64,000 nt of DNA, from NCBI RefSeq assembly GCF_900091495.1, contig NZ_LT607413.1, positions 6,153,001 through 6,217,000 of the forward strand, given 5' to 3'. Shown here piece by piece: positions 1 through 64,000 of this stretch (the first letter of the stretch is position 1; the number at the start of each line of letters is the position of its first letter). Position numbers and translations under genes: made by a program. Origin of the DNA: Micromonospora echinospora. GTDB taxonomy: Bacteria > Actinomycetota > Actinomycetes > Mycobacteriales > Micromonosporaceae. The notes below the pieces were generated by a model that searched no databases, was not told where the DNA came from, and worked only from the letters and a program-made list of their open reading frames with translations.

Positions 1-617
1 CCACCCTCTTCGTCTACGCGGTCGGCTCGATCGGGCGCGCCGGTGCCACCCCGCTGAAGATCGCGCTGGCCGGTGCGGCCACCTCCGCCGCCCTCTCCTC
101 GCTGGTGGTGGCGGTCGTGCTGCCGCGCGGTGACATCGCCGAGAACTTCCAGTCCTGGCAGGTCGGCGGGGTCGGCGGCGCGACCTGGGAGAGCATCGGC
201 CAGGTGCTGCCGTTCCTGATCACCGGCCTGGTCATCTGCCTGCTCTGCGCCCGGGCGCTCAACTCGCTGGCCCTCGGCGACGAACTGGCCGCCGGCCTCG
301 GCGAACGCGTCGCTCTGGTACGCGGGGTCGCCGCTCTCGGCGCGGTGATGCTGTGCGGGGCGGCCACCGCGGTCGCCGGGCCGATCGCGTTCGTCGGCCT
401 GATCGTCCCGCACCTGTGCCGACTGCTCGTCGGTCTCGACCACCGCTGGCTACTGCCGTTCGTCACGCTCGTCGGGGCCGGGCTGCTGACCGCCGCGGAC
501 GTCGTCGGTCGGATGGTGAACCGGCCCGACGAGATCGAGGCCGGCATCATCACCGCCCTGATCGGCGCCCCGTTCTTCATCTACGTCGTCCGCCGGCAGA
601 AGGTACGCGAACTGTGA
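1..617 (+). CDS. FecCD-family siderophore ABC permease (5' truncated by window edge)
   Basis: The reading frame is open from base 3 and ends in TGA at 615-617, so the N-terminus lies outside the window. The visible 200 or so residues are the C-terminal half of an iron-siderophore permease of the FecCD/BtuC family: hydrophobic helices, the conserved stretch around GPIAFVGLIVPHLCRLL, and the family-typical ending with GAPFFIYVVRRQK. It would form half of a membrane channel for ferric-siderophore import. It overlaps the next permease by 4 bases (GTGA), so the two are translationally coupled, and a matching ATPase follows. The internal GTG at 105 is not the true start, because the conserved helix pattern continues upstream of it. 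Confidence 0.93.
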   Translation, partial: TLFVYAVGSIGRAGATPLKIALAGAATSAALSSLVVAVVLPRGDIAENFQSWQVGGVGGATWESIGQVLPFLITGLVICLLCARALNSLALGDELAAGLGERVALVRGVAALGAVMLCGAATAVAGPIAFVGLIVPHLCRLLVGLDHRWLLPFVTLVGAGLLTAADVVGRMVNRPDEIEAGIITALIGAPFFIYVVRRQKVREL

Positions 618-1636
618 GCAGCAGGACCCTCGAGGCCGTCACCCGCGGCCGGGTCCGGCGCAGCCGGCGGCGGCACACCGTGCTGGCCGCCCTCGGCGTG
701 GCGGTGGCGACGATGGTCGTCGTCTCGCTGATGGTCGGGCAAACCTTCTACCCGCCCGGCGACGTGCTGCGGGTGATCCTCGGCGAGACCGTGCCCGGCG
801 CCTCGTTCACCGTGGGTGAACTCCGTCTGCCCCGTACGGTCCTGGCCCTGGCGGCAGGGCTCTGCTTCGGAATGGGTGGCGTCACCTTCCAGACCATGCT
901 GCGCAACCCCCTCGCGAGCCCCGACATCATCGGCATCAGCTCGGCCGCGGCCTTCGGCATCATCGTGCTCAACCTCGCTGAGAGCGGCGTCTCGGTCTTT
1001 GCCATCGTCGCCGCACTCGGCGTCGCCGTCATCATCTACGTGCTGTCGTTCAAGGACGGGGTGGCCGGCACCCGGCTCGTGCTGATCGGCATCGGCATCG
1101 CCGCCATGCTCAACAGCGCCACCTCGTACATCCTCAACCAGGCCGGCCAGTGGGACCTGCAGGCCGCGACACGCTGGCTCAACGGCAGCCTCAACGGCTC
1201 CACCTGGGACGAAACCATCCCGGTGTTGATCGCGCTGGCCGTGTTCGGCCCGGTGCTGCTGAGCCAGGCGCGGAACCTGACCATGCTGCAACTCGGGGAC
1301 GACACCGCTGCGGCTCTGGGAACCCGGCTGGAACGTACCCGGTTGGTGTCGATCGTCGCGGCTGTCGGGCTGATCGCGTTCGCCACCTCGGCCACCGGAC
1401 CGATCGCGTTCGTGGCCTTCCTGGCCGGACCGATCGCGGCCCGGCTGACCGGGCCCGGTGGCTCGCTGCTGGTGCCGTCCGGGCTGGTCGGCGCACTGCT
1501 GGTGCTGGTCGCCGACTTTCTCGGCCAGTTCGCCTTCGACACCCGCTTCCCGGTGGGTGTGATCACCGGCGTGCTCGGCGCCCCGTACCTCATCTACCTG
1601 CTCGTCCGCACCAACCGCGCGGGAGGCTCGCTGTGA
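614..1636 (+). CDS. FecCD-family siderophore ABC permease
   Basis: A 340-residue integral membrane protein of the FecCD family, the second half of the ferric-siderophore importer. The start is GTG at 614, overlapping the upstream stop; the open frame extends further upstream but that part has no family character. Visible family features are the motif around LRLPRTVLALAAGLCFGMGG, the phrase RNPLASPDIIGI, the GPIAFVAFLAGPIAARL segment and the C-terminal GAPYLIYLLVR. Length and about nine hydrophobic segments fit the family. It overlaps the downstream ATPase by 4 bases. Substrate specificity cannot be read from the sequence; a role in the siderophore system is inferred from position. Confidence 0.95.
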   Translation: MSSRTLEAVTRGRVRRSRRRHTVLAALGVAVATMVVVSLMVGQTFYPPGDVLRVILGETVPGASFTVGELRLPRTVLALAAGLCFGMGGVTFQTMLRNPLASPDIIGISSAAAFGIIVLNLAESGVSVFAIVAALGVAVIIYVLSFKDGVAGTRLVLIGIGIAAMLNSATSYILNQAGQWDLQAATRWLNGSLNGSTWDETIPVLIALAVFGPVLLSQARNLTMLQLGDDTAAALGTRLERTRLVSIVAAVGLIAFATSATGPIAFVAFLAGPIAARLTGPGGSLLVPSGLVGALLVLVADFLGQFAFDTRFPVGVITGVLGAPYLIYLLVRTNRAGGSL

Positions 1637-2445
1637 CCACCGACCATTGCCTGACCGTGGAGAAACTGACCGTCGGCTACGGCGATCGCGCCGTCATCGA
1701 GTCACTCGACCTGCTCGTGCCGCCTGGCAAGATCACCGCCATCGTCGGCGCCAACGCCTGCGGCAAGTCGACGCTGCTGCGGTCGATGTCGCGGTTACTG
1801 GCACCGCGCACCGGTCATGTTCTGCTCGACGGCCGGGAGGTGCACAAGATGCCGGCCAAAGAGCTGGCCCGCACCCTCGGCCTGCTCCCGCAGTCGCCGA
1901 TCGCGCCGGACGGCATCACCGTCGCCGACCTCGTCGGCCGGGGCCGCAACCCGCACCAGCGGATCCTGTCGCGATGGAGCAAGGACGACGACCTCGCGGT
2001 GGCCGCCGCGCTCGATGCCACCCACACCGCCGACCTGGCCGACCGGTCGGTCGACGAACTCTCCGGTGGGCAGCGCCAGCGGGTGTGGATCGCGATGGCG
2101 CTGGCCCAGCAGACCGACCTGCTACTGCTCGACGAGCCGACCACCTTCCTCGACGTCAGCCACCAGGTCGAGGTGTTGGACCTGCTCACCGACCTGAACA
2201 CCGATCGCGGCACCACGATCGTGATGGTGCTGCACGACCTGAACATGGCGGCCCGCTACGCGAACCACCTGATCGCCCTGGCCGGCGGCGACCTGCACGC
2301 CGCCGGCGAACCGGCCGCAGTGCTGACCGAGGAGTGCGTACGCACCGTCTTCGGCCTGGACAGCCAGGTCATCATCGACCCGGTCTCCGGCAAGCCGCTG
2401 ATGCTGCCGATCGGCCGCCACCATGTCCAACTCGCGATGCAGTAG
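1633..2445 (+). CDS. Ferric-siderophore ABC transporter ATPase (FepC/FecE-like)
   Basis: A 270-residue cytoplasmic ATPase that would energise the preceding permease pair. The start is GTG at 1633 (TTDHCLTVEKL follows), inside a 4-base overlap with the permease stop; no conserved sequence lies upstream. Walker A is GANACGKST, with Cys where Gly or Ser is more usual. The signature is LSGGQRQR, Walker B is LLLLDEPT, and the H-loop is VLHDLN. The C-terminal region has the ferric-siderophore family's VFGLDSQVIIDPVSGKP. It is the last gene of this plus-strand set and converges on the ornithine monooxygenase gene 29 bases away. Confidence 0.96.
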   Translation: MTTDHCLTVEKLTVGYGDRAVIESLDLLVPPGKITAIVGANACGKSTLLRSMSRLLAPRTGHVLLDGREVHKMPAKELARTLGLLPQSPIAPDGITVADLVGRGRNPHQRILSRWSKDDDLAVAAALDATHTADLADRSVDELSGGQRQRVWIAMALAQQTDLLLLDEPTTFLDVSHQVEVLDLLTDLNTDRGTTIVMVLHDLNMAARYANHLIALAGGDLHAAGEPAAVLTEECVRTVFGLDSQVIIDPVSGKPLMLPIGRHHVQLAMQ

Positions 2446-2474
2446 GCCGCCGGCCAGCGCCACCAGCTGCGTGG

Positions 2475-3818
2475 TCAGGTGCTGCCGACGGTGGCGGGAT
2501 GGATGGTGGCGCCTGCGGCCAGGTCCAGCCGGTTGGTGATCGAGTCGAGAATCTCGGCCGCCCGCACTGCCCCGTTGGAGAGCAGTGAGGAGCTGATGCC
2601 GTGCGAATGCTCGGTGCCGCCCTGGAGGTAGATGCCGCAGCGGATGGTCCCGTCGGTGACGATCCGGTAGTCGCGGGCCACCCGCAGCCGGCCGGCCGGG
2701 TCGCGGAGGCAGTGGCGGTCCAGCTCCCCAAGCAGGGTCGTGGGTTCGACCGGGTCGTAACCGGTGGAGCAGACCAGGAGGTCGGCGTCGAGGGTGTGGT
2801 GCTCGCCGGTGGTCAGGTCCTGCACGGTCACCTCGACCCGGTCGGACACCGACGACGCGCCGACCAGCCGGGAGACGTTGTGCAGCCGTAGTCGCCGTCG
2901 CCCGAGCACCTGCTCCCGGTAGCTGCGCCGGTAGAGGTCGGCGATCAGGTCACCGTCCACGACCGAGTAGTTGGTGTTGGCGTGGTACCCCATGAGGCTC
3001 GCCTTCACCTCGGGCGGTGCGGCGAAGAAGTCGTCCACTGCGGCGGGGTCAAAGATGCGGTTGGCGAACGGGCTGTCGTCGGCCGGGCTGTAGCCGTACC
3101 GGGAGAAGACGGCGCAGACCTCCGCGGCCGGGAAGCGTTCGAGCAGGTGGGCGGCGACCTCCGCCGCGCTCTGTCCGGCGCCGACGACTACGATCCGCGA
3201 CGGCGGGGCACCGGCCAGCCGGTCCAGGTTGAACAGCAGGTCGCGGTTGTGCCAGATCCGGTCGTCGGGGACGATCCCGGCCGGAAGCCGGGGCCGCAGG
3301 CCGGTGGCGAGCACCACGTTGCGGGCGCGGTAGACAGTGGTGCCGTGCCCGGTGTCGACGAGCACGTCGAGTAGGTCGGTCCCCTCCTCCGACGCCACCG
3401 GTGCGATGCCGACCACCTGGTGGCCGTAGCGGACCAGGTCGTCGACCTGGGCGGCGGCCCATTCCAGGTAGTCGTGGTACTCCACCCGGAGCGGATAGAG
3501 GGTCTTGTGGTTGATGAAGTCGACCAGGCGGCCCCGGGCGTGCAGGTACGACAGGAAACTGAACCGGCTGGCCGGATTGCGCAGGGTGACCAGGTCCTTG
3601 AGGAAGGAGACCTGCATCGTCGCGTCGTCGAGGAGCATTCCCCGGTGCCAGCCGAACTGTTGCTGACGCTCGAAGAAAAGTGCGGTGACCTGGTGGCGCG
3701 TTCCGGTGGGCTGGTGATTCTCGGCCAGTGCGACGGCCAGCGCCAGGTTGGAGGGACCGAACCCGACGCCGACCATGTCGAGTACGGGCAACTCGGCCGG
3801 TGACGAGGCGTGCGCCAT
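2475..3818 (-). CDS. L-ornithine N5-monooxygenase (SidA/PvdA/IucD family)
   Basis: A 447-residue FAD/NADPH-dependent enzyme that hydroxylates the side-chain amine of ornithine, the first step to a hydroxamate ligand. The FAD fingerprint VGVGFGPSNLALA is at about residues 16-28. The NADPH Rossmann motif VVVGAGQSAAEVAAHL is in the middle, and a late ATG-type motif reads LLVCSTGYDP. Length is normal for the family. The substrate could be lysine by family alone, but the formyltransferase facing it and a downstream A domain with the hydroxyornithine code favour ornithine. The ATG at 3818 is 20 bases from an iron box, so iron repression is expected. Confidence 0.95.
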   Translation of the reverse strand: MAHASSPAELPVLDMVGVGFGPSNLALAVALAENHQPTGTRHQVTALFFERQQQFGWHRGMLLDDATMQVSFLKDLVTLRNPASRFSFLSYLHARGRLVDFINHKTLYPLRVEYHDYLEWAAAQVDDLVRYGHQVVGIAPVASEEGTDLLDVLVDTGHGTTVYRARNVVLATGLRPRLPAGIVPDDRIWHNRDLLFNLDRLAGAPPSRIVVVGAGQSAAEVAAHLLERFPAAEVCAVFSRYGYSPADDSPFANRIFDPAAVDDFFAAPPEVKASLMGYHANTNYSVVDGDLIADLYRRSYREQVLGRRRLRLHNVSRLVGASSVSDRVEVTVQDLTTGEHHTLDADLLVCSTGYDPVEPTTLLGELDRHCLRDPAGRLRVARDYRIVTDGTIRCGIYLQGGTEHSHGISSSLLSNGAVRAAEILDSITNRLDLAAGATIHPATVGST

Positions 3819-3838
3819 GGATACCCCCAGATCGCGAT

Positions 3839-3857
3839 TTAGGGTAGGCTACCCTTA
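3839..3857. promoter_or_regulatory. Iron box (DmdR/IdeR-type operator) between hydroxylase and formyltransferase
   Basis: The 19-bp sequence TTAGGGTAGGCTACCCTTA contains the inverted arms AGGGTAG/CTACCCT and closely matches the actinobacterial DmdR/IdeR consensus TTAGGTTAGGCTAACCTAA. It lies in the divergent control region of the ornithine monooxygenase (minus) and the formyltransferase (plus), so one Fe(II)-loaded repressor dimer pair could shut both off. Confidence 0.85.
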
Positions 3858-3950
3858 ACATTTATGGCGGTCAATGAGATGACCTTTGTCGCCACGTAGG
3901 TGAGCCGCACCCGGAGTAACCATGCTCGCCAATATCCCGGAGGTTTCCGT

Positions 3951-4895
3951 ATGCGGGTAATCATGTTCGGCTATCAGACCTGGGGACACCGGACCCTCCA
4001 GGCGCTGCTCGAATCCGAGCACGAGGTGGCGCTGGTGGTCACCCACCCGAAGAGCAACCACGCGTACGAACAGATGTGGGACGACTCGGTCGCCGACCTC
4101 GCCCGGGAGCACGGCATCCCGGTGGAGATCCGGCAGCGCCCCGACGACTCGCTGGCCGAGGCCGTCAAGCGGACCGACGCCGACATCATCGTGGCGACCA
4201 ACTGGCGCACCTGGCTGCCGCCGAGCATCTACGACCTGCCCCGCCACGGCACCCTTAACGTGCACGACTCGCTGCTGCCCGCGTACGCCGGCTTCTCGCC
4301 GCTGATCTGGGCAATGATCAACGGCGAGCCCGAGGTCGGGGTGACCGCCCACCTGATGGACGAGGTGCTCGACGCCGGTGACATCGTCCTGCAACGCGCG
4401 GTACCGGTCGGGCCGACCGACACCACCACGGACCTGTTCCACCGGACCCTCGCCCTGTTCGGGCCGATCACCCTGGACGGGCTGGCGCTGATCGCCTCGG
4501 GCCGCACCGACTTCACACCCCAGGACCGAAGCCGGGCGAGCTTCTTCCACAAGCGGTCCCTTGAGGACAGCCGCATCGACTGGACCTGGCCCGCCGAAGA
4601 CCTCGAGCGCCTGGTCAGAGCGCTGTCCGACCCGTACCCGAACGCATTCACCCACCACCGTGGCGCCCGGATCCGGATCCTGGAAGCCGCCGTCAGCGAG
4701 GGCTGCTACGGCGGCACCCCGGGCCGGATCTTCATCCGGGAGGGCGACGGCATCGTCATCGTGGCCGGCGCGGAGGCCCGCCGGGGACGCAGTCACGGCC
4801 TGGTCGTCAAGCGGGTACGCACCGACGACGGCACGGAGCACGCGGCCACCGACTACTTCCACACCATGGGCGGGTACCTCACCGACCGGCCCTGA
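3951..4895 (+). CDS. N5-hydroxyornithine formyltransferase (formyl-THF dependent)
   Basis: A 314-residue methionyl-tRNA formyltransferase-like enzyme. The ATG at 3951 is chosen because a GGAGG lies about 8 bases upstream and the Rossmann-like start MRVIMFGYQTWG matches the family; an earlier in-frame ATG at 3900 adds 17 unconserved residues. The catalytic Asn-His-Asp set is at N103, H105 and D141, within NVHDSLLP and HLMDEVLDAGD, with the same spacing as in E. coli Fmt (106/108/144). In siderophore clusters such as coelichelin this type formylates N5-hydroxyornithine to make the hydroxamate. It faces the hydroxylase across a shared iron box. A true tRNA formyltransferase is unlikely given the location. 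Confidence 0.9.
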   Translation: MRVIMFGYQTWGHRTLQALLESEHEVALVVTHPKSNHAYEQMWDDSVADLAREHGIPVEIRQRPDDSLAEAVKRTDADIIVATNWRTWLPPSIYDLPRHGTLNVHDSLLPAYAGFSPLIWAMINGEPEVGVTAHLMDEVLDAGDIVLQRAVPVGPTDTTTDLFHRTLALFGPITLDGLALIASGRTDFTPQDRSRASFFHKRSLEDSRIDWTWPAEDLERLVRALSDPYPNAFTHHRGARIRILEAAVSEGCYGGTPGRIFIREGDGIVIVAGAEARRGRSHGLVVKRVRTDDGTEHAATDYFHTMGGYLTDRP

Positions 4896-4901
4896 CCGTA
4901 C

Positions 4902-4959
4902 CGGCGGGAGCCCGGGGTCCGCCACCGTCCGGTGCCGGACGCCGGGGCCGGTCCCGCCG
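4902..4959. terminator. Nested hairpin between convergent genes
   Basis: An outer CGGCGGGA/TCCCGCCG repeat encloses an inner GTCCG-GTGC-CGGAC hairpin, between the ends of the formyltransferase (plus) and the dioxygenase (minus). It could terminate transcription from both sides. There is no T-run, as is usual in GC-rich actinomycetes. Confidence 0.45.
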
Positions 4960-4960
4960 T

Positions 4961-5908
4961 TCACCGACCGTCCGACGGCTCCGACATCGCGACCGCGATC
5001 CGGCGCGGGCCGGTGTACGGCTCGCGGCCGTGCGCCACCGCCATGTTGTCCACGATCACGAGATCCTCGCGTCGGTAGTCGAACCGGATCGACGCGGCCC
5101 GGTAGCACTGGCGCAGGTGGTCCACGACGTCGTCGGGGATCACGGCGCCGTCACCGTAGTAGGTGTTGTGGGGGAAGCCGTCCTCGCCGTAGATGTCCCG
5201 GATGGCCTCCCGGACGTCCGGGTCGAGGCTGCTCTCGTGGAACAGGACGATGTGGTTGAACCACACGGGATCCCCGGTGACCGGGTGCCGGTGGACGGCG
5301 TCCCGCACCGCCCGGGTACGCAGGCCGCGCGCGCCGACCCACTCCGGCACGACGCCGCCGGCCCGGCACAGCCGCTCGACCTGGGCCCGGTCCTCGGTGT
5401 CGAACGCGGTCCACCAGCGCAGGCCCACGTCGTCGCCGTAGTTGCGCAGCACCATCCAGCGGCGGCGCTCGAACTCCTCGCGGACGCTCGGGTCGATCAG
5501 CTCGTACACCAGCCTGGTCGAGGCCAGCGGCGTGGCGCCCCGGGTGTGCGGCGGTTCGACGCAGTAGAAGAAGAGCACCAGCGGCCACACCGCCTGATAG
5601 GACATCTCGGTGTGCAGCGGAATCTCCGCGTGCGGGGGGTACTCGGTCGACGTGTAGACGTTGCCTTTGATCCGGCTGCGGGGGGTGGACTGCTCGGTGT
5701 AGGTCAACGGGGCACCGGACAGTGCGCGTACGCAGTCCTCGAAGCCCTCGACACCACCGACGTCGAATCCGCGCAGCAACACCGCGCCGTGCGCGGTGAG
5801 ACTGCGACGAACCGTGGCGCGGTTGGTCCGAAGGTGTTCGACAGCGACGCCCGTTCCCTCGATGACCAGGGGTAACACCGCCTGTGGCGACGGCACCGAG
5901 GTGCTCAT
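4961..5908 (-). CDS. TauD/TfdA-fold Fe(II)/2-oxoglutarate dioxygenase, SyrP/AsnO-like amino-acid hydroxylase
   Basis: A 315-residue non-heme iron oxygenase. The facial triad is visible as H99-T-E101 in IPLHTEMSYQ and H293 in NMAVAHGREPYTGPRR, with the distal arginine just downstream. The stretch TSTEYPPHAEIPLH is characteristic of the SyrP-like branch that beta-hydroxylates Asp or Asn for NRPS products. The likely substrate here is the Asx residue selected by the C-A-PCP-E NRPS in this cluster; beta-hydroxy-Asx is a known iron ligand in other siderophores. It is transcribed away from the binding-protein gene, with an iron box about 20 bases upstream of its ATG. The substrate is inference. Confidence 0.85.
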   Translation of the reverse strand: MSTSVPSPQAVLPLVIEGTGVAVEHLRTNRATVRRSLTAHGAVLLRGFDVGGVEGFEDCVRALSGAPLTYTEQSTPRSRIKGNVYTSTEYPPHAEIPLHTEMSYQAVWPLVLFFYCVEPPHTRGATPLASTRLVYELIDPSVREEFERRRWMVLRNYGDDVGLRWWTAFDTEDRAQVERLCRAGGVVPEWVGARGLRTRAVRDAVHRHPVTGDPVWFNHIVLFHESSLDPDVREAIRDIYGEDGFPHNTYYGDGAVIPDDVVDHLRQCYRAASIRFDYRREDLVIVDNMAVAHGREPYTGPRRIAVAMSEPSDGR

Positions 5909-5927
5909 CTCTCCTCCAACTACGAAC

Positions 5928-5946
5928 TTAGGTTAGCCTCTGCTAT
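5928..5946. promoter_or_regulatory. Iron box upstream of dioxygenase and binding-protein genes
   Basis: TTAGGTTAGCCTCTGCTAT has an almost perfect left half (TTAGGTTAGCCT) and a degenerate right half against the DmdR/IdeR consensus. It lies 20 bases before the dioxygenase ATG and 115 bases before the divergent binding-protein start, so it may control both. Confidence 0.7.
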
Positions 5947-6060
5947 TTTGATCGCGATACCGAGCGCGGTCCTCTTCGGACTTTCCTTTCTCCCTGGTGC
6001 AATCCCTTGATGTGGCCGGCCGGCGTGGCACGCGATTCCTCGCGAAAGAGGTGTGTGACT

Positions 6061-7080
6061 ATGGGGCAGTCAGCAGGACCCGGGCACGGGTGGAGCCGCC
6101 GTCGGTTCCTCGGCCTCGGTGCCGCCGTCGGCTCGGCGGTGCTGCTCTCCGCCTGCGGCGAGTCGGCCGATGACGATGCGCCGCCGGCCACCGGTTCGGG
6201 CGGCACCTTCCCGGCGACCGTCACCGACAAGTTCGGCATGGTCACCATCCCGGCCCAGCCGAAGACGATCGCCTCGGTCGGCCGTACCGACCACGACGTC
6301 CTGGTCGCCCTCGGCCTCGTGCCGGCCTCGGTCTACCAGTTCGTGCCGACCATGAAGCGCGGCGTCGGCGTCTGGGCGGAATCCAAGCTCGGGTCGGCCA
6401 ACCCCGAGATCCTCACCTTCCCGGTCAGCCTCGAGAAGATCGCGGCACTGCGCCCCGACCTGATCCTCAACGTGCAGTCCAACGGCGACGAGGCCGAGTA
6501 CCGGAAGATGACCGAGATCGCCCCCACGGTGGGCCTGCCGCCGAACACCGGGCCGAACGCGGTGACCTGGCAGGAGTCGGTACGGGTCATCTCCACCGCG
6601 GTGGGACGCGCGGCCGACGGTGACAAGCTCGTCGCCGACACGGAGGCCATCCTCACCAAGGCGAAGAACGACAACCCCACGTTCGCGGGCAAGACGATCA
6701 CCATCCTGCTCGGCACCGCGGGCAAGCTCGGCATCTTCACGACCGCGGACACCCGCACCAGGGTGGCGACCGCGCTGGGTCTCACCCCGTCGGCCTACGT
6801 CGCCGGCCTCGGCGAGTCGACGTTCTTCACCGACCTGTCCAACGAGCTGGTCAACGACGGCGACGCCGACGTGGTGCTCCTGCTCACCCGGGAGGGCTTG
6901 AACCGGGCCGACGCGCTCGCCCAGTACCCGGCGCTGGCGGCGTCGAAGGCGGCCACCGCCGACCGCCTCGCCGTGGTCGAGGACTTCGACGTCTCCCTCG
7001 CGCTCGCCGCCGGGTCGGTGCTGAGCATCCCGTACGCGGTCGAGGGGCTGGTCCCGCTGTTGAAGACCGTGCTCCGCTAG
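6061..7080 (+). CDS. Ferric-siderophore substrate-binding lipoprotein (FecB/FepB-like)
   Basis: A 339-residue periplasmic-binding-protein-type receptor, anchored outside the cell membrane. The ATG at 6061 is preferred to the upstream ATG at 6007 because it directly precedes a compact signal: twin-arginine WSRRRFLGLGA followed by lipobox LLSAC, and a GAAAGAGG-like ribosome site precedes it. The mature part has the class III binding-protein layout, with VGRTDHDVLVALGLVP early and LRPDLILNVQ after. It stands alone between a divergent dioxygenase and the convergent last NRPS. It would deliver the ferric siderophore to one of the two permease sets; which one cannot be told. Confidence 0.93.
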   Translation: MGQSAGPGHGWSRRRFLGLGAAVGSAVLLSACGESADDDAPPATGSGGTFPATVTDKFGMVTIPAQPKTIASVGRTDHDVLVALGLVPASVYQFVPTMKRGVGVWAESKLGSANPEILTFPVSLEKIAALRPDLILNVQSNGDEAEYRKMTEIAPTVGLPPNTGPNAVTWQESVRVISTAVGRAADGDKLVADTEAILTKAKNDNPTFAGKTITILLGTAGKLGIFTTADTRTRVATALGLTPSAYVAGLGESTFFTDLSNELVNDGDADVVLLLTREGLNRADALAQYPALAASKAATADRLAVVEDFDVSLALAAGSVLSIPYAVEGLVPLLKTVLR

Positions 7081-7090
7081 CCGGTCCCGG

Positions 7091-7118
7091 CCGGCCACCC
7101 CGGCGTGCGGGTGGCCGG
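7091..7118. terminator. Strong hairpin between binding protein and last NRPS
   Basis: A perfect 10-bp stem CCGGCCACCC/GGGTGGCCGG with an 8-base loop, 11 bases past the binding-protein stop and 34 bases past the convergent NRPS stop. It probably acts as a bidirectional terminator. Confidence 0.65.
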
Positions 7119-7151
7119 ACCGGACCGCGCGGCACGGCCGGTGGGGCGCGT

Positions 7152-10100
7152 TCACAGCCGCCCCAGGTACTCGGCGACCACCGGACCGATCTGCGCCAGC
7201 GAGCGCGGCGCCATCAGATCGTCGTGCGCGAAGTCGACCGGGTGCTCGTGGACGCGTCCGGTGAGGTACGGCCGCCACTGCTCCACCGCCCCGCCGGTGC
7301 CGGCGTCAGCCGAGAAGAACAGCACGTCACCGCCGAAGACCTGCGGTTCGGCGCGACGGTCGAGGCGGGTGACCGCCAGCAAGCTGTCGACGATCTCGTG
7401 GATGTCGGCCTCGTCGAGACCGCCGAAGACCCCGCCGTGCTCGGCCGCGTGCCGGCGGACCGTGGCGGGCGTCACGGTCGCCGGGTCGAGGCCCCGTACG
7501 TCGTATCCGGCGCGTTCCAGCCAGCGGTGGTACAGCGTCGACCGGTCCGGTTCGGGGTCCGGCCCGGCGGCGGGCCGGCCCACCTCGGCGTGCGCGTCCA
7601 GCAGGACCAGCAGCGGCACCCGGTGCCCCCAGCTCTCGAGGAGGCAGCCCACGAGCTGCGCGATCCGCCCGCCCAACGACCAACCCAGCAGCAGGTACGG
7701 GCCCTGCGGCTGGTGTGCCACGATCCGCTCCGCGTAGCGGTGCGCCAGCTGTCGGATGTCCGGGGCCTCCCGCTGGTCGGGAGGGATGGTGGTGGCCTGG
7801 AGGCCGTAGACCGGACGGTCGCGGTCCAGGTGCGGCAGCAGGCCGGTGTACATCCAGGCCAGCCCGAGCCGGGGGTGCACACAGAACAGCGTCGGCTCGG
7901 AGCCGGTCCGCCGGATCGGCAGCAACGGCGCGAAGGCCCCGAGCGCACCCGAGCCGGCGGGCAGCGCGGCGACGTCACCGGTGTCGATGACGTCGGCCAG
8001 CCCGGCGACCGTCGGCACGTCGAACACCGTCCGGAGGGCGAGTTCGACGCCGAACTCGGCCCGGATCCGGGTGACCAACCGGGTGGCGAGCAGCGAGTAC
8101 CCGCCCAGCTCGAAGAAGGAGTCGTCCACGCCGACCCGGTCCCGGCCGAGGATCTCCGCGAACAGCGCGCCGACCACCTCCTCGGTCCGGCTCGTCGGCT
8201 CCCGGTACGGCGCGGAGCCGCGCAGCTCGACGGCGGGCAGCGCGGGCCGGTCGATCTTGCCGGAGGGCAGGAGCGGAAACCGGGGCAGACAGACGACCGC
8301 CGCCGGCACCATGTGGTCGGGCAGCCGTCCACGCAGCCAGTCCCGCAGCTCCTCGCCGGTGATGCCGGCCTCCCCCGTGGCGCCGTACCCGACGAGCGCC
8401 GGCACCCCGGTACGGGAGCGGGTGGTCAGCACGACCGCCTGCCGGACGGCCGGGTGCTCGGCCAGCACGGCCTCGACCTCCTGTGGTTCGACCCGCATCC
8501 CACGGATCTTCACCTGGTGGTCGGCCCGCCCACAGAACTCCAGCGTCCCGTCCGGGTTCCAGTAGCCGAGGTCTCCGGTGCGGTAGAGCCGCGCCCCCGG
8601 TGGTCCGAACGGGTCGGCCACGAAGCGCGCGGCGGTCTGCCCCGGCGCGTCGACGTAGCCCCGGCCGAGCGGCAACCCGCCGACGTACAGCTCGCCCTGC
8701 ACCCCGACCGGCACCCGCCGCAGCAGCTCGTCCAGGACGTGGATCCGGGTGTTGGGGTTCGGACGTCCGATGCTCACCGAGGCCCGCTCGGTGCCCGGCT
8801 GGTACAGCAGGTGGCTCACGCCGATGGTCGCCTCGGCGGGGCCGTAGCCGTGGTACATCGTCGCGCCGAGGGTCTGCCGGAACCGGGCGAACAGTTCGGG
8901 GGTGAGCGCCTCTCCCCCGCACCACACGTGTTTCAGGGTTCCCGACACCGCCTTGATGCCGGGCAGGCCGAGCAGCACGTCGAGCACGGACGAGACGAGG
9001 TACGTGAAGGTGACCCGGTGCTCGCGGATCAGCTCCAACAGCCGCGCGGCGTCCCGTTCGGCTCCGGGCTCGGCGATGACGACCCGGGCCCCGGTGACCA
9101 GCGGCAGGAAGATCTCGTTGATCGAGATGTCGAATCCGAGCGGCGCCTTGAACAGGGCCGCGTCACCGGGGCCGAAGCCGAGCATGCCGGCCTGCCAGCG
9201 CAGCCGGGCACAGATCGGACGGTGCAGGATCATGGCTCCCTTCGGGGTGCCGGTGGTGCCCGAGGTGTGGATGACGTACGCCAGGTTGTCGCCGGTCAGC
9301 GACGGCGGACCGCCCGCTCCGGCGACCGCCCCGGCCGGTACACCAGCACCCCCCGGCCCGACCGGGTCGACGGGACGAGCGGAGTCGACGGGGAGGACGT
9401 CGACGTCCGGCATCGGGGGCAGCGCCGCCCGTCCCGGGGCCGTCGTGAGCACCAGCCGGGTGCCCGAGTCGGCGCAGATCCGCGCGATGCGCGCCGCCGG
9501 CCAGGCCGGCTCGACCGGGACGAAGGCCGCTCCCCGGCGCAGGATCGCCAGGAGCGCGACGATCAGCTCAGCGCTGCGGTCCAGGTGCACCCCGACGATC
9601 TGCTCCGGTCCGATCCCCCGGGCGGCGAGCACCCGGCCCAGCGCCTCCGCTCGGGCGTCCAGTTCGGCGTACGTGAGCCGGGCTCCGGCCCCTGCCACGG
9701 CGACCGCGCCCGGGGTACGGGCGACCTGGACGGCGAACAGCTCCGGCAGGGTGTCGTCCGGTACGGCCACGGCCGTGTCGTTGAACGAGTCCAACAACCG
9801 GCGCTGCTCGACGGTGAGCAGGTCCAGATCGGCCAGCCGGGTGTCCGGCGCGGCGACGAGGGTGTCGAGTACCCGCCGCAGGGTGCCCAGCATCGACTCC
9901 ACCGTGCCCGCGTCGAACAGGTCGGTGCGGTACCCGACCTCGACGTCGAGGCCGGGCTCGCCGGACATGCCGCCGAACCGGAACGACAGGTCGAACTTGG
10001 CGACCCCGAGGTCACCGACGAGCAGTTCGGTGTCCAGTCCCGCCAGCTCGGTCCCGGCCGGGGCGTCCTGATGGGTGACGATCGCCTGGAACAGCGGGTG

Positions 10101-13100
10101 GCGGGCCGGCGAGCGGAGTGGGTTCAGGGCCTCCACGAGCCGCTCGAACGGCACGTCGGCGTGGTCGAGCCCGGCGAGGACGGTGTCCCGGGCCCGGGTG
10201 ACCGTCTCGCGCAGCGACGGGTTGCCGGACAGGTCGTGCCGCACGACGAGGGTGTTGACGAAGAAGCCGACCAGACCGGCGACCGCCTCGTCGCCGCGCC
10301 CGGCGACCAGCGCGCCGAGGGGGATGTCGGTGCCGGCACCCAGGTTCGCCAGGGTCACCGCGACGGCGGCCTGGGCGAGCATGAACTCGCTGGCCCCCAG
10401 CTCGTGGCCGAGCCCGCGCAACCGGCTCGCGGCGGCCCCGTCCAGCCTGGCGCGGACGACCCCGCCACGGTAGGTCGCCTGCCGTGGCCGGGGCCGGTCG
10501 GTCGGCAGGGTCAGCTCGTCGGGTACGCCGTCGAGAGCCTTCCGCCAGTACCGGATCTGCGTCGCGGCGAGGCTGTCCGGATCGTCGTCGTCGCCGAGCA
10601 GGTCGCGTTGCCACAGCGCGTAGTCCGCGTACTGCACCGGCAGCGGGGACCAGTGCGGCGGCCCGCCGGCGCGGCGGGCCCGGTACGCCGCCGCCAGGTC
10701 GGCGAGCAGGATCTCCGTGGACCACCCGTCACCGGCGATGTGGTGCAGCACGATGGACAGCACGTACCCGGCGGTGCCGTCGAGCCGCCACAGCCGGCAC
10801 CTGATCGGGACGTCGCGCTCGAGGTCAAAGGCGTACGCGGCGGCGCGGGCCAGCTCCGCGTCGAGCCGTTCGGCCGGCAGCGGCTCCGCGACGAGCGCCG
10901 GTCGGCGCTCCTGCGGGGCACCGATCCGCTGGTGCGGGCCCTCGGCGTCGACGGCGACGACGGTCCGCAGGATCTCGTGCCGCTCGACCACGTCGCCGAG
11001 CGCGGCCCGCAGCGCGGTCACGTTCAGGTCGCCGTGGATCCGCAGCGCGAACGGGATGTTGTACGTCGCGGTGGGGCCGTCGAAGCGGTACAGGAACCAC
11101 AGCCGCTGCTGGGCGAAGGACAGCGGCAGCCGGGCCGGACGACGACCGGCCCGGGGGGACGGCCGGACGGCACCGGCGGTGCCGTCCAGCGCCGCTGCCA
11201 GGCCCGCCACGGTGGGATGCGCGAACACGGTACGGACCGCGACCTCCCGGCCCAGTTTCGCGCGGATCAGCGCGACCAGCCGGGTGGCGAGCAGGGAGTG
11301 CCCGCCGAGGGCGAAGAACGAGTCGTCCGCGCCGATGTCGCCCCTGGCGCTGTCGTCCGCGTTCCGCCCGCCGTCGTGGGTTCCGCCGGTACCGAGCACC
11401 TCGGCGAAGAAGGTGGCGACGGTTCGCTCCGTGGGCGTGGTCGGGGGCTGGGACGTACCGGAGCCGCCGAAGTCCGGGGCGGGCAGCGCCCGCCGGTCGA
11501 GCTTGCCGTTGCCGGTGACCGGCAGCGCGTCGAGTACCACGACGGCGGCCGGCACCAGGTGCTCCGGCAGCCGGGCCCGCAGGTACTCCCGCAGCCGGGC
11601 CGGATCCGGCGCGTTCCCGGTGACGTATCCGACCAGATACCTGCCGCCGGGCCGGTCGTCGCGGGCGACGACGGCGCACCGGGTCACGTCGGGGTGGCCG
11701 GCCAGGACGGCGGAGATCTCGCCGGGTTCGATCCGGAAACCCCGGATCTTCACCTGGTCGTCGGCCCGGCCGGCGTACTCCAGTCCGCCGTCCGGACGCC
11801 GCAGAGCCAGGTCGCCGGTGCGGTAGAACCGCTGCCCCGGCGCACCGAACGGATGGGCCACGAACCGGGTCGCCGTCAACGCGGGCCGCCCCAGGTAGCC
11901 GCGGGTGAGCTGGGGCCCACCGACGTAGACCTCGCCCACGGTCCCGTCCGGGACGGGGCGCAGGGCCGGGTCGAGCAGGTGCACGTCCAGACCGGGCAGG
12001 CCCCGCCCGATGACGCTCGCCGGTGCGCGGGCCACCCCCGCGTCCAGGGCGAGGTGGCTGACGTGCACCGTGGTCTCGGTGATGCCGTACATGTTGACCA
12101 GGCGGGGCGTGTCCTCCGGGTGCCGGGCGTACCAGTCGCGCAGCCGGGTGGGCTCCAGCGCCTCGCCGCCGAAGATCACCGTACGGAGCGCCAACGGGGT
12201 GCCGGGGGTCTCGGCGTCCGCCCGGGCCAGCTCGTCGAAGACCGACGGGGTCTGGTTCAGGACGGTGACCCGGTGTTCCGCCAGCAGCGCCAGCAGGCGC
12301 CCCGGCGAACGGGTCGTCTCCCGGGGGACGACCACCAGGCGGCCACCGTGCAGCAGCGGTCCCCACAGTTCCCAGACGGAGAAGTCGAAGGTGTACGAGT
12401 GGAACAGGGTCCACACGTCGTCGGCGGTGAACCCGAACAGCGGCCGGGTGGCGGCGAACAGGGCGACGACGTTGCGGTGGCTGACCACGACTCCCTTCGG
12501 GGTGCCGGTGGACCCCGAGGTGTAGATGACGTAGGCGGGGTGCTCCGGTCGGGTCGGCGAGACCGGCCACGCACCGGTCGGCTCGGTCCCGGGGTCGTCC
12601 TCGCCGCCGGTCAGCACCAGCCGTGGGACGTCCGGCAGTTCCGGCAGGTCGACGGCGGCGGTGACCAGGGCCGCCGGGGCGGCGTCGGCGAGGGTGAACC
12701 GGATCCGCTCGGCGGGGTGGTCTGGGTCGATCGGCACGTACGCCGCGCCGGCCGCGAGCACCCCCAGCACCGCGACGACCAGTTCCGCCGAGCGGGGCAC
12801 GAGCAACGCGACGCGGTCCTCGGGGCCGATGCCGGCGCGACCGAGCCGACGGGCCAGGCGGTCGGCGCGTCGGTGCAGCTCGGCGTAGCTGAGTCGCCGG
12901 TCACCGTCGACCACCGCGACGGCGTGCGGGGTCCGGGCCGCCTGGGCGGCGAACAACTCTGGCAGGGTCGCCGCGCCGGCCGCGTCCGGCTCCGGCCGGA
13001 GCGCCGGCTCGGCGTCGAGGACCCGGCGGCTGGCATGGACCCGGCCGGAGCGGGGCCCGGTGGCCGTACCGGCGGCGACGAGGGCGGCGACCTCCGCCGG

Positions 13101-14450
13101 GGCGAGCGCCTCGACCGCCGCCACCGGGGCGTCCCGGCGGGTCACCAGCGCGGTGAGCACCCGGACCAGCCGGTCGAGGAGGGTACGCGCGGCGGCGGCG
13201 TCGTAGGCGTCGGGCCGGTACTTGAGGGTGAGCGCGATCCCATCTCCGGTCGGGGTGGCCAGCAGCGTCAGCGGGTAGTGCGTGGAGATCGGCCTGGACA
13301 CGGCGGTGCTGCGCAGCCCGGCGCCGTGTAGTGCCGCGTCGATCGCGTCCACGTCGAACGGGAACGACTCGAACACCATCAGCGAGTCGAAGAGTTCCCC
13401 CGTCCCGCCCAGCGCGCGCTGGAGGTCGGCGAGGCCGACGTGCTGGTGGTCCAGCAACGCGGCCTGCTCCGCCTGCACGCGGGTCAGCAGGGCGGTCACC
13501 GGCTCGGCGGGACGGATCCGGACGCGGACCGGGATGGTGTTGATGAACAGCCCGACCATCGACTCGACGCCGGGCAGGTCGGCCGGACGTCCGGACACGG
13601 TGGCGCCGAAGACCACGTCGTCACGGCCGGTGAGGCGGCCGACGAGCAGTCCCCAGCCGACCTGCAGCGCGGTGTTGACGGTGGCCCCCAGCCGCCGGGT
13701 CAGGTTGGTCAGGCCGGCCGCGAGATCGGCCGGGACCACGTCGGTGACCTCGTCGGGAAGGGTGGCGGGGCCGCCCCGGGCCGCCGGCGCAAGCAGCGTC
13801 GGCTCCTCGACGCCGTCGAGCGCGGCCCGCCACGCGGCGAGCGACGCCGCCTGGTCCCGTCCGCGCAGCCAGGCGAGGTAGTCACGGTACGGGCGTACCG
13901 GCGGCAGCGCGGCGGCCAGCGCGGCGGCGTCGCGCGGACCGCCGGGGTGCGCGGCGGCGTACAGGGCGAACAGGTCGCGCATGAGCAGGGGGGTGGACCA
14001 GCCGTCGCTGACGATGTGGTGGTTGGTGAGCACGAGCCGGTGCCGCCATGGACCGAACCGGATCAGCAGGCCCCGGACGAGCGGCGGCGTCTCCAGGTCG
14101 AAGCGGGTCCGGCGGTCCACGTCGACGAGGTGCCGGGCGTGTTCCTCGGCGTCGGCGCGGGCGGTCACGTCGACCAGCGTCCACGGCACCCGTACGTGGC
14201 GCAGCACGACGTGGACCGGTTCGGCGAGGTCGCGGGAGACGGCGGTGCGCAGCACGGCGTGCCGGGCGGCGAGGGCGTTGACGGCCGCCCGCAGTCGGTC
14301 CGGGTCGAGTTCCCCGGCCAGGTCGACGACGAGTTGGGCGAGGTAGACGTCCGGGGTGTCCGGGTCGTCCTCGTCCAGGGTGGCGTGGAACAGCAGTCCC
14401 TGCTGCAACGGTGACAGCGGCAGGACGTCCTCGATGGCCGATCCGGTCAT
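7152..14450 (-). CDS. Bimodular NRPS, C-A(Thr)-PCP-C-A(hOrn)-PCP-TE
   Basis: A 2432-residue peptide synthetase; ATG at 14450 overlaps the preceding NRPS stop (ATGA), and the open frame upstream of it is a shadow. Order: condensation (HHIVSDGW near 147), adenylation ([11 protein letters not shown] near 645), carrier (GGHSLL, Ser near 1051), condensation (HHIAGDGWS near 1240), adenylation ([11 protein letters not shown] near 1729), carrier (GGYSLL near 2118), thioesterase (GWSLGG near 2257). Reading pocket residues against GrsA gives DFWNIGMVHK for the first A domain, the standard threonine code, and DINYWGGIGK for the second, the code reported for N5-(formyl)hydroxyornithine. As the only TE-bearing protein it is the terminal assembly-line enzyme, releasing the siderophore by hydrolysis or cyclization. 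Confidence 0.95.
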
Positions 14451-17400
14451 GCCTGGGTCCACTTCGCTTCGAGGGCGTCGAGCTGGCTCTGGTCCAGCGA
14501 CACCAGGGGCAGGTCGGACGGGGTGTGGCCGCCGGCGCCGGGGGTGGCGGCGTGCGCGGCCAGGGCGGCGACCGCGTCGCCGAACCGGCGGGCGAGGTCG
14601 CGGACCTCCGGTTCGGTGAGGATCCTGCTGGCGTACATCCAGTGGGCGGTCAGCCGTGGCCCCGCCGGGGTGGCTTCGGTGACCGCGTTGACCACCAGCG
14701 CCGTGGGTACCGGCATGTCCGGGTCGTAGGCGGCGCTGACCCCGCCCGGGGCGATCGGCCATTCGCCGGCGGTGTCCAGCCGTCCGAGGTAGTTGAAGCC
14801 GAGCCGGGGAGCGGGCAGGCGAGCCAACTGACCGGCGGAGTCCGGGTCGAGGTGGCGGAGCATGCCGTACCCGATGCCGTGGTCGGGCAGCGACCGCAGG
14901 TGCTCCTTGACCCTCTTGAGCGCCGTGCCGGCGGCCGGTCCGCCGGCCAGCGCGTCGGTCAGGTCGATCCCGGACAGGTCGAGCCGCACCGGGTACTGGC
15001 TGGTGAACCAGCCGACGGTGCGGGACAGGTCGGCACCGGGGACGGCGGCCTCCTCGCGGCCGTGCCCCTCCACCAGCACCAGGGTGGCGGCGGCCGGGTC
15101 GTCGCCCCGGTGGCGACGCCAGGCCGCGACCGCCAGCGCGAGCGCGGTGAGCAGCACGTCGTCCGGGCCGGCGAAGAAGACCTGCGGCACGGTGGTCAGG
15201 GCGGCGGCGGTGCTGGCCGGGTCCAGGTCGACGGTGACCGTCCGGACGGTGGCCCAGGTGTCCCGGACCGGGTCGGGGCCGTCGGTGCCGAAGAGCGGGT
15301 CGGCGCCGTCGAGGATGCTCCGCCACCGTGGCAGCTCGCCGGCCCGGCCGGCGGCCTGGCGGGTGAGTTCGCGCGACCAGCGGCGCAGGGAGGTGCCGGT
15401 GGCGGGCAGGGCCGGCGGCCCGTCGGCGGCGGCCCGCCACGCCGTGGCGAGGTCCTCGGCGAGGATCCGCAGGGACACTCCGTCGACCACGAGATGGTGG
15501 ACGACGAGCAGGAGCCGGCCGGATCGGCCGGGCCCGGCGTCGAACCAGACGACCTGCACGAGTGGACCGGCCCCGGCGTCCAGACGGGCGGTCGCCGTGG
15601 CGAGTTCCCGGTCGAGCTGGGCGGGGTCCGCGCCGCTGGCCGCGGTGGGGACCCGGTGCACCAGCGGTTCGGCGCGAACCGTACCGGCGGGGCGGACCCA
15701 CAGTTGGGGGCGCGCCCCGGCGCGGTCCAGGTGGGCGCGGAGCGCGTCGTGCGTGTCGAGCAGCGCCTGCACCGCGCGGACCAGCCGTTGGTGTTCCAGG
15801 GCCGGGACGTCGAGCAGCAGCGACATCCGGTGTCCGTTGCCGAGCCGGCCGCGTTCGGTGAACGCCCGCAGGATCGGCGTCGGCTCGACCGGGCCGGTCC
15901 GGTCCTCCCGGACGTCCTCGGGTACCGCCGCCGTCGCGGGTCGCGCGGCGCGTACGGCGGCGGCGAGCGCCTCGACGGTGAGCCGTTCGAAGACGTCCCG
16001 GGGGGAGATGGTCAGCCCCGCCCGACGGGCCCGGCTGACGAGCTGGATCGCGACGATGCTGTCCCCGCCGTGTTCGAAGAACGAGTCGGTGACGCTGATC
16101 CCGTCGCTGCCCAGGACCTGGGTGAACAGGTCCAGCAGGGTCCGCTCGATCGCGTCGGACGGCTCCCGGGCCGGTGTCGACGCGGTGGAGGCGAACGTCG
16201 GTGCCGGCAGGGCCCGCCGGTCGACCTTGCCGGACGGGGACAGCGGCAGCCGGTCGACCAGGACGACGGCGGCGGGGACCATCTGGTCGGGCAGCCGCTC
16301 GGCCAGGTGGGCGCGCAGCGTCGCGCCGTCGAGGTCCGGGCCGGTGCCGGGTGTCGCCGGTGGCCGGTCCGCTCCGGTGGCGGGGACGACGTACGCGGCC
16401 AGGTAGGCGCCGCCCGGCCCGTCGGTGCGGGCGACGACGGCGGCCTGGGCGACGCCCGGGTGGGCGGTCAGCACGGACTCGATCTCGCCTGGCTCGATCC
16501 GGAACCCGCGGATCTTCACCTGCTCGTCGACCCGCCCCACGAACTCCAGACTGCCGTCGGGGCGACGCCGTACCCGGTCGCCGGTGCGGTAGAGCCGCTG
16601 CCCGGCGACGCCGTACGGGTCGGCGACGAAGCGGCTGGCGGTGAGCGCCGGCCGGTCGAGGTAGCCACGGGCGAGCTGCGCCCCGCCGACGTACAGTTCC
16701 CCGGTCACCCCGACCGGGACCGGCCGCAGGGCCGGGTCGAGGACGTGGCAGGTGGTGTTGGTGACCGGCCCGCCGATCGGCACCGGACCGGGCGGGACGG
16801 TGCCGTCGGTCGCGCCCGCGACGTCGTACAGGGTGCACCCGACGGTCGCCTCGGTCGGTCCGTACTCGTTGATCACGTCGATGGTGCCGAGGGCCGGCGG
16901 CCGCCACCGTCCCAGGGCCGCGCCGCGCAGCGCCTCGCCGGCGATCACCAGCGTGCGGTGCCCGTCATCGGCGAACCGCACGGAGGGCAGCAGCGGCAGG
17001 TGGCTCGGAGTGATCTTGAGGAAGGTGGCCGGGCCGACGGCGGTGGTGATCGCGTCCGGGCCCTCCGCGCACAGTTCCAGCACCCCGCCGCAGAGCAGCG
17101 GCGCGTACATCGGGGTGACCGAGAAGTCGAACGACATCGACGAGTGCAGGAGGGTACGGCCGCTCAGGCCGGTGAACCGGCGCAGCGCCCAGTGCAGGTG
17201 GTTGCTCAGCGCGCGGTGGGAGATCACCACTCCCTTCGGCCGCCCGGTGGAGCCCGAGGTGTAGATGACGTACGCCGGGTTGTCCGGGCGCAACGGCGCG
17301 GTCCGGTCGGCATCGGTGAGGCCGGTGCCGGGCAGGGCGGCGAGCCGGACCGCCGTCTCCGGGGCGTCCAGCAGCAGTCGGTCCGGTCCGCCGGGTGGCA

Positions 17401-19282
17401 GGTCGCCGGCCACCGTGGACGTGGTGAGCAGCAGCCGGGGTCGGGGGTCGGTGAGCATCAGCCGTACCCGGTCGGCGGGGTACGCCGGGTCGACCGGGAC
17501 GTACGCCGCGCCGGCCTTGAGCACCCCGAGGGCGGCCACCATCATCGCGGGCGAGCGGGGCACCGCCAGCGCCACGGTGTCCTCCGGGCCGATGCCCGAG
17601 CCGGCCAGGTGCCGGGCGAGCCGGTTGGCCCGCTCGTCGAGCTGGGCGTAGCTCAGCTCGCGCGCCCCGGACGGGTCTCCCGACGTCTCGGCGAAGGCCG
17701 CCCCGGGTCCGCCGGCCGTCGCGGTGACGACGGCGAGGGCCTGCGGGGTCCGGGCGACCTGGGCGGCGAACAGCTCGGGCAGCAGGCGTCCGTCGACCTC
17801 GACGGCGGTGTCGTTCCAGGTGCCCAGGAGGCGGGCGCGCTCGTCGGGGTCGAGCAGGTCCAGGTCGCCGACGGGGGTGTCCGGCCGGGCCAGCGCGGCG
17901 TCGAGCAGCCGGTCCAGATGGTCCAGCAGGTGCCGTACCTGTGCGTCGGCCGCCGGGCCGGCCGGGAAGTTGGCCTCGACGGTGAGGTCGTCCGCGTCGG
18001 TCTCGACGGCCAGGGTCAGGTCGAAGCGGGCGTCCGGGCCGGGTACGTGGCGACGGCTGGCAGCCAGCCCGGCGGCGCGGAACGGCTCCAGCACCGGCGA
18101 GCGCAGCGACAGGACCACGTTGAACAGGGGCGCGTCGCCACGGTTGCGCTGCGGGTCGACAGCTCTGGCGATGTCGTCGAGTTCGACGTGCTGGTGGGCG
18201 TACGCCTGGACGCAGGTGGTCCGGGCGCGGGCGAGCAGCGTACGGAAGTCGTCGGTGGGCTCGACCTCGGCGCGCAGTGGGACGGTGTTGCCCAGGTACC
18301 CGATGATCTCGTCGGCGCCGGTGAAGTCCCGGTTGACGACCGGCGCGCCGACGAGCAGTTCGCGGGCGCCGGTGTACCGGTGCAGCAGGGCCGACACGGC
18401 GGCGAACAGAACCATGAAGGTGGAGGAGTTCTCGCGGCGGGCGAACTCGCGTACCCGCCGGCCGGTGCCCGGACGCATCGACTGTGACCGTTCCCAGCCC
18501 GGACCGCCCGCGCCGCCCGCAAGTCCCGGCAGGTCCAGCGGGTCGGGCAGCGGGTCGAGCTGGTGCCGCCAGTAGGTCGTCGCCTCGCCGTCGGCGTCGA
18601 CGCCGGTCGTGGCGACGTCGGCGTACTGCCGGGCGGCGCGTTCCCGGTCCACCGGCTCGCCCCGGGCCAGCCGGGCGTAGTGGCCCATCAGTTCGGTGAA
18701 GAACACCACTGAGGTGCCGTCGTCCCACGCGACGTGGTGCGCGACGACCACCAGCGTGTACGTGGTGGGGCCGGTGCGGATCAGCCGTACCCGCAGCGGT
18801 GGGTCGACCGACAGGTCGAAGGGTCGGCCGGCGACCGCGCGGGCCAGCTCGTCCACCCGGGCGGCGCGCGCCTCGTCGTCGAGGTCACCGACGTCGAACC
18901 GGTCGACGGGGGCGGGCAGGTCCGGGTGCACGACCTGGACGACCGGTCCGGTGTCGGTGTCGCCGTCGGCCAGGCGGTAGGTGGTGCGGAGGATGTCGTG
19001 CCGGGCGACCACGGTGTGCACCGCCCGGGCGAAGAGGTCCGGGTCGAGGTCGCCGGTGAGGTCCAGGGCGATGGTGACGTTGTAGCCGACGGTGCCCGGG
19101 GCGAGTTGCTGGATCGACCACATCCGCCGCTGCCCCGGCGAGAGCGCGCCGGGCGCGGGCGGGCCGCTGGGGCCCACGGTGGCGGTGCCCTCCGCGGCCG
19201 GCGCGGCCAGCAGGCTCTCCTCGGCCAGGCGGCGGCGCAGCAGTTCCCGGCGGCGCGCGGTGGAACTGGGTGTCCGGTCCAT
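14447..19282 (-). CDS. Single-module NRPS with epimerase, C-A(Asn/Asp-like)-PCP-E
   Basis: A 1611-residue synthetase. ATG at 19282 starts a non-homologous tail ([19 protein letters not shown]) leading into the condensation domain [13 protein letters not shown]; sequence upstream in this frame is a shadow of the ligase. Order: C (HHVAWDDG near 186), A ([11 protein letters not shown] near 674), carrier (GGDSIVA, Ser near 1076), and a C-terminal epimerization domain (HHLVVDGVS near 1264, LGFNYLGR later). The pocket reads D-F-T-K-V-A-E-V-G-K, closest to the Asn (DLTKLGEVGK) and Asp families but not an exact match. It should add a D-configured Asx residue, which the cluster's SyrP-like dioxygenase may hydroxylate. 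It is coupled to the next NRPS by a 4-base overlap. Confidence 0.93.
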
Positions 19283-19284
19283 GC

Positions 19285-20949
19285 TCACTGGTGGCCTTCC
19301 GTCTCGGCGGCGGTGAGGAGGGCGGCCAGCTCCCGCTTGTCGATCTTCCCGACGCCGGTCACCGGGAGGGTGTCGCGGACGACGAGCCGGTCCGGGCACA
19401 TGAAGCGGGCGAGCCCTCGCCCGGCCAGGAAGCTCCGCAGCTCCTTCAGCTTCGGGGCGGATGCGCCGTCGGGACTGAGCGTGACCACGGCGCACACCGC
19501 CTCGCCGAGCGTCTCGTCGGGCAGTCCGAGCACCGCGACCTGCGCCAGGGCGCGATGGGCGAGCAGATGCTCCTCCAGCGTCGCCGCCGACACGTTCTCC
19601 CCGCCGCGGTTGATCACGTCCTTCACCCGTCCCTCGACCACGAGGTGGCCGGTGGGCAGTTGGCGGACCAGGTCGCCGGTCCGGTAGAAGCCGTCGGCGG
19701 TGAAGGCCGTCCGGTTGTACGTCGCCGCCCGGTAGTAGCCGCGCATGGTGTACGGGCCCCGGGTCCACAGTTCCCCGACCGCGCCGGGCGGCACTGGCGC
19801 GCCGGTGCCGTCGACCACCCGTACCTCGTCGTCGGGGCACAACGGCCGGCCCTGGGTGCCGACGACGAGGTCGTCCGGGTCGTCCAGGCGGGTGTAGTTG
19901 AGCAGCCCCTCGGCCATCCCGTACACCTGCTGCAACCCGCAGCCGAGGACCGGGCCGACCCGGCGGGCGAGCTGGGCGTCGAGTTTCGCGCCGCCGACCT
20001 GGAGCAGACGCAGGCTGGACCGGTCGCGGGTGTCCCAGTCCGCCGCGTCGACCCACATCCGCGCCATCGGCGGCACGAGCGCGGTGACCGTCACCCGTTC
20101 CTGCTCGACGAGCCCGAACCCGACGTCGGGGCTCGGGGTCGGGGCGAGCACGACGGTGGCACCGACGCCGAGCGCGCCGAGCAGACCCGGGCAGGCCAGC
20201 GGGAAGTTGTGGGCGACGGGCAGGCAGGCGAGGTAGACGTCGTCGGCGCTGAGCCTGCACAGCTCCGCGCTGGCCCGGGCGTTGTAGGCGTAGTCGCGGT
20301 GGGTGCGCGGGATCAGTTTGGGTTTCCCGGTCGTTCCGCCGGAGATCAGCAGCAGCGCGACCGCGCCGGGGTCGACGTCGGGCAGCGGCCCGGGTGGGCC
20401 GGCCGGCAGGTCGGCGAGCGCGGTGTGGGGACCAGGGTCACCGGCGACCAGCACGTGCCGCAGGGTCGGCGCGGCGGCGGCGACCTCGGCGGCCAGCGGC
20501 CGGTAGTCGAACCCCTCGTGGTGGTCGGGAACGACGTAGGCGACCGCCTCGGACAGCGCCACGAAGTGGGCGATCTCGGCGCGGCGGTGTGCGGGCAGGG
20601 CCAGCACCGGCACCGCCGCGCAGCGCAGCAGCGCGAACAGCACCACCACGAACTCGAGGGTGTTCGGCAGGTGCACCACGACCCGGTCGGCGGCCGCGAT
20701 GCCCAGCGCCCGCAGTCCGGCGGCGGTCGTGTCCACCCGCCGGTCGAGTTCGGCGTAGCTCAGCCGCTGCGGCGCGCCGACCGGCCCGGCCACCACCGCC
20801 GTCGAGTCGCCGGAGCGTGCCGCCCAGCTCCGCAGGAGCTGCCCCAGCGTCTCGTCGCGCCAGTAGCCGGCGGCGCGGTAGCGGTCCACGAACTCGTCGG
20901 GGTAGGCCGTGACGCCGTCGAGCGCCGGCACGGGCGGGGACGCGCTCAT
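19285..20949 (-). CDS. Aryl-acid AMP ligase, probably salicyl-AMP ligase (EntE/DhbE/MbtA family)
   Basis: A 554-residue stand-alone adenylation enzyme that activates an aryl acid and loads it on an aryl carrier domain. It shows the family start PEEF-like [15 protein letters not shown], the AMP motif [21 protein letters not shown] near residue 203, [16 protein letters not shown], and a C-terminal [17 protein letters not shown] with the catalytic lysine in GKIDKRE. The family handles 2,3-dihydroxybenzoate or salicylate. Salicylate is preferred because a salicylate synthase lies in the same operon and no dihydroxybenzoate genes (entA/entB-like) are visible. Its ATG overlaps the upstream NRPS stop (ATGA), and the next NRPS begins 2 bases after its own stop. 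Confidence 0.94.
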
Positions 20950-23900
20950 ACTCGTTCTCCTTCGTCGAGTTGCGCGGCGACCTCGTCGTCGGAGAGCGCG
21001 GCGACCTCGCAGTAGACGGCCGCGGCGCGGCGCAGACGCGCGGGTGCCGGTTCGGCGGCGAGCATCCGCTCGGCGAGGCCGGCGATGGTCGGCGCGACGA
21101 ACAGCATGCGCGCCGACACCGTGGCTCCCAGCGTGTCGCGGAGCGCGGCGACGACCCGGGTCGCCAGCAGCGAGTCGCCGCCGCTGGCGAAGAAGTCGTC
21201 GGTGACTCCCAGAGTGTCGGGCTCCGCCTCGAGGGCCTCGGCCCAGATGAGGCCGACCGCGCGGGTCACCTCGTCGTCCGGGGCCACCCGGGCGGCCGGC
21301 CCGGCGTCGGCCCGCTCGACGGCCACCCGTACCGCCCGCCGGTCGATTTTGCCGTTCGGGGTGAGCGGCACGGCGTCGAGCCGTACCACCCGATCCGGGA
21401 CCATGTGCGCGGGCAGCAGGTCACGGACCCGCTCGCGGACCTCCTCGACGGTGGTCGTGCCGTCGGTGACGACGGCCGCGCCGAGCGCCGGACGGTCCCC
21501 GCCGGTCAGCACGGCCACTGCGGCGCGGACCGACTCCCCGGCTGACAGGGCCGCCTCCACCTCGCCCAGTTCGACACGGAAGCCGCGGATCTTCACCTGG
21601 TCGTCGAGGCGGCCGAGGAACTCCACGGTCCCGTCCGGCCGGTAGCGGGCCCGGTCACCGGTGCGGTACCAGCGGCGCCCGCCGGAATGGACGAACCGCT
21701 CGGCGGTGCGGCGCGGGTCGCCCCGGTAGCCGCGGGCCACGCCGGCGCCGCCGATCCACAGCTCCCCGGGGACCCAGTCCGGGCAGTCCCGGCCGAGCGG
21801 GTCCACGACCCGGACGACCACGTTGCGCAGCGGGGTGCCGTACGGCACCGACTGCCAGTCGGCCGGGACCGCCGCGCCGGGATCGAGTTCGCAGACGGTC
21901 GAGTGGATCGCCGTCTCCGTGGTGCCGCCGAGCGCGACGAACCGGCAGCCCGGCGCGGCGACCGCGAGCCGGGCCGGCAGGTCGACGCCCACCCGGTCGC
22001 CGCCCAGCAGCACCACCCGCAGGGAGCGCAGGTCGGCCCGGTCGCCGACGGCGCGCAGCATCGCGTCGAGCAGTTGCGGTACGCAGTTGAGCACGGTGAC
22101 CCGGTGCGCCCGGACCAGTTCGGCCCAGCGGTGCGCCTCCCGCCGCTCGTCCTCGCCGACCACGACGACGACGCCGCCGCTGGACAGCGGAGCGAAGACG
22201 TCGAACACGGACAGGTCGAAGTCGAGCGCCGACACGGCCAGGGTGCGGTCCTCGGGGCCGAGCCGGTAGCGGTCGCGGAGGTCGTCGATGGTGTTCGTCG
22301 CGGCGCGGTGCGGCATCTCCACGCCCTTGGGCTCACCGGTCGACCCGGACGTGAACAGCAGGTAGGCCAGGTCGTCGCCACCGCTGGGCACCGGTGTGGG
22401 CAGCGGCGGGTGGGTCGACGCCCGCGCCAGGGGCAGGCCACCGTCGGGTTCCTTGCCGGCGGTGAGCAGCACGTGGAAGCCGGCCAGCGCGGCGATCCGC
22501 GCGGCCCGCGCGGGCGGCTGGTCGGTGCCCACCGGCACGTACGCCCCGCCGGCGGCGAGCACGCCGAGCACCGCCACCACCTGGTCGGGGCCCTTGGGCA
22601 GGGACACTCCCACCGGATCGCCGGGTGCCACCCCGTGCGCGGTGAGCGCCCCCGCCACCCGTAGGGCCCGCTCGGCGAGTTCCCCGTACGTCAGCTGCGA
22701 CGCCTCGCCCCAGCGGAGCGCGGGCGCGTCCGGCCGGGCGCGGGCGTGGGCGAAGAAGTCCCCGTGCAGGGTACGCGCGCGGCACGGGCCGTCGGTGGCG
22801 TTGACCCGGTCCCGGATCGCGAGCTGTGCCGGCGGCAGCAAGCCGTCGACCGGGTCACGCCACACGGCAGGGTCGGTCGCCAGGCGTCGTACCAGCGTGG
22901 CGAAGGCGGCGAACATCGCCGGTACGACGCCGTCGGCGAACTCCCGCACCCGGACGTCCCAGTTGACCAGCAGTCCGTCCGTCATCTCGGTGACCTGCGC
23001 GTCGAGCAGCACCTGCGGTCCCTGGGAGACGATCCACCCGGCGTCGCCGAACTCCCGTCGTACGGAGTCGGCGAACAGCTCACCGAGGTTGAGCGCGCTG
23101 GTGAACACGACCGGGGCGATCACCTGCCGACCGGCGGCGCGGGTGAGGTCCCGCAGCACCGCCACCCCCGGGTGGTCGGCGTTGGCGGCGTCGGCGTGCA
23201 AGCGGGCCTGCACGGCGCGGACCCGGTCGGCGAAGGCCAGCCGTTCGGAGAGGTCGACGGCGAGCAGCACCGAGCTGGTGAAGTCGCCGACGAGCAGGTC
23301 CACGTCCGGGTGGGTGGGGGCGCGGTCGAACATCGGCACGTTGAGCAGGAAACGTGGCTGCCCGCTCCACGCGCCCAGCACCTCGGCGAAGGTGGTGGCG
23401 ACCGTGGCGGCCAGTGTCACCCCGTGCCGACGGGCCGCCGCGGCGAGCGCCGCCCGCTGCTCGGCTGGCAGGAACAGGTGTTCCCGGACGACCCGGGGGG
23501 TGCCGGGCACCGGGTGGTCCGCCGCCAGCGGAAGGTCCGGGGCCCCGGGCAGGGCCGCCAGGCGTTCCCGCCAGTAGGCGGCGGCCCGCCGTTGCGCGTC
23601 CCGACGGGCGACGGGCCGGGCGGCCAGGTAGTCCCGGTAGTGGTAGCCGATCGGGGGCAGCGTCGCCGCCGGGTCGGCGTAGAGCCGAGCCAGGTCGGCC
23701 AGCATGACCCGGTAGCTCACCGCGTCGGCGGCGACCATGTCCACGTCGAGGTGCAGCCGGGTACGGCCACCCGGCAGCAGGCTCAGCGCGGTGGCGAAGA
23801 CCTCGCCCGCCTCGATGTCGAGGAGCTGGTGGGACCACGTGTCGCGGGTGGCGGCCAGCGCCTCCTCGACCTGGTCGGGTCCGGCGTCCCGCAGGTCGTG

Positions 23901-24500
23901 CACGACCAGTCCGCGCCACCCGGAGCGGGTGTCGACGCGCTGCCGACCGTTGTCGGTGATGCGTACCCGCAGCATGTCGTGGCGGGCCACGAGCCGTTCC
24001 AGGGCGGCGGCCAGCCGGTCCGGGTCCACCCCGGTACCGTCGAACTCGGTGTAGAGGTGGGCGGCGACGCCACCCAGCGGGTGCCCGTCGGTACGCCCGA
24101 CCCAGTAGGCGTACTGCATCGGCGCCAACGCGAACTCCTCGCCGGAGCCGTCGGCCGGCTGGCCCGACCCGGCGGTGTCGGGGTCGCGGGAGGTGCCGGC
24201 GGCCCCGGTCCGGGCGGTGCCGGCGTGCGGTGGCGGCGCGGCGCGGGTGGGGTCGTCCGGTGTCCGGTTGAGCAGCTCGGACCACGCGGTGACGGTCGGC
24301 CGCTGGGCGAGTTCGGCGAAGTCGACCTGGAAGCCGGCCCGCCGCCAGGTGCCGACCAGGCGCATCAGGGTGATCGAGTCCAGCCCCTCCTCGAACAGGT
24401 TGGTGCTGGCGCCCACCGTCGCCGGTTCCTCTTCCAGCAGATCGGCGAGGGTGGCGCGGAGACCGGCCTCGCTGACGTCCGGCGTGTGCGACGTACTCAC
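20946..24500 (-). CDS. MbtB-like loading NRPS, ArCP-Cy-A-PCP
   Basis: An 1184-residue synthetase that begins the chain. GTG at 24500 is favoured: it lies 1 base after the salicylate synthase stop and has a GGGGAGG ribosome site; an ATG at 24566 would add 22 low-complexity residues. Order: aryl carrier (LDSITLMR, phosphopantetheine Ser42), heterocyclization domain (DVDMVAADAVS near 252, which fits DxxxxDxxS instead of the normal HHxxxDG), adenylation (FTSGSTGEPKG near 717), carrier (GGDSLLATR near 1107). The pocket reads D-L-F-N-L-G-L-I-H-K, in the Cys/Ser/Thr group used by cyclization modules. It should condense and cyclize salicylate with Cys, Ser or Thr to a hydroxyphenyl-thiazoline or -oxazoline. 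Confidence 0.95.
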   Translation of the reverse strand: MSTSHTPDVSEAGLRATLADLLEEEPATVGASTNLFEEGLDSITLMRLVGTWRRAGFQVDFAELAQRPTVTAWSELLNRTPDDPTRAAPPPHAGTARTGAAGTSRDPDTAGSGQPADGSGEEFALAPMQYAYWVGRTDGHPLGGVAAHLYTEFDGTGVDPDRLAAALERLVARHDMLRVRITDNGRQRVDTRSGWRGLVVHDLRDAGPDQVEEALAATRDTWSHQLLDIEAGEVFATALSLLPGGRTRLHLDVDMVAADAVSYRVMLADLARLYADPAATLPPIGYHYRDYLAARPVARRDAQRRAAAYWRERLAALPGAPDLPLAADHPVPGTPRVVREHLFLPAEQRAALAAAARRHGVTLAATVATTFAEVLGAWSGQPRFLLNVPMFDRAPTHPDVDLLVGDFTSSVLLAVDLSERLAFADRVRAVQARLHADAANADHPGVAVLRDLTRAAGRQVIAPVVFTSALNLGELFADSVRREFGDAGWIVSQGPQVLLDAQVTEMTDGLLVNWDVRVREFADGVVPAMFAAFATLVRRLATDPAVWRDPVDGLLPPAQLAIRDRVNATDGPCRARTLHGDFFAHARARPDAPALRWGEASQLTYGELAERALRVAGALTAHGVAPGDPVGVSLPKGPDQVVAVLGVLAAGGAYVPVGTDQPPARAARIAALAGFHVLLTAGKEPDGGLPLARASTHPPLPTPVPSGGDDLAYLLFTSGSTGEPKGVEMPHRAATNTIDDLRDRYRLGPEDRTLAVSALDFDLSVFDVFAPLSSGGVVVVVGEDERREAHRWAELVRAHRVTVLNCVPQLLDAMLRAVGDRADLRSLRVVLLGGDRVGVDLPARLAVAAPGCRFVALGGTTETAIHSTVCELDPGAAVPADWQSVPYGTPLRNVVVRVVDPLGRDCPDWVPGELWIGGAGVARGYRGDPRRTAERFVHSGGRRWYRTGDRARYRPDGTVEFLGRLDDQVKIRGFRVELGEVEAALSAGESVRAAVAVLTGGDRPALGAAVVTDGTTTVEEVRERVRDLLPAHMVPDRVVRLDAVPLTPNGKIDRRAVRVAVERADAGPAARVAPDDEVTRAVGLIWAEALEAEPDTLGVTDDFFASGGDSLLATRVVAALRDTLGATVSARMLFVAPTIAGLAERMLAAEPAPARLRRAAAVYCEVAALSDDEVAAQLDEGERV

Positions 24501-24501
24501 C

Positions 24502-25884
24502 TCAGGCCACCTCCCCGCCGGCGACGGGGACCGGCTCGTCGGTTCCGACCAGGAACGGGCTGACACTGCGCAGCTTCTCCCGGGTCTCCTCCAACTCCCG
24601 CTCTGGTGTGGACTGGGCGACGATGCCCGCTCCGGCGCGCAGCCACGTCCGCCCGTCCTGCTGGAAGACGGTGCGCAGGACCAGCGCGGCGTCGAGCCCG
24701 CCGTCGGAGTCCGCGACCACCACGGCTCCGCTGTAGAGGCCGCGCGGCGTGGTCTCGTACCGGTGGATCGCGGCGCAGGCCGCGCGCTTCGGTATGCCGG
24801 ACGCGGTGATCGCGGGAAACAGCGCAGCGGCGGCGTGCCAGCAGTTGCGGCCCGCGTCTAGCCGGCCGGTGACCCGGGAGGCGAGGTGCTGCACGCTGCC
24901 CCTGCGTTGGACCGTCAGGAACTCCTCGATGTGCACCGAGCCGTCGCGGCACACGCCGCGCAGCTCCTCCTGGGCGGCCTGCACCGAGATCGCGTGCTCG
25001 AAGATCTCCTTCGGGTCGCCGAGCAGTTCCGCGCGCAGCTCCTCGTCGACCGTGTCCAGCCCGGACAGCGCGCGGGTGCCGGCCAGTGGCTGGGTGGAGA
25101 TCGTGCCGTCGGCACCGACCTCGATGACGGTCTCCGGGCTGAACCCGGCGGCCTGCACGCCGCCGATCCGGAGCAGGAAGGACCGCGCCGGCGTGTTGCG
25201 TCGGCGACCGGTCCGGTACGTCGCGACGAGGTCCACGGGGCCGGGGACGGGGACCACGCGGGACAGGATCACCTTCTGCAGGTCGCCGCCGCGGATGTCG
25301 CGGATGGCCGAGGCGACCGCGGCCCGGTACTCGACCGCTCCGCTCGACTCGTCGACGGGACGGCCGTCCGCGTGGTGCGGCGGCTGGTCGGGTACGGCGG
25401 AGAGTCGGGCCGACAGGTCGGCGAGCCCGGCCGGGTCGGTGGCCCGCAGGTGGGCCGTCCGGTTGCTGATGCGGGCTTCCCGCCGCGGTACGACGAGATG
25501 CAGCAGTGGCGCCGGCCCGACCGCTTCCGGCATGCCGTGCAGCAGGTAGCTCAGCTCGAAGCCGATCCAGCCGTACGCGCGCCAGCCGGCGACGTCGAGG
25601 CCGGCCAGCAGCCGGTGCACCTGTTGCAGGGGCTCGTCACCGGTCGGCTCGACATGTCGGTGTTCACCGATGCGTACCTGGACCTGCCGGCGGTCGAGGA
25701 CGATCTCGGCGAGCACGCCGGAGGCGACGGCGACCTCGCCGGGGCGTTCGTACACGACGAGGGGACCCCGCGCCCGGTGGACCAGGTCGACTCCGGCGGC
25801 GACCGGGTCGCGTGCCACGGTCACACTGGCGTGCAGGTACCGCTGCAGTGTTCCGTCGGCGCCCGCCCCGGCACGGTCAGACAT
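24502..25884 (-). CDS. Salicylate synthase (MbtI/Irp9 family)
   Basis: A 460-residue chorismate-using enzyme that converts chorismate through isochorismate to salicylate and pyruvate, supplying the aryl cap. Family motifs are [25 protein letters not shown] and the C-terminal [22 protein letters not shown]. The N-terminal half has the MbtI-like [13 protein letters not shown] rather than an EntC arrangement, and length matches MbtI (about 450). The ATG at 25884 overlaps the MbtH gene by 8 bases. A plain isochorismate synthase is the alternative, but no isochorismatase is encoded here, so direct salicylate formation fits better. Confidence 0.93.
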
Positions 25885-26116
25885 CGGTCTGGTGGTGGTC
25901 GCGGTCCGTCCGCATCAGGGCGACCAGGCTCGCCGGGCGCATGTCGGTCCACACCGCCTCGATATGGCCGAGGCACGCCTGCCTGCTGTCCGGGCCGTGG
26001 GCGATCGACCAGCCGGCCGGAACGGCCGCGAACACCGGCCACAGCGAGTACTGGCCCTCACTGTTGACCAGGGCGTGAAAGACGCCGTCCTCGTCATCGA
26101 AAGGGTTGTCGGGCAC
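25877..26116 (-). CDS. MbtH-like NRPS chaperone
   Basis: A 79-residue protein with the MbtH signature: [20 protein letters not shown], then [13 protein letters not shown], then a C-terminal TDMRPASL. Such proteins bind adenylation domains and are often needed for their folding and activity. The start is GTG at 26116 with GGAGGA 8 bases before it. It is the first gene of the 19-kb siderophore biosynthesis operon, overlaps the salicylate synthase gene, and lies about 100 bases downstream of an iron box. Confidence 0.95.
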
Positions 26117-26216
26117 AGATCTGCTCCTCCGTGGATGGCTGAGCGCGCAGCGACCACTGACGGGTGGAAACGAATGGCGGACGCGACGAACCTCAGTGCG
26201 ACCCAGGACGCGTCAA

Positions 26217-26235
26217 TTAGGTAAGCCAACCCTAA
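26217..26235 (-). promoter_or_regulatory. Iron box of the main biosynthetic operon
   Basis: TTAGGTAAGCCAACCCTAA matches the DmdR/IdeR consensus closely, with TTAGG at one edge and CCTAA at the other. It is 101 bases upstream of the MbtH GTG, in the gap between that gene and the transport operon that ends at 26388. It is the likely iron-dependent switch for the genes from 26116 down to 7152. Confidence 0.8.
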
Positions 26236-26387
26236 CAGTGACATCGAGATATCTCAATGTAACTTTGCGGATTCGCTCCACTGGCGGGCCCACCGCCGCT
26301 CGCCCGCGCCCGGCCAGCTTCTCCCGGGCTCCGCCACCCGGCGGACCCGCTCCACCTCCGGCCGCCCGTCCAGACCGGCGGCCCGAC

Positions 26388-27230
26388 TCAGCTCCGGCCG
26401 GACAACTCCGGGGTCGGCACGGCGGCCCGGTGCCGACGGCCGATCGGGACCACCAACGGGGTACCGGACACCGGATCGTCGACAACCTGCGCGTCGAGCC
26501 CGAACACCTCCCGGATCACCGCCGGGGTGAGCACCTCGTACGGGGTGCCCGAGGCGACGATCCGACCGTCGCGCATCGCCACCAGCCGACCGGCGTAGCG
26601 CGCGGCGAGGTTGAGGTCGTGCAGCACCATCACGACCGTCCGGCCACCCTCGCGGTGCAACCGCTCGACCAGGTCGAGGACGTCGATCTGGTGGGCCAGG
26701 TCGAGGAAGGTGGTCGGCTCGTCGAGCAGCAGCACGTCCGTCTGCTGGGCGAGGGCCATGGAGATCCACACTCGCTGGCGTTGCCCACCGGACAGCGTGT
26801 CGAGGCCGCGTTCGGCGAACTCCGCCATGTCGGTCCACCGGAGCGCCTCGGCGACCGCCTCCTCGTCCGCCGCCGACCACTGGCGGTACCAGGCCTGATG
26901 CGGGTGGCGTCCCCGGGCGACCAGGTCCGCCACCGTCATACCGTCCGGGGCGGTCGGGGACTGCGGCAGGACCCCCAGCACCTTGGCGACCCGCCGGGAG
27001 GGAATCCGGTCGATCCGTACGCCGTCGAGCAGAACGTGTCCACCGGTGGTGGGCAGCAGCCGCCCCAGCGTACGCAGCAGGGTCGACTTGCCACAGCCGT
27101 TCGGCCCGATCACCGCGGTGATGGAGCCGTCCAGCACGTCGATGTCCAGGCCGTCGAGCACCGCCCGGTCGCCGTAGGCGACGCGTAACCCACGGGCCCG
27201 CAGGCGGGCGGTGGGAGCCATCTCCGTCAT
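26388..27230 (-). CDS. Ferric-siderophore ABC transporter ATPase, second uptake set
   Basis: A 280-residue ATPase, FepC-like, with Walker A GPNGCGKST, signature LSGGQRQR, Walker B LLLDEPT and H-loop VLHDLN. The C-terminal VFGLDAQVVDDPVSGTP parallels the ATPase at 1633-2445, so the window holds two paralogous uptake systems. ATG at 27230 overlaps the permease stop at 27227 (ATGA). It ends the transport operon, and a 270-base gap separates it from the biosynthetic operon read in the same direction. Confidence 0.95.
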   Translation of the reverse strand: MTEMAPTARLRARGLRVAYGDRAVLDGLDIDVLDGSITAVIGPNGCGKSTLLRTLGRLLPTTGGHVLLDGVRIDRIPSRRVAKVLGVLPQSPTAPDGMTVADLVARGRHPHQAWYRQWSAADEEAVAEALRWTDMAEFAERGLDTLSGGQRQRVWISMALAQQTDVLLLDEPTTFLDLAHQIDVLDLVERLHREGGRTVVMVLHDLNLAARYAGRLVAMRDGRIVASGTPYEVLTPAVIREVFGLDAQVVDDPVSGTPLVVPIGRRHRAAVPTPELSGRS

Positions 27231-28335
27231 ACGCTGACCCTCCGGTTGCCACGGACGAGCAGATGGAGCAGGTACGGTGCGCCGAGGATCGCGGTGACCA
27301 CGCCCACCGGAAGTTCGACGCCGAGCGCGGTCCGCGCCAGCAGGTCCGCTGCGACGGTCAGCAGCGCGCCGTAGACGGCCGAGGCGAGTAGCGGCGGCCG
27401 GGCGCCGCCCACCAGCCGCTGGCAGATCTGCGGCACGACCAGCGCGACGAAGGCGACCGGGCCGGCGCTCGCGGTCGCCACGGCGGCGAGCCCGACGGCG
27501 ACGGTGACCAGCCCGGCCCGGACCCGGTTGAGCCGCAGGCCGAGACCTCGGGCGGTGTCGTCACCGAGTTGCAGCGCGCCCAGCGGGAACGCCAGCAGCA
27601 GCGCGACCGGTACCAGCACAACCAACGCCAGTCCCACCGGGACGACGTGCTCCCAGCCGCGCGCGTAGAGCGAGCCGACCAGCCACACCGTGCCCCGGGC
27701 GGCCTCCTCGATCTCCGCGACCACCAGCAACCAGTTCGCCAGGGCGGCGGCCAGCGCGCCGACCCCCACCCCGACCAGGACGAGTCGGTATCCGTCGAGC
27801 CCACGCCGGTACGCCAACAGGTAGACCAGGGCCGCGGTGCCGAGACCACCCACCAGCGCCGCGACCGGCAGGCCCACCTCGGCCAGCAGCCCGCCCCCGG
27901 CGACGGAGCCGCCCCCAGCACGATGACCGCCACCGCTGCCGCGCTGCCGCCGGCGGTGACCCCGAGGATGTCCGGGCTGGCCAACGGGTTACGGGCGACG
28001 ACCTGGGTGATCGCGCCGGACAGTCCCAACGCGGCGCCGACGAGAAGCCCGGTCAACGTCCGGGGAAGCCGCAGTTCCAGCACCACGAAACGGTCCGCGC
28101 GGTCGCCACCGCCGAACAGGACGGCGACCACCTCGCCGACGGAAATGGGGAAATCGCCACGTCCGACGTTCACCGCGGCGACCAGACCGAGCAGGACCAG
28201 CCCGACCAGGGTCACCCCCACCGTCCGGGGGCGCCACACGCCGGACAACGGACCGACCCGTACGGGCGTCCGGCCCGGCACCCGGCCGGCCGGCCGCTCG
28301 TACCGGGTGACCTGGTCCACTCCGCCGGCGCTCAC
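27227..28335 (-). pseudogene. FecCD permease split by a one-base frameshift
   Basis: The N-terminal half (LRLPRTLTGLLVGAALG, RNPLASPDILGVTAGG) is in one frame from a GTG at 28335 that overlaps the upstream stop. The C-terminal half (GLPVAALVGG, GPVAFVALVVPQICQRL, GAPYLLHLLVR) is in another frame from about 27910 to the TGA at 27227. Adding one base to the five-C run at 27912-27916 (five G on the coding strand) joins the halves as VIVLGGGSVAGGGLLAEVGLP, a normal family sequence of about 369 residues. So this is either a homopolymer sequencing error, a real inactivating deletion, or less likely programmed slippage. If real, the second uptake system lacks half its channel. Confidence 0.85.
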
Positions 28336-29393
28336 AACGACACCAGCCGGTGCCGGCGGCGCACCAGGGCGACGAAGAACGGCGCGCCGACGAACACGAG
28401 GACGATGCCGACCTGAAGCTCCCCAGGGGACACCACCACCCGGCCGATCACGTCCGCCGCCAGCAGGAGCACGGCGCCGGCCAGACCCGACGCGGGCAGC
28501 AACCAGCGGTGGTCGGGGCCGGTGAAGTGCCGCGCTACATGCGGCGCCACCAGGCCCAGGAACGCGATAGGCCCGCACGCCGCCACCGCCGCTCCAGCGA
28601 GCAGCGTGACCGCGACCAGACCGGTCCAGCGGACCCGGCGCACGTTGACGCCGAGTCCCCGGGCGATCTCCTCGCCGAGCGCCAGCAGGTTCAACCCCGG
28701 CGCGTTCAGCGCGGCAAGCACCAGTCCGGCGAGGAGGAACGGCGTGACCTGCCAGGTGATGTCGGCACCCCGGTCGGCGACCGAACCCGCGGCCCAGAAC
28801 CGGAACCTGTCCAAGGTCTGCACGTCGGACAGGACGAGCGCCGAGGTCAGCGACGTCAGCAGGGCGCTCAGCGCGACCCCGGCCAGGGCCAGGGTGACCG
28901 GGGTGGGCCCACCCCTGCCGACCGAGCCGAGCAGGAACACCGCGACGCTCGCCGCGAAGGCGCCGGCGAATGCGAACCAGACGTAGCCATACAGACCGGT
29001 GACGCCGAGGAGGTCGATGCCGACCACGACGCCGAACGCGGCACCCGCGCTGACACCCAGCAGGCCCGGTTCGGCCAGCGGGTTACGGGTGTGTCCCTGC
29101 ATCAACGCGCCGGCGACGCCCAGCGCCATCCCCACCCCGAGGCCCAGCACCGTACGTGGCACACGCAGCGTGCGGACGACGAAGTCGTGCTCGCTCCCGG
29201 TGGGTGCGGTGATCGCGCTCCACACCGCGTCGGGTGGAATCGGCTTCGCCCCGACAGTGAGGCTGGCGAGCGCCGCCAGCACGAGCAACGCCAGCAGCGT
29301 GATCAGCACGGTAATCCGCCCGCGCCGGACGTCTCCGATCACGGGCTGACTGGCGGAGCCCGCCCGATTCCGGGCGCTGAACACGGCTTTCAC
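28332..29393 (-). CDS. FecCD-family siderophore ABC permease, second uptake set
   Basis: A 353-residue membrane permease with the family markers VRTLRVPRTVLGLGVGMALG, TRNPLAEPGLLGV, GPIAFLGLVAPHVAR and GAPFFVALVRRRH. ATG at 29393 is the first gene of the minus-strand uptake operon. Its stop overlaps the GTG of the frameshifted partner permease by 3 bases. The control region upstream holds an iron box shared with the divergent exporter genes, so uptake and export would respond together to iron. Confidence 0.95.
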   Translation of the reverse strand: MKAVFSARNRAGSASQPVIGDVRRGRITVLITLLALLVLAALASLTVGAKPIPPDAVWSAITAPTGSEHDFVVRTLRVPRTVLGLGVGMALGVAGALMQGHTRNPLAEPGLLGVSAGAAFGVVVGIDLLGVTGLYGYVWFAFAGAFAASVAVFLLGSVGRGGPTPVTLALAGVALSALLTSLTSALVLSDVQTLDRFRFWAAGSVADRGADITWQVTPFLLAGLVLAALNAPGLNLLALGEEIARGLGVNVRRVRWTGLVAVTLLAGAAVAACGPIAFLGLVAPHVARHFTGPDHRWLLPASGLAGAVLLLAADVIGRVVVSPGELQVGIVLVFVGAPFFVALVRRRHRLVSL

Positions 29394-29485
29394 ATGCGTC
29401 GTCTCTCAATTCCACGCCCCGGCCACTGAGGGCGGTTGAATGATCAGGAACTGGCCACAATCAAGGATTTCTTCCGTCCAGCAAC

Positions 29486-29504
29486 TTAGGTTAGCCTACC
29501 TTTC
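29486..29504. promoter_or_regulatory. Iron box between uptake operon and exporter genes
   Basis: TTAGGTTAGCCTACCTTTC matches the DmdR/IdeR consensus, with a perfect left half and a slightly degenerate right half. It is 93 bases upstream of the permease ATG (minus) and 41 bases upstream of the preferred exporter GTG (plus). Confidence 0.8.
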
Positions 29505-29544
29505 AATGTTCTTCGATCCGTCTACGGGAGCTGTCGGGGGAACG

Positions 29545-31314
29545 GTGAACGGAGAACCGAGTGCTGACGACCATGCCACCGCCACCGGACTGCTGCGGCG
29601 CGCTGTCCGCCGGCACCTGGGCCGGCTCTCCGCCACCCTCGCCCTGCTCTGCGTACACCAGGCCGCCGAGGCGCTGGTACCGGTAGCCATCGGTCTGATC
29701 ATCGACCGGGCCGTGGCGACCGGGGACAGTTCCGCGCTGACGGCGTCGATCGCCGGCCTCGGCCTGCTGTTCGTCGTCATCGCTCTGGCCTGGCGGTTCG
29801 GCGCCGCGCACGGGCTGCGGGCCATGGAACGGGAGGCACACCTGCTGCGGGTCGAGATCAGCCGGCTGATCCTCGATCCCCGCGACCACCGCACGGGCAT
29901 GCGCGACGGGGAACTGCTGGCCGTCGCGTCCACCGACGTGACGGCCATGGCGACGGTGATCCGGGCGGTGAGCATGGCGGCGAGCGCGTCGACCGCGCTG
30001 GCCGTCTCGTGCATCGCATTACTTGTAATCGATGCCCCATTCGGGCTCGGGGTCCTGGTCGGCGCGGTGATCGTCGTGACCGTCCTACAGCGCCTCGCCC
30101 CACTGTTGACCCGGCGGGGAATCGTCCAGCAGACCACCATGTCCGCCACCACCGCGCTCGCCACGGACCTGCTCCACGGAGTCCGGGTGCTCCACGGGCT
30201 CGGAGCGCAGGGCAACGCGTCCCGACGGTACGCACAGGCAAGCGCTCGACAGTTGGCGGCCACCGTGCACACCGCCAACGTCAAGGGACTCCACCAGGGT
30301 CTTACCGTGTTGGTCAGTGGGCTGTACCTGGCCGGTGTCACGGCCGCCGCTGGTTGGCTCGCGGTACGCGGACGGATCACGGTGGGAGAACTCATCGCCG
30401 TGGTGGGGCTTGCGCAGTTCGCCGCGGAACCGCTGCAACGCCTCGGGTTCTGCGTCCAGCTCCACGCCGGCGCTCGCGCGTCCGCCCAGCGGATCGCCCG
30501 GGTCCTCGCCGCCGCGCCCACCATCCGTCCCGGCGACCGGACACCGCTGCCCCACGCCGAGACGCGACTCGCCCTCGATGCGGTCAGTTACCGCACCCTC
30601 GAACGGCTCACCCTGGCGGTGCACGCCGACGAGACGCTCGGCGTGGTCACCGACGACCCGGGGGACGCCGACGCCCTCCTGATGCTCCTCTCCGGTCGCG
30701 TGCCGCGACACGAGTACACCGGCACGGTGACCATCGACGGGGTTCCCGCCGAGCAGCTCGACCTCGACGCCGCCCGCGCGACCGTGCTGGTCGAACCGCA
30801 TCGCGTCGCGCTGTTCGACGGAACCCTCAGGTCGAACCTGCTCCCCGGCCACCGCTCTTGGACGACCTCCAGCGGGCGGGACTCGGCCGCACCGGCTGTC
30901 GACGACGGCCAGCACCGGCTCGCCACCGCGATCCGGGCCGCCGCAGCCGACGACGTTGTCGCCGGCCACCCGGACGAACTGGACCGGCCGTTGACTGGCC
31001 AGGGTACGAACCTCTCCGGCGGGCAGCGGCAGCGCGTCGGCCTCGCCCGGGCCCTGGCGGCGGACCCCCCGGTGTTGGTCCTGCACGAACCGACGACATC
31101 GGTGGACCCGGTCACGGAATCGCTGATCGCCGACGGACTCGCGCAGGCCCGCCAGGGCGGCTCCCGCAGCACCGTCGTGGTCACCACCAGCCCGACCCTG
31201 CTGAACGCAACGCACCGGGTGGTCGTCATCCGCGCCGGCCGGCTGGTCGCCGAAGGCACCCACGCCGACCTGGTCGCCACGGAACCCGCATACCGCGAGG
31301 CGGTGCTGCGGTGA
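29545..31314 (+). CDS. ABC exporter half-transporter with degenerate Walker A (siderophore export, inferred)
   Basis: A 589-residue half-transporter: an N-terminal six-helix exporter domain, then an ATPase domain. GTG at 29545, preceded by GGGGGA, is preferred; the in-frame ATG at 29506 directly abuts the iron box and would leave no room for a leader. The ATPase keeps a perfect signature, LSGGQRQR, near 490. But the Walker A position reads GVVTDDPGDADALL with no GK[ST], Walker B is VLVLHEPTTSVD (His for the usual Asp), and the H-loop position reads VTTSPT without His. Its partner, overlapping by 4 bases, has the opposite defect. Export of the finished siderophore is inferred from context and the shared iron box. 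Confidence 0.9.
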   Translation: MNGEPSADDHATATGLLRRAVRRHLGRLSATLALLCVHQAAEALVPVAIGLIIDRAVATGDSSALTASIAGLGLLFVVIALAWRFGAAHGLRAMEREAHLLRVEISRLILDPRDHRTGMRDGELLAVASTDVTAMATVIRAVSMAASASTALAVSCIALLVIDAPFGLGVLVGAVIVVTVLQRLAPLLTRRGIVQQTTMSATTALATDLLHGVRVLHGLGAQGNASRRYAQASARQLAATVHTANVKGLHQGLTVLVSGLYLAGVTAAAGWLAVRGRITVGELIAVVGLAQFAAEPLQRLGFCVQLHAGARASAQRIARVLAAAPTIRPGDRTPLPHAETRLALDAVSYRTLERLTLAVHADETLGVVTDDPGDADALLMLLSGRVPRHEYTGTVTIDGVPAEQLDLDAARATVLVEPHRVALFDGTLRSNLLPGHRSWTTSSGRDSAAPAVDDGQHRLATAIRAAAADDVVAGHPDELDRPLTGQGTNLSGGQRQRVGLARALAADPPVLVLHEPTTSVDPVTESLIADGLAQARQGGSRSTVVVTTSPTLLNATHRVVVIRAGRLVAEGTHADLVATEPAYREAVLR

Positions 31315-33203
31315 CCAAGACTTCCACGGCGCACCGGGCCCTGCCGACCGCTTCCGCCGGCCAGACCTGGGCCACGCTGCGCACGGAGGCCGGCACGATG
31401 CCGGGACTCACCGCCGCTGCACTCGCCGTCGCCGTCGCAGCCAGCGCGATCGGGCTGGTGGCGCCCTGGGTCCTCGGCGACATGATCGACAACCTCCTCG
31501 GCGGCACCACCCTCGGGCACCTGTTCCGGGCCGTAACGGTGGTCGCGGTGGCCGCCGTGCTCGGCGCCGCGCTGACCGCCTGGGCGACGGTCCTCGTCGC
31601 CCGAGTCAGCGCCACCGTTCTCGCCCGGCTACGGGAGCGGGCACTGGACCGGGCCCTCCACCTACCGGTGACCTCCCTGGACCGGGTCGGCACCGGTGAC
31701 CTGCTGTCCCGCGTGGGCGACGACGCCGCCGTGGTGAACACGGTGGTGAGCACCACCGGGCCCACCCTGGTCTCGACGCTGATCACGGTCGTCCTCACCG
31801 GCGTCGGGATGTTCGCGGTGGACTGGCGGCTCGGCCTGGCCGGGCTGGCCGCGGCCCCGTTGTACGCGTGGGCGCTGCGGTGGTACCTGCCCCGGTCCGG
31901 GCCGTACTACGCGAAGGAGCGGGTCGCGGCGGCGCAGCGCTCCGAGGCGATCGTCGGCGCGCTGCGGGGAGGCACGACGGTACGGGCCTACCGCCTCGAG
32001 ACCGAACACGTCGGCCAGATAGCCGACCGCTCCCACACGGCGATGGGGCTGTCCGTGGGGGTCTTCACAATGTTCACCCGCTTCGTGTCCCGGATCAACC
32101 GCGCGGAGTTCGTCGGCTTGAGCGCCGTCCTCGTCGTCGGCTACCTCCTGGTCCGCGCCGACGCCGTGACGGTGGGCGCGACGACCGCCGCGGCCCTGTA
32201 CTTCCACCGCCTCTTCAATCCCCTGGCCCTGCTGCTCTCCGAGGCCGACGCGCTCCAGCGGGCAGGCGCGAGCCTGGCGCGGCTGGTCGGGGTGGCTCGG
32301 CTACCCGCGTCGGCGGCTGCGGGCGATCCCGCACCCCTGACCGACACCTCGATGGAGATCATCGACGTCACCCACTGGTACGACGACGGCCCGCCCGTCC
32401 TGCTCGACATCTCCCTGCGCATCCCCGCAGGGCGACGGGTCGCGCTGGTGGGGGCCAGCGGTGCCGGCAAGACCACGCTGGCCGCGATCGCGGGCGCGAT
32501 GATCGCACCGGCTACCGGATCGGTCCGCATCGGCGGTGTGGATCCGTCCACCCTGGAGGGATCCTTCGTACGGCGCCACGTCGGCATCGTCACCCAGCAG
32601 GTGCACGTCTTCTCCGGGCCGCTGGTCGAGGACCTGCGGCTGGCGCGACCCGAGGCGACGGAGGAGCAGGTCACTGCCGCCCTCGATGCCGTCGGTGCGC
32701 TCGGCTGGGTCCGGGAACTGCCCGACGGGCTGTACACCGTCGTCGGCGAGGGCGCCCACCAGCTCACCGACGCTCAGGCCCAGCACCTCGCGCTGGCCCG
32801 GCTGGTGCTCGCCGACCCCCCGGTCGCGATCCTGGACGAGGCGACCGCCGAGGCGGGCAGCGCCGGTGCCCGCGACCTCGACGCGGCGGCGACCGCCGCG
32901 ACCGCCGGGCGGACCACGCTGATCGTCGCGCACCGGCTCACCCAGGCCGCCACCGCCGACCGGATCGTCGTCCTCGACCAAGGCAAGATCGTCGAGACGG
33001 GATCACACGCCGAACTCGTCTCGGCGGAAGGGATGTACGGCAGGCTCTGGCGAAGCTGGAGCGGCACCCGTGCTGGTGTTCGCGACCGGCCCCGCCAGGC
33101 GGCGGACCGCTCCGGCCGACCGGGCACCGGTGCCGGAGTCGTTCCCGGAACCGGCGCGGTCGACCCTCGGACCGGATCCGGCTTGGCCGTTCCGGATCGG
33201 TAG
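31311..33203 (+). CDS. ABC exporter half-transporter with degenerate signature motif
   Basis: A 630-residue partner of the previous gene, starting at GTG 31311 inside a 4-base overlap. The N-terminal part has about six hydrophobic segments; the ATPase has an intact Walker A GASGAGKTT near 381, Walker B VAILDEAT near 506 and H-loop IVAHRL near 541. The ABC signature, however, reads HQLTDAQAQHLALA instead of LSGGQ. With the partner's LSGGQ it can form one complete ATP site, while the second site lacks both Walker A and signature. The C-terminus has a 40-residue Arg/Gly/Pro-rich tail (after RLWRSWSGT) that may be translated junction sequence rather than family sequence. Confidence 0.92.
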   Translation: MTKTSTAHRALPTASAGQTWATLRTEAGTMPGLTAAALAVAVAASAIGLVAPWVLGDMIDNLLGGTTLGHLFRAVTVVAVAAVLGAALTAWATVLVARVSATVLARLRERALDRALHLPVTSLDRVGTGDLLSRVGDDAAVVNTVVSTTGPTLVSTLITVVLTGVGMFAVDWRLGLAGLAAAPLYAWALRWYLPRSGPYYAKERVAAAQRSEAIVGALRGGTTVRAYRLETEHVGQIADRSHTAMGLSVGVFTMFTRFVSRINRAEFVGLSAVLVVGYLLVRADAVTVGATTAAALYFHRLFNPLALLLSEADALQRAGASLARLVGVARLPASAAAGDPAPLTDTSMEIIDVTHWYDDGPPVLLDISLRIPAGRRVALVGASGAGKTTLAAIAGAMIAPATGSVRIGGVDPSTLEGSFVRRHVGIVTQQVHVFSGPLVEDLRLARPEATEEQVTAALDAVGALGWVRELPDGLYTVVGEGAHQLTDAQAQHLALARLVLADPPVAILDEATAEAGSAGARDLDAAATAATAGRTTLIVAHRLTQAATADRIVVLDQGKIVETGSHAELVSAEGMYGRLWRSWSGTRAGVRDRPRQAADRSGRPGTGAGVVPGTGAVDPRTGSGLAVPDR

Positions 33204-34315
33204 CCCCTCCGGGCCGATACGCACCCTCTTCGGACATCCGCGGACCGCAGGAGCAGGCCCGACGCGGCCGACAACACCGAAGCGGCCGGGCCGATGGCTC
33301 CGGCGCGGATCGCCGCCTCCGCGCGGCCGGCGAGGTTGGACACGCGACGCTCACCACGCTCGACCGCGAACACCTCCTGCGCGTGCGGCCACTGGCCGTA
33401 CTCGTGCGGGTGCAGCCGCTCCCCGAGCCGCTTCCACCGCTCCGCGTAGCGCACGACGTCACCGAGCTTGTCCGGGCTCGCCCCGACGACCTCGTTCAAC
33501 GCGGCCAGCAGCATCCGCCGCTCCGGGCGCCGGAAGGCACGGAACCGCGTGGGTGTGACGAGCGAGGCGTCCCCGCCGGAGACATGGCAGGCAACGCGCA
33601 GCACATCGGTCGTGCTGTCCACGCCGACCAGCGGCCGACCGAGCACGAACCGGATCCCGTTGAGCACGGCACGGTTCTCCCGCACCGGGACCTCGGCCGG
33701 CTGCGTGCCGTCCATGCAGGCGACGGCGAGCTCACCGAGGATGGCGAGGTCCGCCTCGCCGTGCGGCGTCGAGCTACCGGCCAAGGCCAGATACAGCCGC
33801 GCCGCCTCCACGTCGGCCGGGTCGCCGAGACGCAGCAACGTCACCCGGTCACCGGCTGCGGCGACCAGGTCGTCGTGCACGGCCAACAGCTCGGCATGGG
33901 TGTGCTGGTAGACCCCGTAAGCCGGCAGGTCGAGCAGGTTCACCCCGCCCGAGGCAACGGCGTCCCGCAGCTGCGCGTCGGTCGCCGTGCCCCCACCGGC
34001 GAGCACGGCCGCCCGAAGCCGATCCGTCCAGAACTCGATGGTGTCCGGCACGCCGTCCGGGAAGCCGATGAAATAGGCGTTGTGCTGGACATGATCGCCC
34101 ACCAGCTCGCGCACCGCCGACACGACCGTAGCGGCGAGGTCCATCGCCGGACCGGGAGCCAGGGCGCCGATGTGCTCCAGCAGAGCCCGCGACGCCGAGA
34201 ACCCGACTTCGAGCAGCGCCGCGTCCAGTTGCCGGGCCACCGCCGTGCCGTCGCCCGCCGTGCCGTCGCTGGCCGGCACGCGCAGTGTCTTCTGGATGAT
34301 CAGCTTCTCGAGCAC
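32774..34315 (-). CDS. Conserved hypothetical protein, probably truncated at its 3' end
   Basis: GTG at 34315 (LEKLIIQKTLRVP follows, with GGGGGA upstream) opens a 513-residue frame. Residues 1 to about 355 look like ordinary protein with balanced composition: FIGFPDGVPDTIEFW, NGIRFVLGRPLVGVDST, SGGDASLVTPTRFRAFRRPERR, RLHPHEYGQWPHAQEVFAVERGE. I do not recognise a named domain or function. Past about 33230 the translation turns into Arg/Pro-rich low-quality sequence and runs 430 bases antisense through the exporter gene before meeting a stop. I infer that the original 3' end was lost at the exporter junction. The expressed product, if any, would carry a junk tail. Confidence 0.55.
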   Translation of the reverse strand: MLEKLIIQKTLRVPASDGTAGDGTAVARQLDAALLEVGFSASRALLEHIGALAPGPAMDLAATVVSAVRELVGDHVQHNAYFIGFPDGVPDTIEFWTDRLRAAVLAGGGTATDAQLRDAVASGGVNLLDLPAYGVYQHTHAELLAVHDDLVAAAGDRVTLLRLGDPADVEAARLYLALAGSSTPHGEADLAILGELAVACMDGTQPAEVPVRENRAVLNGIRFVLGRPLVGVDSTTDVLRVACHVSGGDASLVTPTRFRAFRRPERRMLLAALNEVVGASPDKLGDVVRYAERWKRLGERLHPHEYGQWPHAQEVFAVERGERRVSNLAGRAEAAIRAGAIGPAASVLSAASGLLLRSADVRRGCVSARRGYRSGTAKPDPVRGSTAPVPGTTPAPVPGRPERSAAWRGRSRTPARVPLQLRQSLPYIPSAETSSACDPVSTILPWSRTTIRSAVAAWVSRCATISVVRPAVAAVAAASRSRAPALPASAVASSRIATGGSASTSRASARCWA

Positions 34316-34388
34316 GTGGTCCCCCGTTCCGGTCGACTCCGGCGGTTGCCAGCCCGCAGCCGCAGCACAGTTAACCGGAGGTACCACC

Positions 34389-34427
34389 ATGCGAACCACG
34401 CCGACACGATCGCCGTTGACCCGCTAA
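34389..34427 (+). pseudogene. Possible gene start cut off by the IS5-family element
   Basis: GGAGG at 34377-34381 sits 7 bases before an ATG that opens only 12 codons (MRTTPTRSPLTR) ending in TAA at 34425-34427, exactly where the insertion sequence begins. The good ribosome site with such a short frame suggests the first codons of a gene interrupted by the element. No downstream continuation was identified. A chance ORF is the alternative. Confidence 0.3.
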
Positions 34428-34428
34428 A

Positions 34429-35284
34429 GGACGTCTCGTAACTCGGTGACCGGTTCATGGTGGATTATGTCCGGGTGCAGGTGATCTCGGCAGCCGGCCC
34501 GGAGTGGATCTTCCCGTTCACTGGGCTGCAGCCCGCCCAGTTCCGCCGCCTCGTCAGGCTGGTCGCCGAGCGTGGCGGTGACGCCATCGCTGACGGTCGG
34601 CCGGGCCGGCAGTGGTCTCTCGACCTCGCCGACCGGGTGTTGCTGGTGGCGGCGTACTGGCGCACGAACCTGACAATGCGGCAGATCGGCCCGCTGTTCG
34701 GGGTGTCGCACTCCGCCGCGCATCGGGTCATCGACACCGTCGGCCCCCTGCTCGCTCTGACGCCGGGGCGTCGGCGTCGGGTCGAGCAGATCACCATCGT
34801 CGACGGCACTCTCGTGCCGACCCGGGACCACCGGCTGGCCGCCCCGAGCAAGAACTACCGCTACAGCATCAACCTGCAGGTCGCCATCGACGCCCACACC
34901 CGCCTCGTCGTCGCCCTCGGTGATCCGCAACCCGGTAACCGCAACGACACGATCGTCTACCGCAGCTCGGGTATCGACCAGAAGTTGGCCGGACGGCCGG
35001 TCATGGCCGACGGCGCCTACCGCGGCAATCCTGAGGTGATCATCCCGTACCGCAAGCCTGCCGACGGCAGCGAGCTACCCGAGTGGAAGGCGGACCTGAA
35101 CAACCATCACCGCACCGTCCGCGCCCAGGTCGAACACGCCCTGGCCCGTATGAAGACTTTCAAGCTCCTGCGCGACTACCGGCGTGCCGCCAGCACATTG
35201 ACCGACACCGCATCCGGCATCGCTCATCTCCACAACATCATCGTTGCCGGCTGAACGCCGACCCGTTGCCCGGCCAGGCTCACC
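34429..35284 (+). mobile_element. IS5-family insertion sequence, right end apparently cut by the IS256 element
   Basis: The left end begins near 34429 with GGACGTCTCGTAACTCGG, next to a CTAA that resembles the target favoured by IS5 elements. The transposase fills most of the element. The right end should carry the inverted copy ending in ACGAGACGTCC, but only CTCACCG-like remains before the IS256-type terminal repeat starts at 35285. The ends are my reading of one inverted motif and are approximate. Confidence 0.6.
34457..35254 (+). CDS. IS5-family transposase (DDE type)
   Basis: A 265-residue transposase with an N-terminal helix-turn-helix region (TMRQIGPLFGVSHSAAHRVI) and a DDE_Tnp_4-like catalytic core: D in TIVDGTLVP, D in VMADGAYRG, and E in RAQVEHALARMK. 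Length and the terminal HLHNI motif suit a full-length member. A second, fragmentary copy of a close relative lies at 44003-44145, so this lineage has been active here more than once. The coding frame looks intact, though the element's right end is apparently lost, which would block transposition in cis. Confidence 0.92.
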   Translation: MVDYVRVQVISAAGPEWIFPFTGLQPAQFRRLVRLVAERGGDAIADGRPGRQWSLDLADRVLLVAAYWRTNLTMRQIGPLFGVSHSAAHRVIDTVGPLLALTPGRRRRVEQITIVDGTLVPTRDHRLAAPSKNYRYSINLQVAIDAHTRLVVALGDPQPGNRNDTIVYRSSGIDQKLAGRPVMADGAYRGNPEVIIPYRKPADGSELPEWKADLNNHHRTVRAQVEHALARMKTFKLLRDYRRAASTLTDTASGIAHLHNIIVAG

Positions 35285-36657
35285 GGGGAGTGTCAAGTTA
35301 ACGGCTGATCTTGGTTGAGGTGGTCAGTGGTTGGCCGGGGTGAGCCGGCCCTCGAAGGCGATCTGGAAGGCGTTCAGGGGTGCCTTCCAGCGCATGGTCC
35401 AGCGTCGGCGGCCGGTGCCGGTCGGGTCGAGGCTCATCAACGCCATATACACGCACTTGAGGGCGGCCTGTTCGTTCGGGAAGTGCCCACGAGCCCGGAC
35501 GGCCTTGCGGATGCGCGCGTTGACGGACTCGATCGCGTTGGTGGAGCAGATGACCTTGCGGATCTCGACGTCGAAGGCGAGGAACGGCACGAACTCGGCC
35601 CAGGCGTTCTCCCACAGCTTCACGATCGCCGGATACTTCTTGCCCCAGGTCTCGGCGAACTCCAGGAACCGCTCGGCCGCGGCGTCCTCCGTGGCCGCGG
35701 TGTAGACCGGCTTGAGCGCTTTGGCGATCTTGTCCCAGTCCTGCCGGGCCGCGTACCGGAACGAGTTACGTAGCAGGTGCACGACACAGGTCTGCACGAT
35801 GGTGCGCGGCCAGACCGTCTCCACTGCCTCGGGTAGACCCTTGAGCCCGTCGCAGATGAGCATCAGGACGTCGGCGACGCCGCGGTTCTTCAGTTCGGTG
35901 AGCACGTGCAGCCAGTGCTTCGCGCCTTCGCCGCCGTCACCGGCCCAGATCCCGAGGATGTCCCGGTGGCCGTCGACGGTGACTGCCATGACCAGGTAGA
36001 TCGGCCGGTTCGCGACCTGACCGTCCCTGACCTTGACGTTGATGGCGTCGATGAACACGACCGGATACACCGGGTCGAGGGGCCGGTTCTGCCACTCGAC
36101 CATGCCGTCCATCACCTTGTCGGTGATGGTGGAGATGGTCTGCTTCGACATCTCAGCCCCGTACACCTCGGCCAGATGGGCGGCGATCTCGCCGTGCGTC
36201 AAGCCTTTGGCCGACAACGACAGCACCATGTCGTCGACCCCGGTCAGGCGCCGCTGCCGTTTCCGCACGATCTGCGGCTCGAACGTCCCCGCCGCGTCAC
36301 GGGGAACCCGCACCTCGACTGGCCCGACATCGGTGAGCACCGTCTTGGTCCGGCTGCCGTTACGGCTGTTCCCGCTGCCCCGACCGGCAGGGTCGTGCTT
36401 GTCGTAGCCGACATGGTCGGTGATCTCACCATCCAGGGCCGACTCCAGGACCCGCTTGGTCAGCTGCTGCAGCAGCCCACCCTCACCGGTCAGCTTCAAC
36501 CCGTCACCACGAGTCCGATCGACCAGCATCGCGATCAACTGCTCATCCGTGACCGCACCCACCGGCACGGCTGCCGGCTCCTGCCCCGAGATGATCTCGG
36601 TCGTCATCTGGCGTCTCTCCCTTGATCGGTCGATCAGCCGTTATTTGTACAGTCCCC
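35285..36657 (-). mobile_element. IS256-family insertion sequence with terminal inverted repeats
   Basis: The ends at 35285-35310 and 36632-36657 are 26-bp inverted repeats with 21 identities, both finishing inward with TAACGGCTGATC and outward with GGGGA. Between them is one complete transposase. I see no convincing 8-9-bp target duplication: the left flank ends in GGCTCACC and the right flank begins GCCGACGA, which suggests a deletion or rearrangement after insertion. Confidence 0.85.
35324..36607 (-). CDS. IS256-family transposase (Mutator-like)
   Basis: A 427-residue transposase, full length for the family. Motifs include GYDKHDPAGRGSGNSRNG near the N-terminus, the catalytic region VVFIDAINVKVRDG, the core LMLICDGLKGLPEAVETVWP, CVVHLLRNS, and the C-terminal STNAIESVNARIRKAV containing the catalytic Glu. 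ATG at 36607 lies 50 bases inside the right terminal repeat. The gene appears intact, so the element may still be mobile. Confidence 0.96.
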   Translation of the reverse strand: MTTEIISGQEPAAVPVGAVTDEQLIAMLVDRTRGDGLKLTGEGGLLQQLTKRVLESALDGEITDHVGYDKHDPAGRGSGNSRNGSRTKTVLTDVGPVEVRVPRDAAGTFEPQIVRKRQRRLTGVDDMVLSLSAKGLTHGEIAAHLAEVYGAEMSKQTISTITDKVMDGMVEWQNRPLDPVYPVVFIDAINVKVRDGQVANRPIYLVMAVTVDGHRDILGIWAGDGGEGAKHWLHVLTELKNRGVADVLMLICDGLKGLPEAVETVWPRTIVQTCVVHLLRNSFRYAARQDWDKIAKALKPVYTAATEDAAAERFLEFAETWGKKYPAIVKLWENAWAEFVPFLAFDVEIRKVICSTNAIESVNARIRKAVRARGHFPNEQAALKCVYMALMSLDPTGTGRRRWTMRWKAPLNAFQIAFEGRLTPANH

Positions 36658-36759
36658 GCCGACGATGGGCGCGGTGTATTTGGGCATGGACGTCGCCTCC
36701 GATGAGGACGGCGCGGCTACCCCTGACCAACTGCGGAGCCGAGCGCTCCCAACGGCCAA

Positions 36760-36788
36760 TTGACAGGCTGTCACGACGTGGCTTCGAT
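36760..36788 (+). promoter_or_regulatory. Possible sigma-70-like promoter before the FN3 protein gene
   Basis: TTGACA at 36760-36765 and TTCGAT at 36783-36788 are separated by 17 bases, ending 36 bases before the GTG of the secreted FN3 protein. The -35 is a consensus match; the -10 is weak. Confidence 0.4.
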
Positions 36789-36824
36789 AAGTTCATCGAC
36801 CTTCGCGGATCTGAGAGGATCTCT

Positions 36825-38306
36825 GTGAGCCCACCGCTCCGTCGCCGTGGCGCCATCCTGCTCGCCACCGTGCTCGGCACCCTCGCCACCACCGCACCCG
36901 CCGCCTCGGCCGGCTCCACCGGCCCCGCCACGCCCACCGCCCTCTGGGCGAGCACGACCGGGAGCAGCATCTCGCTCACCTGGGAACAGCCGCGCACCGG
37001 CTCCCGGGCCACCGCCTTCCGCGTGTACGAGAACGACCAGGTGGTGGCCCGGACCACCACCACCGCCGCCTACCTGGACGTCCCGTTCGGCTCCACGCAC
37101 ACCTACACCGTCACGGCGGTCGACCGCCGGGGCCGGGAGTCGGCCCGCGCTACCCCGGCCACCGGACGATCCTGGCAGTACGGCTACAACCCGGAGTGCA
37201 TGCCCGATCCCGGCGTGCCGGTCTCGGTCCGGGAGGTCACCGCCTCGGCGGTCGCCATCGCCTGGACGCGGCACCCGCTCGGCGGTGACCTCGAACTGCG
37301 CGTCGACGGCCGTAGCCTCGGCCCGGTCCCGGGGACCAGCGTCCGCGTCGGCGGCCTGACACCGGCCGCGTCCCACCAGTTCGCCCTCTACCGCTACAGT
37401 CAGTGCCCCGGCAGCGGTGGCCCCCGCCTGGCCGGCTCCCTCACCGCCACCACCGCACCGGGTGACCCGGCCCGGCTGGCGGCACCCACCGGGCTCACCG
37501 TGACCGGTCGGACCGACTCCACCGTCGACCTGTCCTGGACCGCTCCGCCCGGCACCCCGCCGACCCGGTACGCGATCTACGACGGCGCCACGCTGGTCGC
37601 CGCCACCACCGGGACGACGGTCACGGTGGACCGGCTCTACCACGCCACCTGGCACCGGTTCACGGTCGCCGCCCTGGACGCGGCGGGCAACGAGTCCACC
37701 CACAGCGCCGCCGCCACGGTCGCCACCGAGACCTGCCTGACCGAGCCGCCCCGACCGGTGGACCTGCGGGTCACCGGCACGTCGCCGTCCTCGGCGCGCC
37801 TTGCCTGGATCTTCGACTCCACCGCCGACTCCTACACGGTGCTCGACGGGGACACCCCGGTCGCCACCACCCGGTACGCGGAGGCCGTCCTCACCGGACT
37901 GCCCTCCGCGTCGGCGCATGCGTACCGGGTGGTCGCGAGCCTCGCGCAGGGCTGCGGTGCGAGCCCGCGCAGCCGGCGGGTCGAGGTGACCACCCCGGAC
38001 GGGCCGCCCGCCCGCCCGGCGGCGCCCGCCTCCCTCGTCGTCTCCGGCAACGTTCCAGCCGTGTGGCCCTCCTCGGCGCAGGTGACCCTGACGTGGTCCT
38101 CCTCGACGGGAGGGGAACCACCGGCCGGCTACCGGCTGTACGAGGGCGCCACGGTGGTCGGCGAGACCGCCGGCACGTCGCTGACGCTTCCCGTCGGTGC
38201 GGGCACCACCCACGAGTACGTCGTCGTCGCCGTCGACGCGAGCGGCCACGAGTCGGCGCCCAGCCCACGCGTCACCGTCCGGGCCATGTACCTGCCCCCG
38301 CCGTGA
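36825..38306 (+). CDS. Secreted protein of five fibronectin type III repeats
   Basis: A 493-residue exported protein; GTG at 36825 follows GAGAGGAT and is immediately followed by a signal peptide (SPPLRRRGAILLATVLGTLA, cleavage near PAASA). The rest is about five FN3 domains, seen as repeated blocks such as SISLTWEQP, VDLSWTAPP, RLAWIF and VTLTWSSSTGG, each followed by Y-x-V/I-Y and ending in DAAGNES or DASGHES. No catalytic domain, anchor or sortase signal is visible. FN3 arrays in actinomycete exoproteins usually act as spacers or binding modules; a free-standing set like this has no assignable function. A strong hairpin follows 7 bases after the stop. Confidence 0.9.
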   Translation: MSPPLRRRGAILLATVLGTLATTAPAASAGSTGPATPTALWASTTGSSISLTWEQPRTGSRATAFRVYENDQVVARTTTTAAYLDVPFGSTHTYTVTAVDRRGRESARATPATGRSWQYGYNPECMPDPGVPVSVREVTASAVAIAWTRHPLGGDLELRVDGRSLGPVPGTSVRVGGLTPAASHQFALYRYSQCPGSGGPRLAGSLTATTAPGDPARLAAPTGLTVTGRTDSTVDLSWTAPPGTPPTRYAIYDGATLVAATTGTTVTVDRLYHATWHRFTVAALDAAGNESTHSAAATVATETCLTEPPRPVDLRVTGTSPSSARLAWIFDSTADSYTVLDGDTPVATTRYAEAVLTGLPSASAHAYRVVASLAQGCGASPRSRRVEVTTPDGPPARPAAPASLVVSGNVPAVWPSSAQVTLTWSSSTGGEPPAGYRLYEGATVVGETAGTSLTLPVGAGTTHEYVVVAVDASGHESAPSPRVTVRAMYLPPP

Positions 38307-38312
38307 CGATCA

Positions 38313-38357
38313 GCGGCCGGGGGCCGAAAACGGCGCACCGTGCTGGCCCCCGACCGC
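38313..38357 (+). terminator. Strong hairpin after the FN3 protein gene
   Basis: Arms GCGGCCGGGGGCC and GGCCCCCGACCGC pair over 13 positions with one mismatch and a 19-base loop, beginning 7 bases past the stop codon. Confidence 0.6.
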
Positions 38358-38511
38358 GAGCCCACGGTGATCCCGTCGCCCGGCGGCACCGCCCGCATCC
38401 GGTGGGCGTGCCGACCGCCGCAGTCGGCACCCCGGCCAGAATGATGGGGGTGCCCTCAACGACGATACCGGTGCTGGGCCCGAAGCTGGGATGGTTCTGG
38501 CCCGTGCCGAC

Positions 38512-38571
38512 CGTGGCGGCAGCCACGGTGATGTGACTACTCTTGTGTGGATCTATCCCGATGCTCACCAT
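38512..38571 (-). pseudogene. IS110-family transposase remnant (N-terminal piece)
   Basis: The first 20 or so residues, MVSIGIDPHKSSHITVAAAT, are the typical opening of an IS110-family transposase, including the DPHKSSH motif around the first catalytic Asp. After this the frame turns into unrelated Arg/Gly/Pro-rich sequence and runs into the terminator region of the FN3 gene. No DEDD core or C-terminal domain is present, so this is a scrap. Confidence 0.6.
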
Positions 38572-38784
38572 GCCGCCTCAGCCCTTCGCCGTCGCTGACG
38601 ATGACGACCGCGCACGACAGACCGACTTGCAGTGCCCTACACCCTCACGCCTCTGTTGAGTCAGACCGCGGCCGGCGCCACACCGGGTCACACACCCCTC
38701 TTGGAGCCAACCCACAGGCAGCAGTCACTTCACGAGCGAACCCCGCCCAGCACCTCCCGAGAACGCTACGACCACGCGCATCCG

Positions 38785-39252
38785 TCATGTCAGGCTCGTG
38801 TCCCACACGAGCGACTCGAAGTCCGGGGCCACCAGCCTGTGGTCGTCCGGATGCCATCCGAGGCTGCCGGAGTGCGACCAGACGACCGGCTGCCGCCCGT
38901 CGTTGCGACCGGCACGCGCGTCCAGCAGATAGAGACCACCGCCACCGTCGAAGGCGAGCGGTACCGCAGCCGGCATGTAGTCGGCGAACTCGTAATCGCA
39001 GGAGATCTCGGCCATCTGCGCACCGCACCAGCCGAACTCCGCATACCGGTCGCCGGCGGTACGCGAACACCAGATGACACCCGATGCGAGCATCTCGGCG
39101 AGCAGCGGCGGTAGAACGAACGGCTCGGCGAAAACCAAGGCACTCGCCAGCTCTGTCCGCGCCAGCGCGACACCGGCCACGTCGGAGGCGCCCTCATCGA
39201 TCCGTACGGACTCGAAACGCGTGTGCCACCAGGGATACGAGACAACACCCAT
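38785..39252 (-). CDS. SMI1/KNR4-like (SUKH superfamily) protein
   Basis: 155 residues from ATG 39252 (MGVVSYPWWHTRFESV). The middle and end carry the pattern PLAFDGGGGLYLLDAR followed by VVWSHSGSLGW and VAPDFESLVWD, which resembles SMI1/KNR4 (SUKH) proteins, many of which are immunity proteins against contact-dependent or secreted toxins. No partner toxin is visible nearby; transposase debris surrounds it. The frame is open upstream of 39252 to 39351, where a 23-bp tandem duplication interrupts it, so a longer ancestral protein is possible. Family assignment is by motif only. Confidence 0.6.
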   Translation of the reverse strand: MGVVSYPWWHTRFESVRIDEGASDVAGVALARTELASALVFAEPFVLPPLLAEMLASGVIWCSRTAGDRYAEFGWCGAQMAEISCDYEFADYMPAAVPLAFDGGGGLYLLDARAGRNDGRQPVVWSHSGSLGWHPDDHRLVAPDFESLVWDTSLT

Positions 39253-39890
39253 GCGCTCACCGTAGCCAGCGGCGCCGGCAGGCCCACGGGCAACCCTCGC
39301 AGCGTGCACACCGATCTCGACCACCGCGGCCCTGCGCTCGCCGCCGAACATCTCGAAGGCGTCGACCGCAACATCTCGAAGGCGTCGACCGCCTCGTCTC
39401 GGCGGATTCCGTCATCCGACCACGCCGACCTGCGAACGTCCGGACTGCGTCCGCTCGATGTCCCGCAGGAACTCGGTCGGTTCGGGGACGGTGGCCAGCA
39501 CAGCGTCGGTGGCGACCGTCCGTGACACGGCGGCCAACACCATGACCGCGCTCCGCGACGAAGGCGTACACGTCCTGCCCAGAGGGATGGGAACCCGCAC
39601 CCACTGGCAGCAGCAACGACCGGCAGCGAGGCTTTCCTTGCACAACGGCCTTCGAAGCAGCGGCCAGACGTACCCACGAAGCAGGCGAACCAGGGCATCG
39701 TCAACGCCAGATCAACCTCTCGTTGGCGTAGCGGATCGCGGCGTGTTCCTTGATGCCGGCGCCAGGTCAGTGGATCGGGCATGGCGGAGCGTCTTTTCGA
39801 TCTGGCGGTCCTGTAGACGCGTGGCGAGGGTGTGAGCTGTCCACTCTGGCCTGACCTGAGCCAGCGGTTTGTGTGATGGACGGCGGTGCC
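39253..39890. other. Stretch without a supportable gene
   Basis: No convincing coding region. It contains a 23-bp perfect tandem duplication (39347-39392) and short open frames with poor composition. One short minus-strand frame, 39412-39543 (MVLAAVSRTVATDAVLATVP onward), has plausible protein composition but is only 43 codons and unrecognised. It looks like decayed sequence between transposase fragments. Confidence 0.5.
39347..39392. repeat. Perfect 23-bp tandem duplication
   Basis: Two adjacent identical 23-bp units at 39347-39369 and 39370-39392, each starting AACATCTCGAAGG and ending CGTCGACCGC. Because 23 is not a multiple of three it shifts any frame reading through it. Removing one unit joins a minus-strand frame (DEAVDAFEM) to the frame leading into the SMI1/KNR4-like protein. 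Confidence 0.9.
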
Positions 39891-40032
39891 GACCCCACCG
39901 AGCCGCCACTGGGGTGATCGCCGCCCAGTCCGACTCGTAGTTCGGCCGCACCTCCACGACCATCCGCACCGCCCGCTCCCGCAAGTACCTGCGGATACGG
40001 CTTCGTTCCTGCCATCTCTCGATCCTTCCCAA
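39891..40032 (-). pseudogene. IS3-family transposase OrfA remnant
   Basis: The stretch LRERAVRMVVEVRPNYESDW followed by AAITPVAA is characteristic of the OrfA helix-turn-helix protein of actinobacterial IS3 elements. The expected continuation (LGI then a TLRKWVRQAE-like helix) is replaced by unrelated sequence after ARWG, and no OrfB integrase core is found nearby. It is a short decayed fragment. Confidence 0.6.
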
Positions 40033-40070
40033 GCGGGCAAGGCTCTACAAGATCCGGGGCAGTTCTCACC

Positions 40071-40301
40071 CTGACCGGCGCGTCATGGCTGAACCTCGTC
40101 GAACGGTTCTTTGCCGAGATCACCAACAAGCCCATCCGCGGTGGTGTCCACCGCAGCGTGGTCGCCCTGGAGAAAGACATCCGCGACTGGCTCGCCCTTT
40201 GTAACGAGCAGCCCCGACCCTACGTCTGGACCAAGACCGCCGACGAGATCCTGACCAACCTCGCCACGTACTGCAAACGAATCAATGACTCAGGACCCTG
40301 A
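40071..40301 (+). pseudogene. IS630-family transposase remnant (C-terminal end)
   Basis: The frame beginning LTGASWLNLVERFFAEITNK continues RGGVHRSVVALEKDIRDWL and ends VWTKTADEILTNLATYCKRI, then TGA at 40299. This is the conserved end of IS630-type DDE_3 transposases, including the catalytic Glu region after SWLN. There is no start codon and the catalytic core upstream is gone. Its last 20 bases overlap the 3' end of the convergent oxidoreductase gene. Confidence 0.75.
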
Positions 40302-41250
40302 CCACGTACTTGCCCCGCACCCCGCCCGCCTCCAGCGCCCGGTGTGCCGCCGCTGTCTCCTCCAACGAGAAGAACCTGTCCACCACAGGGCGCAGGCCAC
40401 CCTCCACCACCTGGCGGGCGAGGTCGTCGAAGAGTGCCCGACTGGGGTTGCCGCTGAAGAAGCGCACCCGGCCGCCTCCGTGTACGGCGCTGGCGGCGAT
40501 GTAGCCGAGTGAGGCGGCGGGCCGCGCCAGGTCGAAGGCGATAGTGACCATGCGTCCGCCAGGTGCCAGCAGGCGCCGGAAGGCCCGCAGGTCGGTGCCC
40601 ACGGTGTCGAGGACCACGTCGAACAGGCCCAGTTCCCTCGGCGGGACGGTCCGGTGGTCGATGGCGTGGTGGGCGCCGAGCGTGCGGACGAAGTCAAGGT
40701 TGGCGGCGCGGGCCAGGGCCGTCACTCCGGCGCCATATGCCTGTCCGAGCTGGACGGCGGCGTTGCCGACGCCGCCCGCAGCGCCGCGTACGAGCAGTCG
40801 TTCGCCGGGGCGCAGCCTGGCCTTGTCGCGCAGCGCCGTGACGGCCGTGGTTGCCACCGGCAGTGCGGCGGCTGCCGCCAGATCCAGTCCGTCCGGGACC
40901 CGGCCGAGCCGCTCGACGCGGACCGTCACGTACTCGGCGGCGCTGCCGAATCCGGTACGGCCCACGATGCCCCACACACGGTCGCCGACCGCGAAGTCCG
41001 TCACGCCGACGCCGAGTGCGGCGACCTCGCCGGTGAGGTCCAACCCGACGCGCTGCGGGAACTTCCGTCCGGTGAAGAGACGGAGGCTGCCGGAACGGGC
41101 CGCCAGTTCGCCGCCGTTGATGCTGAACGCGCGCACCCGCACGAGCACCTCGCCGGGCGCCGGTTCGGGGCGTGGTACCCGGCCCACGTACAGCACCTCG
41201 GGGCCGCCGAAGCGGTCGAAAAGTATTGCTTTCATCATGCGGTCGTCCAT
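40282..41250 (-). CDS. Medium-chain NAD(P)H-dependent quinone oxidoreductase/zinc-type alcohol dehydrogenase-like protein
   Basis: 322 residues from ATG 41250, chosen because AAGGTGAG sits 5 bases upstream; a start at 41268 lacks a site, and 41235 (MKAILFDRFGG) is the core of the family. It has the MDR layout: N-terminal GroES-like fold (PAPGEVLVRVRAFSINGGEL), the DLTGEVAALGVGV turn, nucleotide-binding LLVRGAAGGVGNAAVQL, and the C-terminal ALEAGGVRGKYVVRV. Cysteines of structural zinc are absent, which suggests a quinone reductase-type, zinc-free member. It diverges from a TetR gene across an inverted repeat and is probably regulated by it. Its substrate is unknown. Confidence 0.9.
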   Translation of the reverse strand: MDDRMMKAILFDRFGGPEVLYVGRVPRPEPAPGEVLVRVRAFSINGGELAARSGSLRLFTGRKFPQRVGLDLTGEVAALGVGVTDFAVGDRVWGIVGRTGFGSAAEYVTVRVERLGRVPDGLDLAAAAALPVATTAVTALRDKARLRPGERLLVRGAAGGVGNAAVQLGQAYGAGVTALARAANLDFVRTLGAHHAIDHRTVPPRELGLFDVVLDTVGTDLRAFRRLLAPGGRMVTIAFDLARPAASLGYIAASAVHGGGRVRFFSGNPSRALFDDLARQVVEGGLRPVVDRFFSLEETAAAHRALEAGGVRGKYVVRVLSH

Positions 41251-41313
41251 CGTTCTCACCTTCGCCACCAGTGGCCCTGCGGGGGACCTGGCGCCGAGCG
41301 TAGGCTATTAAGT

Positions 41314-41327
41314 GGACGACATCGTCC
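41314..41327. promoter_or_regulatory. Inverted repeat, likely TetR operator
   Basis: GGACGACATCGTCC has arms GGACGA/TCGTCC around two bases. It lies in the 100-base divergent region between the oxidoreductase and TetR genes, 24 bases before the regulator start. It is probably the operator for that regulator, by analogy with divergent TetR pairs. Confidence 0.55.
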
Positions 41328-41350
41328 GGTTGAAGCGGAGGTGAGAAACA

Positions 41351-42034
41351 GTGGTGGAGGAATCCTCTCGGATCGCGGGCCCGGCCAGGCTGCGGGCCGA
41401 CGCCCGGCGCAACCAGGAGCGCATCCTCGTCTCCGCCCGCGCGGTCTTCGCCGAGCACGGGATCGACGCGCCCATGGCGACCGTGGCCCGACGGGCCGGG
41501 GTCGGCGTAGCGACGCTGTACCGGCGTTTTCCGACCCGGGATGCTCTGGTGCGGGCCGCGTTCGCGCAGCAGATGGAGACCTGCGCCCGAGCGCTCACCG
41601 AGGCACTGGCCGACCCCGACCCCTGGCGGGGCTTCCAGCGCCTGGTCGAGACGGCCTGCGAGCTTCAGCGGGAGGAACAGGGGTTTTCGGCCGCGTTCGT
41701 CGCAGCCTTTCCGGACAGCACGGTGGAACACGCGCAGGCCCGAGAACGGACCGAGCGGGATCTCCTGACCCTGGTCCGCAGAGCCCAGGCAGCGGGCGTG
41801 TTGCGGGCCGACTTCCACCCTTCCGACCTCGCCGTGGCCCTGTTGTCCCACTGCGGTCTGGTCACCGCGCTGCCGCGGGACAGTGCTGCGTCCCGGCGCC
41901 TGGTGGCGTACCTGCTCCAGTCGTTCCGCGCTGAGGCGGCTCACTGGGCCCTACCTCCACCGAGCACTCTGTCGCTGCGCAGTCTCCCGCTCGCGGCCGA
42001 CAGCTCCCCGAGACAGCGGCCCTCCAGAGCCTGA
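41351..42034 (+). CDS. TetR-family transcriptional regulator
   Basis: 227 residues from GTG 41351, with GGAGGTGAG about 10 bases upstream. The N-terminal DNA-binding region reads RILVSARAVFAEHGIDAPMA followed by TVARRAGVGVATLYRRFPTR, a textbook TetR helix-turn-helix. The C-terminal domain (residues about 80-190) is a helical ligand-binding core without recognisable specificity, and the last 30 residues are Pro/Ser/Arg-rich. It is divergent from the oxidoreductase gene and likely controls that gene and itself. Confidence 0.93.
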   Translation: MVEESSRIAGPARLRADARRNQERILVSARAVFAEHGIDAPMATVARRAGVGVATLYRRFPTRDALVRAAFAQQMETCARALTEALADPDPWRGFQRLVETACELQREEQGFSAAFVAAFPDSTVEHAQARERTERDLLTLVRRAQAAGVLRADFHPSDLAVALLSHCGLVTALPRDSAASRRLVAYLLQSFRAEAAHWALPPPSTLSLRSLPLAADSSPRQRPSRA

Positions 42035-42197
42035 CGCAGAGCGGCGCCTGCCGCATGGCACGGCAAACCCCACTTTCGCAACAGGCCCACGATTGAAGCG
42101 GAGTTGACAAGCGGCGGCGTTCCATCTCTGCCGTGTACGGCAGTGACTCCGAAACTCGATGGCCGTGTCCGCCCGGACGGTGCGATGATCGACATCT

Positions 42198-42327
42198 GGG
42201 TCGCTAGCTCAACTGGATAGAGCATTCGACTGAGTAGCGCGTCCGCTTTCCGCCTGTGCGGTTATGGGAGCGCTTCCTTCTCCTTGGTTGGATCGAAGGG
42301 TTCGGGGTTCGAGTCCCCGGCGACCCA
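42198..42327 (+). tRNA. tRNA-like gene (tRNA-Lys-type body) with a 56-base insert in the anticodon loop
   Basis: All tRNA arms are present: acceptor GGGTCGC/GCGACCC (42198-42204, 42320-42326), D arm GCTC/GAGC, anticodon stem TTCGA/TCGAA (42225-42229, 42293-42297), variable loop GGGTT, T arm CGGGG-TTCGAGT-CCCCG, and discriminator A at 42327. The segment between the anticodon stem halves is 63 bases instead of 7. The insert folds: AGCGC (42236) pairs with GCGCT (42270), enclosing CCGC-CTGT-GCGG. The body resembles actinobacterial tRNA-Lys, but no anticodon can be read without knowing the splice or junction. It may be an interrupted pseudogene, an integration scar, or an intron-like insert. Confidence 0.65.
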
Positions 42328-42345
42328 CCCCTGTCCACCAGGTAA

Positions 42346-42378
42346 AACGGCTCCTCGGGAAGACTCCGAGGGGCCGTT
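42346..42378 (+). terminator. Hairpin after the tRNA-like gene
   Basis: AACGGCTCCTCGG and CCGAGGGGCCGTT pair over 13 positions with one G-T wobble and a 7-base loop, 19 bases after the tRNA body. No T-run follows. Confidence 0.6.
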
Positions 42379-42407
42379 ACTCATCGCGTGGGGACATTTG
42401 GGGGAGG

Positions 42408-42773
42408 TCAGCGGATGTTGCGCACCTGGGTCCCGCCCTGGATGGCCGCGCCGAGCCGGTCGACCGTATCGCTGACCGCCTCGGAATGCTCCATCGTGCG
42501 GCTGCTCACAGCGTCGGCCATCTTCAGGATCTCGTCGTGCCGCAGGGCGGCGCGGGTCTCCCGGACGTACGCGATGCTGAGCTGGATGCGGGCGATAGCC
42601 GGCAGGGCAGCGAAGGAGACGAGGACGGCGTGGCCGTAGGTGGCATAGTCGGTAGCGTGGTGCCCCAGGCTGAACGCGAGCACCAGCCAGAGCGCCATGG
42701 AGAGCGTTGCGGATACGGCAATGAGGGTGCCGTGGGCCCGTCCGGGCCCAGCTACTCGCGCCGACGCTGCCAC
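42408..42773 (-). CDS. Small membrane protein of unknown function
   Basis: 121 residues from GTG 42773, which lies inside the end of the upstream gene (22-base overlap, different frame); the longer open frame from 42920 is mostly Arg/Pro-rich shadow. Two hydrophobic segments are visible, TLIAVSATLSMALWLVLAFS and GHAVLVSFAALPAIARIQLS, followed by a charged helical tail (RETRAALRHDEILKMADAV). I do not recognise a family. Coupling to the upstream Cys-rich gene suggests a shared transcript. Confidence 0.5.
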   Translation of the reverse strand: MAASARVAGPGRAHGTLIAVSATLSMALWLVLAFSLGHHATDYATYGHAVLVSFAALPAIARIQLSIAYVRETRAALRHDEILKMADAVSSRTMEHSEAVSDTVDRLGAAIQGGTQVRNIR

Positions 42774-43003
42774 TCGGCGGCTTCGGCGCGCTGACCTAGC
42801 ACGACCTGGCGGATGGTGTCCCCAGGTCGATGGCAGTGATCTGTGTGTGCTGTCGGGTCGTTCCTCTCCATTGAGGTCGGCACCTCCCCGTGGACGTATG
42901 TGAGGCGGGGGTGATCCCACCTACCACATGGCGTAGTGGTCGCTCCTGATCTGGTCCTCTCGCATCCGGGGCAAGCACACCAGCAGCGTGACGCGTCGTT
43001 CAT
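42752..43003 (-). CDS. Small Cys-rich hypothetical protein
   Basis: 83 residues from ATG 43003 with a strong GGAGGAA 6 bases upstream. The N-terminus has a possible metal-binding cluster, CWCACPGCERTRSG, and further Cys and His (CGRWDHPR, HTDHCHRPGD) follow. The C-terminus is Arg/Glu-rich (QRAEAAEWQRRRE). No known family is recognised. Its start lies 95 bases from a divergent hypothetical gene. Confidence 0.55.
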   Translation of the reverse strand: MNDASRCWCACPGCERTRSGATTTPCGRWDHPRLTYVHGEVPTSMERNDPTAHTDHCHRPGDTIRQVVLGQRAEAAEWQRRRE

Positions 43004-43097
43004 GGTGCGTTCCTCCGAAGCGGGTTGGCGGGAGAGGACGAACATCGTTCCCGGCGCTCATTGTCGCGATTGGGACGCCGTTGCTTCGATACTCGAT

Positions 43098-43793
43098 ATG
43101 GAAAGCAGTTCCGAGGCGCCGATTCGCGCGGCCAGACAGGTCAGACGGCACGGGCGCTGGGGGGCGATCACGCATCGCACGTTGCTGGACGCCCTGGCCG
43201 CGTCCGTACCCGCCACGCCGTTCGCCTGGGCGGACGCCGCGCTCGTCACTGGTCTTCTCCGGCCTGTGCCATGGGACTGCGCTGGCCACTGGGCGAGTGT
43301 CGCCTCAACGATCTACGCCCAACTCGCGATCAGGACGGCCCGTGTGATCCGCACGGCCGTTCCGGAGGTCACGACGACTTGCCAACCGTCCCGTCGCGCC
43401 GGTGCCGGCCGGGCTAGCTTCGAGGTGCTCGTGCCGGCGTCGGAACTGAAGGCCGCCACCGACCTGCTTCAGCAGCTGCGAACGTCTCTGCCCGGGAAGC
43501 TGCACCGCCAGTGTCCGGACGCGATGCCACTGGCGCGAACCGTGTGGCGGACCTCGCTGCTGGTGTCCAGCAGCGACCGGCGACGCACCCAGCTGCGCGT
43601 GCGGGTACCCGATGCCCTGCTGTCCGACGTCCTGGTCCGCGCCGGCCGGCTGCTCGACGTCGACGTCCGGCACCACCGCGCCCGCCAGCACGTACACGTC
43701 GTGACCGTGGACGACCCACGGGACGCCGTCACCGTCCTGCGTGCCGTCGGCGCCGGCCCCCGAGCCGAGGCATGGGTACAGGCGATCGGTTGA
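43098..43793 (+). CDS. Hypothetical protein
   Basis: 231 residues from ATG 43098 (MESSSEAPIRAARQVRRHGR); in-frame sequence upstream to 42936 is antisense to the Cys-rich gene and not supported. The composition is ordinary, with a helical N-terminal half and a C-terminal half of alternating hydrophobic strands (FEVLVPASELKAATDLLQQL, TQLRVRVPDALLSDVLVRAG, QHVHVVTVDDPRDAVTVLRA), suggesting a small alpha/beta domain with internal duplication. No motif identifies it. It ends 3 bases before a gene fragment on the other strand. Confidence 0.55.
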   Translation: MESSSEAPIRAARQVRRHGRWGAITHRTLLDALAASVPATPFAWADAALVTGLLRPVPWDCAGHWASVASTIYAQLAIRTARVIRTAVPEVTTTCQPSRRAGAGRASFEVLVPASELKAATDLLQQLRTSLPGKLHRQCPDAMPLARTVWRTSLLVSSSDRRRTQLRVRVPDALLSDVLVRAGRLLDVDVRHHRARQHVHVVTVDDPRDAVTVLRAVGAGPRAEAWVQAIG

Positions 43794-43795
43794 CC

Positions 43796-44005
43796 GCGGA
43801 GGGCGTCGTGCAGCCTGTCCTTGAGCGCGTAGACGAACCGGATCGTCCGGCCCCGCGCTGCGTGCGAGGTGTTGAGCAGGGTGTTCAGCTCGCGCAACGC
43901 CTCGAAGATGTGCGGGTCGTCAAACCGGTCGAGGTCCTCGAAGACGACGACTTCGAACTTCGTCGTCTCGAAGAAGTGGACGATCTCGTCGAGGTACTTG
44001 TCGCC
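43796..44005 (-). pseudogene. Fragment of a large P-loop NTPase (YobI-like)
   Basis: A 70-residue segment, KYLDEIVHFFETTKFEVVVF then EDLDRFDDPHIFEALRELNT and RTIRFVYALKDRLHD, carries the Walker B-type EDLDRF core found in YobI-like and KAP-like P-loop NTPases. Both the Walker A part and the C-terminal region are missing. The fragment is joined at about 44003 to a piece of IS5-family transposase on the opposite strand, so an insertion and deletion destroyed this gene. Confidence 0.6.
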
Positions 44006-44145
44006 AGCACCCGCCTGGTCATCGCCGTCGGTGACCCGCAGCCGGGCGACCGCAACGACACCATCGTCTACCGCACCTCCGGCATCGACCAGAAACCCGC
44101 TGGTAGGCCGGTCATGGCCGACGGAGCCTAGCGGTGGCGAGCGCG
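44003..44145 (+). pseudogene. IS5-family transposase fragment
   Basis: STRLVIAVGDPQPGDRNDTI continuing VYRTSGIDQKPAGRPVMADG matches the middle of the complete IS5 transposase at 34457-35254 (TRLVVALGDPQPGNRNDTI and onward) with few differences. It then reads TAG where the intact copy has Tyr (ADGAYRG). No terminal repeats are attached. It is a relic of a related element. Confidence 0.85.
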
Positions 44146-44214
44146 GCCACAGGAGGGCTGGGCCGGCTCGCGGAGCGCCGGGGTACGCCATCGGACTCGG
44201 CCGACCGGACAGCG

Positions 44215-44952
44215 TCACGGCAGGCCGGCCCAACGTTCGGACGTGAGATGCTCCCGGAGGGTGTGCGCGTCGTCGGCGGTGGCGGTGAACAACACGGCCG
44301 GACCGCCCGCCAGCGGCACCCGCGACGCCGTCCCCCGGACCACCGGAGGCAACGCGGCTGCGGCGGGACCGACCTGAAGCAGCGAACCGGTGGCCCGAGC
44401 TCCGCCCAGTACCGCCGGACCGGCCCAGCCGTCGGCGGCCGGTCCCACGGCGAGCGACTGCCGTAGCAGCGCCCGGCCATCGTGGTCGACCGACATCGAG
44501 ACGGTCGCGTCGCCCGACGGTTCGGCGTGCCGGCCACAGACGAGCTCCTCGCGCCAGGTCAGGGTGGCCCCGGCGGCCAGGTTGATCTCGGCGTGCGAAA
44601 TGTGTGCGCACCCGGCGGCGGCGACCAACTGCTCCGGTAACCAGTCCAAGCTCCCACCGGGGTGCACGAGCGCCCGCACACGGGTCCGCGACGGCGCGCC
44701 GGAGCGTCCCGGCAGGGCGACGGACGCCGCGAGGGTGCGTACCCGGAGCGCAGCTCCCGCCTCCACCTCGATGTCCAGCCGGAGGTCGTCGCCACCGAGC
44801 GGACCGGCCGCGCCAGCGACCAGGTAGACCACGGCGGCGCCGTGGTCGTCCGGGACCTGGCGTAGCACCAGCGGCGGCTCGCCGTGCAGGTCCGCCAGGA
44901 CGGTACCGCCGTGGCGGTCGGGGCTCGCCCGCACGCGGGCCGCGGCGAACAT
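44215..44952 (-). CDS. ureD: Urease accessory protein UreD (UreH)
   Basis: 245 residues. UreD is the scaffold that binds apo-urease and recruits UreF and UreG for nickel insertion. Family features include LVAGAAGPLGGDDLRLDIEV, HPGGSLDWLPEQLV and LTWREELVCGRH. ATG at 44952 shares one base with the ureG stop (TGATG), so it is the last coupled gene of the long urease/purine transcript. Downstream is transposase debris rather than another urease gene. Confidence 0.93.
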   Translation of the reverse strand: MFAAARVRASPDRHGGTVLADLHGEPPLVLRQVPDDHGAAVVYLVAGAAGPLGGDDLRLDIEVEAGAALRVRTLAASVALPGRSGAPSRTRVRALVHPGGSLDWLPEQLVAAAGCAHISHAEINLAAGATLTWREELVCGRHAEPSGDATVSMSVDHDGRALLRQSLAVGPAADGWAGPAVLGGARATGSLLQVGPAAAALPPVVRGTASRVPLAGGPAVLFTATADDAHTLREHLTSERWAGLP

Positions 44953-45680
44953 CAGGCAATGCCGGCGGCGGCCCCGCCGGTGTGGTGCGCGAGCTGGTGG
45001 CGTACCCAGGCGGCGACCTCGGCGGCGCCGCCGTCGCGCACGATGGACAGGAAGACGGTGGGTAGGTCCCCACGGCGGGCCCGGGCGTCCCGGTCCATCA
45101 CCGCCAGGTCCGCGCCGACCAGGGAAGCCAGGTCGGTCTTGTTGATCACGAGCAGGTCGGCGGCGGTGACCCCGGGGCCACCCTTGCGGGGAACCTTGTC
45201 GCCGCCGGCCACGTCGACCACGAAGATCTGCTGGTCGACCAGGCCGCGACTGAACGTGGCGGTCAGGTTGTCGCCGCCGCTCTCGACGAGGACCAGGTCA
45301 AGCGGGCCGACCTGGTCCGACAGCTCGTCGATGGCGTCCAGGTTCGCCCCGATGTCGTCCCGGATCGCGGTGTGCGGGCAGCAGCCGGTCTCCACCGCAC
45401 GGATCCGATCCGGGTCGAGGACCCCGGCGCGCTTGAGGAAGTCGGCGTCCTCGGTGGTGTAGATGTCGTTGGTCACCACACCCAGCCGCAGCTCGTTGGC
45501 GAAGGCCCGGCACAGCGCGGCGACCAGGGCGGTCTTTCCGGAGCCGACCGGCCCGCCGATGCCGATCCGCAGCGGCCGGGCCGAGTGGGGCAGCGCCGGG
45601 TGCGGATCGACATCCGGGGCGGGGTGGGTATGCGGGACGGACTCGTCGTGCGGGTCCGACGGAGTGGTTTCAGGACGCAA
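44952..45680 (-). CDS. ureG: Urease accessory GTPase UreG
   Basis: 242 residues. UreG couples GTP hydrolysis to nickel delivery into urease. P-loop [17 protein letters not shown] starts near residue 40, followed by [17 protein letters not shown], the metal-site [10 protein letters not shown], the [12 protein letters not shown] region and VINKTDLA. The 38-residue N-terminal extension has five histidines ([19 protein letters not shown]), a possible nickel store. No ureE gene is visible in the operon, so this extension may replace part of UreE's function. It overlaps the 3' end of ureF by 11 bases. Confidence 0.96.
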
Positions 45681-46353
45681 AGAGACGCACCTCCCAGGTG
45701 GCGTGAGCTTCGGCTTGGATATCGGTCAGCGGCGCGGCGGCACAGGGCAACGCGGCCGGTGGCTCGGCGGCGGCCCGGACCGCCGCAGCGGCGATCCGGT
45801 CACCGGTCGGGGCTAGACGGACCAGCAGCGCCTGGACCTCGTACGGGTCGAGGCCGAGCAGCCGCACGGCGGCGTTGGCCGGCCCGGTCACCGTGCCGTG
45901 GATGGCCAGCAGGGCGACCTGCGACGCGGCGAGTCCGGCGGCGACGCCGATCAACCCGAGGACGAGTGGCTGGTGCGGACCGCCCGGCTCGGCCGGCAGG
46001 TCGGTGAAGCGCCCGCCCGGCCAGACGGTCCGGCCGGCCCGGAGCAGCGCCCGGCCCTGCCGGCGGGAGACCGCGCGCAGTGCGGGCGCGGCGGTGCGGG
46101 CGTCCAACTCGGCGTCGAGTTCCGCCAGCCGGCCAGGCCGCTTCCCCGCCGGCAGCGTGTCGGCGCGGTGGGCCGCCACGGCGAACGCCGCCGTGACCAG
46201 CCCGGCGGTGGCCAGCCGCCCACGCAGGAACGCTTCGACGTCGCGCAGTTCGGTGACCCGTCCGGCCGTGACCGCGGCCTCGAGGCCGGCCGAGTGGGCG
46301 TGCGCCCCGGCCGGGAACCGACCGTCGGCGAGCAGGAGCAGGGCGCTGTCCAT
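45670..46353 (-). CDS. ureF: Urease accessory protein UreF
   Basis: 227 residues, mostly helical. UreF acts with UreD and UreG in urease activation, gating the GTPase. Recognisable parts are [24 protein letters not shown] at the N-terminus (the family's FPxGxxxxSxGLE signature) and [20 protein letters not shown] toward the C-terminus. ATG at 46353 lies 2 bases after the ureC stop; the gene overlaps ureG. Confidence 0.93.
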
Positions 46354-46355
46354 GG

Positions 46356-48059
46356 TCAGAACAGGTGGTACCGCTGTGCCATGGGCAACTCGGTGACCGG
46401 GTCCGGCTCGACCACCACGCCGTTGATCCGGACGGTGAAGGTGTCCGGGTCCACCTCGATCCTCGGCATCGCGCCGTTCTCCGGCAGGTCGGCCTTTCCC
46501 CGCGACCGCACGTCACCCACCGGCACCAGCGGTCGCCGTACGTCCAACCGCAGTCCGGCCTCGAGCGCGGCCGGCGCGACGAACGCCACGCTGGTCGCGG
46601 CGGGCACCGCCCCGTACGCGCCGAACATCGGCCGCGGCAGCACCGGTTGCGGGGTGGGGATCGAGGCGTTCGCGTCGCCCAGCTGCGCGTACGCGATCAT
46701 CCCGCCCTTGATCACCAGGTGCGGCCGGACGCCGAAGAAAGCCGGCTCCCAGAGCACCAGGTCGGCCAGCTTGCCCGGCTCGACCGAGCCGATCTCCCGC
46801 TCCAGGCCGTTGGCCATCGCCGCGCAAATGGTGTACTTCGCGACGTACCGGCGAGCCCGGTGGTTGTCGGCCCGCCCGTCCCCGGGCAGCGGACCGACCC
46901 GCCGCTTCATCACGTGGGCGCTCTGCCAGGTGCGGGTGACCACCTCGCCGATCCGGCCCATGGCCTGCGAGTCGGAGCCGATGATGGAGATCGCGCCGAG
47001 GTCGTGCAGCAGATCCTCGGCGGCCATGGTGGACGGCCGGATCCGGCTCTCCGCGAAGGCGAGGTCTTCCGGCACCGCCGGGTTGAGGTGATGGCAGACC
47101 ATCAGCATGTCCAGGTGCTCGGCCAGGGTGTTGCGGGTGTACGGGCGGGTCGGGTTGGTCGACGACGGCAGCACGTTCGGCTCGGCGGCCAGGGTGATGA
47201 TGTCCGGGGCGTGCCCGCCGCCAGCTCCCTCGGTGTGGTAGGTGTGGATCGCCCGTCCGCCGATCGCGCGCAGCGTGTCGGCGACGAAGCCGGCCTCGTT
47301 GAGGGTGTCGGTGTGAATGGACACCTGCACCCCGGATGCGTCGGCCACCCGCAGGCAGGTGTCGATCGCAGCCGGCGTGGTGCCCCAATCCTCATGCAGC
47401 TTGAACCCGCCGGCCCCGGCACGTAACTGCTCCCAGAGCGCCTCGGTGGAGACCGTGTTGCCCTTGCCCAGCAGCAGCACGTTGACCGGGAACGTGTCGA
47501 GGGCCTCGTGCATCCGCGCCAGATGCCAGGCGTTCGGGGTGACCGTGGTCGCCTTGCTGCCCTCGGCCGGGCCGGTGCCGCCCCCGACCAGCGTGGTGAT
47601 CCCGCCGGCGAGCGCCTCTTGGACGAGCTGTGGGCAGATGAAGTGCACGTGGGTGTCGATGGCGCCCGCGGTGAGGATCCGTCCGTTGCCGGCGATGACC
47701 TCGGTGGCCGGGCCGATCACCAGGTCAGGGTGCACGCCGGTCATGGTGTCCGGGTTGCCGGCTCGGCCGAGCGCCACGATCCGGCCGTCCCGGATGCCGA
47801 CGTCGGCCTTCACCACGCCCCAGTGATCGAGCACGACAGCCCCGGTGATCACCGTGTCGAGGGCACCCTCGGCCCGGGTGGCTCGGGACTGCCCCATCGA
47901 CTCCCGGATCACCTTGCCGCCGCCGAAGACCACCTCGTCCCCGCCGACGCAGTGGTCGGCCTCCACCTCGATGAGCAGGTCGGTGTCGGCGAGCCGGATC
48001 CGGTCGCCGGTGGTGGGTCCGTACAGCTCGGCATACCGCCGACGGTCCAGTTCGATCAT
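46356..48059 (-). CDS. ureC: Urease alpha subunit (catalytic, Ni-binding)
   Basis: 567 residues, normal length. It hydrolyses urea to ammonia and carbamate. Nickel and active-site landmarks are all present: HVHFICP (DTHVHF), the carbamylated lysine near residue 219 in [24 protein letters not shown], and the flap histidine in [21 protein letters not shown] and the [15 protein letters not shown]-terminal region also match. ATG at 48059 overlaps the ureB stop (ATGA). The gene looks fully functional. Confidence 0.98.
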
Positions 48060-48388
48060 GGCGCCGTCCCCGTCCCGTCGTTGTCCAACGAACCGGCAAC
48101 CTCGCCGCGCAGCCCCGCCACGATCCGGGCACCGCCCAACGGAACCAGGTCGACCGTGCGGCTCACCCCGGGCCCGAAGCGCACCGAGGTGCCGGCCGGG
48201 ATGGCCAGCCGCAGCCCGTACGCGGCGGCCCGGTCGAAGGACAGCCCCGGGTTGGCCTCGAAGAAGTGGTAGTGCGAGCCGACCTGGATCGGACGGTCGG
48301 CGGTGTTGACGACCAGCAGGCTGGTCACCGGCAGTCCGACGTTGACGCGGACCGGACCGTCGCCGGGCAGCACCTCGCCGGGAATCAC
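48056..48388 (-). CDS. ureB: Urease beta subunit
   Basis: 110 residues. The starting [33 protein letters not shown], and [20 protein letters not shown] are standard UreB sequence. It packs with UreA and UreC in the urease trimer-of-trimers. Four-base overlaps with both ureA and ureC keep subunit production coupled. Confidence 0.97.
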
Positions 48389-48687
48389 GGGATCGGGTGG
48401 TGCACCGTAACCAACTTCGTGCCGTCCGGGAACGTCGCCTCCACCTGCACCTCCTTCAACAACTCCGGGACGCCCTCCTGGACGTCCTCGCGGGTCAGCA
48501 CGGTCCGCCCGGCCGACATCAGGTCGACGACCGAGCGGCCGTCGCGGGCGCCTTCGAGCAGGAACGCGGTGATGGTCGCCATCGCTTCCGGATAGTTGAG
48601 CCGTAGGCCGCGGTCGCGCCGCCGCCGGGCGACGTCCGCCGCCGTGTGGATGAGCAGACGCTCCTGCTCATGCGGGGTCAGAAACAT
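48385..48687 (-). CDS. ureA: Urease gamma subunit
   Basis: 100 residues with the family start [20 protein letters not shown], the [20 protein letters not shown] segment and the [22 protein letters not shown] end. It is the smallest urease structural subunit. The gene overlaps the allantoicase gene upstream by 20 bases in a different frame, so urea-producing and urea-using steps are tightly linked in one transcript. Confidence 0.97.
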
Positions 48688-49792
48688 CCGTGCTCCTGGT
48701 GCTGTCGCGGTGCGGTCGGTTCGGTGCCAGATCCGCGGCTCCGGCTCCTCGTGGTGCGGCGGGGGCGGGTCCGGCCGCCGGTAGCCGGGTGCGTTCCCGC
48801 AGCGCGGCGAGCACGGCCCGTGCGGTGGGGTCGGCGCGGCCGGTCACCCGCAGCCGGGCCATGCCGCCGTCGGGGAAGACGTCCAGCCGGACGTGGGTGG
48901 CGGTGCGGGGTTCGGTGACCGGGAAACGATGCCGGGTGTCCGGCCGGAGCCGGGTGTCCGGCAGCAGGGGGAACCACGTCCGTGGGTCGTCGAGGTCGCC
49001 GTGGCGCGCGTCGGCGGCGCGCAGGGTGGCGCTGCCCGGGGCATTGCCCTTGAAGTGGCTGGTGTCGAGGTCGACGAAGTGCACCGTCCCGGGCAGGCCC
49101 AGCCGGACCAGCACCCAGTCGTTGCCGTCGTCGCGCCGTCGGGCGGTCTCCCAGCCTTCCCCCATCGTCCGGGCCGGGCCGGGGGCGAGCAAGTTCTGCG
49201 GAGCGCCGTAGAACCGGTCGCTGCACGCCTCGACCCACCCGCCGTGTTCGGCCGCCGCCAGGTCGAACACCTCCGGCAGTAGCGCCGGGTCGGGTACGAC
49301 GTCCCCGTACACCCGCAGCCGGGCCACCCCGCCGTCGGGAAAGATGGTGAGCCGCACGTGGGTCAGGTGGTAGGGCACGGCGACCGGGAAGGCGTTGCGG
49401 CTGTCGCCGGCCAGCGGCGTACGCGCGAGCAGCGGCACCCAGCGCGCCCGAGCCAGCTCGACCGGCCCCGGATGGCCGTCGACGGCGCACCCGTCGACGG
49501 CGGCGTACGGCGGGTAGTTGCCGGTGAAGAAGCTGGTGTCGATGACGAGCAGGCGCACGACGCCGGGCAGCCCGAGCCGGACGATGGCGTGGTCGGCGCC
49601 GGGGTCCCGACGCCGGCGGGTTTCCCAGCCGTCGTACACCTGGCCCTTGGCGGCGAAGGTACTCGGCTGGAACGTCGGTGGCCGCGGGTCGACGAGGTTG
49701 TCCGCGGCGGCGAAGAACTCGTCGTTGGCCGCGACGACGCCCCCGCCGAAGGTTCGCGACGCCAGGTCGGGCAGGTCGGGCAGGTCGCTCAT
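48668..49792 (-). CDS. alc: Allantoicase
   Basis: 374 residues. It cleaves allantoate to urea and ureidoglycolate. The protein has the duplicated jelly-roll layout of the family: two copies of a block that includes [20 protein letters not shown] then [15 protein letters not shown], and [20 protein letters not shown] then [14 protein letters not shown]. Each half ends with THVRL(T/D)xFPDGGxARLRV. The 40-residue C-terminal tail is Pro/Ala-rich. ATG at 49792 overlaps the allantoinase stop (ATGA). Confidence 0.96.
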
Positions 49793-51105
49793 GCCGTATC
49801 CGCCCGCAGCAGCCGGCCGCGCGGCGTCCGACCGGTGACGGCCTGACCGCGCAGCCAGGTGGTCCGGACGACACCGGTCAACCGCTGCCCCGCGTACGGG
49901 GTCACCGGATGCCGGTGATGCAGCCGGCCGGGGTCGACGTGGAAGTCGGCGTCGGCGTCGAACGCCACCAGGTCGGCCTCCCCGCCCACCGCGATGCGAC
50001 CCTTGCCGGACAGTCCGACCAGGTCGGCCGGGCCGGTGGCCATCCAGCCGACGACGTCGGCGAGGCCGTGCCCGCGGCGGCGGGCCTCGGTCCAGACCAC
50101 CGGCAGACCGAGCTGCACCGACGCGACGCCACCCCAGGCCGCGGCGAAGTCGCCGGTCTCGGCGTGTTTCAGCGCGGGCGGGCAGGGCGAGTGGTCGCTC
50201 ACCACGCAGTCCACCGCACCGGCAGCGAGAGCGGCCCAGAGACGGTCCTGGTTGTCACGGTCCCGGATCGGCGGGCAGCACTTGAACTCGGTCGCGCCGT
50301 CCGGCACCTGCTCGGCGGTCAGCGCCAGGTAGTGGGGGCAGGTCTCCACGCTCAGCCGCACCCCGTCGGCCCGCGCGGCCACCAGGTCGGGCAGGGCCTC
50401 CGCGGATGACAGGTGCAGCACGTGGACCCGGCCGCCCGTGCGGCGGGCGGCAGCCACGACGGCGGCGACGGCGGACCGCTCCGCTGCCGGTGGCCGGGAG
50501 GCGACGAAGTCGGCGTAGCGGGCCGACGGGGGCGACTCCCGCACCGACCGCGGGTCCTCGGCGTGCACGACGAAGAGCGCGTCGACCATACCCAACGCCC
50601 GCCCCAGCAACTCGGGGTCGACCGGCGGGAACTCCGGCACGCCGGAATCGACCAGGAACGCCTTGAACCCGAACACCCCGTCGCGGTGCAGCTCGGCGAG
50701 GTCGGCCAGGTTCGTCGGCACGACACCGCCCCAGAAGCCCACGTCCACGTGGCAGCGGCCGGCCGCAGCGGCACGCTTGACCGCCAGCGCCTCGGCGGTG
50801 ACGGTCGGCGGGACGCTGTTGAGCGGCATGTCGATGACGGTGGTGACCCCGCCCGCGGCGGCCGCCCGCGTCGCGCTGGCGAAACCCTCCCACTCGGTGC
50901 GGCCGGGCTCGTTGACGTGCACGTGCGTGTCCACCAGGCCGGGCAGCAGGGCCACGTCGCCCAGGTCCTCCTCGGCGGCGGCGTCGAGCGGGTCGGCATA
51001 GCCGGCGAGCGTGGCGATCCGCCCGTCACGCACGCCGACCGCCGCCGCCCGCTGCCCGTCCGGCAACACCATCCGCCGGGACCGCAGCACCAGGTCGTAC
51101 GTCAT
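49789..51105 (-). CDS. allB: Allantoinase
   Basis: 438 residues of the amidohydrolase superfamily; opens the allantoin ring to allantoate. Metal-binding motif DTHVHVNEPGRTEWEGF, carboxylated lysine in FGFKAFLVDSGVPEFPP, HAED, and the VSDHSPCPPALK catalytic Asp region are visible. The length and PGRTEWEGF motif separate it from dihydropyrimidinase and dihydroorotase. A 43-base gap separates it from the DUF6986 gene upstream. Confidence 0.96.
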   Translation of the reverse strand: MTYDLVLRSRRMVLPDGQRAAAVGVRDGRIATLAGYADPLDAAAEEDLGDVALLPGLVDTHVHVNEPGRTEWEGFASATRAAAAGGVTTVIDMPLNSVPPTVTAEALAVKRAAAAGRCHVDVGFWGGVVPTNLADLAELHRDGVFGFKAFLVDSGVPEFPPVDPELLGRALGMVDALFVVHAEDPRSVRESPPSARYADFVASRPPAAERSAVAAVVAAARRTGGRVHVLHLSSAEALPDLVAARADGVRLSVETCPHYLALTAEQVPDGATEFKCCPPIRDRDNQDRLWAALAAGAVDCVVSDHSPCPPALKHAETGDFAAAWGGVASVQLGLPVVWTEARRRGHGLADVVGWMATGPADLVGLSGKGRIAVGGEADLVAFDADADFHVDPGRLHHRHPVTPYAGQRLTGVVRTTWLRGQAVTGRTPRGRLLRADTA

Positions 51106-51148
51106 CTGCCCTCCTGCCTCGTCGACCGCCGGTCGCGGCGGTCAGGGC

Positions 51149-52333
51149 TCACCACGTCAGGCTCCGCAGCTCGCCCGGTTCGAATCCCACCTGCTCGGCG
51201 TCCAGCGCCCCGCAGTCGACCCCGCGCAGCAGGAAGCCGGCGAGCGCGCGCCGGGTCGCCGGTTCGTCGAGCACCCCGTCGCAGCATCGATCGAGGTGGG
51301 CGCGCAGCCGCCGGGCCGCGTCGGGCGCGTTGTCGCGGAAGAAGGCGTAGGTCGCGGCGAACCGGGTCGGCAGCTGCGCCGGGTGCAGGTCCCAGCCCTG
51401 GTAGAAGCCGCGTTCGAGGGAGCGGCGGACCAGTCGCGCGTGCAGCGCCCACGCGGCTCGCACCGCCGGGGCCGCGCCCACCGGCAGCACGTTGGTGGAG
51501 CCGTCGGAGACGGGCACACCGGCCACGGCAGCGGCCACCTGCATCACGGCCTTGGCGTGGTCGGCGGCGGGGTGCTCCATGCTCTGGTACGGGCCGGCGA
51601 TCCCGCATGCCGCGCTGTAGTCGTAGGTGCCGAAGTGCAGCCCGGCGCAGCGGCCGTCGGCGGCGGTGACCAGCCGGGGCACCGTCGCGGTGCCGTCCGG
51701 GCCCAGCACGGCCCGGGGCACCTCCACCTGGATCTCGAACCGCAGCGTCCCGTCCGGCAGCCCGTAGGCCGACTCCAGGCGTGCGCAGAGCACCACCATC
51801 GCCTCGACCTGCGCGGGATGGCTGACCTTAGGCAGGGTCACCACGAAGCCGGGCGTTGCCCCGCCGCAGGCGTCCAGGAACAGGTCGAGGCTGCGCACCG
51901 CCCGCCGCCGGGTGGCCGCCTCCAGGCTCTTGACTCGGATCCCGACCAGTGGCGGCGCGATTCCCTCCGCCCAAGCGTCGACCAGCGCCCGGCCCGCCGT
52001 CCGTACCGCCCGGTCCTCGTCGGCGTCGTCACGGGTTCCGAAGCCGTCCTCCAGGTCGATTCGCAGGTCTTCGATCGGTTCCGAGGCCAGCTTGCTGGTG
52101 ACCGCCTCGCACAACTCCTCGGCGAACGGCGGTGGCAGGCAGCCCCGCAGGGCGGCGAGGGCGGCGGCCCCCCAGGTGGGGACGAGACGTGTGGTGACCC
52201 GATCGGCGGGGACGTAGACGGTGTGCACCGGCTGCCGGCCGCCGGCCCGGCCCGGGTGGGCTGCGCGCAGCTCGAGGTCGACCGCAGCCAGCCGGTCGTC
52301 CAGGTCGGTGTACACCTCCGTGCGAAGGCGCAT
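51149..52333 (-). CDS. DUF6986 family protein, HpcH/HpaI-aldolase-like fold
   Basis: 394 residues from ATG 52333, which overlaps the malate synthase stop; longer upstream frame is shadow. The sequence has a citrate-lyase/HpcH-type TIM-barrel look: DLRIDLEDGFGTRDDADEDR, VVTLPKVSHPAQVEAMVVLC, RFEIQVEVPRAVLG, GLHFGTYDYSAACGI. The acidic and Glu/Asp residues suit a metal-dependent C-C bond enzyme acting on a small keto acid such as glyoxylate. Sitting between malate synthase and allantoinase, a role in glyoxylate or ureidoglycolate handling is plausible, but the reaction is unknown to me. Confidence 0.8.
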   Translation of the reverse strand: MRLRTEVYTDLDDRLAAVDLELRAAHPGRAGGRQPVHTVYVPADRVTTRLVPTWGAAALAALRGCLPPPFAEELCEAVTSKLASEPIEDLRIDLEDGFGTRDDADEDRAVRTAGRALVDAWAEGIAPPLVGIRVKSLEAATRRRAVRSLDLFLDACGGATPGFVVTLPKVSHPAQVEAMVVLCARLESAYGLPDGTLRFEIQVEVPRAVLGPDGTATVPRLVTAADGRCAGLHFGTYDYSAACGIAGPYQSMEHPAADHAKAVMQVAAAVAGVPVSDGSTNVLPVGAAPAVRAAWALHARLVRRSLERGFYQGWDLHPAQLPTRFAATYAFFRDNAPDAARRLRAHLDRCCDGVLDEPATRRALAGFLLRGVDCGALDAEQVGFEPGELRSLTW

Positions 52334-53925
52334 CAGTCGACCAACTCGTACGCCGGGATGGTGAGGAAGTCGACGAACCCGAGATCGAGGGCGATCCGTT
52401 CGAAGAGCCGGCGGGCGTCGTCGAAGCGGGACCCCGCCCAGGCCGACTGGCCCAGCTCGGCCCGGATCGCGGCGAGTTCTTCGTCCTCGATGCCGCGGAC
52501 CAGCTCGGCGGTCACCGGTGTGCCGTCGGACAGGCGTACGCCGTGGTGGATCCACTGCCAGATCTGTGACCGAGAGATCTCCGCGGTGGCGGTGTCCTCC
52601 ATCATGCTGTTGATCGCCACCGCGCCGTTGCCCCGTAGCCAGGCCTCCAGGTAGCGCAGCGTCACGGCGACGTTGTCGCGCAGACCGACTCCGGTGGCCT
52701 GTCCGGGTATCCCGCGCAGGTCGAGCAGCTGCTCGGCGGTGACAGCCACCTCGGTCCTGCGCCGGTGCAGTTGGTGGGGACGGTCGCCGAGGGCCCGGTC
52801 GAAGACCTCCCGACAGATCGGGACCAGGTCGGGGTGGGCGACCCAGGAGCCGTCGAAGCCGTCGGCCGCCTCGCGTTGCTTGTCGGCGCGGACCTGGGCG
52901 AAGGCTCGCTCGGTGGCGTCGGCGTCTCGCCGGTTGGGGATGAAGGCGGACATGCCGCCGATCGCGCTGGCCCCCCGTCGATGACAGGTGGCGACCAACA
53001 GGTCGGTGTACGCGCGCATGAAAGGCGCGGTCATGGTGACCGCCGAGCGGTCGGGCAGCAGGAATGACGCCCCGGCGTCGCGGAAGGTCCTGATGATGCT
53101 GAACAGGTAGTCCCACCGGCCCGCGTTGAGTCCGGTCACGTGGGGGCGCAGTACCCACAGGATCTCGTCCATCTCGAACGCGGCGGTGATCGTCTCGATC
53201 AACACGGTGGCCCGGATCGTCCCGCGGGGCAGGCCGAGCAGCTCCTGCGCGTGGTCGAACACGTCGTTCCAGAGCGCTGCCTCGTCGCTGCTCTCCAGCT
53301 TCGGCAGATAGAAGTACGGGCCGCTGCCCCGGGCCAGCAACTCGTCGGCGTTGTGGAACAGGTAGAGCCCGAAGTCCACCAGCGCGGCGACTGCCGGCAC
53401 CCCGTCGACCGGCAGGTGCCGCTCGTCCAGATGCCACCCCCGGGGCCGGACGACGATCGTCGGGTACGGTCCGGGGCCCAGTTCGTAGCGCCGGCCGCCG
53501 TTGTCCACAGAGATGGTGCGGCGTACCGCGTCACGAAGATTGCGCTGCCCGTCAAGGACGTTCGTCCAGCGCGGGGTGTTGGCGTCCTCCAGGTCGGCGA
53601 GCCAGACGTGGGCGCCCGAGTTCAGCGCGTTGATGGTCATCTTCCGCTCGGGCGGCCCCGTGATCTCCACCCGCCGGTCGGTCAGGTCGGCCGGCGGGGG
53701 CGGTACCGTCCAGTCCGCGTCGCGGATCGCCGCAGTGTCTGCGGGGAATTCGAGCCGTCCGTCGCGGGCTGCCTCGGCACGGCGGACCGCCCGGCGGGCG
53801 AGCAGGTCGGCGCGGCGGCCCGCGAACCGCCGGTGCAGGGCGGTCACGAAAGCGACCGCGTCCGGAGTGAGGATGTCACCCCCATCGGCGTCTGCCCGCG
53901 CGGACGGCGCCTGAGCTTCGGTCAT
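52333..53925 (-). CDS. aceB: Malate synthase A
   Basis: 530 residues; condenses glyoxylate with acetyl-CoA to malate. ATG at 53925 overlaps the deaminase stop (ATGA) and begins MTEAQAPSARADADGG; upstream in-frame sequence is shadow. Motifs: EITGPPERKMTINALNSGA, VLIETITAAFEMDEILW, catalytic Arg/Asp region GLNAGRWDYLFSII, and MMEDTATAEISRSQIWQWIH. Its location inside a purine-degradation operon indicates a dedicated route for glyoxylate from ureidoglycolate rather than only the acetate shunt; no isocitrate lyase is present here. Confidence 0.96.
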   Translation of the reverse strand: MTEAQAPSARADADGGDILTPDAVAFVTALHRRFAGRRADLLARRAVRRAEAARDGRLEFPADTAAIRDADWTVPPPPADLTDRRVEITGPPERKMTINALNSGAHVWLADLEDANTPRWTNVLDGQRNLRDAVRRTISVDNGGRRYELGPGPYPTIVVRPRGWHLDERHLPVDGVPAVAALVDFGLYLFHNADELLARGSGPYFYLPKLESSDEAALWNDVFDHAQELLGLPRGTIRATVLIETITAAFEMDEILWVLRPHVTGLNAGRWDYLFSIIRTFRDAGASFLLPDRSAVTMTAPFMRAYTDLLVATCHRRGASAIGGMSAFIPNRRDADATERAFAQVRADKQREAADGFDGSWVAHPDLVPICREVFDRALGDRPHQLHRRRTEVAVTAEQLLDLRGIPGQATGVGLRDNVAVTLRYLEAWLRGNGAVAINSMMEDTATAEISRSQIWQWIHHGVRLSDGTPVTAELVRGIEDEELAAIRAELGQSAWAGSRFDDARRLFERIALDLGFVDFLTIPAYELVD

Positions 53926-55307
53926 CGACCGTCTCCTGTCCTCGTCGACCCCGCCTCGGCCAGCGCCAGCAGCTTCCGGTGGGCCCGGCTGGCCCGATCG
54001 GTGATCGTCCCCACGTCGGCCGTGCGCAGCTCCCCGGCCTCGACGACGGTCCGGCCGCCGACCAGCAGCAGCGCCAGCGGGGCGGGTGGACCGAGCACCA
54101 GCGCCGCCACCGGGTCGTCGATGCCGGCGTGGCCGAGGCCATCCAGGCGCCACAGCGCGACGTCGGCGAGTTTGCCCACCTCCAGCGAGCCGATCTCGTC
54201 GGCTCGACCCAGGCACTCGGCGCCCCCGACCGTGCCGAGGGCCAACGCCTGTCGGGCGGTCATCGCCGCCGGGCCGCCGCGCAGCCGAGCGGCGTACAGG
54301 GCCTGCCGCAGCTCCGCGCCGAGCTGGCCGGCCTCCTGAGAGGCGGCGCCGTCCACGCCCAGCCCCACCGGCACGCCGGCGGCGAGCAGGTCGGGCACGC
54401 GGGCGACGCCGGCGCCCAGGCGGGCGTTCGAGCTGGGGCAGTGCGCCACGGCCGTGCCGGTGGCGGCCAGCCGGGCCAGCGCCGCGTCGTCGAGATGCAC
54501 GCCGTGGGCCAGCCACACGTCGTCACCGAGCCAGCCGAGTCGCTCGGCGTACTCGACGGGGGTGCAGCCGTGGGTGGCCCGGCAGTACTCCTCCTCCTCG
54601 ACGGTCTCGGCGAGGTGGGTGTGCAGCCGGACCCCGCGCCGCCGGGCCAGCGCTGCGGCCTCCCGCATCAAGGTGGCGGTGACCGAGAACGGCGAGCACG
54701 GTGCCACGGAGATCCGCAGCATCGCCCCCGGGGACGGATCGTGGTAGCGGTCGATCGCTGCCTCGGTGGCCAGCAGAGCCGCCTCGGTGCCCTCGACGAG
54801 CGAGTCGGGGGGCAGGCCGCCGTCGGACCGGCCCAGGTCCATCGACCCGCGACTGGGCTGGAAGCGCAGCCCGATCCGGCGGGCGGCCTCGATCGTGGCG
54901 GCCAGCGGATCGTCCCGGCCGGGTGGGAACACGTAGTGGTGGTCGGTGCTGGTCGTGCAACCAGACAGGGCGAGCCAGCCCAGGCCGGCCGCCGCCGCGG
55001 CGTGCACCATCTCGGCGTCCAGATGGGCCCAGACCGGGTACAGGGTGGTCAGCCAGCCGAACAGGTCGGCCTCCTGGGCGAGACCCCGGGTCACCCACTG
55101 GTAGAGATGGTGGTGGGCGTTGACCAGACCGGGAGTGGCCAGGCAGCCGGTGCCGTCGACCCGGCGGGCCGACGGGTCAACGGCACGGGCCGGACCCGGC
55201 CCGACCGCGGTGATCCGGCCGTCGGCGCCGACCACGACGTGCCCGTCACGGTATTCGGTCCACCCGCGGTCGACGGTGGCGACGGCGCAGTTCTCGATGA
55301 CGATCAT
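53922..55307 (-). CDS. 8-oxoguanine deaminase-like amidohydrolase
   Basis: 461 residues from ATG 55307, with GGAGG 5 bases upstream; a start at 55337 adds 10 residues without a site. Amidohydrolase superfamily deaminase: HHH metal site in PGLVNAHHHLYQWVTRGLAQ, the family-typical LSGCTTSTDHHYVFPPG, catalytic HTHLAETVEEE, AHGVHL, CPSSNARLGAG and the metal Asp in GLGVDGAASQEAG. These match 8-oxoguanine/guanine deaminase relatives, which turn 8-oxoguanine into urate, or guanine into xanthine. Either product feeds this pathway. The exact substrate is inferred. Confidence 0.88.
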   Translation of the reverse strand: MIVIENCAVATVDRGWTEYRDGHVVVGADGRITAVGPGPARAVDPSARRVDGTGCLATPGLVNAHHHLYQWVTRGLAQEADLFGWLTTLYPVWAHLDAEMVHAAAAAGLGWLALSGCTTSTDHHYVFPPGRDDPLAATIEAARRIGLRFQPSRGSMDLGRSDGGLPPDSLVEGTEAALLATEAAIDRYHDPSPGAMLRISVAPCSPFSVTATLMREAAALARRRGVRLHTHLAETVEEEEYCRATHGCTPVEYAERLGWLGDDVWLAHGVHLDDAALARLAATGTAVAHCPSSNARLGAGVARVPDLLAAGVPVGLGVDGAASQEAGQLGAELRQALYAARLRGGPAAMTARQALALGTVGGAECLGRADEIGSLEVGKLADVALWRLDGLGHAGIDDPVAALVLGPPAPLALLLVGGRTVVEAGELRTADVGTITDRASRAHRKLLALAEAGSTRTGDGR

Positions 55308-55330
55308 GATTGCCTCCGGCTGGGGCGCCG

Positions 55331-56185
55331 TCACCACTCGCCGACCGCGGCCGGGACGTCGTCGCGACGGATGGTGCCCTCGATGACCCCATACGGGCGG
55401 TCGGTGGCCACGAACACGGCGTTCGGATTGTCGAGGCCGAACGGGGACAGGTCGACCGGCAGGTGATGCCGGTTGGGCAGGACCAGGCGGATCTCCGCCA
55501 GCTCCGGCCGGGTGTCGAGCACCCGGTGGCCCATCTCGTACAGGGTCTGCTGCAGCGAGTAGCTGTAGCTTTCGACGAACGCCGCGACCAGCGCATCGCG
55601 CACCTGCTGGTAGGCGAGATCCCAGTCGGTGTCGGGGTCGAGGTGCCGCCAGCGGGCGTCCACGGCGGTGGCCAGGATCCGGTCGGTCGTCTCCGGCAGG
55701 GTCGTGTACTCGTCGCGTACGTAGCCGTGGAACTCGGAGCCGGTGGTGTTCATCAGCACCAGGCCGGTGATCCCGGAGACCACCTGGGCACGGTCACCGT
55801 CGTAGCTGACCTCGGCCGTGCGGATCTCCTCGCCGCGGCGCTGGAAGGAGTGCGGCCCGAGCCGCTGCCAGAGTTGCTCCCGCACGCTCACCCGGGCCTG
55901 CCGGATGGCCGCCTGGCTGTGCACGAAGTGCTCGGCCAGCAGCAGCGCGAACGCCTCAGGCGAACCGATCCCGTGCCGTCGGGCGAACGCGTAGACGGTG
56001 TTCTTCTGCGAGTCGGTGGGCAAGACCTGGCTGTTGTCGCCGGTGAGGTGGGTGGCGTCCAGGTCCCCGGCGAGGGCGGTGCTGACGTTTAGGTCGCGCA
56101 GCGTGTGCCGGTCGCCGTCGCGGGCGACGTGGACGACGCGTACCTCAGCCTTGCCGTACCGGTTGGACCCGAGCACGATACCCAT
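55331..56185 (-). CDS. Urate oxidase (uricase)
   Basis: 284 residues; oxidises urate to 5-hydroxyisourate without a cofactor. Motifs: NRYGKAEVRVVHVARDGDRH, TGDNSQVLPTDSQKNTVYAF (the catalytic Thr/Lys region), ATAVDARWRH, and YSYSLQQTLYEMGHRVL near the C-terminus. ATG at 56185 is 4 bases after the HIU hydrolase stop. Normal length for an actinobacterial uricase. Confidence 0.97.
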   Translation of the reverse strand: MGIVLGSNRYGKAEVRVVHVARDGDRHTLRDLNVSTALAGDLDATHLTGDNSQVLPTDSQKNTVYAFARRHGIGSPEAFALLLAEHFVHSQAAIRQARVSVREQLWQRLGPHSFQRRGEEIRTAEVSYDGDRAQVVSGITGLVLMNTTGSEFHGYVRDEYTTLPETTDRILATAVDARWRHLDPDTDWDLAYQQVRDALVAAFVESYSYSLQQTLYEMGHRVLDTRPELAEIRLVLPNRHHLPVDLSPFGLDNPNAVFVATDRPYGVIEGTIRRDDVPAAVGEW

Positions 56186-56189
56186 ATAG

Positions 56190-56549
56190 TCAGCTCCCTC
56201 GATAGGTGGTGTAGCCGAACGGACTGAGCAGCAGCGGCAGGTGGTGATGGGTGGCGGCGTCGCCGACCCGGAAGGACACGACGGCTTCCGGATAGAAGGA
56301 GTCGGCCCCGAGGTGCCCGCCGAGGTCGAAGACGAGCCGGTAGCGTCCGGCCGTCCACTGCCGCGCCGGCACCCAATCGCGCAACCGTCCGTCGGCGTCC
56401 GTGTGTCCGGCTCCGACCTGCCGCCAGCGGGTCCCGTCGAGCCGGTCGAGCCGCACAGGTATGCCAGCGGCGGGAGCCCCGACGACCGTGTCGAGCACGT
56501 GGGTGGACACCGGCGCGAAGCCCACCACGTCCCGGTCAGGCCGGCTCAT
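56190..56549 (-). CDS. 5-Hydroxyisourate hydrolase (transthyretin-like)
   Basis: 119 residues from ATG 56549, which lies 14 bases inside the OHCU decarboxylase gene. It hydrolyses the uricase product to OHCU. The fingerprints are STHVLDTVVGAPAAGIPVRL at the N-terminus and the C-terminal tetrapeptide YRGS, which marks HIU hydrolases rather than vertebrate transthyretin. HHLPLLLSPFGYTTYRGS ends the protein. A short N-terminal extension (MSRPDRDVVGFAP) precedes the domain. Confidence 0.95.
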   Translation of the reverse strand: MSRPDRDVVGFAPVSTHVLDTVVGAPAAGIPVRLDRLDGTRWRQVGAGHTDADGRLRDWVPARQWTAGRYRLVFDLGGHLGADSFYPEAVVSFRVGDAATHHHLPLLLSPFGYTTYRGS

Positions 56550-57042
56550 CGAGCAGCTTCCCGATCCGCAGCGCAGCAATCTTCCGCAGCTCCTCCCGGA
56601 CCACGGCCTGCTCGATGTCCGGGTCGTTGCCGAGCCGGTCACGCAGCGCGGCAAGCAGTTGCGTGTCGCTGCGACCGGTGGCGCAGACCAGGAAGCGGTG
56701 ACCGAACCGACGCTCGTACCCCACGGTGGCCTCCGCGATGGCGGCGCGGGCCGGCTCGGTCGCGCCGTCGAGGCCGGACTGTTCCCCCCGCGACCAGCGG
56801 TCCTCGCGGCGCTGCCCGTCCGGTCGCTGGCCGATACGCGGGTGGGCGTCGACCGCCGCACGCACCTCCGGCCAGGTGAGCTGGGCGTTGGCAGCGTCCG
56901 CCGCGGCCAGCAGCGCGGCCCGGTCGGGGTACGGCCGACCGGCGACGAGCAGACGAGCCCAGCGGGGCGCCGCACAGCAGGCGATCAGCTCTCGCTCGGC
57001 CCACTTGGCGGCGAGCCCGTTGAAGTCCTCGATCCGACCCAC
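56536..57042 (-). CDS. OHCU decarboxylase
   Basis: 168 residues from GTG 57042, chosen for GGGGAGGA about 6 bases upstream; the longer frame to 57075 begins with TTG and adds 11 residues. It decarboxylates 2-oxo-4-hydroxy-4-carboxy-5-ureidoimidazoline to (S)-allantoin. Family features: RIEDFNGLAAKWAERELIACC, catalytic His in VDAHPRIGQRPDG, and YERRFGHRFLVCATGRSDTQ. It overlaps the HIU hydrolase gene, matching their consecutive reactions. It is separated from xdhC by about 140 bases, so a separate promoter is possible there. Confidence 0.93.
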   Translation of the reverse strand: MGRIEDFNGLAAKWAERELIACCAAPRWARLLVAGRPYPDRAALLAAADAANAQLTWPEVRAAVDAHPRIGQRPDGQRREDRWSRGEQSGLDGATEPARAAIAEATVGYERRFGHRFLVCATGRSDTQLLAALRDRLGNDPDIEQAVVREELRKIAALRIGKLLDEPA

Positions 57043-57184
57043 CCCTGCTCCTCCCCGCTCGTCGAAAGGAGTCAAGCAGCCGTCGCGAGGGCGGGGACAG
57101 CGCCGCGATGACCAAACCCGGCTCGGTTGGCGGCACCGCTGTCGTACGTTCCTCCAGTAGCCGGGTGCGGTGGCACGCGGGCCG

Positions 57185-58291
57185 TCAGCCGTGGATGCTG
57201 CCGGAGCTGTCGCGCAGCCGGCCGCCAGACCGGCCGTGCCGCACCGCGACCAGTTCCGCGGCGATGCTGAGCGCCGTCTCGGCGGCGGTTCGGCCGCCCA
57301 CGTCCAGGCCGATCGGGGACGCCAGTCGCGCCAGCGCCGACTCCCCGACCCCGGCCGCCCGCAGCCGGCCGAGCCGGTCGTGGTGCGTACGCCGGGATCC
57401 CAGCGCCCCCACGAATGACAGGTCGAGGTCCTCTAGGGCCAGCCGCAGCACCGGCACGTCGAACTTCTCGTCGTGCGTGAGCACGCAGACCGCCGTACGG
57501 GCGTCCAGCCGGCCGGCCCGGGCCTCGCCCGCGAGATACCGGTGCGGCCAGTCGACCACCACCTCCTGCGCCAGCGGGAACCGACGCGCGGTCGCGAAGA
57601 CCGGGCGGGCGTCGCAGACGGTGACCCGGTAGCCGAGGGCGGAGCCGAAGCGGGCCAGCTCGGCCGCCACGTCGACCGCGCCGAACACGATCAGCCGGGG
57701 CGACGGGGCGTAGGCGCGCACCAGCACGCTTACCGGCTCCGCCCGGCCGTCGGACGAGAGGTCCACCCGTGCGCTCTCCCCGGCGGCCAGCAACCGGCGG
57801 CCCGCGTCCACCGCCGCGCGGTCCAACCGGGTGTCGCCGAACGTGCCGTGGTGGGTGTCCGGCCCGGCCACGATCCGGCGGCCGCGCTGCTCCGGTGTTC
57901 CCCGCACGCAGGTGAGCACCGCCACCGGGGCGGCCGACCGGACGGCCTCGGCCAGCACCGCCACCCAGGGGGAACCGGCGCGGTCGACCCGTTCGACGAA
58001 CACCTCGATGGTGCCGCCGCAGGTTAGCCCCGCCTCGAGCGCGTCATCCCCGGTCACCCCGTAGCGGAGCAGGGATGGCCGCCCGGTCCGGAGGACCTCC
58101 TGGCAGGCTTCGTAGAGCGCCGCCTCGACACACCCGCCAGAGACGCTTCCGGTCATGGCGCCGTCCGGCGCGACCAGCATCGCGGTGCCGATCGGATAGG
58201 GGGCGCTGTGCCAGGTCCCGACGACGGTCGCGAGGCCGACGGCGGCACCGGTGTCGCACCAGCGCAGCAGGTCGGCGAGCAGCTCATCCAC
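57185..58291 (-). CDS. XdhC/CoxI-family molybdenum-enzyme maturation protein
   Basis: 368 residues. XdhC-type proteins bind molybdenum cofactor and insert its sulfurated form into xanthine dehydrogenase. N-terminal XdhC_CoxI block: VGLATVVGTWHSAPYPIGTA then MTGSVSGGCVEAALYEAC and LTCGGTIEVFVE. C-terminal Rossmann block: LIVFGAVDVAAELARFGSAL and FVGALGSRRTHHDRL. Glycine-rich GA replaces the more common GAG in the former. It overlaps the MocA-like gene by 8 bases and is divergent from the xanthine dehydrogenase structural genes 1.1 kb away. Confidence 0.92.
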   Translation of the reverse strand: MDELLADLLRWCDTGAAVGLATVVGTWHSAPYPIGTAMLVAPDGAMTGSVSGGCVEAALYEACQEVLRTGRPSLLRYGVTGDDALEAGLTCGGTIEVFVERVDRAGSPWVAVLAEAVRSAAPVAVLTCVRGTPEQRGRRIVAGPDTHHGTFGDTRLDRAAVDAGRRLLAAGESARVDLSSDGRAEPVSVLVRAYAPSPRLIVFGAVDVAAELARFGSALGYRVTVCDARPVFATARRFPLAQEVVVDWPHRYLAGEARAGRLDARTAVCVLTHDEKFDVPVLRLALEDLDLSFVGALGSRRTHHDRLGRLRAAGVGESALARLASPIGLDVGGRTAAETALSIAAELVAVRHGRSGGRLRDSSGSIHG

Positions 58292-58871
58292 GGTGGTCCT
58301 CGATTCCGTCGACCGGCATGTCGAGATCCCGGTCGTCGGCCACGTCGGCGCAGGGCACGATCCTCAACCGGTCACGGTGGGCGCGCAGGTAGCCGGCCGC
58401 ACCAGTATCGCCGACGGCCGATTCGAGCACCCCGGCCCAATGGTCCCGGCCCAGCAGCACCGGATGACCCCGCCGGCCGGGCGCGTAGCCGGCCGCGGCG
58501 AGCACGTCCGGGGCCGCCACCGCCGCGACTCGCCGCACCGCCTCGGCGGTGATGCCGGGCATGTCCACGAGGAGCACCACCACCGCCACGCTGCGCGTGG
58601 CGGTCAGTGCCGTCAGTCCCACCCGTAGTGAAGAGCCCATGCCGCTGGCCCAACCGGGGTTGTCGACCACCCGGACGCCACCCAGGTCAGCGACTGCGCG
58701 AACCTGATCGCCCGCCGCGCCGAGCACCACCAGGACCGGGTCGCATCCCCCCGCCCGCAGGGTCCGGCCCGCCCGCTCCACGAGCAGCGAGCCGTGGTGG
58801 TACACGAGAGCCTTGGGCCGACCGTACCGGCGACCGGCACCGGCGGCGAGGACCAGACCGGCGACGGTCAC
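58284..58871 (-). CDS. Molybdenum cofactor cytidylyltransferase-like protein (MocA/NTP transferase)
   Basis: 195 residues. The starting MTVAGLVLAAGAGRRYGRPK is the nucleotide-binding loop of MobA/MocA-type transferases; NPGWASGMGSSLRVGL, VVVLLVDMPGI and GHPVLLGRDHW complete the fold. It would attach CMP (or GMP) to molybdopterin for xanthine dehydrogenase. ATG at 58871 opens the long minus-strand operon, with a 524-base divergent gap before the dehydrogenase genes. Confidence 0.9.
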   Translation of the reverse strand: MTVAGLVLAAGAGRRYGRPKALVYHHGSLLVERAGRTLRAGGCDPVLVVLGAAGDQVRAVADLGGVRVVDNPGWASGMGSSLRVGLTALTATRSVAVVVLLVDMPGITAEAVRRVAAVAAPDVLAAAGYAPGRRGHPVLLGRDHWAGVLESAVGDTGAAGYLRAHRDRLRIVPCADVADDRDLDMPVDGIEDHRG

Positions 58872-59395
58872 GGGGACATTCCGGAGCCGAACCTGCTGTT
58901 GATCTGCACGACGTCTCCCTCGCGCGGGAACAGGGAACCGCGGCTCGCTCGACCCTGGCGTCCGTGGTCTCCCACGGCGCCCGGTCGTCGCGGGCGCACC
59001 GGGGCGGGCGGCGGATCAGACCACCATGCGGAGCGGTCCGCCATGCTGTCAAGGCTGGTTCGCGCTGCTCCCGGGCCTGCACATCGGAGCATGGAGGTTC
59101 GTCCAACGGGGACGGACCGAGGCGGGCGGCGTTGTCAAGGACGCTCATTGCGCGATCGGCGCTGGGGAGGGAGCCCTCGGCAGGGTTCCGACCTACCTGA
59201 TCGGAGTCGGCCGGCGCCAGGTGTCGCTTCGGCCGACGCCGGGCGCGAGCTGACGCGGAGAGGTTCATCCCGGGCGTGGCACCGGTGGGCCGGTACCGCG
59301 CTCGTCAGTTCGTCCAGCCGGGGCCGCTCGACCAACCCGTTTGTTGTAGGAGCGACGAATAGTCGGCCCCGGTCCGCGATTGATGGGATCGACAC
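58872..59395. other. Divergent control region between purine operons
   Basis: No convincing gene on either strand; the short open frames are Arg/Pro-rich. It must contain the promoters of the minus-strand operon starting at 58871 and of the xanthine dehydrogenase operon starting at 59396. I could not identify a clear operator. The AT-richer stretch about 59335-59360 (GTTTGTTGTAGGAGCG) is the likeliest promoter neighbourhood for the plus-strand genes. Confidence 0.5.
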
Positions 59396-60226
59396 GTGGA
59401 TCTTCCGACTGTCGAGGCCATGGTGCCCGGCGACGAAGCGGACTGGCGCCCCGGTGACTGTTGGCTGGCCGGCGGCACGGTGCTGTTCTCCCGTCCCCAG
59501 CAAGGGGTCCGGAGGCTGCGCGACCTAACCGTCCTGGGCTGGCCCTCGTTGGCGGCTGCCGACGACGAAGGCAGGCCCGGGCTGGACATCGCCGCCACCT
59601 GCACGGTGGCGACACTCGCCCGCTACCGGCCGCCGGCCCGGTGGCCCGATCTGGCGGTGGCCATCCGGCGCTGTTGCGACGCGTTCCTCGCGTCCTGGAA
59701 GATCTGGAACGTCGCGACCGTCGGCGGCAACCTGTGCGCCGCCCTGCCCGCCGGTCCGATGATCTCCCTCGCGGCGGCGTTCGACGCACGCTGCGACGTT
59801 CGTCGGCTCTCCGGCGAGCGGCGCCTGGTTCCCGTTGACGCATTCGTGGTCGAGCCCGGCGTGGCGGCGTTGCAGCCGGGTGAATACCTGCACGCCATCC
59901 ACCTGCCCGAGCGGGAGTTGACCGGACGGATCGCGGTGCGGCGTGCGAGCCTGCACCCGCTCGGACGGTCGGCGGCTTTCGTCACCGGTCACCTCGACGT
60001 CGAATCCGGTCGACTGCGTCTCACGGTGACGGCGGCGACCCCCCGACCGGTCACCGTCAGCGTCCCGGCCCCGACGGCAGCCGCGAGTCTGGTCGACATG
60101 GTGGACGCACAGGTGTCCGCCGAGGGTTGGCACGACGACGTCCACGGACTGCCCGCGTGGCGCCGGCACATGACGCTGCGGCTGGTCGAGCAGGTTCGAG
60201 CGGACCTTCTGGGAGCGGCACGGTGA
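59396..60226 (+). CDS. Xanthine dehydrogenase FAD-binding subunit
   Basis: 276 residues from GTG 59396. The FAD_binding_5 domain is seen in DWRPGDCWLAGGTVLFSRPQ, LDIAATCTVATLARY and the FAD-contacting IWNVATVGGNLCAALPAGPM. The C-terminal CO-dehydrogenase flavoprotein domain follows. It passes electrons from the molybdenum and iron-sulfur subunit to NAD or another acceptor. The stop overlaps the next gene's GTG by 4 bases. Confidence 0.93.
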   Translation: MDLPTVEAMVPGDEADWRPGDCWLAGGTVLFSRPQQGVRRLRDLTVLGWPSLAAADDEGRPGLDIAATCTVATLARYRPPARWPDLAVAIRRCCDAFLASWKIWNVATVGGNLCAALPAGPMISLAAAFDARCDVRRLSGERRLVPVDAFVVEPGVAALQPGEYLHAIHLPERELTGRIAVRRASLHPLGRSAAFVTGHLDVESGRLRLTVTAATPRPVTVSVPAPTAAASLVDMVDAQVSAEGWHDDVHGLPAWRRHMTLRLVEQVRADLLGAAR

Positions 60227-62943
60227 CCCCGACGGTCAACGGACGCCCGGGTGCGCACCTGCCGGCGCCCGGCCAGTGCCTTCGTACCTATCTGCGCGAC
60301 AACGGTTGGTTCGGGGTCAAGAAGGGTTGCGACGCGGGAGACTGCGGCGCCTGCACCGTCCACGTCGACGGCGTGCCCGTGCACAGCTGCGTCTTCCCAG
60401 CAGTCCGGGCCTCGGGCCGCACGGTCACCACGATCGAGGGTCTGGCGCGCGGGAACGATCTGCATCCGGCGCAGGAGCGGTTTCTGGCAGCGCAGGGGTT
60501 TCAATGCGGATACTGCACGGCCGGGTTCGTCATGACGGCAGCGGCCCTCGACCATGCGGAGGGTCTGGCCGACGACCGGCCGCGCGCGTTCAAGGGCAAC
60601 CTGTGCCGGTGCACCGGCTACCGGTCGATCGAGGACGCGTTGGCCGGGAACTCGCACGTCGAGCATCCGGCGGCGGGGAACGCAGTGGGCAGCAACGTCG
60701 GAGCTCCGGCTGGCCGAGACGTCGTCACGGGCGCCGCCCGGTTCACGTTCGACGTCGACCTTCCGGGGGTGACACATCTGAAGGTGGTGCGGTCCCCGCT
60801 CCCGCACGCCCGGATCACGCGGATCGACGTCACGCAGGCGGTGGCAGTTCCCGGGGTGCTGGCCGTGCTGACGCACCGCGACGCGCCCGACCGGCGGTTC
60901 TCGACTGCGCTGCACGAGCACTTCGACGACGACCCGGCCGACACCCGCGTGCTCGACGATGTGGTGCGGTTCGTCGGCCAACGAGTCGCCGTCGTAGTCG
61001 CCGAGACCGAGGCGGCCGCGGAGGAAGGCGTGCGGCGGGTCCGGGTCACGTACGAGCCGCTGCCGGCGGTCACCGACGTGCGGGCGGCGACCGCGTCCGG
61101 CGCACCCATCCTGCATGACGACCGCCCGGACAATGTGGCCGGTGAGGTCGGCGGCGAGGTCGGCGACGTCGTCCGAGGGCTCGCCGAGGCGGACTTCGTC
61201 TACGAAGAGACCTACCAGACCCAGCGCGTGCAGCACATGGCGCTGGAAACCCATGGCGCGCTCGGGTGGATCGCGCCGGACGGGCGCGTCACCATCCGCG
61301 CCAGCACTCAGACGCCCTTCCTGACCCGTCGACGTCTCGCCCACGTCTTCGACATCCCACCGGAACGCCTCCGCGTGGTGGCCGGCCGAGTGGGCGGCGG
61401 CTTCGGCGGTAAGCAGGAGATGCTGGTCGAGGACATCGTCCTTCTCGCCGTGCTGGCCACAGGCCGGCCGGCCCGGTGGGAACTCACCCGCGAGGAGCAG
61501 TTCGTCGCGACCACGACCCGACACCCCTTCACAGTTCGGGTGCGGCTCGGAGCGAAGCGGGACGGCACGCTCACCGCCATGTGTCTGAACGTCGTCACCG
61601 ACACCGGCGCCTACGGCAACCACGGCCCGGCGGTCCTCGCCCACGGCTGCGCCGAGTCGATGGCGATCTACCGCTGCGCGAACAAGCGAGTCGCCGGCCG
61701 CACCGTCTACACCAACACGGTGCCGGCCGGCGCGTTCCGCGGATACGGCCTGGGTCAGGTGATGTTCGCCGTCGAGTCGGCGATCGACGAGATCGCCCAC
61801 GGTCTCGGACTCGACCCGGTCACGGTCCGCCGGCGCAACGTCGTCCGCCCCGAAGACCCGTTGGTCACCCCCATCGGGCACGCCGAGGACCTGAGCATCC
61901 GTAGCTACGGCCTGGACCAGTGCCTCGACCTCGTGCACGGCGCCGTCGACGGGGACACCACGGGGTCCGACCTCCCGTCCGGGTGGCGCCTCGGGGAAGG
62001 TCTCGCCATCGGCATGATCGCCACCGGGCCGCCCGGTGGCCACCACGGCCGCGCCGCGATCAGGCTGACCACGAATGGTCGATTCCAGCTGGACACCGGC
62101 ATCGCGGAGTTCGGAAACGGATCGACGACGGTTCATCGGCAGATCGCCGCCGACGTCCTCGCGACGGAGCTGGACCACATCGGCATCCGGCAGTCCGACA
62201 CGGATCTGGTGGAACACGACACCGGCGCGTTCGCATCGACCGGCACCGTCGTCGGCGGGCTCGCCGTGTTCCGCGCGGCGACCCGGTTACGGCAGCGCCT
62301 GCTGACCCTCGCCGCCACCTGCCTCGACGTCGGGCCCGACGAGTGCGAACTGGTCCTCGGCGCGGTCCGGGCCGGCGACCGGGAGATCTCGCTGCGCGCC
62401 CTCCAGGAGGCTGCGGACAGGGTGGGCGACCGCCTGGAGGCCAGCGGACATGCCGACGGCGCGGAGCGGTCGGTCGCGTTCAACGTGCAGTGGTTCCGCG
62501 TCGCGGTCGACGTCGTCACCGGCGAGATCCGGATTCTCCGGAGCGTCCACGCCGCCGACGCCGGAACGGTGCTGAACCCGGTGCAGTGCCGCGGTCAGGT
62601 GGAGGGCGGCGTGGCACAGGCCGTCGGCACCACGCTGACCGAGAACCTGCTGATCGACGACAACGGCAGGGTCACCACCAGCGTGGTCCGGGACTACCGG
62701 ATCCCGACGTTCGCCGACGCGCCTCGCACCGAGGTCCTCTTCGCCGACACGGCCGATCCCCTCGGCCCACACGCCGCCAAGTCCATGAGCGAAAGCCCGT
62801 TCAACCCCGTCGCGGCCGCGCTCGGCAACGCCGTACGTGACGCGACCGGGGTGCGACTGACCGCGCTGCCCCTGACCCGAGACCGGGTCTGGGCGCGGAT
62901 ACGCCACGTCGGGTCGACCACCGACGGGAGCGACCGGGCGTAG
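60223..62943 (+). CDS. Xanthine dehydrogenase, fused [2Fe-2S] and molybdenum-binding subunits
   Basis: 906 residues from GTG 60223; oxidises hypoxanthine and xanthine to urate. The first 150 or so residues are a two-cluster ferredoxin-like domain: KKGCDAGDCGACTVHVDGVP for the first cluster, CGYCTAGFVMT and GNLCRCTGY for the second. The rest is the molybdopterin domain, with HMALETHGALGWI, GRVGGGFGGKQE, PAGAFRGYGLGQ and GGVAQAVGTTLTENLL. Usually the iron-sulfur and molybdenum parts are separate genes or all three are fused; here only these two are. A homologous aldehyde/CO dehydrogenase substrate cannot be excluded, but purine context strongly favours xanthine. Confidence 0.93.
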   Translation: MTPTVNGRPGAHLPAPGQCLRTYLRDNGWFGVKKGCDAGDCGACTVHVDGVPVHSCVFPAVRASGRTVTTIEGLARGNDLHPAQERFLAAQGFQCGYCTAGFVMTAAALDHAEGLADDRPRAFKGNLCRCTGYRSIEDALAGNSHVEHPAAGNAVGSNVGAPAGRDVVTGAARFTFDVDLPGVTHLKVVRSPLPHARITRIDVTQAVAVPGVLAVLTHRDAPDRRFSTALHEHFDDDPADTRVLDDVVRFVGQRVAVVVAETEAAAEEGVRRVRVTYEPLPAVTDVRAATASGAPILHDDRPDNVAGEVGGEVGDVVRGLAEADFVYEETYQTQRVQHMALETHGALGWIAPDGRVTIRASTQTPFLTRRRLAHVFDIPPERLRVVAGRVGGGFGGKQEMLVEDIVLLAVLATGRPARWELTREEQFVATTTRHPFTVRVRLGAKRDGTLTAMCLNVVTDTGAYGNHGPAVLAHGCAESMAIYRCANKRVAGRTVYTNTVPAGAFRGYGLGQVMFAVESAIDEIAHGLGLDPVTVRRRNVVRPEDPLVTPIGHAEDLSIRSYGLDQCLDLVHGAVDGDTTGSDLPSGWRLGEGLAIGMIATGPPGGHHGRAAIRLTTNGRFQLDTGIAEFGNGSTTVHRQIAADVLATELDHIGIRQSDTDLVEHDTGAFASTGTVVGGLAVFRAATRLRQRLLTLAATCLDVGPDECELVLGAVRAGDREISLRALQEAADRVGDRLEASGHADGAERSVAFNVQWFRVAVDVVTGEIRILRSVHAADAGTVLNPVQCRGQVEGGVAQAVGTTLTENLLIDDNGRVTTSVVRDYRIPTFADAPRTEVLFADTADPLGPHAAKSMSESPFNPVAAALGNAVRDATGVRLTALPLTRDRVWARIRHVGSTTDGSDRA

Positions 62944-63654
62944 TGGGACGGTCGTCGGGGTGGCCCGCCCCTGCCGGGCTCCGGCCGCCCGGCTCCGGTA
63001 ACGGCGACCTCGACCGCCCACCCGCGATGCCACTTCGGCTGGCCCGACCGGAGTGGCATCCCACGCCCGGCGCCGACGACGCTGCGGCTCGCTGCTTGAT
63101 CCGATCGACAATCCTGTCCGCAAGGTCGTGGATTCGACATCGCGAGAGCCAAGGCCTCGTCACCGACACTGCGCGAACCGATACCGATCCGGTATCAGCG
63201 GTCGGCGTGGTTACGGCAGTCCTGCCGAGACACTCTTTGGCACCTACTCGACGTGAACGCGACCGGCCAGCTGACCGTGGTCAGTACGAACAGGCCACGT
63301 CGAGGTGACAGGAGGTGCGCGTGGGGAGGATGGCCGGCTTCACGGTGTCGCGGCGTGGGAGCGACGACGCCACCCGTTGGCAGCGCTTCTCGTTCGCGAG
63401 CCGGCGTCGTTGGTCGCCTTTCGGGTCCTGGCTCGGGAGCTCGGCTGCGTGTTCGCCCGTTGGGAGACACGTCGCAGCGGCTGCGCCTTCGACACCTCGG
63501 ATGACCACGCTCGAGGTCGCCGTCCCCCGGTTGCGCCGCTTGCTCGCCGGCACCTGCCTGTCGGGCACCCGGTTCGTCCAGACCGTGACGAGGCGGAGTT
63601 ACCGGATCGCCGCGTAGCCACCGACCAGCGGCACACGAGGAAGGAGAATGCAGG
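62944..63654. other. Stretch without a supportable gene
   Basis: About 710 bases between the dehydrogenase and the PucR-like gene. The open frames here have biased Arg/Ser-rich composition and no recognisable motif. The ribosome site AAGGAG at 63641-63646 belongs to the regulator. A decayed gene cannot be excluded. Confidence 0.5.
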
Positions 63655-64000
63655 GTGCGGGTAAACGCTCCGACTTCACTGCGCGAGATCCTCCATCGGC
63701 CCGGACTGCACCTGCGGCTGCTGACCGGCCACGCGCAGCTCGACGAACCGGTCACCCGGGTCTTCGTGACCGATCTACTCGACCCCAAGCGCTACATGTC
63801 GGGCGGCGAGCTCGTCCTGACCGGACTCATGTGGCGACGGTCGCCGGCGGACTCCGCAGCTTTCGTCGCGGCCTGTGCCGCGATGGGAGCAACCGCTATC
63901 GGCGCCGGTGCCGCAGCCTTCGGATGCGTGCCGGAGGATTTGCTCATCGCGTGCCAGCAGTACGAGATGCCGCTGTTTGAGGTCCCGGTGGAAGTCTCCT
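63655..64000 (+). CDS. PucR-family purine catabolism regulator (3' end outside window)
   Basis: GTG at 63655, 8 bases after AAGGAG, opens a frame that is still open at 64000. The first 115 residues match the PucR N-terminal domain: SLREILHRPGLHLRLLTGHA, VFVTDLLDPKRYMSGGELVL, LTGLMWRR, and then ACQQYEMPLFEVPVEVS. PucR-type activators sense purine intermediates and have a C-terminal helix-turn-helix, here beyond the edge. Its position next to the xanthine dehydrogenase genes suggests it regulates this locus. Confidence 0.9.
   Translation, partial: MRVNAPTSLREILHRPGLHLRLLTGHAQLDEPVTRVFVTDLLDPKRYMSGGELVLTGLMWRRSPADSAAFVAACAAMGATAIGAGAAAFGCVPEDLLIACQQYEMPLFEVPVEVS

Follow-up and report, generated by a model that had tools for sequence, protein, structure and literature searches.

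The siderophore locus of Micromonospora echinospora raises the question which peptide is assembled where a salicylate starter, an unusual Asx module accompanied by a dioxygenase, and a hydroxyornithine-type module occur together, and whether this peptide corresponds to a siderophore already described. The locus lies in a stretch of 64,000 nucleotides, which was analyzed as a whole and is here called the window. On balance we consider it likely that it produces and handles a hexadentate ferric siderophore with mixed ligands and is itself controlled by iron; the predicted product consists of salicyl-oxazoline (from Ser or Thr), D-beta-hydroxy-Asx, L-Thr and formyl-hydroxyornithine. With somewhat less than even confidence, a scattered actinobacterial family is proposed, in which each peptide would carry three bidentate ligands (phenolate-oxazoline, beta-hydroxy-D-Asx and hydroxamate) and carrier-dependent beta-hydroxylases of a new clade, tied to a single unusual Asx code, may make beta-hydroxy-D-asparagine.

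Gene content and iron-box-like sites

Every element named in the initial annotation (salicylate synthase, aryl-AMP ligase, three NRPSs, hydroxylase, formyltransferase and dioxygenase) was recovered by profile searches. The core content of the interval given there, 3839-33203, was thus upheld, but not its extent: since it omits the L-ornithine N5-oxygenase at 2475-3818 (minus strand; ornithine/lysine family Lys_Orn_oxgnase, PF13434, Pfam 364 bits), the NRPS siderophore locus was redrawn as 2475-33203. Position 3839 is the opening base of an iron-box-like site. The oxygenase is followed by an N-formyltransferase (3900-4895, plus; PF00551/PF02911), which would formylate N5-hydroxyornithine, a TauD/SyrP-like Fe(II)/2OG dioxygenase (4961-5908, minus; PF02668), the proposed beta-hydroxylase of carrier-bound Asx, and a periplasmic-type ferric-siderophore binding protein (6007-7080, plus; Peripla_BP_2, PF01497, by Pfam). 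Beyond the synthetases, the locus also comprises an MbtH-like protein (25877-26116, minus; PF03621), a FecCDE importer (26388-29393, minus) and two ABC exporter subunits (29440-31314 and 31311-33203, plus; the second with PF00664 and PF00005). Within the importer, a FecE-type ATPase (26388-27230; PF00005) and a FecC-type permease (28332-29393; PF01032) flank a FecD-type permease (27227 to about 28335), whose N and C halves lie in different frames according to Pfam and frame inspection, so that the importer may have lost its function, unless the sequence is in error. The biosynthetic reading frames are all open. Such a gene content is not explicable by chance. Two transposase genes adjoin the locus.

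Iron-box-like sites were detected at four transcription starts: the palindrome TTAGGGTAGGCTACCCTTA at 3839-3857 between N-oxygenase and formyltransferase, a site at 5928-5946 between dioxygenase and binding protein (two mismatches), one at 26217-26235 upstream of the MbtH-salicylate synthase-NRPS operon, and one at 29486-29504 before the exporters (two mismatches), which falls within the longest reading of exporter subunit 1, the true start of which probably follows the site. Counted on both strands, the four places give eight matches, where 100 shuffles averaged 0.10; the pattern used had been relaxed after a stricter scan (two matches against 0.00 expected) and after two more sites had been spotted by eye. 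Iron-box-like sites and a ferric-siderophore importer, albeit with a frameshifted FecD, are hence found in one locus, and its control is presumably iron-responsive and of the IdeR/DmdR type.

Assembly line and predicted residue order

NRPS domains were called by Pfam, and catalytic motifs were checked separately. All three synthetases are encoded on the minus strand: ArCP-Cy-A-T with the code DLFNLGLIH (Ser/Thr; 20946-24500), C-A-T-E with DFTKVAEVG (Asx; 14447-19288), and C-A-T-C-A-T-TE with DFWNIGMVH (Thr) and DINYWGGIG (7152-14450). Scored with profiles trained on other loci, the C domain of module 2 is LCL-like (305 vs 190 bits for DCL), that of module 3 DCL-like (502 vs 267 bits for LCL) and that of module 4 LCL-like (517 vs 157 bits for DCL), and the E domain reaches 462 bits. 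Domain order, A-domain codes and condensation-domain types thus bear out the order of salicyl, heterocycle, D-Asx, Thr and hydroxamate that had been suggested at the outset. When six ten-letter A codes were searched in the literature, only DFWNIGMVHK was in print (in four papers), and therefore the other assignments follow general code knowledge or comparison. We take DINYWGGIG as a hydroxy- or formylhydroxyornithine code and DFTKVAEVG as an Asn-like code. In the C-A-T-E protein, the motif of the first C domain reads HHVAWDD in place of the usual HHxxxDG.

The starter equipment consists of a salicylate synthase (24502-25884, minus; TIGR03494, 470 bits vs a cut-off of 325; PF00425), an aryl-AMP ligase (19285-20949, minus) whose best PDB sequence match is the salicylate-AMP ligase 5wm2 (687 bits, ahead of a 2,3-DHB-AMP ligase at 633), and ArCP-Cy-A. 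The code after the Cy domain is Cys-like in appearance. Judged from sequence, the heterocycle is nevertheless probably an oxazoline built on Ser or Thr, since closely related Cy-A domains load these residues although their codes look Cys-like: as far as the published accounts go, kasichelin loads Thr and cahuitamycin Ser despite Cys-like predictions. A thiazoline from Cys was disfavoured on the same grounds and in view of the code itself, where Gly replaces Ser at position 301 and His is found at 331. Of the phenolate-azoline assumed initially, the salicyl-heterocycle accordingly agrees with domain order and codes, and the ring type is narrowed to a probable oxazoline.

In the proposed pathway, salicylate from the synthase would be loaded onto the ArCP by the AMP ligase, and the Cy domain would couple it to Ser or Thr and close the ring to a 2-hydroxyphenyl-oxazoline. 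Module 2 would load L-Asx, to be beta-hydroxylated on the carrier protein by the SyrP-like dioxygenase and turned into the D form by the E domain, after which the DCL-type domain in the C-A-T-C-A-T-TE protein would pass the chain to L-Thr and then to N5-formyl-N5-hydroxy-L-ornithine, supplied by N-oxygenase and formyltransferase, before the TE domain would release a free acid. The calculated [M+H]+ of the methyloxazoline form is 612.2148 with OH-Asp and 611.2307 with OH-Asn, each lower by 14.0157 in the unmethylated form. No described siderophore with this residue order was found in the literature searched, most subscription papers being outside its reach.

Dioxygenase, Asx module and hydroxamate genes in related clusters

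The HxE motif, distal His and Arg of the dioxygenase align with 1y0z; the PDB search gave five matches, none of them a characterised amino-acid beta-hydroxylase, so that the substrate is not readable from structure. Comparison with relatives was more informative. The enzyme is 69-76% identical in all seven relatives compared, and the second-module code DFTKVAEVG is shared by the window with 13 related clusters (14/14), all from genomes that possess the dioxygenase, on the cluster's own contig in 12; the remaining two genomes (G006, G011) are fragmented drafts. Among Frankia clusters whose starter is homologous, four could be read; in these the dioxygenase was not found at E 1e-40, and the second-module codes are DPVQLGLVW (twice), DPVQLGVVW and DILQLGLVW; the contrast of 14/14 with 0/4 concerns clusters of shared ancestry and omits a fifth Frankia cluster (G016), whose contig ends before module 2. 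Furthermore, 67 other loci with 314 A domains in total do not contain DFTKVAEVG. Left out were the starter codes of G321, G329, G330 and G332, the first code of G009 and the loci G013, G014, G017 and G019, and aryl-ligase matches of 22-31% in most loci of the first-look table were ignored as cross-matches between A domains. Because of the co-occurrence in 14/14, and because the dioxygenase-free Frankia clusters carry other codes, the dioxygenase very likely serves the Asx module, a link that had at first been assumed and now has comparative support.

The dioxygenase forms a well-supported clade of its own (50 of 90 tree rows, 100/99, midpoint root), into which the Pseudonocardia enzyme also falls. 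Its beta-hydroxylating role is suggested by gene content, and the residue concerned is Asn-like by code, Asp by chelation logic. Asp modules of beta-hydroxyaspartate siderophores typically have His at position 322, where the window's DFTKVAEVG has Glu. An Asn-like code would give beta-OH-Asn, which is not an established siderophore ligand, and this counts against the model. A literature search joining Nocardia, Frankia and hydroxyaspartate returned nothing.

It is unlikely that the dioxygenase instead acts elsewhere (on Thr, Orn or the ring) or yields a group that is no ligand, which would leave an amychelin-like peptide with two ligand types. Such a role would fit a SyrP-like family that accompanies many other genes (1709 related proteins, the best 120 of these at least 58% identical), a near copy in Actinokineospora diospyrosa that adjoins an A-T protein of a different code, DDVQLSTID, and the absence of beta-OH-Asn from the list of NRP metallophore chelating groups in the eLife 2026 survey. 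It fits less well with the 14/14 pairing of the dioxygenase with one unusual Asx-type code, and with the retention of the Thr module by the dioxygenase-free Frankia clusters (three of the four read that far).

As to the hydroxamate, the window combines the ornithine N-oxygenase with the hydroxyornithine-type A domain, and N-formylation would follow from its gene content. Best copies of the N-oxygenase are 51-67% identical in six relatives (G001, G002, G003, G004, G007, G008) and those of the formyltransferase 70-80% in five (G001-G004, G007), the two genes being neighbours in five relatives as in the window, although in G001, G002, G003 and G007 the pair is situated on a different contig from the cluster. 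No formyltransferase match at E 1e-40 was obtained in G005, G006, G008 and G011, and the genome of the Pseudonocardia relative yielded a match to neither gene at this threshold; its last synthetase is the most similar one (60%), with a last-module code identical to that of the window. In S. inusitatus the DINYWGGIG module was not found in the stretch read. Together with the separate contigs, these absences weigh against the proposed pathway. Of the complete forms seen that have an N-oxygenase, a formyltransferase and a TE of their own, that in the window is the shortest; longer forms add modules of the unusual code DGDDAGxVD.

Relation to described siderophores

That the product is a described amychelin, gobichelin, cahuitamycin, kineochelin or frankobactin compound, or a simple congener, is quite improbable. 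The starter logic is common to this group, Frankia genomes hold homologous starters with a first code identical to that of the window, and frankobactins (Frankia sp. CH37) reportedly consist of a 2-hydroxyphenyl-oxazoline plus a peptide of five further residues. However, one Frankia cluster (G012) has just these five modules after the starter, yet neither dioxygenase nor Asx code, and the dioxygenase-bearing Frankia cluster has six where the window has three. The order of kineochelins (Actinokineospora sp. UV203), Sal-Thr-Gly-fhOrn-Ser-Ser-cyclic hOrn, differs as well (PMC13238742). Similarly improbable is a C-terminal hydroxyornithine cyclised by the TE in the style of amychelin and kineochelin rather than N-formylated, or a decaying locus with a defunct siderophore system, as terminal hydroxyornithine plus TE, the FecD frameshift and the neighbouring transposase genes could suggest, since in kineochelin-type clusters the cyclised residue pairs with a terminal DAWEGGLVD and not DINYWGGIG, formyltransferase and N-oxygenase share one iron-box gap, and open biosynthetic frames run contrary to decay.

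If the prediction of a three-ligand peptide is true, its ligand set is unreported in the eLife 2026 survey, which covered 2,489 complete NRP metallophore regions and in which all 42 three-chelator regions are of the pyoverdine type (pyoverdine chromophore), and a function would be gained for a beta-hydroxylase clade similar to those which this survey did not consider because evidence was missing. The survey's rules may miss this dioxygenase and would probably score such loci as two-chelator, so that its silence says little about rarity. The Frankia cluster pair, with the same starter with and without dioxygenase, constitutes a natural experiment on the role of the predicted third ligand and also bears on the iron-versus-copper question raised for frankobactin.

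Amychelin, gobichelin and cahuitamycin share with the window, as far as their accounts state, the salicylate synthase, salicylate-AMP ligase and ArCP-Cy-A starter, and cahuitamycin also the formyl-hydroxyornithine; Amycolatopsis loci, taken as amychelin-type, have the first code DLYNLGLIH and likewise contain DINYWGGIG. The three siderophores are Ser-rich chains with a second, cyclised ornithine; unlike them, by their descriptions, the window has three post-starter modules, among them Asx and a single ornithine module, as well as a dioxygenase. Frankobactins, which are reportedly divided over two MIBiG entries, differ from the window in its three residues after the oxazoline and its dioxygenase. 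In beta-hydroxyaspartate siderophores of the IBH type, the Asp module typically adjoins an additional interface domain of the condensation type; none was found in the window NRPSs, where the Pfam Condensation stretches are all C, E, C, C and Cy. With the beta-hydroxyaspartate hydroxylases, as far as these are described (TBH_Asp, IBH_Asp, Cyano; PMC12971057), the window shares an enzyme of the TauD family that lies next to an NRPS module of Asx type within a siderophore locus. Catenulobactins (Catenuloplanes, Micromonosporaceae) have a methyloxazoline from L-Thr and N5-hydroxyornithine in common with the window, but contain two methyloxazolines and D-hydroxyornithine, and Asx goes unmentioned in those accounts of them that were accessible. 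Kineochelins share the salicyl-methyloxazoline start, formyl-hydroxyornithine and iron regulation and differ in Gly, two Ser and cyclic hydroxyornithine, and in a KinA without ArCP beside a separate ArCP-TE (PMC13238742); the kin-type loci found have the starter code DMFNFGVLW (own assignment), and their starter proteins are only 40-42% identical to that of the window. The closest compounds are thus amychelin, cahuitamycin, gobichelin, kineochelin and perhaps frankobactin.

Gene content and assembly-line codes

Analyses of ORFs, Pfam and NCBIfam matches placed a single locus at 2475-33203 of the window, in a genome assembled as one contig of 7.78 Mb. Every element listed in the initial annotation was recovered; its left boundary had missed the N-oxygenase, which forms the left end of the locus and is accompanied by a formyltransferase (+), the TauD-family dioxygenase after it (4961-5908, -) and a binding protein (+). 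Three NRPS proteins, the aryl-AMP ligase, the salicylate synthase and MbtH form one operon (-) with overlapping or abutting gene ends, and a FecCDE importer lies between this operon and two ABC exporters (+) in the right part of the locus. FecD (27227-28335) is spread over two frames, the products of which match two halves of one intact Pseudonocardia eucalypti protein, reflecting either an assembly error or a real frameshift. A second set of FecCD-type permeases with an ATPase adjoins the locus at 1-2445 (+) and could replace the importer with the split FecD. At the right edge a 541-aa ORF (32774-34399, -), with no match in Pfam, overlaps the end of exporter 2, and past the exporters follow two transposase genes (34457-35254, 35324-36607; DDE_Tnp_4, Mutator family). 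Genome-wide there are 52 condensation-domain matches; many belong to other NRPS loci, and about half lie at 6.0-7.3 Mb.

Nine-position codes, anchored on motifs, were read as DLFNLGLIH, DFTKVAEVG, DFWNIGMVH and DINYWGGIG for the adenylation domains of modules 1 to 4 (A1-A4). Profiles from other loci, which reassigned 61/61 condensation domains after an epimerization (E) domain, 124/145 not after one and 95/95 E domains among their own members, assigned those of the window to the types LCL, E, DCL and LCL, which is the expected order. The A3 code is the standard Thr code. That of A4, which we take to denote hydroxyornithine, also occurs in Amycolatopsis loci taken for amychelin-type, as in L067, L068 and L070 together with the starter code DLYNLGLIH. 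A2 is Asn-like under the rules we assume (Thr 239, Lys 278, Glu 322, Val-Gly); its oddities are Phe 236 and Ala 301. In one published paper, DLTKVGHVGK is listed for Asp and Asn alike and DLTKIGEVGK is mentioned in the context of Asn. A1 is similar to Cys codes; according to published passages, Cys was also predicted for KasH (kasichelin) and CahA (cahuitamycin), yet the ring of the former derives from Thr and the latter loads Ser, as in amychelin. Kineochelin-type loci carry DLWFLGCVN where formylhydroxyornithine is incorporated and DAWEGGLVD for the terminal cyclised residue, a pairing of codes with residues made here from the published order (PMC13238742).

The dioxygenase and the Asx module

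The main new evidence is that the dioxygenase, proposed to beta-hydroxylate carrier-bound Asx, travels with the Asx module (module 2, in the C-A-T-E protein) and not with the salicylate starter. One scan revealed relatives of the C-A-T-E protein in at least 74 distinct loci. Seven among the listed matches, at 52-61% identity, share the starter genes as far as their contigs extend (Actinosynnema, Actinophytocola, S. inusitatus, Dactylosporangium, of the same family as the window's genome, Pseudonocardia eucalypti, Frankia AiPs1 and A. diospyrosa), and all seven genomes encode the dioxygenase at 69-76% identity. Six further clusters were obtained by searching 13 Frankia and 16 Actinokineospora genomes (G008, G011, G321, G329, G330, G332). 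Module 2 reads DFTKVAEVG in 14/14 clusters, the window included, and the dioxygenase is present in all 14 genomes, in 12 of them on the contig that carries the cluster. A1, readable in nine of the 14, is DLFNLGLIH in eight and DMFNLGLIH in S. inusitatus.

Within Frankia, the C-A-T-E protein (>=58%) and the dioxygenase coincide in the same 3/13 genomes, and other genomes have the same starter beside the salicylate synthase without the dioxygenase. Four of these dioxygenase-free clusters were readable into module 2 (DPVQLGLVW in G012 and G018, DPVQLGVVW in G015, DILQLGLVW in G009), but not G016. In Actinokineospora, the ArCP-Cy-A protein (>=63%) and the dioxygenase (>=71%) occur in the same 5/16 genomes, about 27-30 kb apart. 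Because the clusters share ancestry, no p-value is given for the co-occurrence of dioxygenase and Asx module.

In A. diospyrosa a paralogue of the dioxygenase (L106/L107; 74% identical) has MbtH and an A-T protein of code DDVQLSTID as neighbours, and the enzyme may there have been reused with another amino acid. It is taken as a later duplicate, since in the tree it branches inside an Actinokineospora group (100/95), where its pairing with the siderophore copy is weakly supported (93/49). Of 300 Micromonosporaceae sampled, two, counting the window's genome, encode the dioxygenase subgroup (E 1e-130); the closest relative among the matches listed is 97% identical and belongs to Micromonospora echinospora, and names in the best 120 of 1709 proteins include Nocardia, Kibdelosporangium, Crossiella, Lentzea, Actinocorallia and others.

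Variation in architecture, hydroxamate supply and iron-box-like sites

Module order past module 2 differs among the clusters: Thr-hydroxyornithine-TE in the window, Thr-hydroxyornithine in Actinophytocola, DVFSIAMVH-hydroxyornithine in Pseudonocardia, and Thr, one module with a DGDD-type code and hydroxyornithine, plus a separate protein with such a module, in Dactylosporangium. Actinosynnema, A. diospyrosa and Frankia G008 show Thr, two D(G/A)DD-type modules and hydroxyornithine, plus one more. S. inusitatus has Thr, DVWHLSLVD and DVWILGAVN, with no hydroxyornithine code among the modules read. The long forms (L009/L093, L074/L105, L012/L099, L120-L122, L191-L194) contain one to three modules with the unusual code DGDDAGxVD, whose pocket with up to four Asp is perhaps suited to a cationic residue.

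The N-oxygenase adjoins the formyltransferase in the window and five relatives, in four of which the pair lies on another contig than the cluster. At E 1e-40 neither gene was found in the Pseudonocardia genome, nor the formyltransferase in G006, G008 and G011; therefore hydroxamate supply is not demonstrated family-wide. This distribution, the A. diospyrosa paralogue and the split FecD weigh against the three-ligand prediction.

A strict iron-box consensus matched two places in 64 kb with <=3 mismatches (0.00 expected). A relaxed pattern, picked after two further sites had been spotted by eye, matched four places (3839, 5928, 26217, 29486; eight matches over two strands, shuffle mean 0.10 in 100 shuffles), which sit where transcription of four gene groups must start. 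Site 29486 lies within exporter 1 when the longest ORF is taken for it; the true start of this gene is probably downstream. As raw counts without shuffle control, the pattern occurred one to four times in each of seven relatives' stitched clusters (Actinosynnema 1, Actinophytocola 2, S. inusitatus 4, Dactylosporangium 4, Pseudonocardia 4, A. diospyrosa 1, Frankia G008 3) and once in a 10-kb Frankia fragment; neither a Frankia fragment of 3.5 kb nor the A. diospyrosa locus of the paralogue (39.5 kb) contained it.

Comparison with published systems

Frankobactin reportedly fits five modules after the oxazoline, an arrangement displayed by Frankia G012 and not by the window. L180-L182, L183-L184 and L185 are the sister clusters in Frankia that share the starter and lack the dioxygenase. 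The literature searched, in which frankobactin and catenulobactin were represented by passages in other papers, contained no description of the predicted compound. A survey of NRP metallophore regions (eLife 2026) covered 2,489 complete ones and counted 42 with three chelators, every one of which had the pyoverdine chromophore; several unreported beta-hydroxylase clades were observed but kept out of the rules. The predicted ligand set is therefore absent from that count, but it might have escaped detection there. A three-ligand siderophore, in which the Asx residue and its hydroxylase are the tentative parts, is a well-supported prediction for this locus at the gene level, and the predicted product differs from kineochelins (PMC13238742) in both sequence and release.
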